DNA from: Caballeronia sp. TF1N1
GTDB taxonomy: Bacteria; Pseudomonadota; Gammaproteobacteria; Burkholderiales; Burkholderiaceae
Length of the DNA: 64,000 bases
Assembly (NCBI RefSeq): GCF_022878925.1
Contig: NZ_CP084629.1
Location: 558,001-622,000 of the forward strand
Reading direction: 5' to 3'
Within the stretch, counting starts at the first letter, position 1, and every line of letters starts with the position of its first letter. Under the pieces are notes generated by a model. The model was not told the DNA's origin. It made no database searches and saw only the letters and a program-made list of their open reading frames with translations. Positions 1 through 64,000 of this stretch are shown here, piece by piece. A program made the position numbers and the translations under genes.

Positions 1-163
1 GACATGGTGACATAGGCGCCCGGCGTTTGCATGTTTTTGCGTATATGCAAAAGTTTTTCTTGACCATCAAATTTTAGCTCAATAGGATGGTTTTCATGGT
101 TTTGCATATACGCAAAATCCGCCGACGTTACCCGATCAATCCATTCAGGAAGGGCTGACCACC
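1..163 (+). promoter_or_regulatory. Promoter region of the amino-acid importer/oxidase operon with two inverted 18-bp dyads
   Basis: A sigma70-like promoter is visible: TTGACC at 60-65, a 17-bp spacer and TAGGAT at 83-88. Two dyads flank it: TTTTGCGTATATGCAAAA at 35-52, upstream of the -35, and its exact reverse complement TTTTGCATATACGCAAAA at 100-117, just past the expected start site. Each has TTTTGC/GCAAAA half-sites around a 6-bp centre. Centres lie 65 bp apart. A site downstream of the start suggests repression. The binding protein is unknown; a GntR-family regulator is plausible because the core GTATATGC recurs in the GntR intergenic region near 18015. Bases 1-30 hold nothing else I recognise. 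Confidence 0.6.
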
Positions 164-1141
164 ATGTTCGACGATCCTCTCACCCACGCCATCGACGCAC
201 TCAAGTCATCCCGGCGAGGCTTTCTCAAGACGGCGGGCTACGGGGTCGTCGCGGGACTCGGCGCAAGTACGCTCGGTCGCGCGGCACTTGCCGCACCGAC
301 GCTCGCACCGATCAAAACCGTGCGTCCCGGCTATCTGACGGCTGCGTGCCTCGGCGACATGCCGATTGCATCCGTGCGCGACGGCAAGCTCGTGGGAACG
401 GACTTCGACATGCTGCAGTTGATCGCCGAGCGTCTGCAACTGAAGATCGACGTGCAGCAGATGACCTTTTCCGCCGTGATCGAAGCGGTGAAGTCGGGCC
501 GCGTGGACTGGTTCGGCGGCAACTTCGCGTGGACGCCGATCCGCGCCAAACTGTTGTTGCTCACCGATCCCGTTTTCTACACGGGCGCCTACGTCATCAT
601 GCGGCAAAACCAGACGCAGAAGAGTTCGCTTGCCATCGCGGACTTGAGCGGGCACACCATCGGCACGGCGACGGGTTATTCGGTCGTGCCCGACATGAAG
701 AAGGTTCCGGGCATCGTCGAAGTGAAACTGTATGACGGTATCGACTCGTGCTTGCGCGATGTCGTCGCGGGGCGTCTCGACTTTGCCGTGCTCGACGCGC
801 CGACCGTGGACTACATGATCCAGCAGAATCCGTCGTGGGGACTGAAACAGATTCCCATCGGTTTCGACGCAGCGTACCCCAGCCTCACGGGCAAGTTCGC
901 GTCGATCTGGGGCGTGAGTCCGGACAAGAAGGACCTGTTCGACGGCATCAACGAAGGCGTGCGCTGGCTCTGGCGCACCAACCAGATCAAGCCGATTCTC
1001 GCGAAGTACGGGATCGATAATCCCGACTACTTGCAGCCGTTGCCGACCGACCCGCGCACCGGCGTGGACCGCGACGCGAAGGGCGCGCTGATTGGCCCGT
1101 TCGCGCACGATTCGCGGGACTTCAGCAAAGCCTTCGCCTGA
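164..1141 (+). CDS. Polar amino-acid ABC transporter substrate-binding protein (SBP_bac_3) with Tat-type signal
   Basis: A 325-residue periplasmic binding protein of the family-3 (polar amino acid) type. The N-terminus carries SRRGFLKT at residues 16-23, a twin-arginine-like motif, followed by a hydrophobic stretch and an AxA-type cleavage region near residue 43. The mature part shows the usual layout ([12 protein letters not shown] early, then an [13 protein letters not shown] stretch). The ATG at 164 lies 13 bp after AGGAAGG, so the ribosome site is loose. It heads an operon with its ATPase (13 bp downstream) and two permeases. Ligand is not readable from sequence; downstream FAD oxidoreductases and RidA suggest an amino acid or imino acid, possibly D-configured. 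Confidence 0.85.
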
Positions 1142-1154
1142 AGGCCGGATCATC

Positions 1155-1973
1155 ATGGGACACCGCGATATGTCTGCGACGCTAAGCGCCACTCCTTCGG
1201 TCGATACGCGCATGCTCGTGCGTATCGACGGCCTGCACAAGTCCTTCGGCACGCATCATGTGTTGAAGGGCATCGACCTCGATGTGATGCCGGGGCAAAA
1301 GGTGTCGCTGATCGGACCGAGCGGCTCGGGCAAGACCACGCTGTTGCGCTGCGTGAACTTTCTCGAGACGCCGAGCGCGGGGCATATCTTCATCGACGGC
1401 GCGGCTATCGGCGAGCGTCGTCACGGTGACGGCTGGCAAGCGATGTCGGGCCGCGAACTCGCCGCCATGCGCGCGAATATCGGCATGGTGTTCCAGCGCT
1501 TCAACCTGTTTCCGCACCTGAGTGTGATCGACAACGTCCTGCTCGGACCGCGCAAGGTGCAGAAGCGCAGCGGCCGCGAGTTGATCGACGAAGCGCGTGC
1601 GTTGCTAACGAAAGTGGGCATGGACGAGAAGCGCAACGCGTTTCCCGATCAATTGTCGGGCGGCCAGCAACAACGCGTGGCCATTGCGCGCGCGCTCGCC
1701 ATGAAGCCGCGGCTCATGCTTTTCGACGAAGCGACTTCCGCGCTCGATCCCGAGCTCGTGGGCGAAGTGCTCGGCGTCATGCGCAAGCTCGCGGACGAAG
1801 GCATGACGATGATCATCGTGACGCACGAGATGCGCTTCGCTGAAAGCGTGTCCGACAAGGTCGTGTTCATGGCCGATGGCAAGATCGTCGAGGAAGGACC
1901 GCCACGGCAGATCTTTCACGATGCAAAGGTCGAACGCACGCGCGCGTTTTTGCGCGCGGTGCTGGAGCACTGA
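1155..1973 (+). CDS. Polar amino-acid ABC transporter ATP-binding protein (GlnQ/HisP type)
   Basis: A 272-residue nucleotide-binding subunit that powers amino-acid import on the inner face of the membrane. Visible motifs are Walker A GPSGSGKT (about 54-61), a Q-loop in [13 protein letters not shown], the signature LSGGQQQR and Walker [13 protein letters not shown], followed by the H-loop in IIVTHEM. The frame is open further upstream, but the ATG at 1155 falls right after the previous gene and gives the usual length with a short N-terminal extension (residues 1-20). One base separates its stop from the next permease, consistent with coupled translation. Confidence 0.92.
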
Positions 1974-1974
1974 C

Positions 1975-2661
1975 ATGGCGCTTCTCACCGCGTGGGCTCA
2001 CAGCCTGCATTTTCTGCCGTATTTCGTGCGCGTGTTGTGCGTGAGCGCGGTGACCACCGTGGTGCTGACCGCGAGCGCGTTCTGCGTGGCCTTCTTGCTG
2101 GGCTTCGTGATCGCGCTCATGCGGTTGTCGCGCAGTGTCGTGTTGAAGGCGGTGGCGAACGTCTATCTCGAACTGTTCCGCAACGTGCCCTTGCTGACGC
2201 AGTTGTTCGTGCTGTACTTCGGGCTCGAACGGATCGGCGTCACGCTGCCCGCATTCGTGGCCGCAACGCTCGGCTTCGGTCTCAACGGCGCGGCGATTCT
2301 CTCCGAGGTGTTCCGTTCGTCGATCAACGGCGTCGACCGAGGCCAACGCGAGGCGGCGCTTGCCATCGGCATGACATGGCCAATGGCGCTCGCAACCGTC
2401 GTGTTGCCGCAATCGATGCGGCTCGCCTTGCCCGCGCTCGCCAACTTCGCCATCGGGCTATTGAAGGATACGTCGCTCGCTTCCGCCGTCGCGGTGCCGG
2501 AACTCGTGTTCCGCGCAAGGATGCTCGTGAGCGAGACATATCAGACCAACCTCATCTACTTCATCGTGGCGATCATCTATCTGCTGCTGAGTCTGGCGTT
2601 GTCGCGTCTTTCGACGGCGACCGAGCGCGGACTCGGCAAACCGAGGGCGGCGCTGTCATGA
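1975..2661 (+). CDS. Amino-acid ABC transporter permease 1 (HisM/GlnP type)
   Basis: A 228-residue integral membrane permease of the polar amino-acid uptake family, with about five hydrophobic segments. The cytoplasmic coupling loop is recognisable as REAALAIGMTWPMALATVV followed by LPQ, the EAA motif that docks on the ATPase. The start at 1975 was chosen because it follows the ATPase stop (1973) after one base. The gene overlaps the next permease by ATGA (2658-2661). It should pair with that second permease as a heterodimer. Confidence 0.9.
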   Translation: MALLTAWAHSLHFLPYFVRVLCVSAVTTVVLTASAFCVAFLLGFVIALMRLSRSVVLKAVANVYLELFRNVPLLTQLFVLYFGLERIGVTLPAFVAATLGFGLNGAAILSEVFRSSINGVDRGQREAALAIGMTWPMALATVVLPQSMRLALPALANFAIGLLKDTSLASAVAVPELVFRARMLVSETYQTNLIYFIVAIIYLLLSLALSRLSTATERGLGKPRAALS

Positions 2662-3311
2662 ACTATTCCGAACTCTGGTCTTCCATGCACGACGAGCTGT
2701 TTCAGGCGGCATGGGCAACGCTGCGTCTGGCGCTTGGCGCCATCGCTATTGGCGTCGTGCTCGGGATGGTGCTCGCCATCGTCAGGATGGGCAGTCGTGG
2801 CATGGCCGCGCGTATAGCACGTGTCTATATCGAAGTGTTTCGCGGCACGCCCGCGCTCGTGCAACTCTTTCTCGTGTACTTCGGCTTTGTTGCCATTGGC
2901 ATTCGCTTCGATTCGTATCAGGCCGCCGTGCTTGGTCTCGGCATGAACGCCGCCGCGTATTTCGCGGAGATCTTTCGCGCGGGCATCGAAGCGGTGCCAC
3001 GCGGACAAAGCGAAGCAGCCGCGAGCATCGGCATGACGAGCGGCGCGGCCATGCGCTGGGTCGTGCTGCCGCAAGCCATTCGGCTGGTGCTCGCGCCTTC
3101 GGGCAATGTCGCCATCTCGCTTCTGAAGGACACGTCGGTGGCCTCGCTCATCGCCGCGCCCGACCTCATGCTGCGCGCTCAGGACTTGAGCTCGCAGTAT
3201 TTCATGCCGTTCGAAATCTACGTCACCGTAGGGGCGTTCTATTTCGTGCTGTGTTATCCGCTGTCGCAATTGATGCGTCATATCGAGCGACGTCAGCCTG
3301 CTCACGGCTGA
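2658..3311 (+). CDS. Amino-acid ABC transporter permease 2 (HisQ/GlnP type)
   Basis: A 217-residue permease paralogous to the preceding one. It contains EVFRGTPALVQLFLVYFG near residue 60 and the EAA-type loop SEAAASIGMTSGAAMRWVV followed by LPQ. The ATG overlaps the stop of permease 1 (ATGA), so the two are translationally coupled. It completes a binding protein/ATPase/two-permease importer in one operon. A 55-bp gap with AAGGAG follows before the RidA gene. Confidence 0.9.
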   Translation: MNYSELWSSMHDELFQAAWATLRLALGAIAIGVVLGMVLAIVRMGSRGMAARIARVYIEVFRGTPALVQLFLVYFGFVAIGIRFDSYQAAVLGLGMNAAAYFAEIFRAGIEAVPRGQSEAAASIGMTSGAAMRWVVLPQAIRLVLAPSGNVAISLLKDTSVASLIAAPDLMLRAQDLSSQYFMPFEIYVTVGAFYFVLCYPLSQLMRHIERRQPAHG

Positions 3312-3366
3312 TACGGCGGTCTTTCCCAACCAGTGTCTCTCAAGACAGAACAGAAGGAGTAAGTGT

Positions 3367-3747
3367 ATGCGCAAGGTCATCGAAACCGGCTTGCCCAACG
3401 GAAGCGCGCCGGTCGAATGGGCGACCGTCTCGAACGGCACGCTCTACACGGCGAGCATTCCCATTCGCGCGGACGGTTCGATCGAAGACGGCGACATCGC
3501 CACGCAAGCCGAACTGACGTTCGCGAATCTCAAGCAGATCGTCGAGTCGGCGGGCGCGACCATGGACGACGTCACGCAGGTGCAGGTCTTTCTGACGGAC
3601 AAGAGCTATTTCGAAGGCATGAACGAGGTCTATCGCCGCTTCTTCACGAAGCCGTATCCGAACCGCGCGACCATCATCGCGGATCTCATGGTGCAAGGCG
3701 GCAAGATCGAAATCCTGGCTCATGCCGATGTGAGCAAGGTTGCCTGA
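3367..3747 (+). CDS. RidA family (YjgF/YER057c/UK114) imine deaminase-like protein
   Basis: A 126-residue single-domain RidA-family protein. Canonical RidA proteins hydrolyse reactive enamine/imine intermediates to 2-oxoacids plus ammonia in the cytosol. The catalytic arginine is seen in PNRATI near residue 100, and the conserved glutamate in IEIL near the C-terminus. A strong Shine-Dalgarno AAGGAG precedes the ATG. Its stop overlaps the next gene (TGATG at 3745-3749). Placement directly before two flavin-dependent amino-acid oxidoreductases fits a role in hydrolysing the imines they release. The exact RidA subfamily cannot be fixed here. Confidence 0.88.
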   Translation: MRKVIETGLPNGSAPVEWATVSNGTLYTASIPIRADGSIEDGDIATQAELTFANLKQIVESAGATMDDVTQVQVFLTDKSYFEGMNEVYRRFFTKPYPNRATIIADLMVQGGKIEILAHADVSKVA

Positions 3748-5003
3748 TGAAGCATGTGATCGTCATCGGTGCGGGCATCATCGGGACGACGACCGCGCTC
3801 GCGCTTGCGGGCGCGGGCTGCCGCGTCACCGTGATAGACAGCCGCCGTGAAGCAGGCCTGGAAACCAGCTTCGCCAACGGCGGCTTGCTCGCGGCCAACA
3901 GCGCGTTGCCGTGGTCTTCACCCGGCACGCCGATGCAATTGCTTAAATGGCTCGGCCGCGAAGATGCGCCGCTTCTGCTGCGGCCTCGCGCAATCCCCGG
4001 TCTCGGCATGTGGGGTGTGCGCTTTCTGGCCAACTGCCGCGCGGCCAAGTACTACAAGACGGCTGCGACGCTCACCGCGTTCGGTCAGCAAAGCCTCGCG
4101 GCCATGGAGCGTCTGCTCGGCCAGAAGCGCATAGACGCGGGCATCCAGCGTGGCGGCCTGCTTGAACTGATTCGCGGCAAGGACGCCGAGCGGCGCGCGG
4201 AATCGTTCGCGCGCATGCTCGAGCGCATGGGCGCAAAGGTCAGGCGACTCGATGCAGCGCAAAGCGTGGCGCTCGAACCATCGCTCGGAGGCATTGCACA
4301 TAGCATTGGCACGGCGCTCCTGCTCGAATCCGATGCGTGGGGCGACGCGCATGCGTTCAGCGTCGCGACCGCCGCCGCAGCCGAACACGAAGGCGTGACG
4401 TTTCGGTGGGGAAGCGCGGTGAGCGGTATCGACCTGCAGCGCGGTTCTGTTGCCGGCGTTCGTCTCGCCGACGATTATTTGAGCGCGGATAGCGTCGTGA
4501 TATGCGCGGGCGCGATGTCTCCGTCGCTCGTCGGCCCGCTCGGCGTGCGCCTGCCGATGGCGCCCGTCAAAGGCTATTCGCTTACGCTCCGTGCCGACGA
4601 ACTGGGATTTCTGCCGCAACGGCCTATCGTCGACGATTACGAGCATATCGGCGTAACGCCGCTCAAGGACATGCTGCGCGTGGCGGGCACCGTCGAATTC
4701 GATGGCTTCGACAAGACGCTGCGGCCCGGTCGCGTGGAGAACCTGAAACGCGCGCTGACGCGGCTTTTTCCACAGGTCCGGATGCCTGCCGAAGTGCGGC
4801 CCTGGTGCGGGCTGCGGCCCATGGCGGCAGATGGATTGCCGATCATTTCACCGACGGCGGTGCCGCGTCTTTTCGTCAACACGGGACACGGCGCGCTCGG
4901 CTGGACGCTTGCGTGCGGCTCGGCCGATCTCATTACGTCGATGATCACGAGCCAGAGCGATGCGCGCGACACGCCGTTCAGTCTCACGCGCAGCTTCTGG
5001 TGA
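3747..5003 (+). CDS. FAD-dependent D-amino-acid dehydrogenase-like oxidoreductase (DadA family, DAO fold)
   Basis: A 418-residue FAD oxidoreductase. The N-terminus is a dinucleotide-binding fold, VIVIGAGIIGTTTALALAGAG (GxGxxG), ending with the acidic VTVID. The stretch TSFANGGLLAANSALPWSSPG is typical of DadA-type D-amino-acid dehydrogenases, and the C-terminal WCGLRPMAADGLPIIS plus NTGHGALGWTLACGSADL is the classical DAO signature. No signal peptide; such enzymes usually sit at the inner membrane and pass electrons to quinones. It overlaps the RidA gene by one base. Substrate is probably a D- or N-alkyl amino acid delivered by the upstream importer; this is inference. Confidence 0.85.
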   Translation: MKHVIVIGAGIIGTTTALALAGAGCRVTVIDSRREAGLETSFANGGLLAANSALPWSSPGTPMQLLKWLGREDAPLLLRPRAIPGLGMWGVRFLANCRAAKYYKTAATLTAFGQQSLAAMERLLGQKRIDAGIQRGGLLELIRGKDAERRAESFARMLERMGAKVRRLDAAQSVALEPSLGGIAHSIGTALLLESDAWGDAHAFSVATAAAAEHEGVTFRWGSAVSGIDLQRGSVAGVRLADDYLSADSVVICAGAMSPSLVGPLGVRLPMAPVKGYSLTLRADELGFLPQRPIVDDYEHIGVTPLKDMLRVAGTVEFDGFDKTLRPGRVENLKRALTRLFPQVRMPAEVRPWCGLRPMAADGLPIISPTAVPRLFVNTGHGALGWTLACGSADLITSMITSQSDARDTPFSLTRSFW

Positions 5004-5043
5004 AACGAAGCGCGATAATCAAGTCAATGCAAGAGGGCAAGTC

Positions 5044-6294
5044 ATGTCGGGTGAGGGAAGACGCGAAGTCATCGTGATCGGTGCGGGCGTGGTCGGCGTT
5101 GCGTGCGCGCTGTGGTTGCGAAGAACGGGTCTCGACGTGATGCTCGTCGATAAGGGCGAGATAGCGGGCGGCGCTTCGTTCGGCAATGCGGCCACCATTG
5201 CGGACTACGCATGCACGCCCGTGCCGCAGCCGAAAATCTGGAGCGACATTCCCGGCTTGCTGTTCGGCGCGGACTCGCCGCTTTCCATTCGCTGGTCGCG
5301 CCTGGGAAGCTATGCGGGATGGCTCGCTGCGTTTCTCGGGCAATGCAACCGGCGCGCTTATGTCGCCAATAGCGAAGCGCTTGCGTCGTTGCTGCATGGT
5401 ACGCACGAGGGATATGCGCCGCTTCTCGAAGACAATCCACATGCTGAGTCGTTCATTCGGCGCGATGGCTGTCTCTACTCTTATCGCACGCAAGGAGCGT
5501 TCGAGCGCGCCGCGGGCGATATCAAACTGCGTGGCTTGCTCGGCATTCGTCAAGAGGTGATAAGCGCGGCCGAACTCACGCAACTGGAACCCGCCATGCA
5601 GCAGCGCACGGTGGGCGGCGTGCTATTTCCTGCCGCGTGCCATCTCGTCGATCCGCAAGGCTTCGTGCAGGCGCTGGCCAAACCGCTGATCGACGAGAAG
5701 CGTTACGCACGCATGGAGGTCAGCGATATTTCGAGCAGCACCGCGGGCATCTGCCTGCGTTCCGCTGCCGGCGAAACGCGACACGCCGACAGAGTGGTGA
5801 TTGCGGGCGGCGCATGGTCCGCGAAGCTCGCGGCGCAAATGGGCGATTCCATCCAGCTTGGCGCGGAGCGCGGTTATCACGTCGAGTTCCAACTGGATGA
5901 GCCGATGTTCACGCGGCCGACTTGCGTCGTTGAGTCGAGCTTCTATATGACGCCGTTGCGGGACCTGCGGCTGCGTGCTGCGGGGACTATCGAGTTGAGC
6001 GGGATCAAGTCACCGTTGAACCCTTCGCGCACGGCGTTCATCGAACGAAGCATCCGCCGCAACGTGGATATCGAAGCGCCCGTGTCCAGTAGCTGGCTCG
6101 GTATCCGGCCGACCATGCCGGACTACTTACCGGTGATCGGACCATCTTCGGCGGACAAGCGCGTGATCTACGCGTTCGGGCATCAGCATCTCGGCATCAC
6201 GCTGGCGGGAACCACGGGCGACATGGTCGCGCGATTGATTCACGGCAAGAGCCCCGGCGCAATCGAGCGCTTCTCCGCGGACCGCTTTAGATAA
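5044..6294 (+). CDS. Second FAD-dependent amino-acid oxidoreductase (DAO family)
   Basis: A 416-residue FAD enzyme paralogous to the one before it. It has the GxGxxG fold in VIVIGAGVVGVACALWLRRTG with LVDKG, then GGASFGNAATIADYACTPVPQP, and the C-terminal SWLGIRPTMPDYLPVIGPSS and GHQHLGITLAGTTGD. The ATG at 5044 was preferred over in-frame starts inside the previous gene because it gives the normal FAD-fold start; AAGAGGG lies 8 bp upstream. Having two different DAO-family enzymes with one importer is unusual and suggests two substrates, or two steps on one substrate. It ends convergent to the LysR gene, 23 bp away. Confidence 0.83.
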   Translation: MSGEGRREVIVIGAGVVGVACALWLRRTGLDVMLVDKGEIAGGASFGNAATIADYACTPVPQPKIWSDIPGLLFGADSPLSIRWSRLGSYAGWLAAFLGQCNRRAYVANSEALASLLHGTHEGYAPLLEDNPHAESFIRRDGCLYSYRTQGAFERAAGDIKLRGLLGIRQEVISAAELTQLEPAMQQRTVGGVLFPAACHLVDPQGFVQALAKPLIDEKRYARMEVSDISSSTAGICLRSAAGETRHADRVVIAGGAWSAKLAAQMGDSIQLGAERGYHVEFQLDEPMFTRPTCVVESSFYMTPLRDLRLRAAGTIELSGIKSPLNPSRTAFIERSIRRNVDIEAPVSSSWLGIRPTMPDYLPVIGPSSADKRVIYAFGHQHLGITLAGTTGDMVARLIHGKSPGAIERFSADRFR

Positions 6295-6317
6295 TCGATA
6301 CTGCCGCCGCGCGCGTC

Positions 6318-7247
6318 TTACTTCGCTCGACGTCTGCGCGTAGTCCCCCACGGCGGCGTCTCGAACGATTGCACCACCCAGTCGATGAACGCACGCGTTT
6401 TCGCGGCCGCATGCTTGGAAGACGCGCGCACCACGCTGAGTTGTTCGCCCGCGTCCACCTTCCAGCCGGGCAGCACTTGCACCAGCTCTCCGCTCTGCAA
6501 TTCCCGGCCGACGAGCCAGTCCGTCCCGTACATGATGCCGACGCCCGCGCGTGCCGCATGCAGCACGGCATCGATCTCATCGGTCGTCATTCTCGCGTTG
6601 ATGCGAATGGCGCGGTGCATGTCGTCGCGTTTCAGATGCCATACCGGATGCGTGGAGAGCCGCGAAAAGCCGATGCATTCATGGCGCATCAGGTCTTCGG
6701 GCTTCGTGGGACGTCCGCGCGCGGCGAGATAATCCGGCGATGCGCACAGTAAGCGCCGCATGGTCGCAAGCGGCCGCGCGACAAGCCGGCTGTCTTCCAA
6801 TTTGCCGATACGCACGCCTACATCGAAACGTTCTTCGATCAGATCGACATAACGGTCCGTGTACGTGCATTCGACATCGAGCGAAGGATAGCGCGCAAGG
6901 AACTCCGGCATGCGCGGCGCAATCCACATGCGCCCGAACCCTGCGGGCAAGCTGATGCGCAAGAGTCCGCGCGGCGTCGCAGCTTGCGAGCGCGCTTCGT
7001 CTTCCGCATCGCGCATGACGTCCCACGCTTCGCGCACGCGATCGCGATAACGCGTGCCTGCTTCCGTCGCCGATACGCGGCGTGTGGACCGTTCGAGCAA
7101 ACGAATGCCAAGACGCGTTTCCAGTTCCGCGATACGTCGGGAAATGACCGAGCCGTCGCGCCCCAACTGGCGGCCTGCCGCCGTAAAACTCCCGGTCGCG
7201 AGCACCGCGAGAAACGCCTGAACCTGATCCGTTTCGATGCCGTTCAT
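6318..7247 (-). CDS. LysR-family transcriptional regulator
   Basis: A 309-residue regulator. Residues about 6-65 form the winged helix-turn-helix (QVQAFLAVLATGSFTAAGRQ, then SRRIAELETRLGIRLLERST). The rest is a LysR substrate-binding domain ending at LSVVRASSKHAAAKTRAFIDWV. The ATG at 7247 puts the HTH at the normal distance from the start. It is transcribed away from the quinone-oxidoreductase gene, 98 bp apart. LysR proteins in this arrangement usually control the divergent gene and themselves. Because the target is now split by an insertion sequence, the regulator may be orphaned. Confidence 0.9.
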   Translation of the reverse strand: MNGIETDQVQAFLAVLATGSFTAAGRQLGRDGSVISRRIAELETRLGIRLLERSTRRVSATEAGTRYRDRVREAWDVMRDAEDEARSQAATPRGLLRISLPAGFGRMWIAPRMPEFLARYPSLDVECTYTDRYVDLIEERFDVGVRIGKLEDSRLVARPLATMRRLLCASPDYLAARGRPTKPEDLMRHECIGFSRLSTHPVWHLKRDDMHRAIRINARMTTDEIDAVLHAARAGVGIMYGTDWLVGRELQSGELVQVLPGWKVDAGEQLSVVRASSKHAAAKTRAFIDWVVQSFETPPWGTTRRRRAK

Positions 7248-7345
7248 TGATGCACCCCATGCACGAATGTTATGCAGTATGGGTCGATTATAGAGGCGCG
7301 TCTTCGTTAGCATGACCTCTGTGCTTAACGAAAAAGGAGCGCACC
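7248..7345. promoter_or_regulatory. LysR/oxidoreductase divergent region with inverted repeat
   Basis: The 98-bp divergent region contains a near-perfect inverted repeat, TTCGTTAGC at 7303-7311 and GCTTAACGAA at 7323-7332, just before the AAAGGAG ribosome site of the oxidoreductase. This is the sort of dyad a LysR regulator binds, although its position close to the start codon would suit repression or a site overlapping the promoter. Inference only. Confidence 0.4.
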
Positions 7346-8273
7346 GTGAAAGCGTATCGACTGAAGGCAGGCAAGCCCTACGAATTGACGTTGACCGATA
7401 ACGCACTCGAGCCCGTACCGGAAAGCGACGAAGTGCTCATCCGCATTCGCGCGGCGGGACTCAACTATCTCGATCTCATGGTGGCGAACGCGCGCTTCGG
7501 CAACGTGGACGCGAGCTTCGTGCCGGGTGCGGATGGCGCGGGCGAGATCGTCGAGGTCGGATCGCGCGTGAAAGGCTGGAAGGCGGGCGATCGCGTGATC
7601 GCCGGAATGATCGTGGATTGGGCTGCAGGACCGCTCACGGTAGCGAACGGCGAGCGTCTTCGCGGCGTCACCATGCCGGGCTCGCTCGCGGAATATGCGG
7701 TCGTGCCCGCTACCGCGCTCGTCGCCATTCCCGCTGCCATGCCGTTCGTGCAGGCCGCAAGTTTGCCAGTCGCCGCGACGACCGCATGGAACGCCATCGT
7801 CGCGGGCAATGTGCGGCCGGGGTCCACCGTGGCGTTGCTGGGTACGGGCGGTGTGAGTCTGTTTGCGCTGCCGCTTGCCAAGGCGGCGGGCGCGCGCGTG
7901 ATCATCGCGTCTTCATCGGACGAGAAGCTCGCCCGCGCGCGCAAGCTGGGCGCGGACGTCATCATCAACTACCGGACCACGCCCGCGTGGGACGTCGCGT
8001 TGCTCGAAGCCACGGAAGGGCGTGGCGCGGATCTCGTCGTGGAAACCGTCGGCGTGGCGACTTTCGAGCGCTCGGTGAACGCGGCGGCAATCGGTGGAAC
8101 GATCTTCGTCGTCGGGCTGATAGGCGGCGAGGAAACGAAGATGCCCTTGCTCAAGGTCATGGTGAAGACCTTGCGCATTGTCGGTAATCAGACTGGCTCG
8201 ACGGCCAATCTCGCCAATGCGGTCAAGGCCCTCGCACAGTCCCGAATCGAACCGGTGATCGATCGCGTCTTTC
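7346..8273 (+). pseudogene. Zinc-less NADPH:quinone oxidoreductase (MDR family), 5' part, interrupted by IS66 element
   Basis: The first about 309 codons of a medium-chain dehydrogenase/reductase of the quinone-oxidoreductase type. Visible are the GroES-like N-terminus (GLNYLDLMVANARFG, PGADGAGEIVEVGSRVKGWK) and the Rossmann segment LLGTGGVSLFALPLAKAAGA. The reading frame enters the insertion sequence at 8274 and would stop at 8545, adding 90 foreign residues. Removing the element and one target-duplication copy joins this part in frame to 11360-11439 and gives a 335-residue protein, the normal length for the family. As it stands the last about 26 residues are lost and replaced, so activity is doubtful. 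Confidence 0.92.
8266..8273. repeat. Left copy of 8-bp target site duplication of the IS66 element
   Basis: CGTCTTTC immediately precedes the element's left end and is repeated exactly after the right end at 11352-11359. Eight base pairs is the usual duplication made by IS66-family transposition. Confidence 0.95.
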
Positions 8274-8301
8274 GTAAGCGTTATTTCATGGCCGCATGGA
8301 C
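8274..8301 (+). repeat. IS66 left terminal inverted repeat
   Basis: Begins GTAAGCGTTATTTCATGGCC and pairs with the reverse complement of 11324-11351, 20 of 28 positions identical, including the first eight bases and a GGCCG block at 17-21. Confidence 0.9.
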
Positions 8302-8357
8302 AGACCTGAAGCCGTTGTACAAAGTGATACCCGTTACTTCAAGTGGTGGGGACTACT

Positions 8358-8777
8358 TTGGACGCAAGGAGTGCGAGACCATCGAGCCGCAAGGGCCGAC
8401 CGAACTACGCACCGGAGTACCGACGGCAAGTTGCCGTTGCGGCGAGCGAGCCGGGTATTTCGGTAGCGAAGCTCGCGCAGGCGCACGGGCTGAATCTCAA
8501 TATGGTGTTCAAGTGGCGCCGGCAACTGCGGGCGGGCCTGTTTGACGAGGTGGCGCACAGCACGGCGGTGTTGCTGCCAGTTGCGCTACCTGAAGCACCG
8601 ACAGACGAGCAGAGCGCGCCGGCGTCACTGGCACTGCAGCCGGTCGAGCCACATCGCGAGAGCCTACAGTCAGCGTCGGGCATCGAGATCGAACTGAACG
8701 GTGCCCGTGTGCGCGTCACGGGTATGGTCGATCCAGTGCAGTTGCGCCTCGTGCTGCGCTGCCTGATGCCAGCATGA
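8358..8777 (+). CDS. tnpA: IS66 family accessory protein TnpA (OrfA)
   Basis: About 139 residues with a transposase-8-like helix-turn-helix: RRQVAVAASEPGISVAKLAQ then NMVFKWRRQLRAG, the usual IS66 OrfA signature. The C-terminal third is a family-typical IEIELNGARVRVTGMVDP segment. I chose the TTG at 8358 (protein start MDARSARPSS) because GGTGGGG lies 6 bp upstream; a GTG at 8343 in the same frame is an alternative adding five residues. Its stop overlaps the tnpB start (ATGA at 8774-8777). Needed with TnpB and TnpC for efficient IS66 transposition; its precise role is not well established. Confidence 0.88.
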   Translation: MDARSARPSSRKGRPNYAPEYRRQVAVAASEPGISVAKLAQAHGLNLNMVFKWRRQLRAGLFDEVAHSTAVLLPVALPEAPTDEQSAPASLALQPVEPHRESLQSASGIEIELNGARVRVTGMVDPVQLRLVLRCLMPA

Positions 8778-9121
8778 TTGCTCCACCCAGCGGTACCCGC
8801 GTATGGCTGGCAGCGGGCGTTACCGATATGCGCCGGGGCATGGATGGACTTGCCGGGCTGGTGCAATCGACACTGGGACGTGATCCCTTCTCAGGTCACA
8901 TCTTCCTTTTTCGTGGGCGTCGCGGTGACCTCATCAAGATTTTATGGTGGAGCGGCGACGGCATGAACCTGTACGCGAAGCGACTTGAGCACGGACGCTT
9001 CGTGTGGCCACAGGCGAACTCGGGAACAGTCCATCTATCTGCGGCGCAGTTGTCGATGCTGCTCGAGGGGATTGACTGGCGACATCCAGAACGGACGTGG
9101 CAGCCGACGCACGCGGCGTAA
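8774..9121 (+). CDS. tnpB: IS66 family protein TnpB (OrfB)
   Basis: A 115-residue protein of the IS66 Orf2 family, recognised by VWLAAGVTDMRRGMDGLAGLVQ near the N-terminus, GHIFLFRGRRGDLIKILWW and WSGDGMNLYAKRLEHGRFVWP. Full length for the family. Translation is coupled to tnpA by the ATGA overlap. This is not the Cas12-related TnpB of IS200/IS605 elements. Function in transposition is accessory. Confidence 0.95.
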   Translation: MIAPPSGTRVWLAAGVTDMRRGMDGLAGLVQSTLGRDPFSGHIFLFRGRRGDLIKILWWSGDGMNLYAKRLEHGRFVWPQANSGTVHLSAAQLSMLLEGIDWRHPERTWQPTHAA

Positions 9122-9172
9122 CGCAGGGTGTGGGAGTCCACAAGCGCACGGTCTTCAATTACACTGGCATGC

Positions 9173-10717
9173 ATGCCAGCCAGCCATCTGCCCGACGACA
9201 TTGCCGCCCTCAAGCGCATCGTTGCCTCGCGTGACGAGACCATCGCGCAGTTGCTGGCCGAGATCTCGCGACTGAAGCGATGGCAGTATGGCCGTTCATC
9301 GGAGCGTATGACCGAATTGATGGACCAGCTGCAGCTCGCGCTCGGTGAGCTTGCCGCTCCAGAATCGGCCATCGTCGCAACGGCGAAGGTGCCCGATGCC
9401 GACACGACTTCGGATACATCGGCCACAACGGACGTTGTTCCGCTGCGTCGCAAGCCACGGCGCTTCCCTGCCCATCTCCCCCGGGAAACTGTTGTTCATG
9501 CACCGGGCGATTGCGGATGCCCGGAATGCGGCAAGCAGATGCGCGCGCTCGGTGAAGACGTCTCGGAGGTGCTTGACTATGTGCCCGGTTACTTCAAGGT
9601 GCTACGTCACGTACGTCCCAAGCTAAGCTGTCCGCGCTGTGCTGCAGTGGTGCAGGAGCCAGCGCCTTCGCGACCGATAGCGCGATCGATGGCGGGTGCC
9701 GGACTACTCGCACAGGTCGTCGTCGCGAAGTACGCTGACCATACGCCGCTATACCGGCAGGCCGGCATCTTTCGCCGCGCGGGCATCGAACTGGACCGGG
9801 CAACACTGGCGTCGTGGGTGCGCGAAGGAGCCGCGCTGCTGCAGCCGCTGTCCGATGCACACGGTCGTTACGTGCTCGACGCAGACAAGATCCATACCGA
9901 CGACACGCCCGTTCCTGTGCTGGAGCCGGGGCGTGGCAAGACGCGCACGGGGCGTCTGTGGACCTATGTGCGCGATGACCGCCCAGCGGGAAGCCGCGCG
10001 CCACCAGCAGTCTGGTACAGATACTCACCCGACCGCAAAGGTGAGCGACCTCGGGAACATCTGGCGGGCTATACGGGAATTCTGCAGGCAGATGCTTTCA
10101 GCGGGTACGACGCCCTGTATCGTGACGGCACGATCATCGAGGCCGGATGCTGGGCGCATGCCCGGCGCAAATTCTACGACCTGTACAAGCTGGACAGTTC
10201 ACCGATTGCCGAAGAAGCACTGCGCCGCATTGGGGCGCTATATGTTGTCGAACGCGAGGTTCGCGGTCAAACACCGGACCTGCGCCTGTCTGCGCGTCAA
10301 CAACGATCCGCCCCATTGCTCACTGAGCTGAAGGCCTGGCTTGAACACACGCTGTCACAGGTCTCGGCGAAGTCGGGACTGGCGAAGGCGATCAGATACT
10401 CGCTGGGGCACTGGCACGCACTTACACGCTATTGCGAAGACGGGCGCGTCGAAGTGGATAACAACACGGCGGAGCGCGCGATCAGGCCGCTGGTTCTGGG
10501 CAGGCGCAACTATCTGTTCGCAGGTTCCGATGGCGGTGGCCAAAGCGCGGCCGTGATCTACAGCCTCATCGGTACGGCGCGCCTGAACGGTATCGAGCCG
10601 TTTGCCTATCTGCGCACGGTGTTTGAGCGCATCGCCGACCATCCCATCAACCGCATCGATGAGTTGCTGCCGTGGCGCCTGATGCCAGCCGAACACGTCG
10701 AACAGCAAGCCGCGTAA
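9173..10717 (+). CDS. tnpC: IS66 family transposase TnpC
   Basis: A 514-residue DDE transposase. In order: an N-terminal coiled-coil/leucine-rich stretch (about 10-62), a zinc-finger-like region with CGCPEC (114-119) and CPRC (153-156), then the catalytic core. Candidate acidic residues are in HTDDTPVPV (about 241-249), LQADAFSGYD (about 304-313) and the glutamate of NNTAERAIRPL (E434). The C-terminal IS66_C part includes GTARLNGIEPFAYLRTVFERIA. The ATG at 9173 gives the standard MPASHLPDD start. It appears intact. Confidence 0.94.
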   Translation: MPASHLPDDIAALKRIVASRDETIAQLLAEISRLKRWQYGRSSERMTELMDQLQLALGELAAPESAIVATAKVPDADTTSDTSATTDVVPLRRKPRRFPAHLPRETVVHAPGDCGCPECGKQMRALGEDVSEVLDYVPGYFKVLRHVRPKLSCPRCAAVVQEPAPSRPIARSMAGAGLLAQVVVAKYADHTPLYRQAGIFRRAGIELDRATLASWVREGAALLQPLSDAHGRYVLDADKIHTDDTPVPVLEPGRGKTRTGRLWTYVRDDRPAGSRAPPAVWYRYSPDRKGERPREHLAGYTGILQADAFSGYDALYRDGTIIEAGCWAHARRKFYDLYKLDSSPIAEEALRRIGALYVVEREVRGQTPDLRLSARQQRSAPLLTELKAWLEHTLSQVSAKSGLAKAIRYSLGHWHALTRYCEDGRVEVDNNTAERAIRPLVLGRRNYLFAGSDGGGQSAAVIYSLIGTARLNGIEPFAYLRTVFERIADHPINRIDELLPWRLMPAEHVEQQAA

Positions 10718-10724
10718 TTATTCG

Positions 10725-11321
10725 ATGGTCCAAACCCGCAAACCCGCTGTGCGCCTGGTCAAGTCGCCAGTGCCCGATTACGTGCTGCGCGTTGAGCTGA
10801 AGTACATCAAGCCTGCGATCTGGCGACGAATCATCGTTCCTGGTTCTATCCGCCTGGGCAAGCTGCATGTCGTGCTGCTGCTGGCCATGGGCTGGGATGG
10901 AGGCCACCTGCATGAATTCGTCTTCGGCGAAACCAACTATGGCGAACCGGATGACTTCGGTTTCCAGAGCGATCCGCCCATGCTAAATGAAGCACGGGTC
11001 ACGCTGGCCAAGGCGCTGGGAGGATTGAGGTCGTTCACCTACATCTACGACTACGGCGACAACTGGCAGCATCGGATCAAGGTCGAGAAGGCCCTCGTGC
11101 CTGATCCAGACATGCGCCAGCCGCTATGCCTCGACGGACAGAACGCATGTCCGCCGGAGGACGTTGGCGGCGTGCCGGGATATGCCGCCTTCCTCGAAGC
11201 AATCGGCGATTCAGCGCACGAGGAACACGACCACTTCCTCGAATGGTGTGGCGGCAACTTCGATGCCGGCGCCTTCGATCTCGCGCTTGCAAACCAGCGG
11301 CTCTCAGAGATCAAATTCTGA
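10725..11321 (+). CDS. PRiA4_ORF3 (plasmid pRiA4b Orf-3-like) passenger protein inside the IS66 element
   Basis: A 198-residue protein of the plasmid pRiA4b ORF-3 family, recognised by YVLRVELKYIKPAIWRRIIV, LHVVLLLAMGWDGGHLHEF and the acidic FTYIYDYGDNWQHRIKVE, followed by CPPEDVGGVPGYAAFLEAI. It starts 7 bp after tnpC stops and ends 30 bp before the element's right tip, so it is genuinely carried by the element. The family's biochemical role is unknown. It is often found near transposons; function here is not assigned. Confidence 0.88.
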   Translation: MVQTRKPAVRLVKSPVPDYVLRVELKYIKPAIWRRIIVPGSIRLGKLHVVLLLAMGWDGGHLHEFVFGETNYGEPDDFGFQSDPPMLNEARVTLAKALGGLRSFTYIYDYGDNWQHRIKVEKALVPDPDMRQPLCLDGQNACPPEDVGGVPGYAAFLEAIGDSAHEEHDHFLEWCGGNFDAGAFDLALANQRLSEIKF

Positions 11322-11323
11322 TC

Positions 11324-11351
11324 GTCAAGACGGCCAAGGTTTGACGCTTAC
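11324..11351 (-). repeat. IS66 right terminal inverted repeat
   Basis: Read on the minus strand from 11351 it starts GTAAGCGTCAAACCTTGGCC and matches the left end at 20 of 28 positions. Confidence 0.9.
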
Positions 11352-11359
11352 CGTCTTTC
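11352..11359. repeat. Right copy of 8-bp target site duplication
   Basis: CGTCTTTC, identical to 8266-8273; the interrupted oxidoreductase frame resumes at 11360. Confidence 0.95.
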
Positions 11360-11439
11360 CCTTCGATGCCGCGCAGGAAGCCTATGCCTATCTCGAATCG
11401 GGTGGCCACTTTGGAAAAGTGGTGATAGACGCCACTTGA
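11360..11439 (+). pseudogene. Quinone oxidoreductase (MDR), 3' remnant after IS66 element
   Basis: Encodes the missing C-terminus, PFDAAQEAYAYLESGGHFGK followed by VVIDAT and a TGA at 11437-11439. The FxxAxxAYxxLESG...GKVVI pattern is the standard end of quinone-oxidoreductase-like MDR proteins. Joined to 7346-8273 it restores a 1008-base frame exactly. It has no start of its own and is probably not translated. Confidence 0.92.
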
Positions 11440-11660
11440 TGCCGGTTGTCGTACAACTAGTCAATCGTAATGCACCTTTTGGCGCTATGTAAGGAAAGCA
11501 TTCTGTGTGCGAAGGACCGCATGAAACCGGCGGTTCGTAGGGTTTTCACGGACGCGAGGCAAGCAACTGACTTGTATGATGACGTATCTTTACAGATTCG
11601 TCGTCAGGTCTCGCGTGCGCGCATTGCTCACGCGCTTCGATAGCACCCCCAGGAGAAGAC
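11440..11660 (+). promoter_or_regulatory. Intergenic region before MFS gene with FadR-type GntR site
   Basis: A 221-bp gap. It contains GTTGTCGTACAAC at 11445-11457, whose core TTGTCGTACAA fits the FadR-subfamily GntR consensus TNGTNNNACNA. No clear sigma70 promoter or gene could be assigned. The MFS gene start has AGGAG 8 bp upstream (CCCCCAGGAGAAGACATG). Confidence 0.4.
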
Positions 11661-12950
11661 ATGCGATTCCGCTACCGCTGGATAGTCGCCGCGCTGCTGT
11701 TCTTTGCCGGCATGCTCAACTATCTGGACCGCGCGGCGCTCTCCGTGGTCGCACCGCTCGTCAAGAGCGAACTGCATATCAACGACGCGCAACTCGGCGT
11801 GCTGTTCAGCAGTTTCTTCATCGGATACTGCGTGTTCTGCTTTATCGGCGGATGGGCGGCCGACAAGTTTGGTCCGCGCAAGGTGTTCGCCATTGCTGCC
11901 GCGTTCTGGTCACTGTTCTGCGGCGCCACGGCATTCGCGGGCAACTTCGCCACGCTGATGGTGGCGCGCGTCGCGTTCGGTGTCGCCGAAGGCCCAATGG
12001 GCACGACGACCAACAAGTCGATCTCGAACTGGTTCCCGCGCAGTGAAGCGGGCCGCGCCGTGGGTCTCACGAACGCTGGTCAGCCGTTGGGCGCCGCCAT
12101 TGCCGCACCGATCGTCGGGCTGGTCGCTTTGCAGTTCGGCTGGCGCATCTCCTTCGTCGTGATCGCGGTGCTCGGCTTCGTGTGGATTGCGTTCTGGTTG
12201 CGGTGCTTTCGCGATCATCCGGAAGATCATCCTGCCGTGACGCGCGAGGAAGCCGCGCATATCGCGAGCGACAGGCTCGTGCCGCATCACGCGGAAAGTT
12301 CCGCTGAAGCAGGCTCGCAAGCGGGCGTGATGCACTATTTGCTGTCGTTGCCGGTGCTCGGCGTGGCTGCCGCGTTCTTCGCGTTCAACTATGTGCTGTA
12401 CTTCTTCTTGTCCTGGTTGCCGAGCTACTTCACGGACTATCAGCATCTCGACATCAAGCACATGAGCGTGATCGGCATCCTGCCGTGGCTCGGCGCGACG
12501 GCGGGCTTCGTGCTCGGCGGCATTATTTCCGACGCGCTCTACAAGAAGACCGGCAACGTGCTCTTCGCGCGCAAGACGGTCATCATTCTGGGACTTGGCG
12601 TGGCGGCAATCTGCGTGTTGCTGGTGTCGCGCGTGAGTTCGCTTGCGCCTGCCGTCGCGTTGATCGCGGTGGCGAGTCTCTTCGCTTTCATGACGCCGCA
12701 AGCGTGCTGGTCGCTGTTGCAGGACATCGTGCCGCGGGATCGCATTGGCGCAACGGGCGGCTTCGTACATTTGCTCGCGAATCTCGCGGGCATTCTCTCG
12801 CCGAGCATTACCGGCTTTCTGATTCAGTACGGCGCGGGTTACTCGTCGGCTTTCATTCTCGCAAGCGCGTTGTCGGCACTCGGCATGCTGATCTTGTGGG
12901 TCGCCGTGCGTGAAACCCAAGTCATGCGGCTGCGTGGCGCGCCAGTCTGA
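11661..12950 (+). CDS. MFS transporter, anion:cation symporter (ACS) family
   Basis: A 429-residue inner-membrane carrier with about twelve hydrophobic segments. The start (RYRWIVAALLFFAGMLNYLDR) and the loop GWAADKFGPRKVF between helices 2 and 3 are typical of the ACS family, which imports organic anions such as sugar acids, phthalate or hexuronates by proton symport. WFPRSEAGRAVGLTNAGQPLG is the matching helix 4-5 region. AGGAG precedes the ATG. Neighbours are a DUF1275 protein and a sugar-type Gfo/Idh/MocA oxidoreductase, so a sugar acid is a reasonable but unproven substrate. Confidence 0.88.
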   Translation: MRFRYRWIVAALLFFAGMLNYLDRAALSVVAPLVKSELHINDAQLGVLFSSFFIGYCVFCFIGGWAADKFGPRKVFAIAAAFWSLFCGATAFAGNFATLMVARVAFGVAEGPMGTTTNKSISNWFPRSEAGRAVGLTNAGQPLGAAIAAPIVGLVALQFGWRISFVVIAVLGFVWIAFWLRCFRDHPEDHPAVTREEAAHIASDRLVPHHAESSAEAGSQAGVMHYLLSLPVLGVAAAFFAFNYVLYFFLSWLPSYFTDYQHLDIKHMSVIGILPWLGATAGFVLGGIISDALYKKTGNVLFARKTVIILGLGVAAICVLLVSRVSSLAPAVALIAVASLFAFMTPQACWSLLQDIVPRDRIGATGGFVHLLANLAGILSPSITGFLIQYGAGYSSAFILASALSALGMLILWVAVRETQVMRLRGAPV

Positions 12951-13109
12951 AGAAGTCAACGAAGGTAGAAGCCAAGCTGACTGGTAAGCGTCGGGCATCG
13001 ATCTTGCGCCCGATGCTCAAGGCAAAGGGTCCTGGCGAACGATGTTCGTCACGCGCACCTGCATCGCGGAGCACCGCTTTCGCCATGCCGCCAGTCACGG
13101 AGCATCGCC

Positions 13110-13769
13110 TTGCCTTCACCCAATTCTTCGATACTCGAACGGCTCGCTCTTTCGCCTCTTCCGGTCTTCGTGCTCGTTGCTATCGCTGGCGGCACGGATG
13201 CGCTCGTCATGCTTCACAGCAAGGAATGGCTCGCGGTCTATATGACCGGCAATTCCACCAAGCTGAGTCAGTCGCTTGTTCAAGGCGCGGTCGAAAAGAC
13301 GATTCCGCTCATCTGCGTCATCGCGTGCTTTCTTGCGTTCACGACGCTTGCCGCGTGGCTTGGAACGCGCTTTCCCCGATGGCGCGCCGCCCTGTCCCTC
13401 ACGCTCACCGCAATCCTTCTCGCTTGCGCCGTGCCGCTCACGGGCGAGCAGTTCTCGCCGCTCACGACGTGTCTCGTCGCGGCAGGCATGGGCGCGATCA
13501 ATCAGGCGCTCGCCGATCAGCCGGGCGTCACGTTCATTACGGGTACGTTCATCAGCGTCGGCAGGCAACTCGCTAGCCGCAAGTTCGGCGCAGCTGCGCT
13601 CGGCATGCTGCGCTGGATATCGTGGATCGTCGGCGCAGCTGCGGGCACGGTGCTGAATATTCTGTTCGGCCCTGGTGCGCTGGCGGCCATTGCGCTTGCC
13701 GCACTCGTCTGCGCACTCACTGCGACCGTGTATGGCAGCACCATGCACGCGGAACGGCTCGCGCATTGA
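13110..13769 (+). CDS. DUF1275 (YoaK family) membrane protein
   Basis: A 219-residue protein with five to six hydrophobic segments and the YoaK hallmark AIAGGTDALVMLHSKEWLAVY followed by MTGNSTKL near residues 20-50, plus PGVTFITGTFISVGRQLA in the second half. I accept a TTG start at 13110 because GGAG at 13099-13102 sits 7 bp upstream and no better start is available. The family is of unknown function. It lies 160 bp after the MFS gene and 48 bp before the oxidoreductase; whether the three share a transcript is unclear. Confidence 0.8.
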   Translation: MPSPNSSILERLALSPLPVFVLVAIAGGTDALVMLHSKEWLAVYMTGNSTKLSQSLVQGAVEKTIPLICVIACFLAFTTLAAWLGTRFPRWRAALSLTLTAILLACAVPLTGEQFSPLTTCLVAAGMGAINQALADQPGVTFITGTFISVGRQLASRKFGAAALGMLRWISWIVGAAAGTVLNILFGPGALAAIALAALVCALTATVYGSTMHAERLAH

Positions 13770-13817
13770 TTGCTGTTCGATTCGTCCAGCAATCGTTCAA
13801 CGATGGAGAAACTACTC

Positions 13818-15047
13818 ATGTCTGGCAACGATACGACTCCCTATTCCGTCACCGGCCCCGGCACCGCCGATGGCCCGAAGCTGCCCGCATCCGGCGAATG
13901 GCAAGCGCCCGCGGAGATCGACGTGGGCAGCGTCAAGGACGGCAAGGTCGAGTTCCCGAACTGGAAGGGCGATGCGGACAAGCCATCGCCTCCGCCGCCA
14001 GCACCGACATCGCCGGACAAACGTGTTGGCTTTGCAATCGTCGGTCTGGGACGTCTGGCGCTCGAACAGGTTTTGCCGGCGTTCGTGAACAGTAAGCACG
14101 CGCGGGTTGCGGGGCTGGTGTCGGGCAGTCCAGACAAGGCGCGGGCGGTTGCCGCGCAATACGGCGTGAACGAAGCGGCCGTACTTGGCTACGATGACAT
14201 GTCGCGTCTCGCCGACAATCCCGACATTCAAGCGGTATACGTCGTCACGCCTAACGGCTTGCATCTGCCGCACGTCATTGCAGCAGCGAAGGCCGGCAAA
14301 CATGTGCTATGCGAAAAGCCGATGGCCAACACCGCCGACGAGGCGCGCCAGATGATCGACGCCTGCGCGAAGGCGGGCGTCAAGCTCATGGTGGCTTACC
14401 GTTGCCAATTCGAAGTCTTCAACAGTGCGGCGATGAAGCTCGTGCGATCGGGCGAGCTGGGAAGGGCGCGCATCATCGAGGCGACCAATGCGCAGGTGCA
14501 AGGTCCCGGCGGTCAATGGCGTTTGAGGTCGGCCCTGGCGGGCGGCGGCGCGTTGCCGGATATCGGCTTGTACTGTTTGAATGGCGTGCGTCATGTGCTC
14601 GGCGAGGAACCCGTCGAGGTCTATGCGCAGATCGTGAATCCCGCCGATGACGAACGCTATCGGGAAGTGGAGGAAACAATCGCGTTCACGTTACGCTTTC
14701 CGTCGGGCGCGATTGCGCAATGCGCAAGCAGTTACGGCGCGCATGAATCGAAGGATATGCGTATCCGTATGGAAAGAGGCTGGATCGATATCGAGAACGC
14801 GTTTGCGTACAAGGGACAGCGCATGCGCATTGCGCGACGCAAGGACGATTTCGAAGTGATCGAAGAGCAGCGGCTCGAATTCAAGGATCAGTTCGTGCTT
14901 GAAATCGACCACTTCGCGCAGTGCGTGCGCGATGATCGCCAGCCCGACACACCGGGTGAAGAAGGTCTGCGCGATCAGGTGTTGATGGAGGCGATTTATC
15001 GGTCGGCGCGAGAAGGGCGGCCGATTGCGGTGGCCGAGAGCGCTTGA
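13818..15047 (+). CDS. Gfo/Idh/MocA family oxidoreductase with N-terminal extension
   Basis: A 409-residue NAD(P)-dependent oxidoreductase. Residues 1-66 are an extra, low-complexity Pro/Gly/Asp-rich segment ending PSPPPPAPTSPDKRVG; then come the Rossmann fold FAIVGLGRLALEQVLPAF, the nucleotide-contacting CEKPMANTADEA and the C-terminal beta-sheet domain. Closest type by eye is glucose-fructose oxidoreductase-like. There is no obvious signal peptide. The ATG at 13818 was chosen because GGAGAA at 13805-13810 is 7 bp upstream. Substrate probably a sugar or inositol derivative. It converges on the DJ-1 gene. Confidence 0.87.
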   Translation: MSGNDTTPYSVTGPGTADGPKLPASGEWQAPAEIDVGSVKDGKVEFPNWKGDADKPSPPPPAPTSPDKRVGFAIVGLGRLALEQVLPAFVNSKHARVAGLVSGSPDKARAVAAQYGVNEAAVLGYDDMSRLADNPDIQAVYVVTPNGLHLPHVIAAAKAGKHVLCEKPMANTADEARQMIDACAKAGVKLMVAYRCQFEVFNSAAMKLVRSGELGRARIIEATNAQVQGPGGQWRLRSALAGGGALPDIGLYCLNGVRHVLGEEPVEVYAQIVNPADDERYREVEETIAFTLRFPSGAIAQCASSYGAHESKDMRIRMERGWIDIENAFAYKGQRMRIARRKDDFEVIEEQRLEFKDQFVLEIDHFAQCVRDDRQPDTPGEEGLRDQVLMEAIYRSAREGRPIAVAESA

Positions 15048-15056
15048 AGATTCGAA

Positions 15057-15093
15057 GCGCTCTCGCCGCACATCAAAGCGTAGGCGAGAGCGC
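15057..15093. terminator. Strong stem-loop between convergent genes
   Basis: An 11-bp perfect stem, GCGCTCTCGCC at 15057-15067 and GGCGAGAGCGC at 15083-15093, with a 15-base loop. It begins 10 bp after the Gfo/Idh stop and extends into the last codons of the DJ-1 gene, so it could end transcription from both sides. No U-tract follows in either direction. Confidence 0.5.
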
Positions 15094-15687
15094 CAGGTAC
15101 GGCGTGATATTGCGCATGGCGCGCGCAACGTAGTCTTCTTTCTCGGCCACAGGGGCCACATAATGCAGCGCGCTTTCGGCCGCTTCCACGCCTTCGAATC
15201 GCGCAATAACCCAAGCTGCCAGATACTGTGAAGCAAGACAGCCGCCAGCGGTTGCCACATTGCCGTTCGCGAAAAACGGCTGATTCAACACATCGACGCC
15301 GGCTGCCTCGACCCACGGCTTCGTCGTCAGATCGGTACAAGCGGGAACGCCCCCAAGCAACCCGAGCTTTGCCAGCACGAGCGTGCCCGAACACTGCGCG
15401 CCGAGTAACTGCCGCGCCGGATCGAACCGCATCTGCGCCATGAGCGCTGCATTGGCGACGACTTCGCGCGTCAGCAATCCGCTTCCGACGATGACCGCAT
15501 CCGCGTCACTCGCCTCGCGCAGGGAAATGTGGCCTTCGATTACCACGCCGTTCATCGACTTCACGCGCGTTTCGGGTGTCGCAATCGACACGCGCCAGTG
15601 TGGCTTTTTGATGCGATTGAGAATGCCCAGCGCGATGAACGAATCGAGTTCGTTGAAGCCTTCGAACGTGAGAATGGCGATATGCAT
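15073..15687 (-). CDS. DJ-1/PfpI family protein (class I glutamine amidotransferase-like)
   Basis: A 204-residue single-domain protein of the DJ-1/PfpI superfamily, starting MHIAILTFEGFNELDSFIAL. The nucleophile-elbow cysteine is in LLGAQCSGTLVLAKLGLLGG, close to the GxxCxG pattern. It resembles the N-terminal half of GATase1-like AraC regulators but lacks a DNA-binding domain. The start at 15687 was chosen because upstream in-frame sequence would overlap the regulatory region. It is divergent from a MocR regulator 94 bp away, which is a likely controller. Function could be isonitrile-hydratase-like or glyoxalase/chaperone-like; not decided. Confidence 0.8.
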   Translation of the reverse strand: MHIAILTFEGFNELDSFIALGILNRIKKPHWRVSIATPETRVKSMNGVVIEGHISLREASDADAVIVGSGLLTREVVANAALMAQMRFDPARQLLGAQCSGTLVLAKLGLLGGVPACTDLTTKPWVEAAGVDVLNQPFFANGNVATAGGCLASQYLAAWVIARFEGVEAAESALHYVAPVAEKEDYVARAMRNITPYLALSPTL

Positions 15688-15781
15688 GATGGCGCACCGT
15701 TGAGCGTTTGAATGATCGAATGAGCCGATGCTAAACCTGGAGTCCATTACAATCAAATAATTGTCATGGATACATCTTCGC
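15688..15781. promoter_or_regulatory. DJ-1 / MocR divergent promoter region
   Basis: A 94-bp AT-richer divergent region. It contains the inverted repeat ACAAT-CAAATA-ATTGT at 15749-15764, overlapping the region where the MocR promoter should lie, a candidate autoregulatory operator. Confidence 0.4.
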
Positions 15782-17116
15782 ATGGCCCAGCCCCGCTACA
15801 AGACGCTCGTCGATTCCTTGGCCGCCGATATCCGCGCGGGCCGTTTGCGCCCAGGCACGCGCCTGCCCACGCATCGCCAGCTTGCGGCCACGAAGGGCCT
15901 CGCGCTCGTCACGGCGTCGCGCGTCTATGCGGAACTCGAAGCCATGGGCCTCGTGCGCGGCGAGACCGGGCGCGGCACTTTCGTGCGGGAAATCTCGCTG
16001 CCGCCGGGCCTGGGCGTCGATCAGCACGTGTTGGGATCGGACATGATCGATCTCAACTTTAATTATCCGTCGCTGCCGGGTCAGGCCGAGTTGCTGCGCA
16101 ACGCCTTGCGCCAGCTCGCCGCTTCGGGCGATCTCGAAAGTCTGCTTCGTTACCAGCCTCACGGTGGCCGTCCGCATGAACGGGCAATCGTGGCGCGACA
16201 TCTGAAGGCGCGCGGGCTTGCGGTGAGCGCGAACGAAGTGTCCATCGTCAACGGCGCGCAAGCGGGGCTCGCGGCGACCGTCGTGGGCTTGCTTCGTCCC
16301 GGCGATGTCGTCGCGGCCGATGCATTGACGTATCCCGGCTTCAAGGTACTGGCCGAGGCGCACGGGCTCGAACTCGCGCCGATTCCAACGGCCGGCTCCG
16401 GGCCTGATCTGGATGCGCTGGACCACTTATGCAGAAGGCGCCGCGTGCGGGCGGTCTACGCCATGCCCACGCTGCACAATCCGCTTGGCTGGGTGATGAG
16501 CGCGCATCGTCGCAAGCAACTCGTGGCGATTGCAAGAAAGCACGGGCTTTTGATCATCGAGGACGCCGCATACGCCTTCCTCGTCGACGATCCTCCCGCA
16601 CCGCTGGCCGTTCTCGCACCGGAGTCGACCGTCTATGTCTCCGGGCTTTCGAAGAGCGTCGCGACGGGCTTGCGCGTGGGTTTCGTGGTGGCATTCGCCG
16701 ACGCCATGAAAGCGATTGAACGCGCTATAAGAGCGACCACTTGGAACACGCCGGGCGTGATGACGGCAATTGCTTGCGAATGGCTCACCGATGGCACCGT
16801 GCGCCGGCTCGAAGCGGAGAAGCGTCGCGACGCGAAGCATCGCCAGGCAATGGCCGCCGACATCCTCGCGGGCATGCGATGCGTCCGTCATCCTGCGTCG
16901 TATTTCGTGTGGCTGCCGCTCGCGGAAGAGGTTCGCGCCGATCAGGTCGCAGCGTCACTCATGCGCGAGGGCATTTCGGTGGCAACCGCTGAACCTTATT
17001 CGGTTTCGCCGCATGTGCCGCATGCCATTCGGCTGGCGCTGGGTTCCGTCGAGCGCGATGTGCTGCGCGATTCGCTCGAGACAGTGAGGCGGGTGATCGG
17101 CGAGTACGCGTATTGA
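15782..17116 (+). CDS. MocR-type regulator: GntR DNA-binding domain fused to aminotransferase-like domain (PLP-dependent)
   Basis: A 444-residue regulator. Residues about 5-70 are a GntR winged helix (YKTLVDSLAADIRAGRLRPG, RLPTHRQLAATKGLALVTASR). The rest is a fold-type I aminotransferase domain with the PLP-lysine region STVYVSGLSKSVATGLRVGF and the NPLGWVMS motif. MocR proteins bind PLP or its adducts and regulate neighbouring genes. The ATG at 15782 gives the usual short lead-in to the HTH. Divergent orientation makes the DJ-1 protein its likely target. Confidence 0.9.
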   Translation: MAQPRYKTLVDSLAADIRAGRLRPGTRLPTHRQLAATKGLALVTASRVYAELEAMGLVRGETGRGTFVREISLPPGLGVDQHVLGSDMIDLNFNYPSLPGQAELLRNALRQLAASGDLESLLRYQPHGGRPHERAIVARHLKARGLAVSANEVSIVNGAQAGLAATVVGLLRPGDVVAADALTYPGFKVLAEAHGLELAPIPTAGSGPDLDALDHLCRRRRVRAVYAMPTLHNPLGWVMSAHRRKQLVAIARKHGLLIIEDAAYAFLVDDPPAPLAVLAPESTVYVSGLSKSVATGLRVGFVVAFADAMKAIERAIRATTWNTPGVMTAIACEWLTDGTVRRLEAEKRRDAKHRQAMAADILAGMRCVRHPASYFVWLPLAEEVRADQVAASLMREGISVATAEPYSVSPHVPHAIRLALGSVERDVLRDSLETVRRVIGEYAY

Positions 17117-17131
17117 AGATGCACCGGCGCG

Positions 17132-17974
17132 TCAGGGAAACTGCTTGACGTTGAGATCGAACGGCGGGGCATTGCGACTCTTGAGCAGATGCACGAACCT
17201 GTCCTGTGTCGCTCGCGCATGCGCGGGCAGATACTTCACGAGCGCCGCGCGGTCCTTGCGCTTCACGATATCGATGATCTTGTCGTGCTCACGCAAGTTC
17301 CTGTCGAACTGCAGGTCCTGCTCTTCGGGCGTCGATTCGGCTTCCATCTTGTAGAGATGCACCAAAAGCCGCCGGACATGGCGGTGCGTCGATTGCGCAA
17401 ACTCATAGAAAAAGCCATTGCCCACGGCCTGATTCATTCGCATGTGGAACTTCTCGTTGAGCGCGGTGATGTTCAGAAACGCGCGCGCCTGAACCTGCGT
17501 GACGTATTGCGTCTGAATCGTCGTCAGGTCTTCCGCCAGTCCCGGTTCGAACCGCATCATCTGCGCGAGGATATTCTCGGCTAGCTGATGCGCGACGAGA
17601 ATCTCGCCGATCTCCTCGAAGTCGAGCCGGCGCACGAAGGTCCCGCCGCGGTTGGGCACGATATTCACGAAGCCTTCCGCGACCAGCCTGTTGATGGCCT
17701 CGCGCGCAGGCGTGCGTCCGAGCATGAAGTCGTTCAGCAGCATGGGTTCGTCTATACGGCTGCCCGGCGAAATCGTCAGATCGATGATGCGCGAGCGAAT
17801 GGCGTTCACGGCCGAATCGGTTTGGCTCATCGAGCTTTCGGCGGCGACGGGTTCGGCTGCATCGAGTATCGATTGCGATGGATCGTCGGATGACACGAGC
17901 GCGGCTTTCGCCGACGTCTTGCGCGACACGGTTCTGCCGGCGGTCTTCGCGGCGGCGGTTTTCAGCTTCGGCAT
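17132..17974 (-). CDS. GntR-family regulator, FadR subfamily with FCD domain
   Basis: A 280-residue repressor-type protein. Residues 1-60 are an unusual Lys/Ala/Thr-rich basic extension (KLKTAAAKTAGRTVSRKTSA) before the winged helix (SAVNAIRSRIIDLTISPGS, GRTPAREAINRLVAEGFV, PNRGGTFVRRL). The C-terminal FCD effector domain has the metal/ligand histidines in NEKFHMRMNQAVGN, and HRHVRRLLVH plus EHDKIIDIVKRKD. Translation probably starts at the ATG at 17974. It is divergent from the D-glutamate cyclase-like gene across a region with two matching operator-like sites, so that operon is its probable target. Confidence 0.9.
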   Translation of the reverse strand: MPKLKTAAAKTAGRTVSRKTSAKAALVSSDDPSQSILDAAEPVAAESSMSQTDSAVNAIRSRIIDLTISPGSRIDEPMLLNDFMLGRTPAREAINRLVAEGFVNIVPNRGGTFVRRLDFEEIGEILVAHQLAENILAQMMRFEPGLAEDLTTIQTQYVTQVQARAFLNITALNEKFHMRMNQAVGNGFFYEFAQSTHRHVRRLLVHLYKMEAESTPEEQDLQFDRNLREHDKIIDIVKRKDRAALVKYLPAHARATQDRFVHLLKSRNAPPFDLNVKQFP

Positions 17975-18286
17975 AGTCTCTCGTTTTCCCGCCCTGGCGC
18001 AGGCGCTCAATTTCGTATATGCGAAGTATATAGGATGTCGGCTATGACGCCTTCGCCTTGCTCAATAACGCTCTTGCGCGCGTGAACAACTATTTTTTTG
18101 AAAAGTATACGCGACGTATATTCACATGCTAAGGTTGGGTCGTTGCTCATCGACGAGCAATTCGAAGCACCCGGCTTCTTCACTGACGACCCAGGTTCCA
18201 AACACATTCTGGCGCTGACCCGGAAGGACCCTGGCACGCCTGCGAACAGGCCGTTCGTGCACGACACACCAATAAAGGAGAACGAG
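17975..18286. promoter_or_regulatory. Divergent control region with two 17-bp GntR-type operator candidates
   Basis: A 312-bp gap. Two related 17-mers stand out: GTATATGCGAAGTATAT at 18015-18031 and GTATACGCGACGTATAT at 18105-18121, 15 of 17 positions identical, 90 bp apart. The second is nearly palindromic (GTATACG-CGA-CGTATAT). The first lies about 40 bp upstream of the GntR start and the second upstream of the D-glutamate cyclase operon. A frame in phase with the downstream gene stays open through part of this region, but the sites, base composition and Shine-Dalgarno placement argue it is not coding. Confidence 0.55.
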
Positions 18287-19231
18287 TTGAGCGACGCAAT
18301 AGAAGGAATCGAAACGCTCGTCGGCCAGAAAGTACGGCGCGACATCAGCCGTCTGGTCGCCTTCGCGAAGGGCAATCTGGCGCGCGCCGCCGCGAGCATT
18401 GCGGGACAACGTGAGCCGCATATCGGCATCGTCTGCGGATTTTTCGTGCGTCATGCCGAGCCGCCTTCGCCCGAAACGGACGGGCTCAACGGCATGGCGC
18501 AACTGGCTGCGGGTTTTGTCGAAGCGGGCATGCGCGTGACTGTCATTACCGATGCGCCTTGCGCCAAGGCCGCATGGGCCGTGACGCGCGTGTTGCCGGG
18601 CAAGGTCGCGCTCGAAGTGGTCGATGTCGACGACACCGCCGTGCGCGATCTGCGCAGGCGCCTCGAAACGGCGGAGCATCCGATTACGCATCTGATCGCC
18701 ATCGAACGTTGTTCGCTCGGCTCCGACGGGCGCGCGCATCGCGAGCATGGCTGGGATATCTCCGACGACACCGCCGCGCTCGACTACCTCTTCGCCGACG
18801 AAGGATGGCAGGCGCCGTGGAAGACCATCGGGATCGGCGACGGCGGCAATGAGATCGGCATGGGCGTGTTGCCGAAAGAGATCGTCGAAACAGACATCCC
18901 GAACGGGCCGCTCATCGCCGCGCGCACGCCGGCCGACTATCTGATCGTGTCTGGCGTCGCCAACTGGGGCGCGTATGGCTTGCTCGGCGCGGTCGCGGAG
19001 TTGAAGCCGGAGTTGGCACAGCCGCTTCTCGCGCATTTCAACGGCGCGTTCGAGAAGGAGGTGCTGGCGGCGGCCGTGGAGATCGGTCAGGCCATCGACG
19101 ATAGCCGCGTGGATCGTCCCGGCAAGCTGCAGATGACCATCGACCGGTTGCCGCTGGAAGACCACGTTGCGATCATCGACGGCATTCAGGCGCTCGTCGC
19201 GCGTTCGTCTTCGCCGGGCGTGGCGCGCTAG
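18287..19231 (+). CDS. D-glutamate cyclase-like protein (DUF4392 family)
   Basis: A 314-residue protein with the DUF4392/D-glutamate cyclase C-terminal signature IGIGDGGNEIGMG at residues 181-193, plus LIAIERCSLGSDGRAH (about 136-151) and CGFFVRHAEPPSPETDGLNG (about 50-69). Family members studied in animals convert D-glutamate to 5-oxo-D-proline. I take the TTG at 18287 as start because AGGAG ends 6 bp before it; in-frame upstream codons overlap operator-like DNA. It heads an operon with an Asp/Glu racemase-like protein and an amino-acid importer, which fits D-glutamate or a close analogue as substrate. Exact reaction in this bacterium is inferred. Confidence 0.82.
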   Translation: MSDAIEGIETLVGQKVRRDISRLVAFAKGNLARAAASIAGQREPHIGIVCGFFVRHAEPPSPETDGLNGMAQLAAGFVEAGMRVTVITDAPCAKAAWAVTRVLPGKVALEVVDVDDTAVRDLRRRLETAEHPITHLIAIERCSLGSDGRAHREHGWDISDDTAALDYLFADEGWQAPWKTIGIGDGGNEIGMGVLPKEIVETDIPNGPLIAARTPADYLIVSGVANWGAYGLLGAVAELKPELAQPLLAHFNGAFEKEVLAAAVEIGQAIDDSRVDRPGKLQMTIDRLPLEDHVAIIDGIQALVARSSSPGVAR

Positions 19232-19242
19232 GGGCTCGGGCC

Positions 19243-19905
19243 ATGAGACAGGATCTTTCGATCGTATTGCTGCATGCCACGCCGGTCGCGATGGAGCCTA
19301 TCCATCGCGCGTTCGCAGCGGACTGGCCCGAAGCGCGCTTGAGCAATCTGCTCGACGACGGTCTCACGGCCGCGCGCGCAGCGGACGAGCAACTCACGCC
19401 GGCGCTGATGCAGCGCTTCGTGAATCTCGTGCGCTATGGCTACGAAGCGGGCGCGGACGCGATTCTCGCGACCTGTTCGGCGTTTGGTCCGGCCATAGAG
19501 AAAGCGGATCGCGAGTTGCCGGTGCCGGTCTGCAAGCCGAACGACGCGATGTTTCAGGACGCGCTTGCCTGCGGCAGCCGTCTCGCGATGATCGCGACCT
19601 TCGCCCCGGCTGTGCCGACGATGGAAGCCGAGTTCGCCGAGGAAGCCGCGCGCATCAATCCGCAAGCGACGCTCGATACGTTCGTGGCCGCCGAAGCCAT
19701 GACGAAACTGCGTGCGGGCGATGCATCGGCACACAACGCGCTCGTGGCCCAGGAAGCCGCGAAGCTGCATGGCTACGACGCGATCCTGCTCGCGCATTTC
19801 TCCACTTCGCGTGCGCAGGCGCTGGTGACGGAAGCGGTGCGCGTTCCCGTGTTCGCCGCTCCGCAAAGCGCGGTGCGGCGGCTCAAAAGCCGCCTTGGTC
19901 TCTGA
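19243..19905 (+). CDS. Aspartate/glutamate racemase family protein
   Basis: A 220-residue member of the Asp/Glu/hydantoin racemase superfamily. The first catalytic-type cysteine is in AILATCSAFG (C78). At the matching place in the second half the sequence is ILLAHFSTSRA (H185), without the second cysteine that classical two-base racemases need. Cys97 and Cys110 lie elsewhere. The protein may therefore be a decarboxylase/isomerase-type relative or a one-base enzyme rather than a true racemase. It begins 11 bp after the cyclase gene, so the two are probably co-translated and act on the same compound. Confidence 0.78.
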   Translation: MRQDLSIVLLHATPVAMEPIHRAFAADWPEARLSNLLDDGLTAARAADEQLTPALMQRFVNLVRYGYEAGADAILATCSAFGPAIEKADRELPVPVCKPNDAMFQDALACGSRLAMIATFAPAVPTMEAEFAEEAARINPQATLDTFVAAEAMTKLRAGDASAHNALVAQEAAKLHGYDAILLAHFSTSRAQALVTEAVRVPVFAAPQSAVRRLKSRLGL

Positions 19906-19921
19906 GAGAAGGAGCTAACCG

Positions 19922-20626
19922 ATGATCCACGAGACAAGGCCGCTTACGCTCATGAGCACGCTGGCCGTGAAAGGCGCGCTCACGGAAAGCGTGCTGCCCG
20001 CCTTCGAGAGGCACCACGGCTTGGCCGTGAACGCGACGTTCGATCCCACCAACGTGCTGCTCGAACGCATCGTGCGTGGCGAGCGTGCGAGCGTGATGGT
20101 CGCGGTGACCTCCGCCATCGACGATCTCATCGCGCAACGTGTTCTGAGCCCGCGCGGGGCGCGTGCAATCGTGCGCACCGGGATAGGTGTGGCGGTCGCG
20201 AGCGATGCGTCTGTGCCGCCGCTTCGCACCGTCGACGAGTTGAAGCGCTGTCTGCTAGCGGCCAAGTCCGTTGCGTATTCGCGCAGCGGCGCGAGCGGCG
20301 TCTACTTCGCGACCTTGCTCGGGCGGCTCGGAATCGCGCAGCAGATCGACACGAACGCGACCGTCATCCCCAAGGGATTCACGGGCGAATGCGTGACGCG
20401 CGGCGATGCGGATGTGGCCATTCAACAACTCAGCGAACTTGCGATGGTGTCGGGCGTAAAGATCGCCGGTCCGCTGCCCGAGGAAGTGCAGTCGTACACG
20501 TGCTTCTCCATCGCCGCCTTCGCGGGTGCCGACGAAACGCCTGAAACCGAAGCCTTGCTCCTCGCACTCGATTCGCCCGCCGCACGCGATGCCTACGAGA
20601 AGTTCGGCCTCGAGTGTCTCGATTAA
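19922..20626 (+). CDS. Substrate-binding-like protein (ModA-type periplasmic-binding fold) without signal peptide
   Basis: A 234-residue protein with the type-2 periplasmic-binding fold seen in molybdate/sulfate binding proteins: TLMSTLAVKGALTESVLPAF at the start, SVAYSRSGASGVYFATLLG in the middle and the C-terminal FAGADETPETEALLLAL then SPAARDAYEKFGL. It has no signal peptide, so it should stay in the cytosol. GAAGGAG precedes the ATG. It sits 27 bp before the permease genes, whose own exported binding protein comes later in the operon (22782). A cytosolic ligand sensor or scavenger role is possible; nothing firmer can be said. Confidence 0.75.
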   Translation: MIHETRPLTLMSTLAVKGALTESVLPAFERHHGLAVNATFDPTNVLLERIVRGERASVMVAVTSAIDDLIAQRVLSPRGARAIVRTGIGVAVASDASVPPLRTVDELKRCLLAAKSVAYSRSGASGVYFATLLGRLGIAQQIDTNATVIPKGFTGECVTRGDADVAIQQLSELAMVSGVKIAGPLPEEVQSYTCFSIAAFAGADETPETEALLLALDSPAARDAYEKFGLECLD

Positions 20627-20653
20627 TTCAGCAGCCACAGCCTTCCGCCGGCC

Positions 20654-21346
20654 ATGAACTATCAATTCGATTTCAGCTTCCTGCAGCAGTACTGGGGCGA
20701 TCTGCTCTACGGCATCTGGCTGACGATACGCATGACCATCGTCGCGACCGTGCCAGGGTTCGCCTTGGGCGTGGCGCTCGCCGTGGGCCGTCTGCATGGC
20801 GGCGCCGGTCTTTCGCGTGCCATTCGCGCGTATGTCGAGGTGATCCGCAACACGCCGCTCGTGCTGCAAGTGTTCTGGATTTTCTTCGGGCTCGCGGCGA
20901 TCAAGCTGCACGTACCCGCGTTCGAGGCAGCCATTGCAGCGCTCGTGGTCAACGTCAGCGCCTACACGGCGGAGATCATGCGCGCGGGGCTGGAAGCGGT
21001 GCCGCAAGGCCAGATCGAAGCGGCGTCGTGTCTCGCGATGTCGCGGCGGCAAGTGTTGTGGCATGTCGAGATTCCGCAGGCGGTGGAGAAGATGTATCCC
21101 GCACTCGTGAGCCAGTTCATCCTGATGATGCTCGCCACTTCCATCATGTCGCAGATATCGGCGGAGGAACTCACGGGCATTGCCGATCTGATTCAGTCGA
21201 TCACGTTTCGTGGTTTCGAGGCGTACATGGTGATCGCGCTCGCTTATCTGGCGCTCGCCAGCGCGTTGCGCTGGGCGTTGCTTGCGGCAGGCGCGTTCAT
21301 GTTTCCGCGTCTGGGTCTTGCGGGTGCGCGCGGAGGACGTTCATGA
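20654..21346 (+). CDS. Amino-acid ABC transporter permease (first of pair)
   Basis: A 230-residue polar amino-acid permease with hydrophobic helices from residue 20 on, [20 protein letters not shown] near 55-75 and the EAA-type loop [18 protein letters not shown] followed by EIPQ. It pairs with the next gene (ATGA overlap, 21343-21346) to form the membrane channel of the second amino-acid importer of the window. Confidence 0.9.
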
Positions 21347-22017
21347 TCTTCAACCTCACGGACGCCCAGCTCGCCTACATGCTCAAGGGCACGCTCGCCA
21401 CCGTCGAATTGTCGGTCGCGGGAGCGGTGGGTGGCGCGATCATCGGCTTGCCCGTGGCGCTCTTGCTCGTGTCGGGACGCGGCATTGCGTTGAGGCTCGG
21501 CCGCGCCTACGTCACCGTGATGCAGGGCATTCCGCTGCCTGTCGCGATGTTCGTCGTGTACTTCGGCATCGGGCTCTTCGGCTTCGACGTGTTGCCGGTC
21601 ATTGCCGCATCCGTCGCGCTCGCGGTCAACGCCGGCGCCTATCTCGCCGAGATATGGAAAGGCGCGATTCTCGCCGTGCCCGCCACGCAATGGGAAGCGG
21701 GAGAGTCGCTCGCGCTCTCGTATCTGCAGCGCATGGTGCACGTGATCCTCCCGCAAGCGCTGCGCATTTCGGTGCCACCGACAGTTGGCTTCGTCGTCGC
21801 GCTCATCAAGAACACGTCGTATGCGGTCGTCATCGGCATGAGCGAGCTGACCTACACGTCGCGCATGGTCAACAACACCACGTTCGAGCCGTTCGTCATC
21901 TTCACGCTCGCGGCTGGCGTGTATTTCATTCTCTGTTATCCCGTGGCGCGCATGAGTGTCCGGCTGGAACGCATGGGCCGCTTCGGTGCGAGACTCGGCA
22001 AGGATTCGACGCAATGA
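21343..22017 (+). CDS. Amino-acid ABC transporter permease (second of pair)
   Basis: A 224-residue permease with [20 protein letters not shown] and the coupling loop [19 protein letters not shown] followed by LPQALR. It starts inside the stop of the previous permease and its own stop overlaps the ATPase start (ATGA at 22014-22017), so the three subunits are translationally coupled. Confidence 0.9.
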
Positions 22018-22742
22018 ACAACATCGTCACTTTCAAGGGCGTGCGCAAGGCTTACGGTTCGACCGAAGTGCTGAAGGGTATCGATCTCGATGTGCGCAAG
22101 GGCGAAGTCGTCGCGCTCATCGGCCGCTCGGGGTCCGGCAAGAGCACGGCGCTACGCTGCGTGAACGGCCTCGAACGCATCACTGGCGGAACGCTGGAAG
22201 TATGCGGGCACAAGCTCGGCGATACGGAAGTGGACCTGCGCGCATTGCGGCTCGACGTGGGCATCGTGTTCCAGAGCTACAACCTGTTTCCGCATCTGAC
22301 CGTCAAGCAGAACATCACGCTCGCGCCGCTCAAGGTGCGCCGTCTCGCGCGCGCCGCCGCTGAAGAACTCGCGGCACACGTGCTCGATCAGGTGGGACTC
22401 GGCGCGCGTGCATCGGCGTATCCGCATGAACTCTCGGGCGGTCAGCAGCAACGCGTGGCGATTGCGCGTTCGCTCGCCATGCAACCTGCCGTGATGCTGT
22501 TCGACGAAGTGACATCCGCGCTCGATCCCGAACTCACCGGCGAAGTGCTGCGCGTGATGGAACGGCTTGCGCGCGATGGCATGACCATGCTGATCGTCAC
22601 GCACGAGATGGCGTTTGCGCGTTCGGTCGCGCAGAAAGTGGTGTTTATGAACGACGGCGTGGTTTGGGAAGCGGGTAGCGGCGCGATGCTCGAAGCGCCC
22701 AGAACCGCCGAGCTTCAAGTTTTCGTAGGCAACGGGCTGTAA
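22014..22742 (+). CDS. Amino-acid ABC transporter ATP-binding protein
   Basis: A 242-residue GlnQ/HisP-type ATPase. Walker A is GRSGSGKST (about 37-45), the Q-loop is in [11 protein letters not shown], the signature is [16 protein letters not shown], and Walker B is [12 protein letters not shown] with the H-loop in [10 protein letters not shown]. It drives the two permeases encoded just upstream. The exported binding protein follows after a 39-bp gap. Confidence 0.93.
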
Positions 22743-22781
22743 CCCTTTTACTCATCAAACTTTGAACCAGAGGCACGCGAA

Positions 22782-23585
22782 ATGAACCTGAAGCGCGGCT
22801 GGACCCGATTCCTTGCAATGACCTTGACCTTATGCGCGCTTAATAGCGCGGCCAGCGCCGACACGCTCGCCGACATCAAGTCGCGCGGCAGCATCAACGT
22901 GGGTATCGACTTCACGCATCCTCCTTACGGCATGATCGACGCGAACGCCGTGCAGACCGGCACCGACCTCGATATCGCGCGCCTGATTGCGAACGACCTC
23001 GGCGTGAAGCTGAATATCGTCCCCGTGAACGGACCCAACCGCATTCCGTTCTTGCTGACGGGCAAGGCGGATATCGTCGTTGCGTCGTTCTCCGTCACCG
23101 ATGAACGCAAGAAGGTGATCGGCTTCAGCCGCCCGTATGCCACCGAGCCGATCTTCGTCGTCGCGCCGGGCAAGAACACGCTGAAGGATGTCGAGAGTCT
23201 TGCCGGCAAGACGGTGGCTACGGCGCGCGGCACCACGGCCGATCTGGATCTCGTTGCGGCGATCAAGGACAAGGGCGTGAAGGACGTGAACATCGTCCGC
23301 TATCTGGACGAGGCCACCGAGCGTACGGCGGTGTCGTCGGGCCAGCAGAGCATCTTCGTGGCCGCGCTCGCCGATGCGCTTGCCGTCAAAGAGACGAGCC
23401 CCGCATCCAACTTCGAGTATCAGTTCCAGGTGGCCGAAGACCCGCTCGCCATCGGCCTCAAGCGAAACGATGCCGCCATGCAAGGCTGGCTCGATACGTG
23501 GGTTGCGAGCAATCTTCAGAACGGCAAGCTCAACGCGGTCTGGAAGAAGTATTTCGGAATCGATATTTCGCGCAGCGTTTATTAG
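22782..23585 (+). CDS. Amino-acid ABC transporter substrate-binding protein
   Basis: A 267-residue exported SBP_bac_3 protein. Residues 1-26 are a Sec signal peptide with a likely cut after SAASA, then DTLADIKSRGSINVGIDFTH. GTDLDIARLIANDLG and AVWKKYFGIDIS near the end are typical of binding proteins for polar amino acids. It completes the importer of the D-glutamate-cyclase operon. The ligand is not readable; acidic amino acids are suggested only by context. Confidence 0.9.
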   Translation: MNLKRGWTRFLAMTLTLCALNSAASADTLADIKSRGSINVGIDFTHPPYGMIDANAVQTGTDLDIARLIANDLGVKLNIVPVNGPNRIPFLLTGKADIVVASFSVTDERKKVIGFSRPYATEPIFVVAPGKNTLKDVESLAGKTVATARGTTADLDLVAAIKDKGVKDVNIVRYLDEATERTAVSSGQQSIFVAALADALAVKETSPASNFEYQFQVAEDPLAIGLKRNDAAMQGWLDTWVASNLQNGKLNAVWKKYFGIDISRSVY

Positions 23586-23597
23586 AAGGGCGGTGAC

Positions 23598-24017
23598 ATG
23601 AATTCATCGAATGCTTCCACCCTGCTCACGCCGGTACGGCTATTCGGCAATCTTGCGTTCGTAAGCGGACAGCTTCCGCGCGAGGCGGGCGAACTGAAGT
23701 ATCGCGGTAAGGTCGGCGAAGAGATTGCGATGCCCGACGCCGAAGCCGCGGCCGCGCTTTGCGCGCATGCGTGTCTCGCGGCGCTGGAGCGCGCGCTCGG
23801 CTCGCGCGAGAAGATCGCGGCCGTGCTCAAGTTGACCGGCTTCGTTGCCTGCTCGCCGGACTTCACGGCGCAGGGCAAGGTGATCGACGCGGCCTCGCGC
23901 GTACTCATCGACGCGCTGGGCAGCGAAGTCGGCGGCCACGCACGCAGCGCGATCGGCGTGCAGCAGCTTCCGCATGGCGCGCCGGTGGAAGTCGAGCTGA
24001 TCGTCGGACTGAAGTGA
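23598..24017 (+). CDS. RidA family protein, YjgH/atypical type
   Basis: A 139-residue RidA-fold protein, longer than canonical RidA. It has RLFGNLAFVSGQLPRE near the N-terminus, the conserved arginine in HARSAIGVQQLPHGAPVE near residue 115 and the glutamate in VEVEL. This pattern is closer to the larger RidA subfamilies than to the housekeeping imine deaminase. Its stop overlaps the next ATG (TGATG, 24015-24019). As in the first operon of the window, a RidA protein accompanies an amino-acid importer, which suggests imine or enamine chemistry downstream. Confidence 0.85.
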   Translation: MNSSNASTLLTPVRLFGNLAFVSGQLPREAGELKYRGKVGEEIAMPDAEAAAALCAHACLAALERALGSREKIAAVLKLTGFVACSPDFTAQGKVIDAASRVLIDALGSEVGGHARSAIGVQQLPHGAPVEVELIVGLK

Positions 24018-24826
24018 TGCAGACATCGAACGGTACTTCGCTCAGGTTCTGCGCAAACCTCAAGTGGCTCTTTACGGAGCTGCCCTTTCTCGAACGCTTC
24101 GAGGCGGCCGCAAAGCACGGCTTTAGCGCGGTCGAGTACGCGTCGCCTTATGAGTTCGAGCCTGCGATTCTCAAGGCGACGCTCGATGCCACGGGGCTTC
24201 GGCAAGTGCTGATCAACACGCCCGCCGCGCCGCCTGGAAGTATCGGCGGTAACGGGTTCGGATGCATTCCTGGCGAACGGGCGCGGTATCGCGATGGCGT
24301 GTTGCGTGCGCTGCATTACGCGTCGGCGCTGAAGTGCGGGCTCATTCACGTGATGGCTGGACTTGCGCCAGGCGGCGTGTCCGACGAACAGGCGCGCGAT
24401 ACGTTGCGCGAAAATCTCGCGTGGGCTGCGGAGGCGGCGCGCGATAGCGGCGTCACGCTGCTGCTCGAATGCCTCAATCAGATCGACGTACCGGGCTATG
24501 CTCTGCGCAGCCTCGAAGAGGCGCACGCGTTGATGAAGGAGATCGCGCAACCTAAGTTGCGCCTGCTTTTCGATGCCTATCATTGCCGCATGAGCGGCCT
24601 CGATGTCGTCGAGCAATTCGCGTTGTACGCGCCCGACGTCGCGCACATTCAATTCGCCGACGCACCCGGCCGCCACGAACCCGGCACCGGCGACATGCCG
24701 TGGAACGAGTTGATCGCGAGTATCCGGGCGCAGGGTTACGAAGGCTGGATTGGCTGCGAGTATCGGCCTCGTGAATCGACGGTTGCGGGGCTCGGGTGGC
24801 TCGATGCCTTCAAAGAAGCACCCTAG
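24017..24826 (+). CDS. Hydroxypyruvate isomerase (Hyi)-like TIM-barrel protein
   Basis: A 269-residue sugar-isomerase-type TIM barrel (AP_endonuc_2 family). It starts LRFCANLKWLFTELPFLERF and contains the metal-binding acidic and histidine positions in LLLECLNQIDVPGY, LRLLFDAYHCRMSG, HIQFADAPGRHEPGTG and WIGCEYRP. This is the Hyi/YgbM-like pattern; such enzymes interconvert hydroxypyruvate and tartronate semialdehyde or related 2-oxo sugars. It ends the operon; its TAG shares CTAG with the stop of the convergent GntR gene. Confidence 0.85.
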   Translation: MQTSNGTSLRFCANLKWLFTELPFLERFEAAAKHGFSAVEYASPYEFEPAILKATLDATGLRQVLINTPAAPPGSIGGNGFGCIPGERARYRDGVLRALHYASALKCGLIHVMAGLAPGGVSDEQARDTLRENLAWAAEAARDSGVTLLLECLNQIDVPGYALRSLEEAHALMKEIAQPKLRLLFDAYHCRMSGLDVVEQFALYAPDVAHIQFADAPGRHEPGTGDMPWNELIASIRAQGYEGWIGCEYRPRESTVAGLGWLDAFKEAP

Positions 24827-25542
24827 CGCTTGAATATCGCTTCCAGGTCCACTTCCTCCTCGACCACATCCAGATTGAGCGCGCTTTGAATGTGATCGAG
24901 GTGATGCAGCATCAACTCCGCCGCCTTGTCGCCGTCGCCCTTGGCGATGGCATCGACGATAGCGGTGTGTTCATCGGCGCGGCAACTCGACGTTATCGGC
25001 GCGTTATAAAGCAGGATGACGAGGCACGTCAGTGTCGATAGTTCGCGCACGCTGCGCGTGAACGACGAGTTACCCGCGAGCGTCGCCACGAGATTGTGAA
25101 ATTCGCCCGAGAGCCGGATGACCGCGCGCTTGTCCGAACGCTCGCGCGCGTCCATTTCGAGCCGCAAGTGCTCGCGCATTTGCGCGAGCTTGTCAGGCGT
25201 GATGCTGCGCGTGAGCCGCGCAATGACCGCGGGTTCGATCACCCTGCGCGCTTCGAAAACATCGCGCGCCTGGTCCACCGAAGGCTTCGCGACGAACCAG
25301 CCTTTCTTCGGATACACCTCGACGATCTGTTCATAGGCAAGCCGGCTCAACGCGTCGCGCACGCGTGCCCGGTTCACGCCGAAGATACTGGCCAGACGTT
25401 CTTCGGCGAGCTTCGTGCCGGGCACGAGCCGATGCTCCAGTAGTGCGACGTAGATCTGTTCGTAAATCTCTTCGCTGGTGTTGTCGCCGTCGCCTGTCTT
25501 GCGGGGCTTGAGTTTCTGCGTTTCGCCGACGGTTTTTAGCAT
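24823..25542 (-). CDS. GntR-family regulator, FCD domain (paralogue of the regulator at 43833)
   Basis: A 239-residue FadR-type regulator. The winged helix covers about residues 22-90 (EIYEQIYVALLEHRLVPGTK, ASIFGVNRARVRDALSRLAY, PKKGWFVAKPS). The FCD domain has RLSGEFHNLVATLAGN and the segment TLTCLVILLYNAP. The same unusual stretch recurs in the regulator at 43833-44564, so the two are paralogues. It is last in the minus-strand block and convergent with the Hyi gene, sharing a CTAG stop overlap. Likely represses part of the catabolic island. Confidence 0.9.
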   Translation of the reverse strand: MLKTVGETQKLKPRKTGDGDNTSEEIYEQIYVALLEHRLVPGTKLAEERLASIFGVNRARVRDALSRLAYEQIVEVYPKKGWFVAKPSVDQARDVFEARRVIEPAVIARLTRSITPDKLAQMREHLRLEMDARERSDKRAVIRLSGEFHNLVATLAGNSSFTRSVRELSTLTCLVILLYNAPITSSCRADEHTAIVDAIAKGDGDKAAELMLHHLDHIQSALNLDVVEEEVDLEAIFKR

Positions 25543-25613
25543 GTGCCGCGTCTGATGGATTGGCGCATGTCGAAAGAGACATGCCGATGGTCAGGCTCGC
25601 TTCGCCCGACCGC
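25543..25613 (-). promoter_or_regulatory. Inverted repeat upstream of the GntR gene
   Basis: GCATGTC-GAAAGA-GACATGC at 25565-25584 is a perfect 7-6-7 inverted repeat about 23 bp upstream of the GntR start and about 30 bp downstream of the deacetylase stop. It may be an operator for the GntR protein or a weak transcript-end hairpin. Confidence 0.4.
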
Positions 25614-26516
25614 TTACCGCACGAACGGATGTTCCTTGATCCAATGGTTCGCAATGTCGATACGCCGCGTGACCCACACGTCCTCGTGCTTCATCACATG
25701 ATCGAGGAAACGCTGAAGACCCGCCGCGCGCGCCGGATGACCGATGAGCCGCATATGCAGCCCGACCGACATCATCTTCGGTTGTGTCGCGCCTTCGCTA
25801 TACAACATGTCGAAGCTGTCGCGCATGAATTCGAACCACTGATTGGCCGTGCCTACCGACCCGGCGAACTGACCGTCGTTCGTGGTCAGCGAGTAGGGTA
25901 TCACCAAATGCGGCTGGCCCTGAACCACCTTCCAGAAGGGCAATTCATCGCCGTAGTAGTCGGAATCGTAGAGAAAGCCGCCTTCCTCGACGAGCAGCCT
26001 TCGCGTGTTTACCGAAGGCGAATAGCGGCAATACCAGCCGTACGGACGCTCGCCCGTCGTGCGCTTAATCGACTCGATCGCGCGGCGAATATGCTCGCGT
26101 TCCTCTTCCTCGCTCAGGTCGTAATGCTTGATCCAGCGCCAGCCGTGACTGCACACGTCGAAGCCTGAATGGCGTATGGCTTCCGCTGCCTGCGGATTGC
26201 GTTCGAGCGCCAGCGCGCAGCCATACACGGTGAGCGGCAGGCCGCGCTCCCGAAAAAGCCGCATGAGGCGCCAGAACCCCACGCGGCTGCCGTATTCGAA
26301 GAGACCTTCGGCTGCAAGATCGCGGCCGCGCACGCCGGAGTTCAAGCCGTGCGATTCGGTGAACCAGGTCTCGGTGGCGGCTTCGCCATCGCCGATGGAA
26401 GGCTCCGAGCCTTCCTCGTAATTCATCACGAAGTTGATGGCGATACGCGCGTTGCCCGGCCATCGCGCGTTGGGTGGATGCGCGCCATAACCGATGAAAT
26501 CGCGATCGAGATCCAT
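25614..26516 (-). CDS. Polysaccharide deacetylase family protein, PuuE/allantoinase-like
   Basis: A 300-residue NodB-fold protein of the PuuE subgroup, which includes metal-independent allantoinase. The N-terminus MDLDRDFIGYGAHPPNARWP with ARIAINFVMNYEEGSEPSI is characteristic. The core contains FDVCSHGWRWIKHYDLSEEE and the GERPYGWYCRYSPSVNTRRL segment. PuuE opens the hydantoin ring of allantoin; relatives act on other amides. In this locus, with a hydantoinase and a hydantoin/allantoin racemase nearby, a cyclic-ureide hydrolase role is likely, but substrate is inferred. Confidence 0.85.
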   Translation of the reverse strand: MDLDRDFIGYGAHPPNARWPGNARIAINFVMNYEEGSEPSIGDGEAATETWFTESHGLNSGVRGRDLAAEGLFEYGSRVGFWRLMRLFRERGLPLTVYGCALALERNPQAAEAIRHSGFDVCSHGWRWIKHYDLSEEEEREHIRRAIESIKRTTGERPYGWYCRYSPSVNTRRLLVEEGGFLYDSDYYGDELPFWKVVQGQPHLVIPYSLTTNDGQFAGSVGTANQWFEFMRDSFDMLYSEGATQPKMMSVGLHMRLIGHPARAAGLQRFLDHVMKHEDVWVTRRIDIANHWIKEHPFVR

Positions 26517-26563
26517 GCTGCACTCCTGTGTCGTGTCGTGGTGTTTCGAAAGGATGAGCGGGC

Positions 26564-27322
26564 TCAGAGCATCACGTCGCCGCCATTGGGCGAGAGCGTC
26601 TGACCGATGAAATACGCGCCGCCCGTTTCCGATGCGAGCAAGAGCGCGGTGGGGGCGATCTCGCCGGTTTCACCGAAGCGGCCGGCGGGAAGCTGCGCGA
26701 ACTTCATCGCGCGCCATTCATTTGTGAAGCTCGCGAGCATCGCGGTTTCGACGGGGCCCGGCGCAATGGCGTTGACGGTCACGCCGTGCGGCGCGCCTTC
26801 GTAGGACAGCGCGCGCGTGAAGCCGACCACGCCCGCCTTCGACGCGCAATAGTGGCTCATGTCGTACGTGCCCTTGTACGCGAGTTGCGAGGCGATGTTG
26901 ATGACGCGGCCGTACTTGCGCGCGATCATGTCCGCGAAAAACTGCTTGGTGACGAGGAACGTGCCGCGCAGATTCACGGCCATCATGCGGTCCCATTCGT
27001 CGATGGACAGATCGACGAACGGCGTCTCGCCGCTGATTCCCGCCGCATTCACGAGAATATCGACGGGGCCGAGATGCTCGCGGCTCCATGCGTTCAGGCG
27101 CGCGACGGCATTGGCATCGGTGACGTCGCATTCGGTCACGGCGGCTTCTGCACCGCTGGCGGCGAGTTCGTCGGCGAGTGCTTGCGCGCCGGCTGCATCG
27201 CCGATATGCGAAATGCCGACCTTCGCGCCCTGAGCCGCGAACAGTTGCACGATGGCGCGGCCGATACCCGTGTTGCCGCCGGTCACGAACGCCGTGCGGC
27301 CCTTCAGCGAGAACGATTCCAT
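26564..27322 (-). CDS. Short-chain dehydrogenase/reductase
   Basis: A 252-residue classical SDR. The nucleotide motif is TGGNTGIGRAIV (about 12-23), NAAG is near residue 90, and the catalytic Ser-Tyr-Lys set is in INIASQLAYKGTYDMSHYCASKAG. The ATG at 27322 is preceded by AAGGAGGAG 6 bp upstream, which decides this start. The C-terminus PNGGDVML is usual for the family. It probably oxidises or reduces a hydroxyl/keto product of the island, using NAD(P). Follows the NAD-dependent epimerase gene by 23 bp. Confidence 0.9.
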   Translation of the reverse strand: MESFSLKGRTAFVTGGNTGIGRAIVQLFAAQGAKVGISHIGDAAGAQALADELAASGAEAAVTECDVTDANAVARLNAWSREHLGPVDILVNAAGISGETPFVDLSIDEWDRMMAVNLRGTFLVTKQFFADMIARKYGRVINIASQLAYKGTYDMSHYCASKAGVVGFTRALSYEGAPHGVTVNAIAPGPVETAMLASFTNEWRAMKFAQLPAGRFGETGEIAPTALLLASETGGAYFIGQTLSPNGGDVML

Positions 27323-27345
27323 GCTGATGCTCCTCCTTGATTCGA

Positions 27346-28272
27346 TCATGCGGTTTCGGCCGATGTTTCGGCGAGCCATTGCGCGTAAGCGCGAATGCCC
27401 GCTTCGAGGTCGAGGCGCGGCCTGTAACCCAAGTCCGTGGCCGCCGCCGAAATGTCGAAGCGTTCCTGATTCTCGTCGAGCGGATCGGGACCGGGCGCGA
27501 GTTCGATATCCGCGCCGGGCATCACGCGGCGTACGATATCCGCCACTTCGCCGAGCGTCGCGCGCACGCCACCGGTGATGTTGTAGGTGCGGCGCGGCAG
27601 CGACGGCGCATCGAGCGCGGCGACGAGCGCGGCGGCGGCATCGTCGACATGAATGTACTGGCGATGAAAGTCGAGGCCGAACGGCACGCGCGTCGGCTGC
27701 TTCGCCATGGCGTCGGTAAGCATGCGGCGGATCATGCAGTCGGTCGTGCGATGCGGGCCGTACACCCACGACAGCCGCAGACTCACGCCATCCACGCCGT
27801 ATTGCCGCGCGTAGGCGCTGACGAGTTGCTCGCCGCAGACCTTGCTCGCGCCGTAAAGACTGGCGGGCGCGAGCACGACATCTTCGGGGACGGGACCAGG
27901 CGGCGTATCGCCATAAGCGCTCGTCGACGAGCAATACACGAAACGGCGCGCGCCATGTATGCGCGCTATTTCCAGCATGTTGGCCGTGCCGCCGATGTTC
28001 ACGTCGAACATGGCGGCGGGGTTATCGCGCGCGACCATCGGCCCGGAAAACGCACCGCAATGAATGACGCCCGACACGCCGCCGCGCGCCAGCGCATGCA
28101 GTCCGTGCACGTGGCGCAGATCGCATTCGGCGACGGTGACATCGTCTATGCGCAGCCCGCCGCTGCGATCCATCGCGACGACTTCATCGCCACGCGCGTT
28201 TAAAAGCCGGACCACCGCGCGGCCCACGAGCCCCGCCGCGCCCGTTACGATGATTCTCTGCGGCACGCTCAT
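27346..28272 (-). CDS. NAD-dependent epimerase/dehydratase family protein
   Basis: A 308-residue extended SDR. It begins with the Rossmann motif IIVTGAAGLVGRAVVRLL, has the active-site SSTSAYGDTPPGP and YGASKVCGEQ (Tyr-x-x-x-Lys), and ends in a small substrate domain. It could be a sugar epimerase, a uronate-type dehydrogenase or a dihydroflavonol-type reductase; the sequence does not choose. Its start overlaps the ATPase stop (ATGA, 28269-28272), so it belongs to the Dpp-type transporter operon. Confidence 0.87.
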   Translation of the reverse strand: MSVPQRIIVTGAAGLVGRAVVRLLNARGDEVVAMDRSGGLRIDDVTVAECDLRHVHGLHALARGGVSGVIHCGAFSGPMVARDNPAAMFDVNIGGTANMLEIARIHGARRFVYCSSTSAYGDTPPGPVPEDVVLAPASLYGASKVCGEQLVSAYARQYGVDGVSLRLSWVYGPHRTTDCMIRRMLTDAMAKQPTRVPFGLDFHRQYIHVDDAAAALVAALDAPSLPRRTYNITGGVRATLGEVADIVRRVMPGADIELAPGPDPLDENQERFDISAAATDLGYRPRLDLEAGIRAYAQWLAETSAETA

Positions 28273-29936
28273 TGTCTTTCTCCCGCGACATCGAGATGGT
28301 GAACCGTCTTTGCGACTTCCTCTATCGGCAACTCGGCCTTCAGGAGCTTGCGCGTGTACTCTTCGACCGGCCGCTCGAACACGGTTTCAGCCTCGCCGGT
28401 TTCGATGATCCGGCCGTTGCGCATGACCGCGACATAGTGCGCGAGTGAGCGCACGGAGTTCAGATCGTGCGTGATGAACAAGGCGGACAAGCCCATCTCT
28501 GCCTGCAGGTTACGCACGAGGTCGATGATCTGCGCACGCACGCGAATATCGAGCGCGGTCGTGCATTCATCGAAGACGACGAAGTCTGGATTGGCCGCGA
28601 GCGCCCGCGCAATGCCCACGCGTTTCTGTTCGCCCGCCGTCAACTCATGCGGATACGCAGTCGCGCGCCGTCGCGACAGATTCACGAGATCGAGCAGATG
28701 CAGCACGCGCGCCTCGCGGTCGGCGCGCGTGAGCTTCTCGCCGAGCGCGAACGGCTCCGCAATCAGATCGCGGACCTGCCAGCGCGGATTGAGCGATACA
28801 TAAGGCTCCTGGAAGACCATCTGCATGCGCCGCCGCACGGCCCGGAACGCACGTTCCGACAGATCGAGCGTGTTCACGCCATCGAAGCGAATCACGCCGG
28901 AGTCCGCATCGAGCAGACGCAACAAGCATTGGCCGGTCGTCGTCTTGCCCGAGCCGCTTTCGCCGACGAGCGCGAGGGTCTCGCCCTTCGCGATGGCAAA
29001 GGACACATCGTCGATCGCGCGCACGACGGCATGATTGCGGTCCGAGACGAAGGTCTTCACCAGGTGTTCGACTTCGAGCAAAGGACGGCGCGCGGCGGCC
29101 TTGTCGGCGTCCGTGCGCAGATCGGGTTCGCGCGGCGCGGGGCGCGCTTTCGCGGCATCGAGCAACTCGCGGCTGTACGGTTCTTGCGGGCTGCGCAGAA
29201 AAGGTCCGACCGAAGCGAGCTCGATCAGCCGGCCGTCTTTCATGATCGCCACACGGTCGCAATAGTTGGCGACGACGCCGAGATCGTGCGTGACCATCAC
29301 GACGCCGAGGCCCAGATCACGGCCCTTCTGCGCGAGCAGATCGAGCACCTGCAACTGGATTGTCGCGTCGAGACCGAGCGTGGCGTCGTCGGCGAGCAAG
29401 ACCTTGGGCTGGGCGATCAACGCCATCGCAATGACCACGCGCTGCGCCATGCCGCCCGATAGTTCGTGCGGATACGCATGCGCGCGCGCTTCCGGATTCA
29501 CGATCCCTACTTGCTTAAAGAGTTCGATCGCCTCGCGCCACGCCGCCTGACGTCCAATGCGTTTATGCACGCGCAACACGCGCACGATCTGCGCGCCGAC
29601 CGTCTCCACTGGATCGAGCAGCATCTTTGCATTGGTGCCGATCAGCGCGACCTCGCCGCCGCGAAAGCGCCGCTTCTCGCGCGCGGGCATGTCGAGCACG
29701 GATTGCCCCGCGAGCATCACCCGCCCGCCGTCGATGTGTCCGCCCTCCGGCAACAGGTCGATGATCGAGCGCGCCAGCACCGACTTGCCCGCGCCGGTTT
29801 CGCCGACGATGCCGAGAATCTCGCCCTGGCGCAGCGTGAAGCTCACTTCATCGAGAACGCGGCGGGCGGGAGTATCGCCGAACGAGACGGTGAGCCGTTC
29901 GACTTCCAGCAGCACGGGTCGCGAAGACGCGTTCAT
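28269..29936 (-). CDS. Dipeptide/oligopeptide-type ABC transporter ATP-binding protein, two fused ATPase domains (DppD-DppF fusion)
   Basis: A 555-residue protein with two complete nucleotide-binding domains. The first has GETGAGKS, LSGGMAQR and LLADDATLGLD; the second has [17 protein letters not shown] (variant of the LSGG signature) and FVVFDECTTALD. Each half ends with the oligopeptide-binding extension (EPYSRELLDA; EEYTRKLLKA). The fusion is common for peptide/glutathione-like importers. The first Walker B has two aspartates (LADDATLGLD) in place of the usual D-E, so the catalytic glutamate is absent and one of the two sites may be degenerate. Overlaps the permease stop by ATGA. Confidence 0.92.
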   Translation of the reverse strand: MNASSRPVLLEVERLTVSFGDTPARRVLDEVSFTLRQGEILGIVGETGAGKSVLARSIIDLLPEGGHIDGGRVMLAGQSVLDMPAREKRRFRGGEVALIGTNAKMLLDPVETVGAQIVRVLRVHKRIGRQAAWREAIELFKQVGIVNPEARAHAYPHELSGGMAQRVVIAMALIAQPKVLLADDATLGLDATIQLQVLDLLAQKGRDLGLGVVMVTHDLGVVANYCDRVAIMKDGRLIELASVGPFLRSPQEPYSRELLDAAKARPAPREPDLRTDADKAAARRPLLEVEHLVKTFVSDRNHAVVRAIDDVSFAIAKGETLALVGESGSGKTTTGQCLLRLLDADSGVIRFDGVNTLDLSERAFRAVRRRMQMVFQEPYVSLNPRWQVRDLIAEPFALGEKLTRADREARVLHLLDLVNLSRRRATAYPHELTAGEQKRVGIARALAANPDFVVFDECTTALDIRVRAQIIDLVRNLQAEMGLSALFITHDLNSVRSLAHYVAVMRNGRIIETGEAETVFERPVEEYTRKLLKAELPIEEVAKTVHHLDVAGERQ

Positions 29937-30784
29937 TGCTTACCTCGCGAGACGGGTTCCGCAATACGTTTGACGGCATCGCCGAGAATGGCGAAGGTCA
30001 GCACGGACACGATGATGGCAAGGCCCGGAAAGAGCGCCGCCCACCACACGCCGAGAATCATTTGCTGCGCGCCGTTGGCGACCATCAAGCCCCATTCGGG
30101 CGTCGGCATGCGCACGCCCGCGCCGACGAACGAAAGACCCGCGGTTAGAAGAATCGCCATGCCGATGCTGATCGAAACCTGCACGATGGCTGGCGTGATC
30201 GCGTTCGGCAGAATGTGGCGGAACATGATGCCCGCGTCCGTCGCGCCGCTGCAACGCGCCGCGCTGATGAACGGGCGGTCGCGCAACGAGAGCACTTCGG
30301 CGCGGATCAGGCGCGCGAACATCGGAATGAAAAGCACGGCGAGCACGATCGCCACGTTCCAGATTTCCTGGCCCATGACCGACACCAGCGCCATGCCGAT
30401 AACGAACACCGGAAACGACTGGATGAAGTCGAACACGCGCATCACGAGTGTGCTCAACATATTCCGGTAGTAGCCGATGAAAAGACCAATCGGCACGCCG
30501 ATCACGAAGGCAATCGCCACCGCCGTCACGCTGATCAGCAGGTTGATGCGCGTTGCGTAGATCACGCGCGAGAGAATGTCCATGCCCGATACGTCGGTGC
30601 CGAACCAGTAGTGCCACGAAGGCGCCTTCAGAATATTGGACGGGTCCGCTTCTATTGGCGAATGCGGCGCGATGAGCGGCGCAAACACGATCAGCACGAT
30701 CTGCAACACGAGCAGCGCAAGCCCGAAGATCAGCGCTTTGTCGAGACGCTGGCGAAAAGCGGAGAGCGCGTTCATCGGTGTCAT
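29933..30784 (-). CDS. Dpp/Opp-type ABC transporter permease (DppC-like)
   Basis: A 283-residue permease of the oligopeptide family with FGTDVSGMDILSRVIYATRI near residue 60, typical of DppC subunits, and the coupling loop ISAARCSGATDAGIMFRHILP. About six hydrophobic helices. The ATG at 30784 overlaps the stop of the DppB-like gene (ATGA), which fixes the start. Confidence 0.92.
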   Translation of the reverse strand: MTPMNALSAFRQRLDKALIFGLALLVLQIVLIVFAPLIAPHSPIEADPSNILKAPSWHYWFGTDVSGMDILSRVIYATRINLLISVTAVAIAFVIGVPIGLFIGYYRNMLSTLVMRVFDFIQSFPVFVIGMALVSVMGQEIWNVAIVLAVLFIPMFARLIRAEVLSLRDRPFISAARCSGATDAGIMFRHILPNAITPAIVQVSISIGMAILLTAGLSFVGAGVRMPTPEWGLMVANGAQQMILGVWWAALFPGLAIIVSVLTFAILGDAVKRIAEPVSRGKQ

Positions 30785-31821
30785 ATTTCGATCCTCGGAT
30801 CGGCGAGTCCGTAGAGCACGTCCACCGCCGTGTAGACGAGCAGAATGAAGGCCGCCGCGACGAGCACGAAACCCTGCAACGCGGGATAGTCGCTGTTCAT
30901 GACGGCCTGCACCGCGTATTGCCCGAGGCCGCCCCACGCGAAGATGGTCTCCACGAGCACGGCCGCGCCAAGCAGGAAGCCAAACAGAAAACCGATCATG
31001 GTAATGATGGGCGGCAGGCTGTTGCGCAGCGCGCTTCGCACGAGCATGGGCTCGGAAAGCCCGGACGCGCGCGCATGGCGGATGAACTCGCTGCGATAGA
31101 TGCCCTCGAAAGTCGAACGCGTGAGCTTCATCAGGCCGCCCATGTTGACGATGGTGAGCGTGAGCACCGGCAGCCACAGATGCGCGACCGCCGAGCGCCA
31201 CGCTTCCCAGTCGCCGGCAATCACGCTGTCGATGGTGTAGAAGCCGGTGACGGTGGGCGGCGGCGTGACGAATGAATCGACGCGTCCGAACGGCGCGGGC
31301 GCAATGCCCGCCATATGAAAGAGCGCGTAGATGAGGAGGAGCCCGACCCAGAAGTCCGGTATCGCGCCGGCGGCAAGTCCGTAGACGCGGCTCGCGCGAT
31401 CCACCAGTCCGCCCGGCCGCACCGCCGAGGTCACGGCGATTCCAACGCCGAGCACGACGGTGAGGATCATCGAATAGGTGATGAGTTCGAGCGTGGCGGG
31501 CACGCGTTGCAGCAGATCCACGGTGACGGGGTTCGAGGTGAACATCGAGGTGCCGAGGTCGCCGTGCATCAACGCGACGAGATAGCCGCCGAATTGCGAC
31601 CACACCGTGCCGTTGAGATGCAGCTTCTCGCGCAACGATGCAATGGCGTCTGGCGTCGCCATGTTGCCGAGCATGAGCAACGCGGGGTCGCCCGGCAGGA
31701 GGCGGATCAGCAGGAAGGTCGCGAACATCACGCCGAACATCTGCGGGATGAGAATGCCGATCCGCGCGACGACGATGCGAAGCGGTCGCGGCGCCGACCG
31801 CCACGCGGTGAAGAGGGACAT
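30781..31821 (-). CDS. Dpp/Opp-type ABC transporter permease (DppB-like)
   Basis: A 346-residue permease. The N-terminal helix and MFGVMFATFLLIRLLPGDPA are the DppB hallmark, and the coupling loop is IRHARASGLSEPMLVRSALRN. It forms the channel with the DppC-like subunit. An AGGAG sits before the ATG; a 73-bp gap with a strong hairpin separates it from the binding-protein gene. Confidence 0.92.
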   Translation of the reverse strand: MSLFTAWRSAPRPLRIVVARIGILIPQMFGVMFATFLLIRLLPGDPALLMLGNMATPDAIASLREKLHLNGTVWSQFGGYLVALMHGDLGTSMFTSNPVTVDLLQRVPATLELITYSMILTVVLGVGIAVTSAVRPGGLVDRASRVYGLAAGAIPDFWVGLLLIYALFHMAGIAPAPFGRVDSFVTPPPTVTGFYTIDSVIAGDWEAWRSAVAHLWLPVLTLTIVNMGGLMKLTRSTFEGIYRSEFIRHARASGLSEPMLVRSALRNSLPPIITMIGFLFGFLLGAAVLVETIFAWGGLGQYAVQAVMNSDYPALQGFVLVAAAFILLVYTAVDVLYGLADPRIEI

Positions 31822-31853
31822 CGCGAACTCCTTCAGGAGGATCGCGCCGCGAA

Positions 31854-31880
31854 GACGCCGCCGGCTTGCGCGGCGGCGTC
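31854..31880 (-). terminator. Stem-loop after the Dpp-type binding-protein gene (partial terminator/stability hairpin)
   Basis: GACGCCGCC at 31854-31862 pairs perfectly with GGCGGCGTC at 31872-31880, with a 9-base loop, 15 bp after the binding-protein stop and 33 bp before the next start. No U-tract. Hairpins here commonly lower expression of the permeases relative to the binding protein. Confidence 0.45.
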
Positions 31881-31894
31881 ACGGCGTCAGGACC

Positions 31895-33535
31895 TCAGTT
31901 CTTGGAAAAGTCGTACCAGGTATTGCCGTTGGTCGTGTTCCAGCTATAGCCCTTGATGTTGGCGCGCGTGGCAAGCTGATAACCCGGATTGATGAGGAAC
32001 ACCCACGGTGCTTCGCCCATCACGAGTTGCTGCACGCGCTCCATCGAAGTCTTGCGCTTGGCTTCGTCGGTCATCGAAAGACTGTCGTTGATGAGCTTGT
32101 CGACTTCCGCATTCTTGTAATGCGAATAGTTGATGAGCGACGCGCTGTTGAGCCAGAGATTCGTCACGTACGCGGCATCCGGCACGATAGCCATGTCGCG
32201 GAAGAAGTACATGGGAATGGTGCCCTTCGAATAGCGCTCGACGAGCGTCGATGCAGGCAGCTTCTGCAATTCCACGTCCACGCCGATCTTCGAGAAAGCC
32301 GTCTTCAGGATGATCGCCAGTTCTTCCTCGGTCTGGTCGCCGGTGGGATAGCCCAACTGCGTTTTGAAGCCCTTCTCGTAGCCCGCTTCCTTCAGCAAAG
32401 CACGCGCTTTTTCGAGGTCCTCGGTGTAGTGGTAGTACTGATCCGTGTACGCGGGATAGATCTCCGATACCGGGCTCTTGGTGGGCCGCGCCGTGCCGTA
32501 GAACACGGACTTGAGGATCTGCTCGCGCGGCACCGCGTAGTTCAGCGCCTGACGCACCTTGTCGTTGTTGAAGGGCGCAACGGCGTTGTTCATTTCCACG
32601 CGCTGAATGTAGTTGCCGTAGACCTTCCACACCTTCACGCCGGGCATTTTTTCGAGCGTGGCCTGTTCGCGCGGCGCGAGCCATTCGGCCACATCGACGG
32701 CGCCCGCCTGCAACGCCGCGAGACGGTTGGCCGACGTCGGCATCTCGCGGAACACGATACGCGTGAGCTTCGGCGCGCCGCGATAGTAGTTCTTGTTGCT
32801 CTCGTAGACCACTTCCTGGCCGGGCGAATACTTCGTGACCTGATACGGCGCGAACGATGCCGAATGGCTCGCGAGCCAGCGCGATCCCCACGGGTCGTCC
32901 GGCGTGATGTGCTTCTTGATCTCGACCGAATCGATGATGCCGAGATCGTTGTTCACCCACAGCCGTTCGATCAGCGGCGACGAACCCGGCAGCGTGACCT
33001 TCACCGTGTGGTCGTCTATTTTCTTGAAGGCCGTGTCGAAGTCGGTGATCTTCAGCACCTGCGTCATATACCAGCGGAACGTCGCCTTCAGATTCCAGCC
33101 GCGCTGGAAGGTCCACATGACGTCGTCGGCGGTGAGCGTGTTGCCCGCATAGCTCTTGACGCCGGGGCGCAGATGGAAGGTGATCGAAGTCTTGTCGGGC
33201 GAAGTCTCCCAGCTTTCGGCGAGCGCACCCTTGAGCTTGCTGAAGTCCTCGACGGTCACGCCGTTTTCACCCGGCTTCATCTCATAGGTGAGCAAGCGTT
33301 CGAACACGTTGCGGCGCGCCTCGTGACTGGCTTCGGTCGGCGGATATTCCTGATCCAGCGACTCCGGCGTGCGCGGCCCGGCCACGACCAGAACCGAATT
33401 GTTGTTCTGCGCGAAGGCGGGCATGGCAAGCGCGCCGATGCCGAGCGCGGCGGCCGCCGCGATAAGCCGCGCAAGCTGGATGGAACCCGCTCGCGTCAAT
33501 GCGGACGCGGGCTTGGCGTCGTAGGTTTGCGACAT
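31895..33535 (-). CDS. Dpp/Opp-type ABC transporter substrate-binding protein (SBP_bac_5)
   Basis: A 546-residue exported binding protein. A signal peptide of about 42 residues ends in AMPAFA before QNNNSVLVVAG. Family features include SITFHLRPGVKSYAGNTLTA, VKVTLPGSSPLIERLWVNND and NDKVRQALNYAVPREQI. CGCAAGGAG lies 6 bp before the ATG. Ligands of this family include peptides, nickel, opines and cyclic or amide compounds. Adjacent hydantoinase suggests a ureide-like or peptide-like substrate, which is inference. Confidence 0.9.
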   Translation of the reverse strand: MSQTYDAKPASALTRAGSIQLARLIAAAAALGIGALAMPAFAQNNNSVLVVAGPRTPESLDQEYPPTEASHEARRNVFERLLTYEMKPGENGVTVEDFSKLKGALAESWETSPDKTSITFHLRPGVKSYAGNTLTADDVMWTFQRGWNLKATFRWYMTQVLKITDFDTAFKKIDDHTVKVTLPGSSPLIERLWVNNDLGIIDSVEIKKHITPDDPWGSRWLASHSASFAPYQVTKYSPGQEVVYESNKNYYRGAPKLTRIVFREMPTSANRLAALQAGAVDVAEWLAPREQATLEKMPGVKVWKVYGNYIQRVEMNNAVAPFNNDKVRQALNYAVPREQILKSVFYGTARPTKSPVSEIYPAYTDQYYHYTEDLEKARALLKEAGYEKGFKTQLGYPTGDQTEEELAIILKTAFSKIGVDVELQKLPASTLVERYSKGTIPMYFFRDMAIVPDAAYVTNLWLNSASLINYSHYKNAEVDKLINDSLSMTDEAKRKTSMERVQQLVMGEAPWVFLINPGYQLATRANIKGYSWNTTNGNTWYDFSKN

Positions 33536-33615
33536 GACACGCTCCTTGCGTGAAGATGAGACCGGTGGGATCGGATGGAACCGTTGATGCGAACTCGAAG
33601 CAGACGCGTCGCGCT

Positions 33616-35061
33616 TCATCGCGCCGCGCGGCCGGCAGGTTTGGCCGGAACGATGGTGGGCAGGCCGCGCGGCAAGAAGCGTCCGCGTCCCGGCGTGCCG
33701 AAGTAGCGCCTTCCGTCCCACACGACTTCGCCGCCCGCGATGGTGTAGGCCGGCCAGCAATCGAGCGAGCGGCCTTCGTATGGCGTGTAATCGACGGCGT
33801 GATGCAGCATGGCGTTGGTCAGGCGCACGGGGTCGTCGGGATGCTCGTCCCAGATCACGAGATCGGCATCCGAACCGATTGCGATGGTGCCTTTGCGCGG
33901 ATGCAGCCCGTAGGTCTTCGCGGGGTTGGTCGCGGTGAGTTCGACGAAGCGGTTGATCGAGATGCGCCCGGTCATCACGCCTTCGGAATAGAGCAGCGGC
34001 AGTCTCGTTTCAATGCCCGGAATGCCATTCGGAATATACGGAAACGCGACTTCCTCGCCGCCGGGCTTCTTGCCCGTGGGACTTTCGAAGGAGAAGGGTG
34101 CGTGGTCGGACGAGAACACGGTGAACGTGCCGTCCGCGAGCGCGCTCCAGATCGCTTCCTGACTATCGCTGTCGCGCGGCGGCGGACTACACACACAGCG
34201 CGCGCCTTCGTAGCCGTCGTCCATGCCGAGGTCCTCGGCCGTGAGAAACAGATATTGCGGGCAGGTCTCGGACAGCACCTTGAGGCCGCGGCTTCGCGCC
34301 CATTGAATCTGCTCGACCGCGTCGCGCGCGGAGACATGCACGAGGAGCATTGGCACGTTGACGAGTTCGGCCAGGCTGATGGCGCGATGCGTGGCTTCGC
34401 GCTCCACGAGCATGGGACGCGAGGCGGCGTGATAGCGCGGCGCGGTGAGACCCGCGTCGAGCAGGCTTTCGGTGAGCCATGCAATGCACTCGCTGTTTTC
34501 CGCGTGGATCATCGCCATGGCGCCGTGCGCGCGGGCCAGCGCGAGCAGCCGCAGAATCTGGCCGTCGTCGAGCTTCATGTCGTCGTAGGTCATGTAGATC
34601 TTGAACGACGTGTAGCCTTCCGCGATGAGCTGCGGCAACTCATTCGCCATGACGTCCGGCGTCGGGTCCGAGACGATCAGGTGAAAGCCGTAGTCGATGC
34701 TCGCCCGTCCTTCCGCGCGCCGGTGATAGTCGTCTACGGCCGCGCGCAGCGTTTGCCCTTTTTGCTGCGCCGCGAACGGGATGATCGTCGTGGTGCCGCC
34801 GCAGGCCGCCGAGCGCGTGCCGGACTCGAAGTCGTCGGTCATGCGGGCGGGCGGCGCGATGGGCTGATCCAGATGGCAATGCGCGTCGATGCCGCCGGGC
34901 GTGGTGATGCGGCCTTGCGCGTCCACTTCACGCTTGCCCGCGCCGAGCGACAAACCCATCTGCACGATGCGGCCGTCCTTCACACCGATGTCGGAGAGGA
35001 ACGTATCGCTTGCGGTGGCGACTTGGGCGTTGCGAATCACAAGGTCGAATTCTGCGTCCAT
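33616..35061 (-). CDS. hydA: Dihydropyrimidinase / D-hydantoinase
   Basis: A 481-residue cyclic amidohydrolase that hydrolyses the amide bond of six-membered dihydropyrimidines or five-membered hydantoins to N-carbamoyl amino acids. The metal-binding HxH is in DAHCHLDQP (H61, H63), the carboxylated-lysine candidate is K154 in TSFKIYMTYDD, further ligands are in MIHAEN and LLVHVSARDA, and the aspartate is in VFSSDHAPF. Length fits the family. Its promoter region holds three copies of GTTGTTGAC. It leads the transcription unit that continues into the Dpp-type importer. Confidence 0.93.
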   Translation of the reverse strand: MDAEFDLVIRNAQVATASDTFLSDIGVKDGRIVQMGLSLGAGKREVDAQGRITTPGGIDAHCHLDQPIAPPARMTDDFESGTRSAACGGTTTIIPFAAQQKGQTLRAAVDDYHRRAEGRASIDYGFHLIVSDPTPDVMANELPQLIAEGYTSFKIYMTYDDMKLDDGQILRLLALARAHGAMAMIHAENSECIAWLTESLLDAGLTAPRYHAASRPMLVEREATHRAISLAELVNVPMLLVHVSARDAVEQIQWARSRGLKVLSETCPQYLFLTAEDLGMDDGYEGARCVCSPPPRDSDSQEAIWSALADGTFTVFSSDHAPFSFESPTGKKPGGEEVAFPYIPNGIPGIETRLPLLYSEGVMTGRISINRFVELTATNPAKTYGLHPRKGTIAIGSDADLVIWDEHPDDPVRLTNAMLHHAVDYTPYEGRSLDCWPAYTIAGGEVVWDGRRYFGTPGRGRFLPRGLPTIVPAKPAGRAAR

Positions 35062-35271
35062 GCATGCTCCGGTGTAGCGGGCGTTGTTGACATGTTCAAG
35101 TAAACTACACCGAAAAATATCGTGTCAAAAATACTTTTGTTGTTGACAACGTTGTTGACTAGATTTCTCGCCGATCAGCGGCAGCGCGCGCCGGGACGTT
35201 CAACGGTCCGGGCGCGCGTGGTTTTGTGAAGAAGGAAGGGTTTGAAGCGGAGGGCGTTGAGTCTTACCAGA
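35062..35271 (-). promoter_or_regulatory. Hydantoinase promoter region with three GTTGTTGAC repeats
   Basis: Read on the plus strand, GTTGTTGAC occurs at 35083-35091, 35139-35147 and 35151-35159; the last two are 12 bp apart and enclose the 10-bp palindrome ACAACGTTGT at 35146-35155. On the minus strand a TTGACA -35 element (35121-35126) lies between the first and second copies. No gene is seen in this 210-bp gap. Confidence 0.5.
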
Positions 35272-36006
35272 TCAAAGCGGACTAAATGCCGCGAGTTCCC
35301 CGACGTAGCGCTTGGCCAGCGGCCGTGCGAATTCCCCGCGCTTGGCGGTATTGAGCTTCAACGTGACGAGCGCCTCGCACCACTTGAGCGCGGCCGTCAC
35401 ACCGTCGATGACGGGCACGCCCAGCGTGTCCTGCAACTCCGCGCACAGATCGGCCATGCCCGCGCAGCCCAGCACGATCGCCTCGCTGCCGTCTTCGTCG
35501 AGTGCGCGCCGGCATTCTTCGAGGATCGTGGCGCGCGCGGCCGAACCGGGCGTTTCGAGTTCGAGCACGGCGAGTTCGGTCGCCCGCACGTTGCGGCAAA
35601 AGCGCTCCATGCCGTAGCGCTGCGCGAGATGCCAGGCAAGTCCGCGCGTGCGTCCGAGCGTCGTCACCACGGAAAAGCCCGGCGCAAGCACGCTCGCGGC
35701 ATGCATCGCCGCTTCCGCGATGCCTATCACCGGTCCGCGCGCGAGTTCGCGTGCGGCGTAGAGGCCGGGGTCGCCGAAGCAGGCGATCACATACGCGTCG
35801 CAGCCTTCTTGCTCGCCGCGCGCCACTTCCATGAGGAGGCCGGGCGTGGCGAGCGCATCGTCGTAATGGCCTTCGATCGAAGGCGGGCCCATTGTCGGAC
35901 TGACCGCCACGACTTCCGTGCCGGGCGAAGCGACCGCGCGCGCGCAGCGGGCCATCGCGTCGGTCATGCCTTGCGTCGTGTTGGGATTGATGAGCTTGAT
36001 GCGCAT
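35272..36006 (-). CDS. Hydantoin/allantoin racemase (Asp/Glu/hydantoin racemase family)
   Basis: A 244-residue racemase. It starts MRIKLINPNTTQGMTDAM and has both catalytic cysteines: C76 in VIACFGDPG and C181 in AIVLGCAGMADL, the HyuE/HpxA/DCG1 pattern. Such enzymes interconvert the enantiomers of 5-substituted hydantoins or allantoin so that a stereospecific hydrolase can use both. It sits between the M20 hydrolase and the hydantoinase. This is a complete two-cysteine racemase, unlike the relative at 19243. Confidence 0.9.
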   Translation of the reverse strand: MRIKLINPNTTQGMTDAMARCARAVASPGTEVVAVSPTMGPPSIEGHYDDALATPGLLMEVARGEQEGCDAYVIACFGDPGLYAARELARGPVIGIAEAAMHAASVLAPGFSVVTTLGRTRGLAWHLAQRYGMERFCRNVRATELAVLELETPGSAARATILEECRRALDEDGSEAIVLGCAGMADLCAELQDTLGVPVIDGVTAALKWCEALVTLKLNTAKRGEFARPLAKRYVGELAAFSPL

Positions 36007-36037
36007 GACTTCCTTTCGTTCAATTCGTGGCCTGAAC

Positions 36038-37273
36038 TCAAGCGCCGCCCAAAAGCCGGGTCAGCGCGAGCGCGACGGTCTTCGTCGCAATACGCATGTC
36101 TTCGAGCTTGACGTGCTCGTCCGCGCGATGTCCGTTCGCTTCCAGCAGCGTGCGCGGCCCCGCGCCGTAGATCACGGTCGGCACGCCCGCTTCGCAATAA
36201 AGACGCGCGTCGGTATAGAGCGGCACGCCTTCGGCCGGTATGTCGATACCCATGATCGTGAGCGCCGCGTCCTGCAACGCGTGCGTGAGACGTTCCGCGC
36301 CCGGTAGCGTGCGCATGGGCGTCGCGGCCAGCACTTCGCGCGTGGTGATGGTGATGCCCGGCAGTTCGCGCGCCGCATCGCGCACGACGCTTTCCAGGCG
36401 TTCACGCGCGCGCGTCGGATCTTCCTCGGGCACGATGCGCCGGTCGAGCCGCAGCTTCACGCGGTCGGGCACGACATTGGTGTTGATGCCGCCTTCGATC
36501 AGCCCGACGACGAGCGTTGGATGCTCGATACCGGGCGTGGCCGAGCGAACCTCCTGCAACTCGCGCCGATGCGCATACAGCGCGTTCAGCACGACGGTCG
36601 CGGCTTCGAGCGCGTCGTGTCCGGTATCGGGCCGTGCCGCATGCGCCGATTTGCCGCTCACCGTGACTTCCAAATGCAGGCAGCCGTTGTGCGCAACCGT
36701 GATGGCGTAGCTGAAGCCCGCGCAGATGGCGTAATCCGGCTTGACGATGCCTTCGGCAAGCAACCATCCCGGCCCGAGCAGACCGCCGGTTTCCTCGTCG
36801 TAGGTGAGATGCAGCTCGATCGTGCCTTTGAGGTCAACGCCGCTTTCGACCAGCGCCTTCAACGCGAACGCATACGTGGCGAAATCCGACTTCGATACCG
36901 CCGCGCCGCGCCCGTATAACGCGCCCTCGCGAATCTGCGCGCCGTACGGGTCGCTCGACCATCCCTCGCCGGGCGGCACCACATCGCCATGCGCGTTGAG
37001 CGCGATGACAGGTCCAACGCCAAAGCGTTGCCGCACGACGAGATTCGTCACGCTCCGCATGCCCGCCGCCTCGACGAGCGTTTGCGGCACCGCGTGACGT
37101 TCGACTTCGAAGCCGAGCGCTTCGAGCAGCCCGGCAGTCATGTGCGCGTGCTGCGCGCAGTCGCCGGGCGGATTGTCGGAAGGTTTGCGCACGAGCGCCG
37201 CGAGAAATTCCACTTGCGCTTCGAAGCGCGTATCGATCGATTGTAAAAGCGCCTGCACGTTCGGTCTCCGCAT
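36038..37273 (-). CDS. M20 family metallo-amidohydrolase/peptidase (ArgE/DapE-like)
   Basis: A 411-residue zinc hydrolase. The metal motif HGDVVP has H95 and D97; the catalytic glutamates are in YDEETGG (E160, E161); the dimerisation domain contains VSGKSAHAARPDTGHDALE. Family members cleave N-acyl or N-carbamoyl amino acids and some dipeptides. Its ATG overlaps the preceding amidohydrolase stop by one base (TGATG). In this context it may release the free amino acid after ring opening; substrate unproven. Confidence 0.88.
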   Translation of the reverse strand: MRRPNVQALLQSIDTRFEAQVEFLAALVRKPSDNPPGDCAQHAHMTAGLLEALGFEVERHAVPQTLVEAAGMRSVTNLVVRQRFGVGPVIALNAHGDVVPPGEGWSSDPYGAQIREGALYGRGAAVSKSDFATYAFALKALVESGVDLKGTIELHLTYDEETGGLLGPGWLLAEGIVKPDYAICAGFSYAITVAHNGCLHLEVTVSGKSAHAARPDTGHDALEAATVVLNALYAHRRELQEVRSATPGIEHPTLVVGLIEGGINTNVVPDRVKLRLDRRIVPEEDPTRARERLESVVRDAARELPGITITTREVLAATPMRTLPGAERLTHALQDAALTIMGIDIPAEGVPLYTDARLYCEAGVPTVIYGAGPRTLLEANGHRADEHVKLEDMRIATKTVALALTRLLGGA

Positions 37274-38820
37274 CAGATGCGCGACGACGGCGCGTAAAAC
37301 GGCTCGCGCGGCGTCTCGCTTTCGCCGGTCAGATAGCCATCATAGAACGCCTTGACGTGCGGAAACACGGCGCGCCCCAATTCGCGGCGCGCGGTCTCTT
37401 CCGGGCTGCGCGGCTGCGAGAGCGTACGCGCGATGTCTTCGAGCACCGCATCGCGATCCATACGCGTGAAGCGGCCTTCGCGATACACCACTTCGCCACC
37501 GATCATCACGGCATCGACGGCATTGGTCTTGGCGCGCATCATCAACGCGTCGAGCATGGGAATGTCGTCGTCCTGATACGGCCACGTCGCGGTCTTGTAG
37601 TTCATCAGCACGAGATCGGCGAGACGCCCCTCTTCGAGCCTGCCGATACGCGCGCCGAACGGCGTCGTACGCGCGCCGTCCTCGCTTGCCATCTTGAGAA
37701 TCTGCGGGCATGTCGGCACGTCGTCGTCCATGCCCGGCGTGCGGTGAACGTTGAGCGCAAGACGCATCTCCTGAAGCATGTCGCGATCTTCGTTGATGCC
37801 CGCTTCGTCGAGCCCCATGCCGACCGTCACGCCATGCCGCGCAAACGCGTTGAGCGGCGCGACGCCGCTGCGCAGCCGGAAGTTCGAACTGCAGTTATGG
37901 CAGATGCAGGTGCCCGTATGCGCGATGGTCTCGATGTCCGCCTCGGTGAGCCAGACACCGTGGCCGAGCGTGAGCGAAGGACCGAGCAGGCCCAGATCGT
38001 TCAGATGGCCGACTGCCGTCTTGCCCGAGCGACGCCGCGCATATTCCTTTTGATACGCGGTTTCGACCAGATGCATGTGCATGGGCACGCCGTGCCGTGC
38101 CGACTTCTCCTTGAGCGCGAGCAGCGTGTCGTCGCTGCACCAGTGAAGGTTGGCCGGCGCGAGCTGAATGGCCGTTAGCGCATGGCCTTCGTTCTCGCGC
38201 GTGAGGGTATCGAAGAGTTGTAGGTAATCCGCGAGCGGAATGCGAAAACGCCGCAGATGCGCCCGCAGCTTATCGCCGGTTTCGGACGGCAGGCGGTTGC
38301 AAAAGTCGTCGTCGGCTTCGTAGACGAGCAGGTTCTGATCGCGCACCGCGAAGCTGTACGACGCGCGCATGCCGAGATCGCGATAAGCATCGAGCACGCG
38401 CGACGCGGCCCGATGGATGGCATCGAGCGGACCGGGACGCCAGCCGTGAATATGCTGCACGGTCGTGATGCCCGAGGCGATCATCTCGAAGGCGGAGTAG
38501 AGCGTGTCCAGATACAAGTCGATATCGCGTGCCCCCATGCGGCTCGCGAACCAGAGTTCGAGCGCATGGTCCGGCGAGCCGAGTTGCACCGGCGTGAGAC
38601 CGACATGATGGTGGCTGTTGACGAAGCCCGGCATCAGCACCGTGTCGGGCGAACCGAGGCGCAGCGCGTGCGGATACTTCTGCACCATCGCATCGCGCGG
38701 CCCGATCTCGACGATCACGCCATCGCGTTGATACAGCGCCGCGTCGCGCACCACCTCAGCCGCATGCCGGTCGGCCGCGCCTTTCACAATCCATCCTGCC
38801 ACGATCAATGATTCGGACAT
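37273..38820 (-). CDS. Amidohydrolase, ATZ/TRZ (8-oxoguanine deaminase / chlorohydrolase-like) type
   Basis: A 515-residue metal-dependent hydrolase. Metal ligands are H70 and H72 in FVNSHHHVGL; further positions are in VPMHMHLVET, LTLGHGVWLTEADIE and GMGLDEAG. CHNCSSNFRLRSGVAPLNAF is the ATZ/TRZ-type deaminase signature. Relatives deaminate or dechlorinate heteroaromatic rings such as guanine derivatives and s-triazines. It heads the M20 and racemase pair. Substrate probably a nitrogen heterocycle delivered by the flanking importers. Confidence 0.87.
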   Translation of the reverse strand: MSESLIVAGWIVKGAADRHAAEVVRDAALYQRDGVIVEIGPRDAMVQKYPHALRLGSPDTVLMPGFVNSHHHVGLTPVQLGSPDHALELWFASRMGARDIDLYLDTLYSAFEMIASGITTVQHIHGWRPGPLDAIHRAASRVLDAYRDLGMRASYSFAVRDQNLLVYEADDDFCNRLPSETGDKLRAHLRRFRIPLADYLQLFDTLTRENEGHALTAIQLAPANLHWCSDDTLLALKEKSARHGVPMHMHLVETAYQKEYARRRSGKTAVGHLNDLGLLGPSLTLGHGVWLTEADIETIAHTGTCICHNCSSNFRLRSGVAPLNAFARHGVTVGMGLDEAGINEDRDMLQEMRLALNVHRTPGMDDDVPTCPQILKMASEDGARTTPFGARIGRLEEGRLADLVLMNYKTATWPYQDDDIPMLDALMMRAKTNAVDAVMIGGEVVYREGRFTRMDRDAVLEDIARTLSQPRSPEETARRELGRAVFPHVKAFYDGYLTGESETPREPFYAPSSRI

Positions 38821-38855
38821 CGCGTTCTCTGCTCTCTCGAAGTGAATGGGGAAAA

Positions 38856-39731
38856 TCAGAACGACGGCGTGCCGTATAGATCGGTCCGCCGATGCGCGTA
38901 ATAATTGAGCCGACGCCGCGTGCGCGCGATATCCGCGTGCACGAGCGTCGCGCTCACGATGCCTGCGCCGAGCGCGCCGGACCGTCGCGCGAGCACCGCT
39001 CCATCGGCCGCGATCACACACGATTCGCCGAAGTTGTCGATACGCGCGTCATCGAGAAACTCGTCGCCGGCCTTGTTCGCGCACAGCACGGCGAGGCCGT
39101 TTTCGCGGGCATGCGTGCGCATTTCACCGACGAAGAAGTCCATGTCGTCGCCGCCGCTGCCCGCCACCGGCACGATCACGAGGTCCGCGCCTTGTGCCCG
39201 CAGCGCGCGCCAGCACTCGGGAAAACGCCGGTCGTAGCAAACCAGCACGCCCACGCGCCAGACACCGACGTTCACCACATGCAGACCCGAGCCGGGCGTG
39301 AAATGCGCGGGCTCGTCATAGCCGGGCGGGGGATCGTCGCCGACGGGCAAGTGCAGCTTGCGGGCAACCGGGCCTGCATTTGCACGCAACGTTAAGCCTT
39401 TGGCATCGAAGCCAAGCACAGCGTTGTGATAGCAACCGCTCGCGGGATCGTGCTCGTAGAACGGCACGATGAGCGCGGCATCGCATTCCTTTGCGAGCGC
39501 GGCCCACTTATCTGCGAAAGCGCCTTGCGCGGGATTCGCCCATTCGCGATAACGTCCCGCAGGCGAGCTCGCGAAATACGGCACCGTCGCGAGTTCCGGC
39601 AGCGCGATGAGACGCGCGCCTTCGTTTGCGGCGCGGCGCACCGCATCGAAAGCGATGGCCGCGTTGTGCGCGAGATCGGTGGTGCAGGGCGGCGATTGAA
39701 TCGCGGCTACGCGAAGCACGTCGTCGGTCAC
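38856..39731 (-). CDS. Carbon-nitrogen hydrolase (nitrilase superfamily; carbamoylase/omega-amidase-like)
   Basis: A 291-residue nitrilase-superfamily enzyme with the full Glu-Lys-Cys triad: E46 in LPELATVP, K125 in PVARKLHLP and C165 in GVLVCYDRRFPE. The CYDRRFPE form resembles N-carbamoyl amino acid amidohydrolase and beta-ureidopropionase-like members, which would follow a hydantoinase step and release ammonia and carbon dioxide. Its start overlaps the ABC ATPase stop (ATGA at 39728-39731), tying it to the transporter operon. Confidence 0.88.
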   Translation of the reverse strand: MTDDVLRVAAIQSPPCTTDLAHNAAIAFDAVRRAANEGARLIALPELATVPYFASSPAGRYREWANPAQGAFADKWAALAKECDAALIVPFYEHDPASGCYHNAVLGFDAKGLTLRANAGPVARKLHLPVGDDPPPGYDEPAHFTPGSGLHVVNVGVWRVGVLVCYDRRFPECWRALRAQGADLVIVPVAGSGGDDMDFFVGEMRTHARENGLAVLCANKAGDEFLDDARIDNFGESCVIAADGAVLARRSGALGAGIVSATLVHADIARTRRRLNYYAHRRTDLYGTPSF

Positions 39732-40558
39732 TTGATGCGCTCCTGCTCCGCGAACGCGCGGTCAACTTCGTCGCGTAACAGGTCGGTCAATCGATCGGCG
39801 AGCGCGTGAAAGGCTGGGCTGCGTGAATCGCGTGGACGCGGCATGTCGACGGGAATGATCGTCTTGATCCGCCCGGGCCGCGCCGTGAACACGACGATAC
39901 GATCCGCGAGCGCAATGGCTTCGTCGATATGATGGGTGACGAAGACCATCGATACGCCCGCTTGCCGCCACACCTGAATCAGAAAGTCCTGCATGCGGGC
40001 GCGCGTTTGCACATCGAGTGCGGCGAAGGGTTCATCGAGCAGCAGGATTTCCGGCTTGAGCGCAAGCGCGCGCGCCACGGCCGCGCGCTGCCGCATGCCG
40101 CCCGACAACTGATCCGGCCGCTTGTCGATGGCTTCGGAAAGTCCCACGCGTTCTAGAATCTCCTGCGCGACCTGGCGGCGGCGATCCTTCGGCACATGCT
40201 GCATCTTCAAGCCGAACGTGACGTTCTCGCCAACCGTGAGCCATGGATAAAGCGACGCCTCCTGAAACACGAGCCCGCGATCCGTGCCCGGCGCATGCAC
40301 TTCCGCGCCGCCGCACACAATGCGGCCTTCGGTCGCCTGTTCGAGTCCCGCCATGAGAAAGAGCAACGTGCTCTTGCCGCATCCGCTCGGACCCAGAAAG
40401 ACGACGAACTCGCCGCGCGCTACTTCGAGGTCGATGTCGCGTAAAGCCACGAACGGTTCGCCGTCCGTCTCCCACGTCTTGCCGACGCCCGTGCAGGTCA
40501 CGAGCGGCGGCTGGCCGCGGCGCTTCGGTGCAACGTCGGCAAAGGCTTGTTCGGTCAT
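39728..40558 (-). CDS. Nitrate/sulfonate/taurine-type ABC transporter ATP-binding protein (SsuB/TauB-like)
   Basis: A 276-residue ATPase of the SsuB/TauB/NrtD group. Walker A is GPSGCGKST, the signature is LSGGMRQRAAVARALA, Walker B is ILLLDEPFAALD, and FVTHHIDEAIALADRIVV is the typical H-loop region. The one-base gap to the permease and ATGA overlap with the nitrilase indicate one transcript. Confidence 0.93.
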   Translation of the reverse strand: MTEQAFADVAPKRRGQPPLVTCTGVGKTWETDGEPFVALRDIDLEVARGEFVVFLGPSGCGKSTLLFLMAGLEQATEGRIVCGGAEVHAPGTDRGLVFQEASLYPWLTVGENVTFGLKMQHVPKDRRRQVAQEILERVGLSEAIDKRPDQLSGGMRQRAAVARALALKPEILLLDEPFAALDVQTRARMQDFLIQVWRQAGVSMVFVTHHIDEAIALADRIVVFTARPGRIKTIIPVDMPRPRDSRSPAFHALADRLTDLLRDEVDRAFAEQERIK

Positions 40559-40559
40559 G

Positions 40560-41471
40560 TCATTTCCTCAGGCCGCTTTCCGGCACCCAAAACAGCACTT
40601 TGCGCTGCACGATGCGCAACAGGTAATCGAACGCGAAACCGAGCACGCCGATCAGCGTCATCGTGAAGAACGAAAGGCTCGCGTTGAAGGTATTGCGCGA
40701 GAGCATCACCACTTGTCCGAGCCCGCTGCCCACGCCGGTCGCCTCCGCAATCAGCACGACCATCCACGCGCCGAACAGGTTCATGCGCAGCACCATGAAA
40801 AGCGACGGCAAAATCGCGGGCAGGATCACATGGCGAAACGTCTGCGCGCGCGTGGCGCCCATTACGGCGGCCACGTTCAGCTGCGTGCGGCTCACGCTGT
40901 CTATTTGTCCGATGGTCGATACCGTCATCACGAAGAAGAGCGAGATGAAGACCATGAACACCGCTGGCCCATTGCCGATGCCGAACAGAAAGATCGCGAC
41001 AGGCAGCCACGCAATGGGCGAGATCGGCGCAAGCAGCGTAATGGTGGGCAGCGTGAGATTGCCGAAGAGACGAAAGTAACGGATGGCCACACCCATCGCC
41101 ACCGCGCAAACGAAGCCGAGCGTGAGACCGGCGAGCACGCGCAAGGTAGTCGCGACGATGGTCATCGCCAGCGCGCCGAAGGCCGTGCCGCTCGACTGCT
41201 CGCCGATCACATCGCTCGACAAAAAGTACTGCGCCTGCGAGCCGAAGTTGCGCAAAAAGATATGCGGCGGCGGCAGCAAGAGTGGATCGGCCCAGTGCAG
41301 CGCCCAGGCCGCTTCCCACACGGCGATGAAGCACGCAAGCGAAGCGATGCCCCACAGAAGCGGCACGATGCGCGCAAGGAGCGGCGCGCGCCGCGCCCGC
41401 GCGCGTCCATCGGCGGTCTTGTCGCCCGCGCGCTTCAGGCGGGAAGTGGCGTATCCCATGAGGCTGCTCAT
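40560..41471 (-). CDS. Nitrate/sulfonate/taurine-type ABC transporter permease (SsuC-like)
   Basis: A 303-residue permease with six predicted helices. Near residue 40 is LACFIAVWEAAWALHWADPL, then the PPPHIF loop, and the coupling loop VAAVMGATRAQTFRHVILP. The start at 41471 overlaps the binding-protein stop (ATGA), which fixes it. The family imports small organic anions, pyrimidine-like rings and sulfonates. Confidence 0.9.
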   Translation of the reverse strand: MSSLMGYATSRLKRAGDKTADGRARARRAPLLARIVPLLWGIASLACFIAVWEAAWALHWADPLLLPPPHIFLRNFGSQAQYFLSSDVIGEQSSGTAFGALAMTIVATTLRVLAGLTLGFVCAVAMGVAIRYFRLFGNLTLPTITLLAPISPIAWLPVAIFLFGIGNGPAVFMVFISLFFVMTVSTIGQIDSVSRTQLNVAAVMGATRAQTFRHVILPAILPSLFMVLRMNLFGAWMVVLIAEATGVGSGLGQVVMLSRNTFNASLSFFTMTLIGVLGFAFDYLLRIVQRKVLFWVPESGLRK

Positions 41472-42529
41472 GCGGTCTTTCGCTGCAATTGCGCGTACAG
41501 GTCGCCGTTTTCCTTGATGACTTCGGTGAGCGGCCCCCAGTCGAACATGTCCTTGCCTGGCAGCTTCTTGATGTAGCGAAGCTCCTTCAGATTTTCCGCG
41601 CGGCCGAGGATGAACGCTTCGTTGCCACGCTGATCGATCATCGGCGGCTGCTTGGTGGCGGCGTCGAGCGTGGCGTCGTAGCTCGTCTTGAAGTATTTGC
41701 CGACGGTGTCCTTCACGGCGGTCGCGCGATCCTGTTCTTCCTGATGCTGCGCGACCATCATGGCCTTGATGAGCGACTTCACGGCATCGCGATTCTCGTG
41801 CAGCAACTTCTCGCGCACCGCGAGCACGCAGTCGGAATAGTTCGCGCCGTACACATCGACGCCATTGGAAAGCATGACCGAACCCGCGCGCGACTTCAGC
41901 GCCTGCGTGGCATACGGCTCGATATGGCACATCGCATCGATATTGCCCGCGATGAACGCCTGCGCCAGTTCCGGCGACGTGCCGAAGTAGCGCACCTTGA
42001 CGTCCTTGAAGCTCATGCCCGCTTTCTTCAGATAGTCGTAGGGCAGCATTTCGAGCGTATCGGCCTGGAACGTGCCGATGGTCTTGCCGCGCAACTGCTC
42101 CGCCGACGTGATGCCCGGCTGCGCGACGATCACGCAGCCCTGCACGCCCGATCCCGCGACGACCTTGATGGGCGCGCCCGCATCGTAGAGCGTCATGAAG
42201 TTGGTGTACGGCACGACGCTCACATCCACCACGCCCGCGCCGAAGAGCGCCGCGATGTCGGCGTTGGTCGGCGTGGTCACGAAATCGAGCGTCACGCCTT
42301 GCGCCAGATTGCGCTCCTTCACGAGAAAGAACGGGCAATTACAGAGGCCCGTGCCGTGCGTCGCCTTGAGCGTGAGACCGCCGGCCGCGCTGGCGTTGGT
42401 GAGCCATGCGCCGCCGAGCATCGCGCCGCCCGCCATGCAGGCACTGCGCGCAAGAAAGTCGCGCCGCTCGTGGCTGATTGCGCTAAGACGCAGCGATGCC
42501 GCGTTTTTATCGATGAATTTCCTGAACAT
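41468..42529 (-). CDS. SsuA/NMT1-like ABC transporter substrate-binding protein with Tat-type signal
   Basis: A 353-residue exported binding protein. ERRDFLARSA at about residues 21-30 is a twin-arginine motif followed by a short hydrophobic core and cleavage near SAAGG. The mature domain shows the NMT1/SsuA layout: ATHGTGLCNCPFFLVKERN, GIEVDV-like DVSVVPYTNFMTLYDAGAPI, and AGNIDAMCHIEPYAT. It is the binding component for the permease and ATPase genes downstream. Confidence 0.88.
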   Translation of the reverse strand: MFRKFIDKNAASLRLSAISHERRDFLARSACMAGGAMLGGAWLTNASAAGGLTLKATHGTGLCNCPFFLVKERNLAQGVTLDFVTTPTNADIAALFGAGVVDVSVVPYTNFMTLYDAGAPIKVVAGSGVQGCVIVAQPGITSAEQLRGKTIGTFQADTLEMLPYDYLKKAGMSFKDVKVRYFGTSPELAQAFIAGNIDAMCHIEPYATQALKSRAGSVMLSNGVDVYGANYSDCVLAVREKLLHENRDAVKSLIKAMMVAQHQEEQDRATAVKDTVGKYFKTSYDATLDAATKQPPMIDQRGNEAFILGRAENLKELRYIKKLPGKDMFDWGPLTEVIKENGDLYAQLQRKTA

Positions 42530-42562
42530 CGTGATATCCCCGTCAAATTGAACAAAGGCGTT

Positions 42563-43450
42563 TCATTGGAAAATCGGTCCGGACTTGAGCAAGCCGTCGA
42601 GCAGATCGAGGGCGAAGATGTCGCTTAGGCGCGGCGTGATACGCATGCGTCCAAGCGCTTCGAGTGCCGATGCCCGCGCGAGCACGCTGGCGCGTAACGG
42701 CCGAATGTCGACGTCGGATGGCTGACGCGCCATGCCCGCGAGCAACTCGTCATGCGAAAACTCGGGCCATCGATGCGCACTCGCGCGCAACGCGGCGTGC
42801 GGATCGCGCTCGATGAGCGCTTGCGCTTCGAGCATGCCGGCGAGCACTTCGCGCACGATGTCCGGCTGTGCCACGAGAAAACTTTCACGCGCGACGAGCA
42901 GTGTGTCGGGATAGTCGCCGCCCCATGCTTCTATGCCGTCGCAGAGCACATCGAAGCCTTGCGCCACGAAGCGCGAGATATACGGTTCCACCAGCGTCAA
43001 CGCGGCAATGCGGCCGGCGAGCAGATCGCCGGCGGCGGCGGTCAGCGAGCCGAAGTGCACACATTCGACCTCGCTCATGCCGACGCCGTAAATGCGCAAG
43101 GCGTCGTAGAGCAGGGCCTCCATGGGGTCGTCGGCGAAGGTGCCCACGCGCTGGCCGCGCAGTGCCTCGACGGTCAAACCGCCTTGCCCGACCAGCGCCA
43201 TGCCGAGCTTGCCGCTGCCGCCGACGATGCGCAGCGGATCGGGCAACGCGTGATCGACTAACGCTTGCGTAAAGCCCGTGGTGCCCAGTTGCGCCGCACC
43301 GGTACGCAACAGCGCGGCCGTCGATTTGAATTCGGCCAGCTCTGGTGCTTCGGCATGAAGTCCGCGCGCTTCGAGTAAGCCCGTGTCGATGGCGACGAAG
43401 AGCGGCAGATTGGAAAGCGCACCTCCGTGCGCCAGCAACAACTTTCGCAT
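42563..43450 (-). CDS. Second SsuA/NMT1-like binding protein, no signal peptide
   Basis: A 295-residue protein with the same fold: LPLFVAIDTGLLEARGL, GAAQLGTTGFTQALVDHAL and LLAGRIAALTLVEPYISRFV. It starts MRKLLLAHGGALSN and has no signal peptide, so it is probably cytosolic. It precedes the exported binding protein by 33 bp in the same direction. A cytosolic sensor, an enzyme on the THI5-like fold or a decayed exported protein with a lost N-terminus are all possible. Upstream in-frame sequence to 43537 is not signal-like. Confidence 0.75.
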   Translation of the reverse strand: MRKLLLAHGGALSNLPLFVAIDTGLLEARGLHAEAPELAEFKSTAALLRTGAAQLGTTGFTQALVDHALPDPLRIVGGSGKLGMALVGQGGLTVEALRGQRVGTFADDPMEALLYDALRIYGVGMSEVECVHFGSLTAAAGDLLAGRIAALTLVEPYISRFVAQGFDVLCDGIEAWGGDYPDTLLVARESFLVAQPDIVREVLAGMLEAQALIERDPHAALRASAHRWPEFSHDELLAGMARQPSDVDIRPLRASVLARASALEALGRMRITPRLSDIFALDLLDGLLKSGPIFQ

Positions 43451-43832
43451 CGTGTTCCCAGTGGTCGGGTTCGTTCCGTGAGACGTCGTGCAGCGCTTAG
43501 AGGCATCGCCCGAGAGCTTTAGCGAAGACCGTGCCACTTTTGCATACGTAAGTTGACGTTATCCGCGACGGCCTTTGTTTACTAGCGATGCGGATTATTG
43601 ACTACAAAATCAGCTGAGTTTGTATACGAGACTTGCTGCGCTTTACTAGGACCATTTCGCACCATCGACGTGTAACGCTGCACCTTCGCGATGCTTTTCG
43701 GCACCAACAATGCTGCTTTTTGCTTGGCTTGTTCGGCGCTTCACAGTGCTGATACATACAATCCCGATTTGAATCGTATGCAATCTAAGCGGATAATCGC
43801 GCCAGGAATACCGCAGGACTCAGGAAGACCTC
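43451..43832. promoter_or_regulatory. 382-bp divergent control region between the catabolic island and its GntR regulator
   Basis: AT-richer than its surroundings and without a credible gene. TTTTGCATACG at 43538-43548 and its inverted partner CGTATGCAA at 43775-43783 lie near the two divergent starts, and TTTGTATACGAGAC occurs at 43619-43632. These resemble FCD-GntR operator halves and the 18-bp dyads at the window start. Promoters could not be placed with confidence. CAGGAAGACCTC precedes the GntR ATG. Confidence 0.45.
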
Positions 43833-44564
43833 ATGCCCACAGACAAGAAACGAAGCGCATCGAATGAACTCGACGTCAAAGGGTCATTCGACGGCGTTCA
43901 ACGCAACCCCATCTACGAACGGTTGATGAACGCCATCGCCGAACATCGCCTGCATCCGGGGACGAAGCTCGCGGAAGACCGGCTCGCCGCCATCTTCGGC
44001 GTGAGCCGCACGGTGGTGCGCGCGGTGCTGCAACAGCTTTCGCATGAACTGGTGGTGACTATCGTGCCGAACCGGGGCGCGTTTATCGCGAGCCCGACGG
44101 TGGAAGAAGCGCGCGAACTTTTCGAGGCGCGGCGGCAGATAGAACTGCCCGTAATCGAGAAGGTTTGCCGGTCCGCGACGAAGAAGGACATTGCGTCATT
44201 GAGGGCGCATGTCGCGCGCGAGGAAGATGCACGCAAGCGCAATGACCGGCGCACCGCTGTGCGGCTCTCGGGGGAGTTCCATGTGTTGCTGGCGCAGCTT
44301 GGCGGCAACCGCTTCATCGAGCGCACCATGCGCGGCCTGCAGATGCTCACGTGTCTGACCATCCTGCTCTACAACGCGCCGACCTCGGAGGCGTGTCCGC
44401 ACGACGAGCACGCGCGCCTGATCGATGCGCTCGAAGCCGGCAACGTCAAGCTGGCGCAAAAGCTCATGGTCGAGCATCTCGCGCACATCGAAGCCACTCT
44501 GCGGCTGCATACGGCGGAAGAAGAGGAGGACGATCTCGAAGCTATCCTGCTGCGTGGCGCGTAG
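43833..44564 (+). CDS. GntR-family regulator, FCD domain (paralogue of the regulator at 24823)
   Basis: A 243-residue FadR-type regulator. Winged helix: IYERLMNAIAEHRLHPGTKL, AAIFGVSRTVVRAVLQQLSH, PNRGAFIASPTVEEARELFE. FCD domain: RLSGEFHVLLAQLGGN and MLTCLTILLYNAPTSEACPH, then an acidic tail. The same LSGEFH and TCLxILLYNAP segments occur in the GntR at the far end of the island. It is divergent from the minus-strand island and is the most likely regulator of its distal end. Confidence 0.92.
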   Translation: MPTDKKRSASNELDVKGSFDGVQRNPIYERLMNAIAEHRLHPGTKLAEDRLAAIFGVSRTVVRAVLQQLSHELVVTIVPNRGAFIASPTVEEARELFEARRQIELPVIEKVCRSATKKDIASLRAHVAREEDARKRNDRRTAVRLSGEFHVLLAQLGGNRFIERTMRGLQMLTCLTILLYNAPTSEACPHDEHARLIDALEAGNVKLAQKLMVEHLAHIEATLRLHTAEEEEDDLEAILLRGA

Positions 44565-44744
44565 CGTGCGATGTGTGCGATGCGTGCCGGGCGCGCGCTT
44601 TTGAACCGCGCGATACCGCACGCTCCACATTAATTTTCCGGCTTTAATGACTTCAGGGCGGCGCAGTATAGTGTGGCTGCAAGCGCCTCGCTTGCGGCGT
44701 CCGTCGAGACGCCCCACACGAATCATCACAGCAAAGGACGTCCG
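44565..44744 (+). promoter_or_regulatory. Intergenic region before transglutaminase-like gene
   Basis: A 180-bp gap. A GC-rich hairpin-prone stretch follows the GntR stop, then an AT-rich segment with a TATAGT-like -10 at 44668-44673. AAGGACG precedes the next ATG. No gene seen. Confidence 0.3.
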
Positions 44745-45557
44745 ATGAGACTCCGCGTTGGCTACGATCTTGCCTATGAGTGTCCGCAGCCGACACCCAT
44801 GATGCTGATGCTCAACACGCATTACTCGCATGCCAACGATGTGATCGTGGCGGACGTGCTTGCCACCAATCCGCCAGTGCCGATTACTCAGTATCGCGAT
44901 GGTTTCGGTAATTTATGCAGCCGGATCGTGGCGCCGCCGGGGCGTTTCGAACTGTCGACTTCCGCATTGCTCAATGTATCGGGCGAGTTCGAAAAGCGTC
45001 CCATCGATGGCCGGCAACACGCGGTGGAAGAACTGCCCGACGAGTGCCTCGTCTTTCTCCTCGGCAGCCGGTACTGCGAAACCGATCTGCTATCGGAAGC
45101 CGCCTGGCAACTCTTCGGCAATTCCGCGCCGGGCGCGGCCCGCGTGCAGGCAATCTGCGACTTCGCGCATCATCACATCACGTTCGGCTATCACCATGCG
45201 CGCCCGACCAAGACGGCCTGGGAGGCTTACCAGGAGCGCGTGGGCGTGTGCCGCGACTTTGCGCATCTCGCGGTGACGCTGTGCCGCGCGCTGAATATTC
45301 CGGCACGTTACTGCACCGGCTATATCAGCGATGTCGGCCTGCCGCCGCCTTATGCGCCGATGGATTTCGCGGCGTGGTTCGAGGCCTATGTCGGCGGCAC
45401 GTGGCAGGTCTTCGACCCGCGCAATAACGCGCCGCGCGTTGGCCGCGTGCTGATGGCGTACGGCCGCGATGCCGCCGATGTCGCGCTCAGCAACACGTTC
45501 GGGCAGACCACGCTCGTCAATTTTCATGTGGTTTGCGAGCCCGAGCAGGGCTATTAG
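44745..45557 (+). CDS. Transglutaminase-like (TGc domain) protein
   Basis: A 270-residue protein with an N-terminal bacterial transglutaminase-associated domain (1-130) and a TGc core. The active-site cysteine is C169 in VGVCRDFAHLAVTLCRALN and the acidic member D224 in VFDPRNN. The usual catalytic histidine place reads MDFAAWFEAY (A209-A210), so the classic Cys-His-Asp triad looks incomplete. The protein may be a non-canonical protease or inactive relative. No signal peptide. Located alone between a GntR gene and a receiver gene. Confidence 0.85.
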   Translation: MRLRVGYDLAYECPQPTPMMLMLNTHYSHANDVIVADVLATNPPVPITQYRDGFGNLCSRIVAPPGRFELSTSALLNVSGEFEKRPIDGRQHAVEELPDECLVFLLGSRYCETDLLSEAAWQLFGNSAPGAARVQAICDFAHHHITFGYHHARPTKTAWEAYQERVGVCRDFAHLAVTLCRALNIPARYCTGYISDVGLPPPYAPMDFAAWFEAYVGGTWQVFDPRNNAPRVGRVLMAYGRDAADVALSNTFGQTTLVNFHVVCEPEQGY

Positions 45558-45642
45558 AGGCGCGCCGCACGAATAGTCTGCATGGTCGGGAATGCTCAAT
45601 GCTCGAATAGACGTATTAGCCATTAAAAAAGCGAGCACCATC

Positions 45643-46035
45643 ATGCGCAAGCACCTGCCCCGTCTCCTTGTTGCGGACGACGATGCCGCCATTCGTGCGG
45701 CCTGCGCTTCAGCACTAACGCTCGAAGGCTACGATGTCCATACGGCCCAAAACGGTTGCGCCGCGCTGGCCGAGATTCGCCGCTGGCGCCCCGAGATTGC
45801 CCTGATCGATGTCGAAATGCCGCTCATGGACGGGCGCGAGGTTGCGCGTCAGTTGCGCCAGGCCGACGAGCACAAACTGACGCTTCTGATCGCCGTGACC
45901 GCGTTGTCTTCGATGGCGGAACGCGCGGCGTCGATACGCGCCGGTTTCAATTACCACTTCACGAAGCCGCTCAGGTTGAGCGCGCTACTCGAAACGCTGG
46001 CGCTTCACGCCAGTTCGCTAAAAAGCGCCCGCTGA
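45643..46035 (+). CDS. Single-domain response regulator receiver protein
   Basis: A 130-residue CheY-like protein with no output domain. The acidic pocket is DDD at 12-14, the phospho-acceptor is D56 in ALIDVEMPLMDG, and the conserved lysine is K108 in FTKPLR. The chosen ATG gives the normal start of a receiver domain. It is convergent with the histidine kinase at 46050, 14 bp apart. It may relay phosphate from that kinase or act as a phosphate sink. Confidence 0.9.
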   Translation: MRKHLPRLLVADDDAAIRAACASALTLEGYDVHTAQNGCAALAEIRRWRPEIALIDVEMPLMDGREVARQLRQADEHKLTLLIAVTALSSMAERAASIRAGFNYHFTKPLRLSALLETLALHASSLKSAR

Positions 46036-46049
46036 TTCGAGCGCCGTCG

Positions 46050-47177
46050 TCAAACCGAATGGCGCGCCAGGTTGATGGTGAAGATGCACCCGACGCCCGG
46101 TAGGTTCGCCACGCTCAGCACGCCGCCATATGTCTCGACGATCTTTTTGGATATCGACAAGCCCAGGCCCAAGCCGCTCTTGTCGGCGGACTGCTGCGTG
46201 AAAGGTTCGAACATGGTGAGCGTGGAGTCGGGCGGAAGTCCGCCGCAATGGTCTTTTACGTCCACTAGGATGCGGTCGGCCACGGCATAAGCGTTGAGCG
46301 ACACGTCGCTTTGCGGGCGCGTGAACTTGAACGCGTTTTGCAGCAGATTGCCGAGTGCCGAATAAAGCGCATCGCGGTCGGCGCTGACGGCAAGCGTGCT
46401 GTCCACGGGAGACACCGTGAATTTCACGCCTCGCACTTGCGCTGCCAGTTCAGCCGCGTGCGCTACCTCGGTAATGAAGTCGGCCAACGAAAACGTCGCC
46501 GCCGACGTCCCGCCGTCCGCCAATTCCTTGACGTCCGCAATGGAGCCGTCGATTAGCGTGCGCAGCGAAGCCAGGCCGCGCTGAAGTACCGTTCCGGTGG
46601 CGCCCGTTAGGCTCAGATTTCCGGTTTTTGCGGCTTCGAAGGCCATTGTCGCGATGGACAGCGCGTTTCTCAGTTCGTGCGCTAGTTCGCCCGCCCGTTC
46701 CTGAGACACCCGCTGTTCTTCTTGGCTTGCGCTCTGCGCGCGTTGATAACTGAATTCGGTAACGGCCTTCGCAATCGCGTTGTCAAGACAGCGATTCAAC
46801 GTTCGATATTCGTCGATCTGGAAGGGCACGTCGCGCTCGTGCGCCAGATCGGTGATGGCCTGACAAAGATCGCCGTAATCGTGCACGACCTGAGCGATCG
46901 TATAACCGAGCAAATGCAGCGCGTGACCATGCTGCCCCGCCGTTGCGCCCATCTCCGATTCCGTCATGATGCCGCCGGCCGCACCCGATACCGCGCGACT
47001 CGCGAGCGGATCGCTGCCTTGCTCGATGCGCAGCGTCTTGATCAATTGGTCGAGAAACATCGGCACGCCGTTTTTGAGCTGCGCATCGGAGGCTGCGCGC
47101 GTCGGGCGGCTCGCGACCTTGGCTCGACACCGCTCCACCAGCTCTGAGCGATTATTGGAGAGGAAGTTGTGCATCAT
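46050..47177 (-). CDS. Sensor histidine kinase, soluble, with RsbRD-type N-terminal domain
   Basis: A 375-residue kinase lacking membrane segments. Residues 1-145 form an all-helical sensor-like domain similar to the RsbRD N-terminal region. The phospho-accepting histidine is H168 in ELAHELRNALSIATMAF. The ATPase has the N-box in ALGNLLQNAFKFTR, a G-box in SGLGLGLSISKKIVETYGG and ends GCIFTINLARH. The kinase is convergent with the lone receiver and is followed upstream by a 570-bp gap. Confidence 0.9.
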   Translation of the reverse strand: MMHNFLSNNRSELVERCRAKVASRPTRAASDAQLKNGVPMFLDQLIKTLRIEQGSDPLASRAVSGAAGGIMTESEMGATAGQHGHALHLLGYTIAQVVHDYGDLCQAITDLAHERDVPFQIDEYRTLNRCLDNAIAKAVTEFSYQRAQSASQEEQRVSQERAGELAHELRNALSIATMAFEAAKTGNLSLTGATGTVLQRGLASLRTLIDGSIADVKELADGGTSAATFSLADFITEVAHAAELAAQVRGVKFTVSPVDSTLAVSADRDALYSALGNLLQNAFKFTRPQSDVSLNAYAVADRILVDVKDHCGGLPPDSTLTMFEPFTQQSADKSGLGLGLSISKKIVETYGGVLSVANLPGVGCIFTINLARHSV

Positions 47178-47747
47178 GGCCTATGTCCTTGGCGCCACGC
47201 GCGTGACCGGCCGGCCATGTGGAGGAAGCAGCTATGCCAGTGAGAGTGAGAGTCAAAAGGCGCGATTGCTCGAACAAGACCGAGCGATCCGAGCCGAACC
47301 AAAGAGCGCCTTGCGCGCTCGCGCTGCAATGCTACGCAGCCGGTTCCCGAGAAAAACACATTTGATTCCGCGCGTCCAATGTTGCAAATCCGTGAGTGGA
47401 TTCGCCGTGCGCTTTGCGAGGTCGATAATCGCAGCCGGCATTTCGTCGGCCCCAGATCGTTTTAGTTCTATGCATGAAGATTCATTATCATGCAACTCGC
47501 ACGCCAGCCGCGCACCACGTCCCTCGCATCCTTTAAATAAGCGGGAATCACCTGTTATCCAGCACACAGCGTATTTATTCACGGCTTGCACGTTCAAACC
47601 CGCTGAATAACGTTTAACGCGCGATGCGCAAACCTTTGCGGTGCATGGCAGCGCAGATCGATCGGCTATTTGCCGCACGGTTATCCGTAAAACTTTGGTA
47701 CCGCATGAGCGTGCTCTGTCACAATGTCGCGGATGAGGAGGGAAGCC
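47178..47747. other. 570-bp intergenic stretch without a supported gene
   Basis: Frames stay open on both strands for up to about 140 codons, but their translations are Arg/Ser/Ala-rich and resemble no family. The segment about 47460-47600 is AT-richer. It should carry the promoters of the two divergent kinases; GAGGAGGG at 47736-47743 serves the downstream gene. Nothing else is recognised. Confidence 0.5.
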
Positions 47748-48971
47748 GTGAATAGACCACTTTTACCGGCGGATTCGCGAGAGGCATTGGCGCGCGACAT
47801 GGGCGCCGTGGCTGGAATCGGCGCGGTGCCGTCGATACTCAAGATGATCTGCGACGAAACCGGAATGGGTTTCGCGGCCGTCGCGCGCGTCACCGACTCG
47901 ACCTGGACAGCCTGCGCCGTTCAGGACAACATCAATTTCGGACTGGTGCCGGGCGGACAACTCGAACTGCGCACCACGCTCTGCTCGGAATCGCGGGCCT
48001 CGCGTGCGCCGATCATCGTCGATCGGTTCAGCAGCGACACCACGTATCGCGATCATCACACGCCCGCCATTTACGGTCTCGAAAGCTATATTTCCGTGCC
48101 TATCGTTTTGCCGGACGGCGAGTATTTCGGCAACCTCTGCGCAGTCGATCCGCGTCCGGCGAAGGTATCCGAGCCGCGCGTCGTGCGCATGTTCGAGGTG
48201 TTCGCAAATCTCATCGGCATGCAGCTCGCCAGCGAAAAGCGGCAATGGTCCACTGAAGCGCAACTGTTCGACGAGCGCGAGACGGCGCATCTTCGGGAGC
48301 AGTTCATCGCGGTATTGGGTCACGATTTGCGCAATCCGTTGAGCGCCGTGAGCGCGAATGGCGAATTGTTGAGCCGGCGCAAGAGCGAGCCGGATCTCGT
48401 CGGTATCGGCAATCGGCTCAAGGCGACGGCGGCGCGCATGGCGCGGCTGATCGACGACGTGCTCGATCTCGCGCGCGGCCGTCTCGGCTCGGGCATGTCG
48501 GTTAGCATCGTCGCGGTGGATGACATTGCGCCTTACCTGCGCGCGGTCGTCGACGAGCTTTGCGTGGCGAACCCGTCGCGCGCGGTGAATCGCGCCATAC
48601 AGGTTGATTCCGCGGTCAGTTGCGATCTCGTCCGCATTCAGCAGTTGCTTTCCAACCTGCTCGGCAACGCGATGACTCACGGCGGCGCCGATACGCCCGT
48701 CACGGTGGAGATTGCGGTAGAGCGCGATCACCTCACGCTGTCGGTGACCAATGGCGGCGAGCCTATCGCGCCGGAGACGCTCTCAAAAGTGTTCGAGCCT
48801 TATTGGCGTCCCGCGACGAGCGCGCCGGGCGGCGGGCTCGGACTCGGGCTTTATATCTGCAAGCAGATCGTCTCGGCGCACGACGGAACGCTCGGAGTGG
48901 AATCGAGCGCTGAGATCGGCACGAGATTCACCGCGCGCATTCCGGTTCGCGCACGAGACGCCGGCTTCTAA
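47748..48971 (+). CDS. GAF-domain sensor histidine kinase
   Basis: A 407-residue soluble kinase. A GAF domain spans about 25-165 (LKMICDETGMGFAAVARVTD, LESYISVPIVLPDGEYFGNLCAVD). The HisKA histidine is H192 in FIAVLGHDLRNPLSAV. The ATPase shows LLSNLLGNAMTHGG, a G-box GGGLGLGLYICKQIVSAHDG and TRFTARIP. I favour the GTG at 47748 because GAGGAGGG lies 5 bp upstream; an ATG at 47724 would add eight residues. No receiver is encoded next to it, so it is a candidate orphan kinase. Ends 5 bp from the convergent efflux operon. Confidence 0.88.
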   Translation: MNRPLLPADSREALARDMGAVAGIGAVPSILKMICDETGMGFAAVARVTDSTWTACAVQDNINFGLVPGGQLELRTTLCSESRASRAPIIVDRFSSDTTYRDHHTPAIYGLESYISVPIVLPDGEYFGNLCAVDPRPAKVSEPRVVRMFEVFANLIGMQLASEKRQWSTEAQLFDERETAHLREQFIAVLGHDLRNPLSAVSANGELLSRRKSEPDLVGIGNRLKATAARMARLIDDVLDLARGRLGSGMSVSIVAVDDIAPYLRAVVDELCVANPSRAVNRAIQVDSAVSCDLVRIQQLLSNLLGNAMTHGGADTPVTVEIAVERDHLTLSVTNGGEPIAPETLSKVFEPYWRPATSAPGGGLGLGLYICKQIVSAHDGTLGVESSAEIGTRFTARIPVRARDAGF

Positions 48972-48976
48972 ACGGC

Positions 48977-50494
48977 TCAATGCGCCGCCGCAAGCTGGTT
49001 CGCGTCATCTCCCTGTTGCCAGCCGAGGCCAAGACTCTTTTGTAGCGACACGAAGTCTTTGAGCAATTCGCCCTGCGCCGCAACCACGTCCTGCTGCGCG
49101 GCGAACTGCGTGCGCTGCGCATCGAGCAGATCGATCAAGGTCGACACGCCGGCCTTGTAGCGCTGACGCACGAGGATGGCGGCGCGCTCCGACGACGCAT
49201 TGACCTCTTCGAGCCGCACTAGATGCTCGCGCTGATAGCCGTAGCGCGCGAGCGCCGAATTGGCGTCCTTGAGCGCGGCCAGCACGGTCTTTTCATAACG
49301 CGCCTCGGCTTCTTCGCGCGAGGCCTTCGCGGTATCCACGCTCGCCGCCGTGCGGCCGAAGTCCAGCACGTTCCATTGCAGATACGGCACGCCGAGCCAC
49401 GAGAAATTCTGCTTGCGCAGTAAATGTCCCGGGTCCGACGCCGTGAAGCCGATATCGCCGAGCAACGTCACCTTCGGAAAATAGTCCGCGACATGCTCGC
49501 CGATTTGCGCATTGCTCGATGCGAGGCGCCGTTCCGCCGCGCGGATGTCCGGACGCTGTTGCAGCATCGCCGATGGCTCGCCAATAGCCACCGAAGCTGG
49601 CAGGTCGGGCAAGGGCGCGGCCTCACCGAGTTGCGCGTCCAGCGCGCCGGGCGCGCGGCCCGTGAGCACGGCGAGTTGATCCAGCGAATCGGTGATCTGC
49701 ACCTGCAACGGCACGAGCGTCGCGCGCGTGGTATCCACTTGCGTCGTGAGGCGCTCGACATCCACGTCGGCCGCCGTGCCGCGCGCGCGGCGCTGCTCGG
49801 TGAGCGTGAGCATTTGCTGCTGATATTCGGCGGTGCTGCGGCCGAGCGCGAGACGTCGTTGCTGGTCGCGCAAGCCGACGTAGGTGGACGCGACTTCCGC
49901 CGCGAGCGACACCTGCGTGTCGGCGAGATCCGCTTTGACGGCGTCGGCTTCGTCGGATGCCGCTTCGACCGCGCGACGCGTGCCGCCGAAGAGATCGAGT
50001 TCCCACGAGGCATCGAAGCCGGCGGTGTAGAAGTCGAGCGGACCACGCCCGCTGGATGTCGCCGTGCCCTGATCCGAATCTCCCGCATTGGATGCCGCGA
50101 AGCTGCCGAGATCGGGCGAGCGCATACGCAACGCCGCCGCCGATGCCGACGCCTTCGGCATGCCGTTGGCCTCTTGCCCGCGCAATTGCGAGCGCGCTTG
50201 CCGCAGTTTCGCCTGCGCGATTTTCACATCGGGATTGCTGGAAAGCGCTGCATCGACAAGATCGTTCAGTTTCGGGTCGTTCAGCGCGAGCCACCACTTG
50301 GCGGGTGCATGCGAGACGTCGACGCCCTGCTGCGGCGTACGCACGAACGTCCCGCTTTTGAGCGATTCCGCCGCGATATCCGGCGCGCCACGGTAATCCG
50401 GGCCCACCGTGCACGCGGAGCAAATGAGCGCAAGCAAGAACGGCACGGCGCGCCGGCGACGGAAGGAGTTGAGAGACATCGTTGAATCAGTCAT
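48977..50494 (-). CDS. NodT/OprM-type outer-membrane efflux channel (RND/EmrAB outer membrane factor)
   Basis: A 505-residue TolC-family protein. The start ALICSACTVGPDYRGAP is a lipoprotein-type N-terminus with a possible acylated Cys, although the residue three before it (Cys) is not the usual Leu. LTLTEQRRARGTAADVDVERL and the second repeat ERAAILVRQRYKAGVSTLID then LLDAQRTQFAAQQDV are the OEP repeats. It begins 4 bp after the EmrB-like gene and serves as its outer-membrane exit. Confidence 0.9.
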   Translation of the reverse strand: MTDSTMSLNSFRRRRAVPFLLALICSACTVGPDYRGAPDIAAESLKSGTFVRTPQQGVDVSHAPAKWWLALNDPKLNDLVDAALSSNPDVKIAQAKLRQARSQLRGQEANGMPKASASAAALRMRSPDLGSFAASNAGDSDQGTATSSGRGPLDFYTAGFDASWELDLFGGTRRAVEAASDEADAVKADLADTQVSLAAEVASTYVGLRDQQRRLALGRSTAEYQQQMLTLTEQRRARGTAADVDVERLTTQVDTTRATLVPLQVQITDSLDQLAVLTGRAPGALDAQLGEAAPLPDLPASVAIGEPSAMLQQRPDIRAAERRLASSNAQIGEHVADYFPKVTLLGDIGFTASDPGHLLRKQNFSWLGVPYLQWNVLDFGRTAASVDTAKASREEAEARYEKTVLAALKDANSALARYGYQREHLVRLEEVNASSERAAILVRQRYKAGVSTLIDLLDAQRTQFAAQQDVVAAQGELLKDFVSLQKSLGLGWQQGDDANQLAAAH

Positions 50495-50498
50495 GACA

Positions 50499-52067
50499 TT
50501 AGTGGCCGGCGGATGGCGTTTCGCCAGCCTGATGACGCGGCGTTTTGAGCAGAAGGGCGAGCGGTACGCAGGCCAGCAACGCGATCGCGAGGATGAAGAA
50601 GGTTTCGGAGTAGGTCATGACGATGGCTTGCTGGCCGATCTGCACGGACAATTGCCCGAGCGCCTGCATCTTGGCGTGCGCCATGTCGCCGCCTTGCGCG
50701 AAAAATCCCGCCGCGTTGGCCGCGAGCCGGTCCTGGCCGAGCACCGAATTGGCCGTGAGCGTCTCGCGGATGGCCTCGCCGTGAAAGTCGTTGCGCCGGT
50801 CGATGACCGTCCCGATGATCGCGAGCCCGACCGATCCGCCGAGGTTGCGCGCCATGTTGTAGAGGCCCGCGGCATCGCCGGATTCCTCGCGCGAGACCGC
50901 GGCCATGGAGGCTTGATTGAGCGGCATCATTGCGAGCATCTGGCCGAAGCCGCGCAAAATTTGCGAGGCGTAGAAGTCGTGTCCGACGCTTTGCGCCGTC
51001 AGCGATATGTCGAGCAGACAGCTCGCCGCGAAGAACAGCAAGCCGGTGATGACGAGCACGCGGAAATCGAACTTGCCGAGCAGACGCGGCAACACGGGCA
51101 TGATGAGAAACGCCGGCACGCCTGACACCAGCATGATCGAGCCGGACTGCAACGCGTTGTATCCCGCGACGATGCTCAGGAACTGCGGCAGCAGAAACGA
51201 CACGCAGTAAAGCCCCGCGCCGACCGCGAAGACAATGAGAATCACGCTTGCATAGCGCGGATTGCGCAACAGAGACAGCCGCACGATAGGCCGCTTCGCG
51301 AAGACTTGCGACAGCGCGATCAGCAAAAAGCCGAATGCGGTGACGCACGTGAGCAAGACGATCTCAGTCGACTCGAACCACTGATTGCGCTGACCTTCTT
51401 CGAGCACGACGGTAAGCGAACTCAGCCCGATGGCGAGTCCCGCGATGCCGAGCCAGTCCGCCTTGAAAAAGGCGTCCCACTGCGGCTTTTCCTGCGGCAG
51501 ACCGGTGATCAGCAACGCTATCAGCGCGACGCCCACGGGGATGTTGAGAAAGAAGCACCACGACCATGAAATGTTCTCCGCGAGCCAGCCGCCGAGCACG
51601 GGACCGAGCAGCGGCCCGAGCAGCACGATCAGCCCGAAGATGGTCATGCCCACGGGCATCTGCTCGCGCGGCAGCCGCGTGCGAATGATGGTCTGCGCCG
51701 TGGGGATCATCGCGCCGCCGGTGAAGCCTTGGCCGATGCGGCCGGCGATCATCATGGGCAACGAGTGCGAGAAGCCGCACATCACCGAGAACAAGGTGAA
51801 GAGCGTTGCGTTGCTCAGGAGGAAGTTGCGCAGGCCGAAGACTCGCGTGAGCCACGCGGCGAGCGGAATCATCACGATTTCGGACATCAGATAGCCCGTC
51901 GAGATCCACGTGCCTTCGGTGCCCGTCGCGCCGATTTCGCCCTGAATTTGCGGCAACGCCGAGTTGGTGATGGAGATGTCGAGCGTGGCCATCAGCGCGC
52001 CGAGCGCGCCTGCCGTGACGGCGATCCAGTCGCCGGCGCTCGCGCGCGCGGCACGGGCCTCAGTCAT
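50499..52067 (-). CDS. EmrB/QacA-family drug:H+ antiporter (MFS, 14 TM)
   Basis: A 522-residue MFS exporter. The N-terminal TLDISITNSALPQIQGEIG is the DHA2 motif C-region signature; LGPLLGPVLGGWLAENISWS and WCFFLNIPVGV is motif C of exporters. About fourteen helices. The ATG at 52067 overlaps the EmrA stop by eight bases. It pumps drugs or other amphiphiles together with the EmrA adaptor and the outer-membrane channel. Substrate unknown. Confidence 0.92.
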   Translation of the reverse strand: MTEARAARASAGDWIAVTAGALGALMATLDISITNSALPQIQGEIGATGTEGTWISTGYLMSEIVMIPLAAWLTRVFGLRNFLLSNATLFTLFSVMCGFSHSLPMMIAGRIGQGFTGGAMIPTAQTIIRTRLPREQMPVGMTIFGLIVLLGPLLGPVLGGWLAENISWSWCFFLNIPVGVALIALLITGLPQEKPQWDAFFKADWLGIAGLAIGLSSLTVVLEEGQRNQWFESTEIVLLTCVTAFGFLLIALSQVFAKRPIVRLSLLRNPRYASVILIVFAVGAGLYCVSFLLPQFLSIVAGYNALQSGSIMLVSGVPAFLIMPVLPRLLGKFDFRVLVITGLLFFAASCLLDISLTAQSVGHDFYASQILRGFGQMLAMMPLNQASMAAVSREESGDAAGLYNMARNLGGSVGLAIIGTVIDRRNDFHGEAIRETLTANSVLGQDRLAANAAGFFAQGGDMAHAKMQALGQLSVQIGQQAIVMTYSETFFILAIALLACVPLALLLKTPRHQAGETPSAGH

Positions 52068-53187
52068 GACTGTTCTCTTCGGCGATATGGCGGCTGTCGT
52101 CGGTGGCGGAGCGCGTGTCGACATCGACGGTGACGGACAGACCCGGCAACAGCACCTTGCGCGTTTGCGGACCCGTATCCACGCGAATACGCACCGGCAC
52201 GCGCTGCACGATCTTCGTGAAGTTGCCGGTGGCATTTTCCGGCGGCAAGAGCGCGAACTGCGCGCCAGTGCCCGGCGAGAAACTCTCGACCACGCCATGC
52301 AGATCGGCGCCCTTGATGGCGTCGACATGCAGCGTGGCCGGCTGGCCTACGCGCATGCGGCCCACTTGAGTTTCCTTGAAGTTCGCTTCGAGATAGAGCG
52401 CTTCGACCGGGACGATGGTCATGAGCCGCGTGCCCGGCTGCACATACTGACCGACGCGCACGCTGCGGTCGCCTACGCGTCCCGCGAGCGGGCTATAAAG
52501 CGTGGTGTCGTGCACATCGAGGCTGGACTGATCCAGTTGCGCCTGCGCGGCTTCCATCTGTGCCTTCGCCTGCACGATTTGCGCTTCGGTCGCGCCGATC
52601 TGCGTGCTGGCCGAACGCGCCGCCGCAAGATTCGCGGCGAGCGTGGCGCGCGCCTGATCGCGCGTGCTGACGAGATTGGCAAGACGTTCGGCGGTTTCCG
52701 CGCCGCTCGCGGCAAGTGGCTCGTAGCGGCGCACGTCGGCTTCGGCTTGCCGCAAACTCACGCGCGATACCTCCGCTTGCGCCTTCGCCTGTTCTGCGTT
52801 GGCCTGCTGCTGTTTGACTTCGGCCTCGGCACGGAGGATGTCGGCGGCGCGGGCGTCGAGCGTAGCCTTGGCCTGATCGAGTTGCGCCTGATACTGCCGC
52901 GTGTCCAACCGCGCGACCGGCGCGCCGGCGGCGACAGTCTGATTGTCCGCGACGAGCACTTCGGTGACGTAGCCGCTCACCTTCGGCGCGACGGTCACGC
53001 TGTCGGCCTTGAGATAGGCGTCGTCCGTGGTTTCGATGAAGCGGCCGACCGTCCACCAGCGCACGCCCCATGCGATGCCGACCACCACCGCGACGATACC
53101 GACGACGATAAGCACGCCCTTGCGCGAAGGCTTGCGCGTGGTGGTGTCGTTGATCTTGCCGCTATCGGCGGGCGCTTCTGCTGCCAT
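52060..53187 (-). CDS. EmrA/HlyD-type membrane fusion protein
   Basis: A 375-residue periplasmic adaptor. A single N-terminal membrane helix (GVLIVVGIVAVVVGIAWGVR) is followed by ETTDDAYLKADSVTVAPKVS, the biotinyl-lipoyl-like half motif, a long alpha-helical coiled coil rich in Ala/Gln (about 95-210), and LYSPLAGRVGDRSVRVGQYV. GGAGAG precedes the ATG at 53187, which decides the start. It links the EmrB pump to the NodT channel and is first in the operon, facing the TetR gene. Confidence 0.92.
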   Translation of the reverse strand: MAAEAPADSGKINDTTTRKPSRKGVLIVVGIVAVVVGIAWGVRWWTVGRFIETTDDAYLKADSVTVAPKVSGYVTEVLVADNQTVAAGAPVARLDTRQYQAQLDQAKATLDARAADILRAEAEVKQQQANAEQAKAQAEVSRVSLRQAEADVRRYEPLAASGAETAERLANLVSTRDQARATLAANLAAARSASTQIGATEAQIVQAKAQMEAAQAQLDQSSLDVHDTTLYSPLAGRVGDRSVRVGQYVQPGTRLMTIVPVEALYLEANFKETQVGRMRVGQPATLHVDAIKGADLHGVVESFSPGTGAQFALLPPENATGNFTKIVQRVPVRIRVDTGPQTRKVLLPGLSVTVDVDTRSATDDSRHIAEENSHD

Positions 53188-53255
53188 GTTTCTCTCCAAC
53201 GTTTAACGCGACCGCGAGATAATTACGCGTGTAAGGCACGCAATCGGGGCCGCTG

Positions 53256-53308
53256 ATACTAGACGATATCGTCTAGTATGACGCAAACTAGACGGACGCG
53301 TCCAGTTT
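53256..53308. promoter_or_regulatory. Two tandem TetR operators in the efflux/TetR divergent region
   Basis: A perfect 24-bp palindrome at 53256-53279 (half ATACTAGACGAT) and a second, imperfect dyad at 53285-53308 (AAACTAGACGGA...), both containing CTAGACG, centred 29 bp apart. They sit between the two divergent starts (53187 and 53329), where the TetR protein would repress both units. Confidence 0.75.
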
Positions 53309-53328
53309 CATCATGGAGAGGATTGACA

Positions 53329-53997
53329 ATGAAGAAGCCATCGTCGCCACGGGAAGAAGCCACGACAGCGAGCGATCGCGGCAGCAGCGCGCGTGCGCCA
53401 TTGCAGGCGCGTGGCCGCGCGCGCATCGAGACGGTGCTCGATGCGGCGGCTGAACTGATCGTCGAAAAGGGGCTGACGGGCGTGACCATGCACGGCGTCG
53501 CGCGGCAGGCACGCACGCCGATCGGCTCGATGTATCACTTCTTTCCGGACCGCGACAGTCTCTTGAACGCGCTGTGGGACCGCCATATGGCGGCGACCGA
53601 CGAGATCGAAGCCGAGCTAGTCGGACTCGATACGGACTACTGGCGCGGTATTTCTGCGGAAGCGGTGATCGACCGCTTCATGACGCCGTATATCACTTAC
53701 CTTGAGCAGCATCCCGACTGCCTGATTCTCATGTCGATCATGCCGCACGACGACGATCACAAAAACAAGCGCAAGGCGGGCACGTTGCGCAAGGTCCTCG
53801 ACGCGCGCATTCCTGGCGTGAAAGCGTCCGAGCGCGCGTTGTATGTGGACATGCTGCATGCGCTCGCGACGGGCGCGCTTGCCATCAAGCTGCGTCCCGC
53901 CATGGGCGATGTGCAGCTTGCCGGCCGTTATCTGCGTGAAGTGAGGCGCGCTTTGTCGGCGTATCTCGCGGCGGTGGAGGCGTCGATTGCGGGGTGA
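53329..53997 (+). CDS. TetR/AcrR-family transcriptional repressor
   Basis: A 222-residue regulator. Residues about 30-80 form the TetR helix-turn-helix (RIETVLDAAAELIVEKGLTG, VTMHGVARQARTPIGSMYHFF). The C-terminal part is an all-helical ligand domain. The start at 53329 is preceded by GGAGAGG; earlier in-frame starts overlap the operators. A 24-bp perfect palindrome and a similar dyad lie upstream, and the efflux operon runs in the opposite direction, so it is expected to regulate itself and the pump in response to a pump substrate. Confidence 0.92.
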   Translation: MKKPSSPREEATTASDRGSSARAPLQARGRARIETVLDAAAELIVEKGLTGVTMHGVARQARTPIGSMYHFFPDRDSLLNALWDRHMAATDEIEAELVGLDTDYWRGISAEAVIDRFMTPYITYLEQHPDCLILMSIMPHDDDHKNKRKAGTLRKVLDARIPGVKASERALYVDMLHALATGALAIKLRPAMGDVQLAGRYLREVRRALSAYLAAVEASIAG

Positions 53998-54385
53998 GGT
54001 CGTTCGTTATTCGTCGATGTTGTCTTCGCGGGAGTAGAAGGGGCGCGACGAAGAGCAGAAAGAAACGTCGGAAGCCTTGCGATGGAGGAGGGCGTCGTCG
54101 AGTGTGGCCGAGGCGGCCGATGGGATGGCGTACACGAGTTGGATTGAGGATCGTGAACCGACACTAAGCACCTCGAAACGCAAATTTCCGCGCATCTTTA
54201 GCGCATTTTAAGCACCTCAATCGCCCACTCCAGCACCCGAACAGTGAACTTCGATCAATAACTAAAGTTCAATAACCTCCGGCCGTTAGCGCGTGATATC
54301 GGTCCGGCTCACATCGAGTGCCGGCGCGCCAACCATTGCACGAGGTTCACTTGATCCCGCTGAGTCGCGCGAAGCGAAGCGCTCC
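53998..54385 (+). other. 388-bp intergenic stretch before the GGDEF-EAL gene
   Basis: No convincing gene. It contains TAAGCACCTC twice, at 54165-54174 and 54209-54218, an AT-rich segment around 54180-54285 likely to hold the promoter, and an in-frame GTG at 54293 that could extend the next gene by 31 residues. Confidence 0.4.
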
Positions 54386-57300
54386 ATGAAGCGCAATCCT
54401 TTCTTCCGGCTGCTCGCGCGCCTGCGGGTCGGGCACAAGCTGCTGCTCATCTATCTGCTCGACCTGAGCGCGGTGATCTACATCAGCGGCATCCTGATCC
54501 ACGAAAAGTATCTCGCCATCGATTTCTCGAACAAGGAGATCGTCGGCAACGCCTATGTGCATGTGGTGAAAGACGCGCTCGTCGAAGTCGCATTCGCGGG
54601 CGCGGGGCAACGTCTGCCATCGGGTGCATGGCGCAAGTCCATCGACGATCTCGCGAACGCGGAAGCGCAATACGGCGAGCACATGAAGAGCGCCGAGCTC
54701 AACGGGACCTTGCGCGAAGCGCTCGACGCGCTCTCTCACGAAACGCCGCCCAAGCCCGCGACGACCAGCGCCGCGCTCGACGCCTGCCGCGAACTCATCA
54801 CACGCATCGGCAATCAATCGAACCTGATTCTCGATCCCGACCTCGACAGCTACTACGCGATGTCGCAATCGATTCTGCGCTATCCGGCGCTGATCGATGC
54901 AGTCGATGGCATCGGCAAACATCTGCACGAAGGGCTCGATCCGGTACGCTCGCGCGAGGAAGTACGCACGCGCTATCTCGTGCTCGAAGGACAACTCGAT
55001 GGCGTCATGCAAGGTCTGCGCTCCGACTTCGCTGAAGCAGGCGCCGCGAATCACGAACTCGATGCAGCGCTCACGCCTTCGTTTGCACGCATGCGTACCT
55101 CGGTCGAAGCGTTTCGTCACGCAGCGCGCATCGTCGTGGATGGCAACGCCGCGCCCGATCCCGCTGTCGTATCCATCGTCGATACCGCGCAGCAAGCGCT
55201 CGTCGCAAGCGCAAGCACGAGCTGGCGCGTGACAGGCACGCAACTCGACGAGCTGCTGCATGTGCGTGTACATATGCTGTTCTCACGCATGTGGCTGCAT
55301 CTGGGCACCGCGCTCTTTCTCTTATGCGGCATTCTGGCGATGGTGTATTGCGTCGCGCAGCAGATCTCGTCGCCCTTGCGCAAGCTCGCGCGCGTGATGG
55401 ATATCGTGCGGCGAACGGGCGATCATTCGCAACGTGCAAGCTGGCATAGTCAGGACGAAATCGGTCAACTGGTGCGTGGCTTCAACGAGATGCTTGCGCA
55501 ACTCGACCACGAACGCGACGTGCAGAAGGAACTCGCGGCCACGACGCGCGCATCCGCCGCGCAATACGCACTCGTCGAAGCCACGCCCGTGCCGATGGTC
55601 GTCACCGCCGTTCCCGGCCACGAAGTGCTGCACGCGAATACGCCCGGCCTCTTCTGGCTCAACGGTTGCGCAACAGACCCGTGGGCCTTCGGTCTCGATT
55701 CATCGACGCGTGCACGCTTTTTCCAGCAACTGTCCGACCGCGAGGCTATCGACGAATTCGAGGTTCACTGGAAAGCCACGGCGCAACCCACGTGGGCGAT
55801 GCTCTCCGCGCGCCGCCTCAATTTCCAGGGCCGCGACGCCATTCTCACGGCCTTTACGCCGATCAACCAGATCAAGCTGATGGAGCAACGTCTTGAGCTT
55901 TGGGGCAGGGTGTTCGAGGCATCGTCGGAGGCGATCGTCATTCTCGATGCCGACGCGCGGCTCGTCACCGCGAATCCCTCGTTCTATCGTGCAACCGGAT
56001 ATCGCAGCGATGACGTGGTCGGCAAGCCGCCCGCGTTTATCGCGGCACACGACGCAAGCGATGAGCGCGGCATCATCGCGCGGCTTGCGAATCGAATCGA
56101 ACGCAGCGGTACGTGGAACGGCGAAGCGCAGGTGCGACGCAGGCAAGGCGGCGATTATCCAGCGTGGCTCATGGTCAGCACCGTGCGCGACAAGCATAGC
56201 AGCGTGTCGCACTATATCTGCACGTTGATCGACATCACGGACCGCAAGAAGAGCGAGGCGCGTATCCAGTTTCTGGCGGAGCATGATGTGCTCACGGAAC
56301 TGCCGAATCGCGCGTTGTTCGGCACGCGTCTCGAAGTGGCGATCGCGCAAGCGCAACGCACGCGGCAACGCGTAGCGGTGCTGTTCATCGATCTCGACCG
56401 CTTCAAGAATATCAACGATTCGCTGGGTCATCATATCGGCGATGGTCTGCTGCGTTCGGTGTCGCGGCGTCTCCTCAAGGCTGTGCGCAGCAACGATACG
56501 GTCAGCCGTCTTGGCGGCGACGAGTTCACCGTCATTCTCAACGGCGTGACCAATGCAGCCGATGTGCTGCGTACCGTCGAAGAGCGTTTCTTCGCGCTCT
56601 TGCGTGAGCCGCATGAAGTGAGCGGCGTGACGTTGCAGGTATCGTGCAGCGTGGGCGTCGCGCTTTATCCGGAAGATGGCGCGGACATCGACACGCTCAT
56701 GCAAAACGCCGACTCCGCGATGTATCAGGCCAAAGCGGCGGGGCGCAATCTCGTGAAGTTCTTCTCGGCCGACATGGCAGAGCACGTGCGTTATCGGCTC
56801 TCGCTCGAAGCATGTCTGCGTACCGCGATAGAACGCAACGAATTGCGCATTGCGTGGCAGCCTTGTCTCGATGCGCGCACCGGCATGCTGACGAGCGTCG
56901 AAGGCTTGTTACGTTGGGATAGTCCGACGCTTGGCTCCGTCATGCCTTCGCAGTTCATTCCCGTGGCCGAAGAGACGCGGCTCATCATTCCGATGGGCGC
57001 GTGGGTCATCGACGAAGCATGTCGTCAGATTGCAACGTGGCGTGAGCGCGATGGTCTGGAAATAAGCGCTTCCGTGAACGTATCGGCGATTCAATTGCGC
57101 GATCCCGAACTCGTGGGCGTGCTCGCGCGCAGTCTCACGAAGTATCGCGTGTTGCCGCAGTTCCTCGAACTCGAGATCACCGAAACGGTGCTCATGGATA
57201 ACGCCGAGAGCTACGTCGCGGCTATCCGCGCGATTCGTGCGCTCGGCGTGAAGCTCTCGCTTGATGACTTTGGCACCGGTTATTCGAGCCTCAGTTACCT

Positions 57301-57589
57301 CAATCGCTTTCCGCTGGACCGTCTCAAGATAGATCGAGCGTTCGTGCACGACATGCTCGATGCGCCAGCCGATCTCGCTATCGTGAAGGCGATCATCGAT
57401 CTCGGGCACGAACTCGGCTTGCGTGTGGTTGCGGAAGGCGTGGAGAGCGAACATCAGGCGGATACGCTGCGCGGCATCGGTTGCGATGAACTGCAAGGCT
57501 TTCTCTTCTCGCAAGCATTGCCAGCGAACGAGTTGCTTGCATGGGCCAGCGCGCTGGACGCAACGCCTGTACTTTCGATGGAGCCCTGA
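54386..57589 (+). CDS. Membrane-bound HAMP-PAS-GGDEF-EAL c-di-GMP turnover protein
   Basis: A 1067-residue inner-membrane signalling protein. In order: a membrane helix (about 18-37), a periplasmic sensing region, a second helix (about 300-325), HAMP, two PAS-like domains, GGDEF and EAL. The GGDEF motif RLGGDEFTVIL (about 708) is intact and an inhibitory RxxD site (RSND) lies five residues upstream. The EAL motif reads EGL (SVEGLLRW, about 837); the other catalytic parts, LEITETVLMDN, DDFGTGYSSLSYL, KIDRAFVHDM and AEGVES, are intact. It may both make and break c-di-GMP. The ATG at 54386 starts right before the first helix. Confidence 0.9.
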   Translation: MKRNPFFRLLARLRVGHKLLLIYLLDLSAVIYISGILIHEKYLAIDFSNKEIVGNAYVHVVKDALVEVAFAGAGQRLPSGAWRKSIDDLANAEAQYGEHMKSAELNGTLREALDALSHETPPKPATTSAALDACRELITRIGNQSNLILDPDLDSYYAMSQSILRYPALIDAVDGIGKHLHEGLDPVRSREEVRTRYLVLEGQLDGVMQGLRSDFAEAGAANHELDAALTPSFARMRTSVEAFRHAARIVVDGNAAPDPAVVSIVDTAQQALVASASTSWRVTGTQLDELLHVRVHMLFSRMWLHLGTALFLLCGILAMVYCVAQQISSPLRKLARVMDIVRRTGDHSQRASWHSQDEIGQLVRGFNEMLAQLDHERDVQKELAATTRASAAQYALVEATPVPMVVTAVPGHEVLHANTPGLFWLNGCATDPWAFGLDSSTRARFFQQLSDREAIDEFEVHWKATAQPTWAMLSARRLNFQGRDAILTAFTPINQIKLMEQRLELWGRVFEASSEAIVILDADARLVTANPSFYRATGYRSDDVVGKPPAFIAAHDASDERGIIARLANRIERSGTWNGEAQVRRRQGGDYPAWLMVSTVRDKHSSVSHYICTLIDITDRKKSEARIQFLAEHDVLTELPNRALFGTRLEVAIAQAQRTRQRVAVLFIDLDRFKNINDSLGHHIGDGLLRSVSRRLLKAVRSNDTVSRLGGDEFTVILNGVTNAADVLRTVEERFFALLREPHEVSGVTLQVSCSVGVALYPEDGADIDTLMQNADSAMYQAKAAGRNLVKFFSADMAEHVRYRLSLEACLRTAIERNELRIAWQPCLDARTGMLTSVEGLLRWDSPTLGSVMPSQFIPVAEETRLIIPMGAWVIDEACRQIATWRERDGLEISASVNVSAIQLRDPELVGVLARSLTKYRVLPQFLELEITETVLMDNAESYVAAIRAIRALGVKLSLDDFGTGYSSLSYLNRFPLDRLKIDRAFVHDMLDAPADLAIVKAIIDLGHELGLRVVAEGVESEHQADTLRGIGCDELQGFLFSQALPANELLAWASALDATPVLSMEP

Positions 57590-57782
57590 AAGCGCGTCCG
57601 GGCGACTTGTCGTCGAGTTGGTAGACGGTTGCCATGATGATCGACCATCGGAAGCCGGCGTATTGCCGACCTCTCTGTCAGGCGGTGAGGAAGCTCCGCG
57701 AAAACTTCATCGCAACGTGATCCGCTATACACCTCCACCGCTTGATACAGCGATTCCATAAAGCCGCGAACGTGCCATTCAT
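57590..57782. other. 193-bp intergenic stretch
   Basis: No supported gene. On the minus strand a short run from 57635 (MATVYQLDDKSPGRAF) looks vaguely like the start of a gamma-carbonic-anhydrase-type protein but runs into the 3' end of the GGDEF-EAL gene after about 16 codons. It could be a relic or chance. Confidence 0.3.
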
Positions 57783-58571
57783 CTACCGAACTCCAAGCCC
57801 CGCGAGCAACGCGCCATCGATCTTGTGATCCGAGCCGCTGATGAAAAGCGCGCGATCCGACACGAGGAACGCGACCAGTTCGGCCACTTCTTCGGGTTCG
57901 CCGATCCGCCCGAGCGGATGCGCTGCGCCGAATCGCGCGAAGGCTTCCTCGACGTTCGCGTCCGGTCCGTCGAAGGCTCGCGCGGCGAGTTCGAGAATCG
58001 GCGTGCGTACCGATGCGGGGCTCACCGACGTGACGCGAATCTTGTCGGGTGCGAAGTCGATTGCCATCGCTCGCGTCATTGCATGGATCGCGCCTTTAGA
58101 TGCCACGTAGGCCGCGACGCCTGCCTGACAACTAAAGCCCTGGACGCTCGATATATTGACGATTGCGCCACCGCCGCGCTTGCGCAATTCGGGCACGCCG
58201 AAGTGTGCGGTCAGATGAATCGAGCCTACGTTCACGTTCATGCAGCGTGCAAACGTCTCGTGCGATGTCTCGACGAGATCGCCATAAGGATGAATGGCCG
58301 CCGAATTGACGATGATATCGAGCCCGCCAAATAGTTCGACCGTCTCGCGCATCGCCGCTTCGACTTGCGCCGGGTCCGACACATCCGCCTTGAGCACGGT
58401 CACTTTCAGCCCCGCATCCTCGGCGCGTCGACGCAAGGCGGCGTTCAACGTTTCATCGATGCCTAACGCCGCGACGTGCGCGCCTCCCGCAGCCATTCGC
58501 AAGACGACAGACGCACCTATTCCCGATGTTCCCGTGACGAGGGCGATTTTGTTGTCGAGATCATGGCTCAT
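57783..58571 (-). CDS. Short-chain dehydrogenase/reductase
   Basis: A 262-residue classical SDR. The nucleotide motif is TGTSGIGASVVLRMA, with DVSDPAQVEAA, NSAAIHPYG (NAA-type) and the catalytic set INISSVQGFSCQAGVAAYVA then SKGA (Ser, Tyr, Lys). The ATG at 58571 gives the normal length. It ends IDGALLAGLGVR. Substrate cannot be predicted. A small possible gene lies 58 bp upstream on the same strand. Confidence 0.88.
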   Translation of the reverse strand: MSHDLDNKIALVTGTSGIGASVVLRMAAGGAHVAALGIDETLNAALRRRAEDAGLKVTVLKADVSDPAQVEAAMRETVELFGGLDIIVNSAAIHPYGDLVETSHETFARCMNVNVGSIHLTAHFGVPELRKRGGGAIVNISSVQGFSCQAGVAAYVASKGAIHAMTRAMAIDFAPDKIRVTSVSPASVRTPILELAARAFDGPDANVEEAFARFGAAHPLGRIGEPEEVAELVAFLVSDRALFISGSDHKIDGALLAGLGVR

Positions 58572-58629
58572 TGCGTGGACTCCGTCGTCGTTATCAAGGT
58601 CGCGCGGATCGCGCACCAAAGATCTTACG

Positions 58630-58761
58630 TTAGAGCGTGGTCCCATCAAGCGTCAACTTGTCGTTCGGGAGCGATTCGTGCATCCACGGCACGCGTAGCG
58701 AATGGATGGAAAGCACGTAGAGCATCGCATGCTCGTCGTACGAATAATCAAAATCAAACAT
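58630..58761 (-). CDS. Possible 43-residue small protein
   Basis: An open frame with ATG at 58761 and TAA at 58630-58632, starting MFDFDYSYDEHAMLYVLSIH. After the first eight codons most third positions are G or C, as in real genes here. There is no clear ribosome site and no family is recognised. It lies just upstream of the SDR on the same strand and could equally be chance. Confidence 0.25.
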   Translation of the reverse strand: MFDFDYSYDEHAMLYVLSIHSLRVPWMHESLPNDKLTLDGTTL

Positions 58762-58804
58762 ACGAGGCGTCAATGGCTGCACAAAGCCCAAGGAGAAGAG
58801 ACGA

Positions 58805-59410
58805 ATGCGACTTCGTACGATGGGGAATGACACCCTCAGCACGATACATCTGAAGGAACGAGCGCGAAGATCGAAGATTCGAGCGCTTGTCTTCGTCACG
58901 CTGACGTGCTGGCTCAATGCCGCATTCCCGGCGGCGCAAGAAAAAACGCATACGCACACACACGCGCACGAGCGCGCGCAGAAGCATGCGCGTCATAGCC
59001 AGGAAAACGTGAATGCGACAGCAAAAGCGGCAGCCGCGGAACCCGTGAATCTCGACCGCTCCGGCAAGGAACGCAAGGGCAAGGCTTCGTATTACGGCCG
59101 AAACTTCTACAAGAAGAAAATGGCCGACGGTACGCCGATGAATCCGCAATCCAATTCGGCGGCAAGCAAGACGCTTCCGCTCGGTACGAAAGCGCGCGTG
59201 ACGAATCTGGAGAACGGCAATAGCGACGTAGTCGAGATCAGGGATCGCGGTCCTTACGTGAAAGACCGGATCGTGGATGTATCGCCGAAAACCGCCGATA
59301 AGCTCGGCTTGAAGGAAAACGGCACCGCGCCCGTCGAAGTCAAACCCGTGGAAGTTCCACAGGCCGATGGTACGGTGAAGCCGGGCGCAGGCGCGACTTC
59401 CTCTAACTGA
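58805..59410 (+). CDS. rlpA: RlpA-like septal ring lytic transglycosylase (DPBB domain)
   Basis: A 201-residue exported protein. A hydrophobic segment (about 26-43) acts as signal peptide, followed by a His/Thr-rich linker with THTHTHAHERAQKHARH. The double-psi beta-barrel starts at KGKASYYGRNFYKKKMADGT and includes LPLGTKARVTNLENGNSDVV and IRDRGPYVKDRIVDVSPKTA, the RlpA signature with the catalytic-type aspartate. RlpA relatives cleave naked glycan strands at the septum. Lacks a SPOR domain. No lipobox Cys is obvious. AAGGAG is 9 bp before the ATG. Confidence 0.85.
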   Translation: MRLRTMGNDTLSTIHLKERARRSKIRALVFVTLTCWLNAAFPAAQEKTHTHTHAHERAQKHARHSQENVNATAKAAAAEPVNLDRSGKERKGKASYYGRNFYKKKMADGTPMNPQSNSAASKTLPLGTKARVTNLENGNSDVVEIRDRGPYVKDRIVDVSPKTADKLGLKENGTAPVEVKPVEVPQADGTVKPGAGATSSN

Positions 59411-59414
59411 ACCG

Positions 59415-59448
59415 GCGCGCGATCATCGGCGTAATGAAGATCGCGCGC
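59415..59448. terminator. Stem-loop between rlpA-like and TonB-receptor genes
   Basis: GCGCGCGATC at 59415-59424 pairs perfectly with GATCGCGCGC at 59439-59448, 14-base loop, exactly in the gap between two convergent genes. A short A-run (AAAA) follows at 59457, so it may serve as terminator for the minus-strand transcript (U-run side) and possibly both. Confidence 0.5.
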
Positions 59449-59454
59449 GCGGCA

Positions 59455-61662
59455 TCAAAAGTCCGCAGTCACCGACATCAGCAACGTACGCGGTTTTCCC
59501 ATTGTCAGATAGGCGCCCGTCGTCGACGACCAGTACGATTTGTTCGTCACGTTTTCAACCGTGGCGCGCAGCGTCGTTACGTGCTTGAACACGGTCGTCG
59601 TATAGCGCGCGCCGAGATCGAAGCGGTCCCACGCGGGTATCGATAAATGGTTGGCCGCGTCCAGATACTGATTGCTCGTGTGGATCCACGCCGCGTTGAA
59701 CGTCAGGCCGGGCACCCAAGGCAGATCGTATTCGCCGCCCAAATTGAAGAGATAACTCGGCACACCAATGGGCCGATAACCATCGGTTGCGCCGCCGTTC
59801 GTATCGAGTTGCTTCGCGTTCAGCAACGTCGCGCCCGCGAGCACGCGCACGCCCTTGAGCGGTTCGCCATACACCGACATTTCGATTCCGCGATGCCGTT
59901 GCGTTCCGTTCGTGGCGAAGATGTTGCTCGTGCTGTCCGTGTACGCCGTGGGCTGCTCGATCTGGAACAGCGCGAGCTCCGCGCCAAACCGATTCGTGTC
60001 GTACTTCGTGCCCACTTCGTATTGCTTCGTGCGGTTCGGCGAGAGCGTCTGCCCGACATTGGCGGCACCGAACGGCGCCGTCTGTCCTGCCGCGAGCGAC
60101 TCGGCGCGATTCGCGAAGAGGGAGATCGTGTTGGTCGGCTTCACGACGAGACCGAAGATCGGCGTGTTGATCGACTGATCATAGGTGTTCGAGATCGCGT
60201 CCGTGCCGACCGTATAGTTGTTCTGATGCAGTTGCTGATGACGCGCGCCGATGGTGAAGAGCACGCGGTCGTTGAGAAAGCCGAGCGTATCGGATACTGC
60301 GAAACTGCGCGTGAGGATGCGGTCCGCGAGACCCGGATCGGAGAAACTGCCCGCGACGAAGCTCGTCGCCGCCGGTTCCGGCACGACGCCGCCGCCATAG
60401 AGCGTCGTCGGGAAGGGCCCGCTGAAGGCGAATGCCTCGCGGTCTTCGACGCTCGTGATGGCAAAACCCGCCGAGACGAGATGCGAGACCGGACCCGTCA
60501 CGAAGCGGCCGCGCACGCCGGCTTCGCCGGACAGCGCGTCGGTGGTGCGCAATACGTCGCCGCGCGTGCTCGTGGTGCCCGTGAGCGCGTTGAAGGTCGG
60601 TGACGAATACGTGCCGTCCTCGTGTGTGCGCCGGATGCCGCCACTGGCGTATGCGGTCCATCCAGGCAAGAAGTCGTATTCCGCGCGCGCGATGCCTACC
60701 GTGTCTTCCAGCGTGCTATGCGTCCACGGCTGCGCGAAGTTGTGCGTGGCGGACAGCGGCTCGGGCACCACGTCGCCCGTGACGGAAACCGTCGAGCGGC
60801 CCTGGTCGATGTTCTTGCGCTGATAAAGGAAATCGCCATACAGCCGCAGCTTGTCGCCGCGCCAGTCGAGCGAAACGGCGGTGGTCTGGTTATGGCGGAA
60901 CTCGTCGTCGATGCTGGTTTCGCCGCCGTCTATCGAGCCATTCACGCGAACGCCGAACTGTCCTTCGCTGCCGAAGCGCCGGCCTACGTCGACGTGCGTG
61001 CCGATCTGACCGGACGCGCTGCCATCGACGGTGACGCGCGTGAGCGGTTTATCGTCGGCGCGCTTGAGTTCGAGATTGATGCCGCCGCCGATTGCCGAGC
61101 CAGTCGGCGAGGCGCCGTTCAGGAACGCGTTGGCGCCTTTGAATACGTCGACGCGTTCCAATACATCAGGCGAGACGAGCTGACGCGGCGTGATGCCGTA
61201 CAGGCCGTTGAGCGAGATGTCGTCGCCGTTGAGCTGGAAGCCGCGAATCACGAATACTTCAGAGAAGTTGCCGAAGCCGTAGGCGGGACGAACGGCGGGA
61301 TCGTGCGCCAGCAGATCGCCGATGGTGCGCGCTTGCGAATCCTCGATCGCTTTCGCCGTATAACTCGTCATGCTGAACGGAACATCTATGAGCTTCTGAC
61401 TGCCCAGCACGCCGAACTGGGCGCCGCGCGCAACCTGTCCGCCCGCGTATGCGGGTTCGAAATCGCCGGGAAGCGTTTCGGCGACGCCGCGCACGTTTAC
61501 GGCGGGCAGCGCGGTGTCTGCATTGGCCGGCGATGCCTGCGGCTCCGTTTGCGCTCGTGCGGTGACACTTAAAGAGGCGGGCAACACGGCGCAGACAAAA
61601 AGTCGAAGAACCGCCGCATAAACTTTGCGAACGCGCGGGCGCGACAGAGCAGTTGCTGACAT
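59455..61662 (-). CDS. TonB-dependent siderophore receptor
   Basis: A 735-residue outer-membrane receptor. A signal peptide ends near SVTARAQ. The plug domain includes FSMTSYTAKAIEDSQARTIG, DLLAHDPAVRPAYGFGNFSE and RGFQLNGDDISLNGLYGI, followed by VERVDVFKGANAFLNGASPT. The barrel has the usual NxNIFATNG/ NVTNKSYW type strands and ends in phenylalanine (MSVTADF). The start at 61662 was chosen because it places the signal peptide at the N-terminus; an ATG at 61764 is in frame and would add 34 residues. A Fur-box-like dyad lies upstream. It imports a ferric siderophore, identity unknown. Confidence 0.9.
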   Translation of the reverse strand: MSATALSRPRVRKVYAAVLRLFVCAVLPASLSVTARAQTEPQASPANADTALPAVNVRGVAETLPGDFEPAYAGGQVARGAQFGVLGSQKLIDVPFSMTSYTAKAIEDSQARTIGDLLAHDPAVRPAYGFGNFSEVFVIRGFQLNGDDISLNGLYGITPRQLVSPDVLERVDVFKGANAFLNGASPTGSAIGGGINLELKRADDKPLTRVTVDGSASGQIGTHVDVGRRFGSEGQFGVRVNGSIDGGETSIDDEFRHNQTTAVSLDWRGDKLRLYGDFLYQRKNIDQGRSTVSVTGDVVPEPLSATHNFAQPWTHSTLEDTVGIARAEYDFLPGWTAYASGGIRRTHEDGTYSSPTFNALTGTTSTRGDVLRTTDALSGEAGVRGRFVTGPVSHLVSAGFAITSVEDREAFAFSGPFPTTLYGGGVVPEPAATSFVAGSFSDPGLADRILTRSFAVSDTLGFLNDRVLFTIGARHQQLHQNNYTVGTDAISNTYDQSINTPIFGLVVKPTNTISLFANRAESLAAGQTAPFGAANVGQTLSPNRTKQYEVGTKYDTNRFGAELALFQIEQPTAYTDSTSNIFATNGTQRHRGIEMSVYGEPLKGVRVLAGATLLNAKQLDTNGGATDGYRPIGVPSYLFNLGGEYDLPWVPGLTFNAAWIHTSNQYLDAANHLSIPAWDRFDLGARYTTTVFKHVTTLRATVENVTNKSYWSSTTGAYLTMGKPRTLLMSVTADF

Positions 61663-61785
61663 AGCGAAGAAAATCCGAAGGAGAACCGCTGTTAGAGGTG
61701 CTATGCGTTGCCACGTGTGGTGCTGAGAAGATGCGATGCGGTCGTCGCGAAAGGACGGATGCATGCGTGCTGCGATTCTAGTGAA

Positions 61786-61802
61786 ATGCGAACGATTCGC
61801 AT
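61786..61802. promoter_or_regulatory. Fur-box-like dyad upstream of the siderophore receptor
   Basis: ATGCGAA-CGA-TTCGCAT is a perfect 7-3-7 inverted repeat about 124 bp upstream of the chosen receptor start. GC-containing Fur boxes of this look precede iron-uptake genes in Burkholderiaceae, so Fur repression by iron is likely. Confidence 0.5.
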
Positions 61803-61887
61803 ATACGTTTTTTCAAGCGCGTCGAACGGTGTTGCAGGTCGACAACCGAAAGCGTTTGCGTCGATCGATCGGCAGATAGACGGTGTT

Positions 61888-62286
61888 TCAATCAACAGAG
61901 GATTGCTTCAGTCGCTCCATGCGCCATGCGACGAGCGCCTCGGCATTGCATGCAAGCTTCGTCATGCGCAGGCCGCACGTCCATGCGAGACGCGAGAGAA
62001 CGAAGGCATCCGCGTATGTCGTCAGACCGGCAAGGGGCACGCCGAGCGATGCATCCGGAAGCAAGCGTTCGTGCCATAGCAAGCCGGCATCGTTTCGCCA
62101 TGCAACGACGCGCGCACCGTTCAAGCTCGCGCGATGCGCAAACGCGCGGCTATCCGAGCAACGTTCATCGCATACGACGAGGAGACGCATGCATGCCGCC
62201 TTCGTATCGCCGATGCTTTCGATGGCCCACGCATACGCCGCCGCCAGGGATACGCCAGTCAAGAATTCGCGGCGGGCGGGTCTCAT
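61888..62286 (-). CDS. Small Tat-motif protein coupled to VAO-type flavo-oxidase
   Basis: A 132-residue protein. RPARREFLTGVSLAAAYAWA at residues 2-21 is a twin-arginine-type signal, so it is probably exported folded. The rest shows five cysteines but no CxxCH heme motif and no family I recognise. Its ATG at 62286 overlaps the stop of the flavo-oxidase gene (ATGA), so the two are co-translated. In p-cresol-methylhydroxylase systems the partner is a cytochrome c; here this non-cytochrome protein occupies that place. It may be a secretion or maturation partner. Confidence 0.7.
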   Translation of the reverse strand: MRPARREFLTGVSLAAAYAWAIESIGDTKAACMRLLVVCDERCSDSRAFAHRASLNGARVVAWRNDAGLLWHERLLPDASLGVPLAGLTTYADAFVLSRLAWTCGLRMTKLACNAEALVAWRMERLKQSSVD

Positions 62287-63854
62287 CGAGCATCCTTCGA
62301 CCAAGCGGCAGGCCAGATACCCTGCTTGCCGGGCGACAGAATGCCATTCGGATCGAGCGCGGTTTTCAGCGTGTTCGTGAGCCGCATCAACGCGTGATCG
62401 TTGAAGTCGTATTGCGAAGCCGCAAGGTCCATATACGCGAGATGCGTGCGATATTGGCCATAGCCGGCCTGGCCCGCATCCTCGATCAGCGTGCGCACCA
62501 GCGTGCCCGCAGCGTTTGTTCGAGCGCTGTCGTCGCGGTCGAAAATGGCCGCGAAGATGTGATGCATGTGCCGCCGTTCCGCCGTGAAGCCGCCGTAGTA
62601 ATCGAAGCCGAACTGTGCGGCGCGGTCACGCACCATCATGTATTGCTTGGTTGCATCGGCGCCGGTTGGCGGGCATATCGGCGAGAAGTCGACATGCGCG
62701 CCCGAACCGCCACGCCAGTTCAGCATGTTGAACGCATCGAGTCCGGGAATGCCGACCTGACTGCGATCGCCGCCGCCTGTCGGTTCATCGGATGCGTCGC
62801 GATAGGGCATGTCGAAGAGGCGTGCATCGGCAATCGATGCAAAGCGCCGATGGATGATGTCGCGCCGCACGTTGACCAGTTCGCGCGGTCCATAAAGACA
62901 GAAGCGCAGGTTCCAGCGGCCGATGTCGATGTCGCGCGCCATTGCGTCGATGGTCGCTTCGGGCATCGCACCGGGGCCGTCGTACCACCGCTTGCGTGTC
63001 GATACGCCCGCCGCCCAGCGCACCGCGCTTTCGATGACAGCGCTGCTCTGTATCGTGTCGTCCAGCTTCAATGGCCGCAGCGTTTCGACGATCCGTTCGA
63101 GGTCGGTATCGCGTTTGAAGGCATAGCGCGCGATCATGTAGCCCTCGGGCTCGGGCATGAGCCACACGCCGAGCTTGGTCACGATGCCCAGATTCGACTG
63201 CGCGAACATGGCGTCATAAGAAGGACCGAAGCCGGGCTTGAACACTTGCCAGTCGCGGCTCGCGTTCATGGCGCCCATCCCGGTGCGCACGACATCGCCG
63301 TTTGCAAGCACCACTTCCATGCCGCATTGCATCGCGGCGTGGTCGCCATACGGCGTCGTGCCGTAACCGCGCTCGAGCGTATTGCCGATGACGCTGCCCC
63401 AGCCCGCCGCCGGCGGATCGAGCCATAAACGCGTACCACGCGCCTTCAATTCACGATACAGGTCGTAGTAACTCACGCCGGGTTCGACGAGCGCATAAGC
63501 CAGTTTTTCGTCGATCTCGAGTATGCGGTTCATGCGTTGCAGATCGAGCACGACGCTGCCCGCAAGCCTTGGCGCCGCGCCGCCGTAAGCGAAGTTGCGT
63601 CCCGTCGATACGCTCCACAGCGGCACTTTGAATCGGTTGGCCACTTGCAGGACCGCGCGGATCTGCTCCACGCTCGATGGCATGACGACCGCTGACGCTT
63701 GCCACATGCGGGCATCGCCGGGAGCGAAAGGATCGAGATAAGCAGGCTGCGCCTCATTCGACGAAAGCACGGCGGCGCGGCCAACTATGTCGATGAACGC
63801 AGTCAGCGCGCTTTCAAAGTCGCGCGGAGGCGGCGTCGCCACCGCGCGCGTCAA
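62283..63854 (-). CDS. VAO/PCMH-family FAD-linked oxidase (vanillyl-alcohol oxidase / p-cresol methylhydroxylase-like)
   Basis: A flavoprotein of about 523 residues. The FAD-binding PF01565-type part has VVMPSSVEQIRAVLQVANRF, STGRNFAYGGAAPRLAGSV and WGSVIGNTLERGYGTTPYGD. The C-terminal FAD-linked part ends with YRTHLAYMDLAASQYDFNDH and LDPNGILSPGKQGIWPAAWS, very close to the 4-cresol dehydrogenase/vanillyl-alcohol oxidase pattern. Such enzymes oxidise para-substituted phenols. No own signal peptide is visible, so it may be exported with a partner. No ribosome site decides the start: TTG at 63854 overlaps the lipoprotein stop (TTGA), and a GTG at 63842 is an alternative. Confidence 0.82.
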   Translation of the reverse strand: MTRAVATPPPRDFESALTAFIDIVGRAAVLSSNEAQPAYLDPFAPGDARMWQASAVVMPSSVEQIRAVLQVANRFKVPLWSVSTGRNFAYGGAAPRLAGSVVLDLQRMNRILEIDEKLAYALVEPGVSYYDLYRELKARGTRLWLDPPAAGWGSVIGNTLERGYGTTPYGDHAAMQCGMEVVLANGDVVRTGMGAMNASRDWQVFKPGFGPSYDAMFAQSNLGIVTKLGVWLMPEPEGYMIARYAFKRDTDLERIVETLRPLKLDDTIQSSAVIESAVRWAAGVSTRKRWYDGPGAMPEATIDAMARDIDIGRWNLRFCLYGPRELVNVRRDIIHRRFASIADARLFDMPYRDASDEPTGGGDRSQVGIPGLDAFNMLNWRGGSGAHVDFSPICPPTGADATKQYMMVRDRAAQFGFDYYGGFTAERRHMHHIFAAIFDRDDSARTNAAGTLVRTLIEDAGQAGYGQYRTHLAYMDLAASQYDFNDHALMRLTNTLKTALDPNGILSPGKQGIWPAAWSKDAR

Positions 63855-63982
63855 TAGCCGCCGCTGCTGCCGCTGCTCGATGACGTGCCCGACGAGCTTG
63901 CACCGGCGCCGTCGGTCTGGCAGCCAGCGAGGGATAGGGCGAGCACGGCAAGCAATAGCGAAAACGCACGAACGAGTTTCAT
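63851..63982 (-). CDS. 43-residue lipoprotein upstream of the flavo-oxidase
   Basis: A small gene with ATG at 63982 and TGA at 63851-63853. The product starts MKLVRAFSLLLAVLALSLAG and then Cys21, a textbook lipobox (LAGC), followed by QTDGAGA and a Ser/Gly-rich tail ending in Tyr. CTGGAG 6 bp upstream is a good ribosome site. It overlaps the possible TTG start of the flavo-oxidase, so translation may be coupled. Function unknown; a membrane anchor or entericidin-like short lipoprotein are possible. Upstream promoter is beyond the window edge. Confidence 0.75.
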   Translation of the reverse strand: MKLVRAFSLLLAVLALSLAGCQTDGAGASSSGTSSSSGSSGGY

Positions 63983-64000
63983 GGGTCACTCCAGGTCGAA

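What the first reader, a model, noticed from the sequence alone, without database searches (positions are those of the whole stretch)
24823..43450. Large minus-strand island that looks like a nitrogen-heterocycle/cyclic-ureide degradation system
One strand carries an ATZ/TRZ-type deaminase, a D-hydantoinase/dihydropyrimidinase, a two-cysteine hydantoin/allantoin racemase, a PuuE-like ring-opening deacetylase, an M20 amidohydrolase, a nitrilase-family carbamoylase candidate, two dehydrogenases and two separate ABC importers (SsuABC-type and Dpp-type). Together these could import a heterocycle, deaminate it, open the ring, resolve stereochemistry and remove the carbamoyl group. The combination does not match a standard allantoin, uracil or hydantoin operon that I know, and the substrate is unassigned.
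Basis: partly seen in the sequence, partly recalled or inferred. Interest (0 to 1): 0.75.

Follow-up and report, generated by a model that had tools for sequence, protein, structure and literature searches.

The report
Two adjacent ring-compound breakdown operons
A soil bacterium carries, side by side, two separately inherited gene sets that look able to import small nitrogen-containing ring molecules and take them apart, but which molecules they eat is still unknown.

Summary
Two catabolic operons lie head to tail, each conserved on its own, each with its own GntR/FCD regulator (51% identical). Upper operon (35272-43450, regulator 43833-44564): TauA/SsuA-type importer, nitrilase, ATZ-type amidohydrolase, unusual M20 hydrolase, allantoin/hydantoin-type racemase. 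Lower operon (24823-35061): dihydropyrimidinase/D-hydantoinase, Dpp-type importer, two dehydrogenases, PuuE-like enzyme. In 249 family genomes the upper marker occurs in 4, the lower in 6, both in 2; of 7 plasmid records searched whole, 3 hold one, 4 the other, none both. The functional theme is nevertheless supported: dihydropyrimidinases and PuuE enzymes sit beside this ATZ family far above chance. The ATZ enzyme reaches no curated cut-off shown and lacks the beta-1 glutamine of guanine/8-oxoguanine deaminases. The genome has a separate canonical 8-oxoguanine-deaminase/allantoin locus and two other dihydropyrimidinases. One of the three "binding proteins" (42563-43450) seems to lack a signal peptide. 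Most likely: import of a cyclic amidine or ureide, C-N hydrolysis, racemisation, ring opening, decarbamoylation. Substrate unassigned. Ordinary in kind, but widespread and not described in the paper listings I saw.

The parts
24823..25542 (-). GntR/FCD regulator of the lower operon (gntA)
   Evidence: PF00392, PF07729; 51% identical to the regulator at 43833-44564; present at the 3' end of the lower operon in L121-L124
25614..26516 (-). PuuE-like CE4-fold amidohydrolase, divergent from the genome's canonical allantoinase
   Evidence: TIGR03212 410.1 bits, cut-off 424.6; canonical copy elsewhere in the genome 533 bits; GWYCRYSPSVNT against GWYTGRDSPNT
26564..27322 (-). short-chain dehydrogenase/reductase
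   Evidence: PF00106/PF13561; YxxxK motif
27346..28272 (-). extended-SDR, NAD epimerase/dehydratase-family oxidoreductase; lower-operon marker
   Evidence: PF01370 174 bits; 6 of 249 family genomes
28269..29936 (-). DppD-DppF fused ATPase
   Evidence: two ABC_tran stretches
29933..30784 (-). DppC-type permease
   Evidence: BPD_transp_1 + OppC_N; start set by eye
30781..31821 (-). DppB-type permease
   Evidence: PF00528, PF19300
31895..33535 (-). family 5 solute-binding protein with a hydrophobic N-terminal stretch (likely signal peptide)
   Evidence: PF00496 290 bits; start at MSQTYD; hydropathy
33616..35061 (-). dihydropyrimidinase / D-hydantoinase family cyclic amidase
   Evidence: TIGR02033 521 > 393; NF009941 753 > 647; nearest solved chain 1nfg
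35062..35271 (-). lower-operon promoter region with three TTGTCAACAA-like copies (35084-35161)
   Evidence: TGTCAACA in 6 of 8 promoters of this operon; the window-only count is weak (8 of 100 shuffles reach 4 matches)
35272..36006 (-). allantoin/hydantoin-type racemase, two cysteines; last gene of the upper operon
   Evidence: PF01177; 78% identical to the racemase in the genome's canonical allantoin cluster; nearest solved chain 3qvj
36038..37273 (-). M20 hydrolase, ArgE/DapE type, with GRGAAVSKSDF in place of GRGxxDMKG
   Evidence: TIGR01910 228 > 217.6; motif in the window and in 3 of 3 orthologues read
37273..38820 (-). ATZ/TRZ-type amidohydrolase; defining gene of the upper operon
   Evidence: PF01979; under every NCBIfam cut-off shown; model pLDDT 89.8; invariant residues over 37 sequences
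38856..39731 (-). nitrilase-superfamily amidase, carbamoylase candidate
   Evidence: PF00795; AguB model 138 bits, cut-off 410
39728..40558 (-). TauB/SsuB-type ABC ATPase
40560..41471 (-). ABC permease (start inferred from the length of the orthologues in L003 and L011)
   Evidence: PF00528 on 40560-41444
41468..42529 (-). exported NMT1/SsuA-type binding protein with twin-arginine-like signal
42563..43450 (-). NMT1-fold paralogue, apparently without signal peptide, probably cytosolic
   Evidence: PF09084; the domain begins 4-7 residues after a methionine codon in 15 of 16 rows, window included; no signal-peptide predictor was run and the hydropathy check did not separate it from the exported paralogue
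43833..44564 (+). GntR/FCD regulator of the upper operon (gntB), divergent
   Evidence: homologue beside the operon in L003-L005 and L011-L018

Best explanation
Two independent catabolic operons of the cyclic-ureide/N-heterocycle kind lie head to tail. Upper operon: a TauA/SsuA-type ABC importer (by homology) takes up a small ring compound. The ATZ-type metal amidohydrolase hydrolyses a C=N (amidine-like) bond, removing an exocyclic amine or opening the ring (inferred), to give a 5-substituted hydantoin- or ureide-like product. The racemase converts the wrong enantiomer (inferred from 78% identity to the racemase in the genome's allantoin cluster). The nitrilase and M20 enzyme remove carbamoyl or acyl groups (inferred). 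Lower operon: a Dpp-type importer brings in a second compound, the dihydropyrimidinase-family enzyme and the PuuE-like enzyme open its ring or rings, and two NAD(P) dehydrogenases oxidise or reduce a side chain (inferred). Each operon is controlled by its own GntR/FCD regulator (inferred from position). Products of one may feed the other, because the cyclic amidase and the racemase stand on opposite sides of the junction, but this is not required.
For: The upper marker occurs without the lower in 2 of its 4 family genomes; the lower occurs without the upper in 4 of its 6, there in the same nine-gene order. Of 7 plasmid records searched whole, 3 hold ATZ (E <= 1e-150), 4 hold the lower marker (E <= 1e-60), none both. 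Promoters of the two share no 8-base word present in at least 4 of 8 lower and 3 of 9 upper ones. Two paralogous regulators. Dihydropyrimidinase lies within about 10 kb of the ATZ gene in 15 of 80 loci and PuuE in 12 of 80; in the 49 genomes checked, expected 0.23 and 0.34 loci, observed 14 and 10. In 10 of those 49 the only dihydropyrimidinase counted is the one beside ATZ. In L020, L021 and L029 an allantoate-amidohydrolase/carbamoylase-type M20, racemases and amidases lie beside ATZ; the L021 M20 passes NF006775 and TIGR01879. Canonical 8-oxoguanine deaminase, allantoinase, racemase and allantoicase lie together elsewhere in the genome, so the window copies are not that pathway.
Against: No substrate or activity is known; every enzymatic step is by homology. 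In both family genomes that have both markers they are on one contig within about 25 kb, which would be odd for unrelated operons; Variovorax sp. dw_308 also has both, on different contigs, and the Klebsiella oxytoca plasmid that carries the ATZ cluster holds, some 80 kb away, another cluster with a 65% dihydropyrimidinase, two dehydrogenases, racemases and an importer. The 49 genomes were not a random draw: they include 14 of the 15 dihydropyrimidinase-positive and 10 of the 12 PuuE-positive loci, and related genomes are not independent, so the Poisson values overstate. The partners next to ATZ vary much between lineages. The M20 enzyme lacks the usual DMKG aspartate and may not be a standard hydrolase.
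Confidence: 0.6

Rival explanations
1. One pathway: both halves act on one imported heterocycle. The upper half deaminates and racemises, the lower half opens the ring and oxidises.
For: In both family genomes with both markers they are linked (window; C. glebae at 41.4 and 65.1 kb of one contig). Fisher test on 249 genomes (2 of 4 against 4 of 245): P 0.003 with the window's genome, 0.06 without it. L042 (Rokubacteria) has ATZ, a Dpp set, SDR, a ureidoglycolate-lyase homologue and a 66% PuuE together (the PuuE there reads in two pieces). Cyclic amidases recur beside ATZ.
Against: Most genomes and plasmids that have one marker lack the other. In C. glebae the lower half is truncated, retaining the C-terminal 236 residues of the ATPase, both dehydrogenases, PuuE and gntA. 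Different promoter signatures and regulators. The lower-operon marker dehydrogenase was found in 0 of 80 ATZ loci within the fetched flanks.
Confidence: 0.22
2. The ATZ enzyme is a ring-opening amidohydrolase, like SsnA of the anaerobic urate pathway, not an exocyclic deaminase; with a hydantoinase-type enzyme and an M20 enzyme it dismantles a reduced or oxidised purine.
For: E. coli lays an ATZ-type SsnA, a hydantoinase (HyuA) and an M20 (YgeY) in one region. A 2025 paper shows SsnA, coupled to the reductase YgfK, gives ureidomethyl-hydantoin, which HyuA then opens (PMC12507026, passages read). The ATZ profile aligns to SsnA at 31% (hhalign score 194) against 25% (125) for guanine deaminase.
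Against: The genome's 8-oxoguanine deaminase aligns better (score 245). The SsnA family cut-off is missed by far (165 against 444). No reductase, xanthine-dehydrogenase-like, carbamoyltransferase or ammonia-lyase family was among the Pfam hits of the region.
Confidence: 0.2
3. Allantoin-family side entry: the ATZ enzyme deaminates an imino-analogue of allantoin (iminoallantoin/guanidinohydantoin type, from oxidised guanine) to allantoin, which the racemase and allantoinase then take on.
For: The racemase is 78% identical to the one in the allantoin cluster. In L020 and L021 an amidase, an allantoin-type racemase (62-64%) and a PuuE follow ATZ; in L021 the PuuE has the canonical GRDSPNT motif, and in both genomes only one PuuE was counted, the one beside ATZ.
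Against: The chemistry is my inference; a search for guanidinohydantoin catabolism found 0 papers. The window's PuuE is not the canonical type. The nitrilase and M20 have no obvious part in it.
Confidence: 0.08

Closest known systems
Hydantoin utilisation (hydantoinase, hydantoin racemase, carbamoylase)
   Same: Dihydropyrimidinase/D-hydantoinase-family enzyme over curated cut-offs, HyuE/HpxA-type racemase, candidate carbamoylases
   Different: An ATZ amidohydrolase and two ABC importers are added; the hydantoinase and racemase belong to different operons; the standard HyuC-type carbamoylase is not identified in the window
Allantoin catabolism (PuuE allantoinase, HpxA racemase, allantoicase)
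   Same: PuuE-like enzyme and a racemase 78% identical to the genome's own allantoin-cluster copy
   Different: PuuE is under the family cut-off with a changed motif; no allantoicase was among the region's family hits and a Variovorax ureidoglycolate-lyase query found nothing in the window; the canonical set is elsewhere in the genome
E. coli reductive urate cluster (XdhD, YgfK, SsnA, HyuA, YgeW, YgeY, YgeX)
   Same: Combination of ATZ-type amidohydrolase, hydantoinase-family enzyme and M20 enzyme
   Different: No reductase, carbamoyltransferase or ammonia-lyase among the region's Pfam hits; ATZ is not SsnA by cut-off
8-oxoguanine / guanine deaminases (GuaD cluster of subtype III amidohydrolases)
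   Same: Fold, metal-ligand motifs, best profile score of the four enzymes compared (245 to the genome's own 8-oxoguanine deaminase)
   Different: The glutamine after beta-strand 1 is missing; family cut-off not reached
NrtC/CmpC cytosolic regulatory domains and exported NrtA/TauA/SsuA binding proteins
   Different: Here the signal-less copy is a separate protein and not fused to the ATPase; no structure of it was predicted

Membership tests
D-hydantoinase / dihydropyrimidinase | Score over curated cut-off | tested here: met
   TIGR02033 521.1 > 393.25; NF009941 753 > 647
Allantoinase PuuE | Score over TIGR03212 cut-off 424.6 | tested here: not met
   410.1; the genome's other copy 533
Allantoin catabolic operon | Allantoicase, allantoate amidohydrolase or ureidoglycolate lyase in the operon | tested here: not met
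   No such Pfam family among the region's hits; ureidoglycolate-lyase (from Variovorax) and carbamoylase-type M20 queries found nothing in the window; allantoicase lies in L110
Hydantoin/allantoin racemase (Asp/Glu racemase superfamily) | PF01177 with two active-site cysteines | tested here: met
   206.9 bits; C76 and C181 present in all 5 aligned rows, window included
8-oxoguanine deaminase | NF006055 cut-off 532 | tested here: not met
   174.3 bits
Guanine-deaminase class (GuaD cluster) | Glutamine following beta-strand 1 (PMC12828455, passages read) | tested here: not met
   NSHHHVGLT in the window enzyme against NTHHHMYQ in the genome's 8-oxoguanine deaminase; beta-1 at 66-68 of the model
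Cytosine-deaminase class (CodA cluster) | Glutamine following beta-strand 3 (PMC12828455) | tested here: inconclusive
   Invariant Q162 follows strand 152-159 of the model, but profile comparison with CodA aligns only residues 317-406, at 8.5% probability
SsnA | NF005540 cut-off 444 / TIGR03314 cut-off 455.5 | tested here: not met
   164.9 and 155.1 bits
Reductive urate cluster | Reductase, xanthine-dehydrogenase-like, carbamoyltransferase and ammonia-lyase partners | tested here: not met
   No such Pfam family in the region's proteins
N-carbamoylputrescine amidase (AguB) | TIGR03381 cut-off 410 | tested here: not met
   138 bits
HyuC-type carbamoylase | TIGR01879 match of the window M20 | tested here: inconclusive
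   Not among the best 25 of 53 families listed
Hydantoin utilisation system | Turnover of a hydantoin by the operon's enzymes | not testable with these tools
   Needs assays

The most novel reading that the evidence does not exclude
The upper operon is the Burkholderiaceae form of an undescribed pathway found in Proteobacteria, Rokubacteria and Cyanobacteria. An exclusive ATZ-type amidohydrolase, neither guanine- nor cytosine-class, turns an imported cyclic amidine into a hydantoin or ureide, and a signal-less binding-protein paralogue senses that substrate in the cytosol to govern the importer or regulator, like a free-standing NrtC/CmpC regulatory domain.
Probability: 0.2. Interest if true: 0.65.

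Novelty: new variant of a known kind. Interest (0 to 1): 0.4.

Why it matters
The ATZ family at the core of the upper operon is strongly conserved (70% mean column identity over 37 sequences, from Proteobacteria, Rokubacteria and Cyanobacteria by the titles), usually keeps an importer of its own, and repeatedly sits beside hydantoinases, allantoinase-like enzymes and racemases, yet the window's member reaches no curated cut-off shown. Finding its substrate would name a family of nutrient-scavenging clusters and sharpen bare 'amidohydrolase family protein' annotations. Splitting the window into two operons also tells an experimenter to screen two substrates and not one.

Tried and rejected
Rejected: (a) canonical allantoin operon: the genome has one elsewhere and the window's PuuE misses the cut-off. 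(b) Reductive pyrimidine pathway: a second dihydropyrimidinase (37% identical) lies in L111 beside a gene whose start resembles a dihydropyrimidine dehydrogenase (judged by eye and recall, no family search). (c) A single regulon: no shared promoter word at the thresholds used. The window-only motif count was weak (4 matches; 8 of 100 shuffles reach that). (d) Viral carriage: the racemase alone was tested, no relative found. (e) Known RNA elements and tRNAs: none in the window. (f) Assigning ATZ to the cytosine-deaminase class by Q162: position suggestive, profile comparison negative. (g) The D-glutamate-cyclase cluster on the left as a third part: of five query proteins, three gave a single weak match each (28-35% identity), one none, and one matched only the genome's own DNA. 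In an alignment a third ATZ row was read out of frame and was ignored. A hydropathy check did not separate the signal-less protein (1.47) from its exported paralogue (1.33).
Literature: searches listed no paper whose title or abstract start describes this cluster; some lists were cut (15 of 39, 10 of 12, 8 of 25). Read as passages only: PMC11698098, PMC13054789 (plus outline with abstract), PMC12828455, PMC12507026 (plus outline with abstract), PMC4016543. Nothing was read whole.

Full report
OBSERVATION. The minus strand from 43450 down to 24823 carries seventeen closely packed genes, preceded by a divergent GntR/FCD gene at 43833-44564. Expected catalytic motifs are present by inspection. 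The M20 enzyme is unusual: it has GRGAAVSKSDF, as do the three orthologues read (77-80% identity; two further orthologues in L003 and L012 were not read), whereas 12 of 12 more distant M20 relatives (26-31%) keep the aspartate of the DMK motif. GC content is even, so this is not a compositional island. No tRNA or Rfam element was found in the window.

WHERE IT SITS. The window's genome is an unnamed 7.07 Mb assembly. Two genomes of its genus carry the closest ATZ homologues, at the coordinates of the Caballeronia ptereochthonis and C. glebae loci (93% and 92%), so the genus is inferred to be Caballeronia. The same genome holds on another contig an 8-oxoguanine deaminase (780.7 > 532), a canonical PuuE (533 > 424.6), a racemase 78% identical to the window's, and an allantoicase (475.8 > 277.9). 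Two further dihydropyrimidinases over the cut-off lie on two more contigs. The window's copies are therefore additional.

TWO OPERONS. The upper unit (importer genes, nitrilase, ATZ, M20, racemase) is seen complete in a Burkholderia aenigmatica plasmid and, without M20 and racemase, in Paraburkholderia and Klebsiella oxytoca plasmids. The lower unit occurs on its own in the order dihydropyrimidinase, binding protein, DppB, DppC, DppDF, epimerase-like, SDR, PuuE-like, GntR in four family genomes (L121-L124), and in related arrangements in Variovorax, Klebsiella michiganensis, Skermanella and Aminobacter plasmids (no PuuE match in Aminobacter); the first three of these records also annotate a ureidoglycolate lyase. 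Searching those 7 plasmid records whole, ATZ was in the first 3 only and the lower marker in the last 4 only; their other replicons were not searched. In 249 genomes of the family, ATZ (E <= 1e-150) is in 4, the lower marker (E <= 1e-90) in 6, and both in 2, the window's own genome and C. glebae. In C. glebae they share a contig about 23 kb apart, but the lower unit lacks the dihydropyrimidinase, binding protein, permeases and the front of the ATPase. Fisher P is 0.003 with and 0.06 without the window's genome. Against a strict separation: Variovorax sp. dw_308 has both units, on different contigs, and the K. oxytoca plasmid carries, about 80 kb from ATZ, a further cluster with a 65% dihydropyrimidinase, two dehydrogenases, racemases and an importer. 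The two regulators are 51% identical. TGTCAACA occurs in 6 of 8 lower promoters, TGTAAACA in 7 of 9 upper ones, and no 8-base word is in at least 4 lower and 3 upper promoters.

THE FUNCTIONAL THEME. A genome-contig scan with an eight-sequence ATZ alignment found 436 relatives, of which the best 80 were kept. Among those 80 loci, many with truncated flanks (51 of 80 have about 10 kb on both sides), partners found were: exported binding protein 70, permease 71, nitrilase 35, HpxA/HyuE-like racemase 31, arylmalonate-decarboxylase-like racemase-fold protein 18, amidase-signature enzyme 25, dihydropyrimidinase 15, PuuE 12, carbamoylase/allantoate-amidohydrolase-type M20 10, ArgE-like M20 10. In the genomes of 49 of the 80 loci I counted 63 dihydropyrimidinase (E <= 1e-100) and 91 PuuE (E <= 1e-30) copies; 0.23 and 0.34 loci would be expected by chance, and 14 and 10 were seen. 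I chose those 49 partly knowing their neighbours, so the ratio is inflated; over all 80 loci the counts are 15 and 12. Relatedness between loci is not corrected for.

A SIGNAL-LESS BINDING PROTEIN. The protein at 42563-43450 starts a few residues before its NMT1 domain. In 15 of 16 rows, the window's included, a methionine codon lies 4-7 residues before the conserved HGxALSNL; the sixteenth reads into an upstream frame. Where the frame stays open further upstream, the extensions are not alike. No signal-peptide predictor was run, and a hydropathy check did not discriminate. The exported paralogue has a twin-arginine-like motif in 65 of 75 homologues. Its model resembles NrtA, TauA and SsuA and also the cytosolic regulatory domain of CmpBCD. 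A cytosolic sensor is a reasonable but untested reading.

MECHANISM. By homology: two importers, one ATZ amidohydrolase, one cyclic amidase over curated cut-offs, one PuuE-like enzyme, one racemase, two C-N hydrolases, two dehydrogenases, two regulators. Inferred: the order of reactions, the substrate class (cyclic amidine or ureide), and any exchange of intermediates between the operons. The changed PuuE motif (GWYCRYSPSVNT against GWYTGRDSPNT) suggests that the lower operon's substrate is not allantoin.

VERDICT. A real, well-conserved pair of catabolic operons with an unassigned substrate; new variant of a known kind; moderate interest.

Noticed in passing
window 18098-24826 (+): A third transport cluster on the other strand: D-glutamate-cyclase-like protein (PF14336), Asp/Glu racemase, SBP_bac_11, permease, an ATPase-like stretch, SBP_bac_3 and a xylose-isomerase-like TIM barrel, converging on the lower operon. 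Queries from it gave no matching cluster in the fetched loci.
   Followed up: partly
window 42563-43450 (-): NMT1-fold 'binding protein' apparently without signal peptide (15 of 16 rows examined); possible free-standing cytosolic sensor.
   Followed up: partly
window 36038-37273 (-): M20 hydrolase in which the DMKG motif is replaced by VSKSD, also in the three orthologues read.
   Followed up: partly
L128 6328-16514 (Klebsiella oxytoca plasmid pIron_OXY): A further cluster about 80 kb from the ATZ genes: GntR, importer, two dehydrogenases, two Asp/Glu racemase-family genes, a 65% dihydropyrimidinase and a fumarylacetoacetate-hydrolase-family gene.
   Followed up: no
L095 9506-12661: Paenarthrobacter sp. 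YJN-5 plasmid carries the epimerase-like and SDR genes (48% and 55%) next to a 33% dihydropyrimidinase relative and an MFS transporter: a minimal core of the lower operon.
   Followed up: no
L113 (C. glebae) 7105-11243: Lower operon truncated inside the ATPase gene; only the downstream genes remain.
   Followed up: partly
L057/L058 about 3.3-4.8 kb; L064, L068, L075-L077 just after ATZ: A second ATZ-type paralogue, about 26-30% identical, recurs beside the ATZ gene.
   Followed up: no
window 9128-10717 (+): IS66-family transposase left of the region; several homologous clusters lie on plasmids.
   Followed up: no
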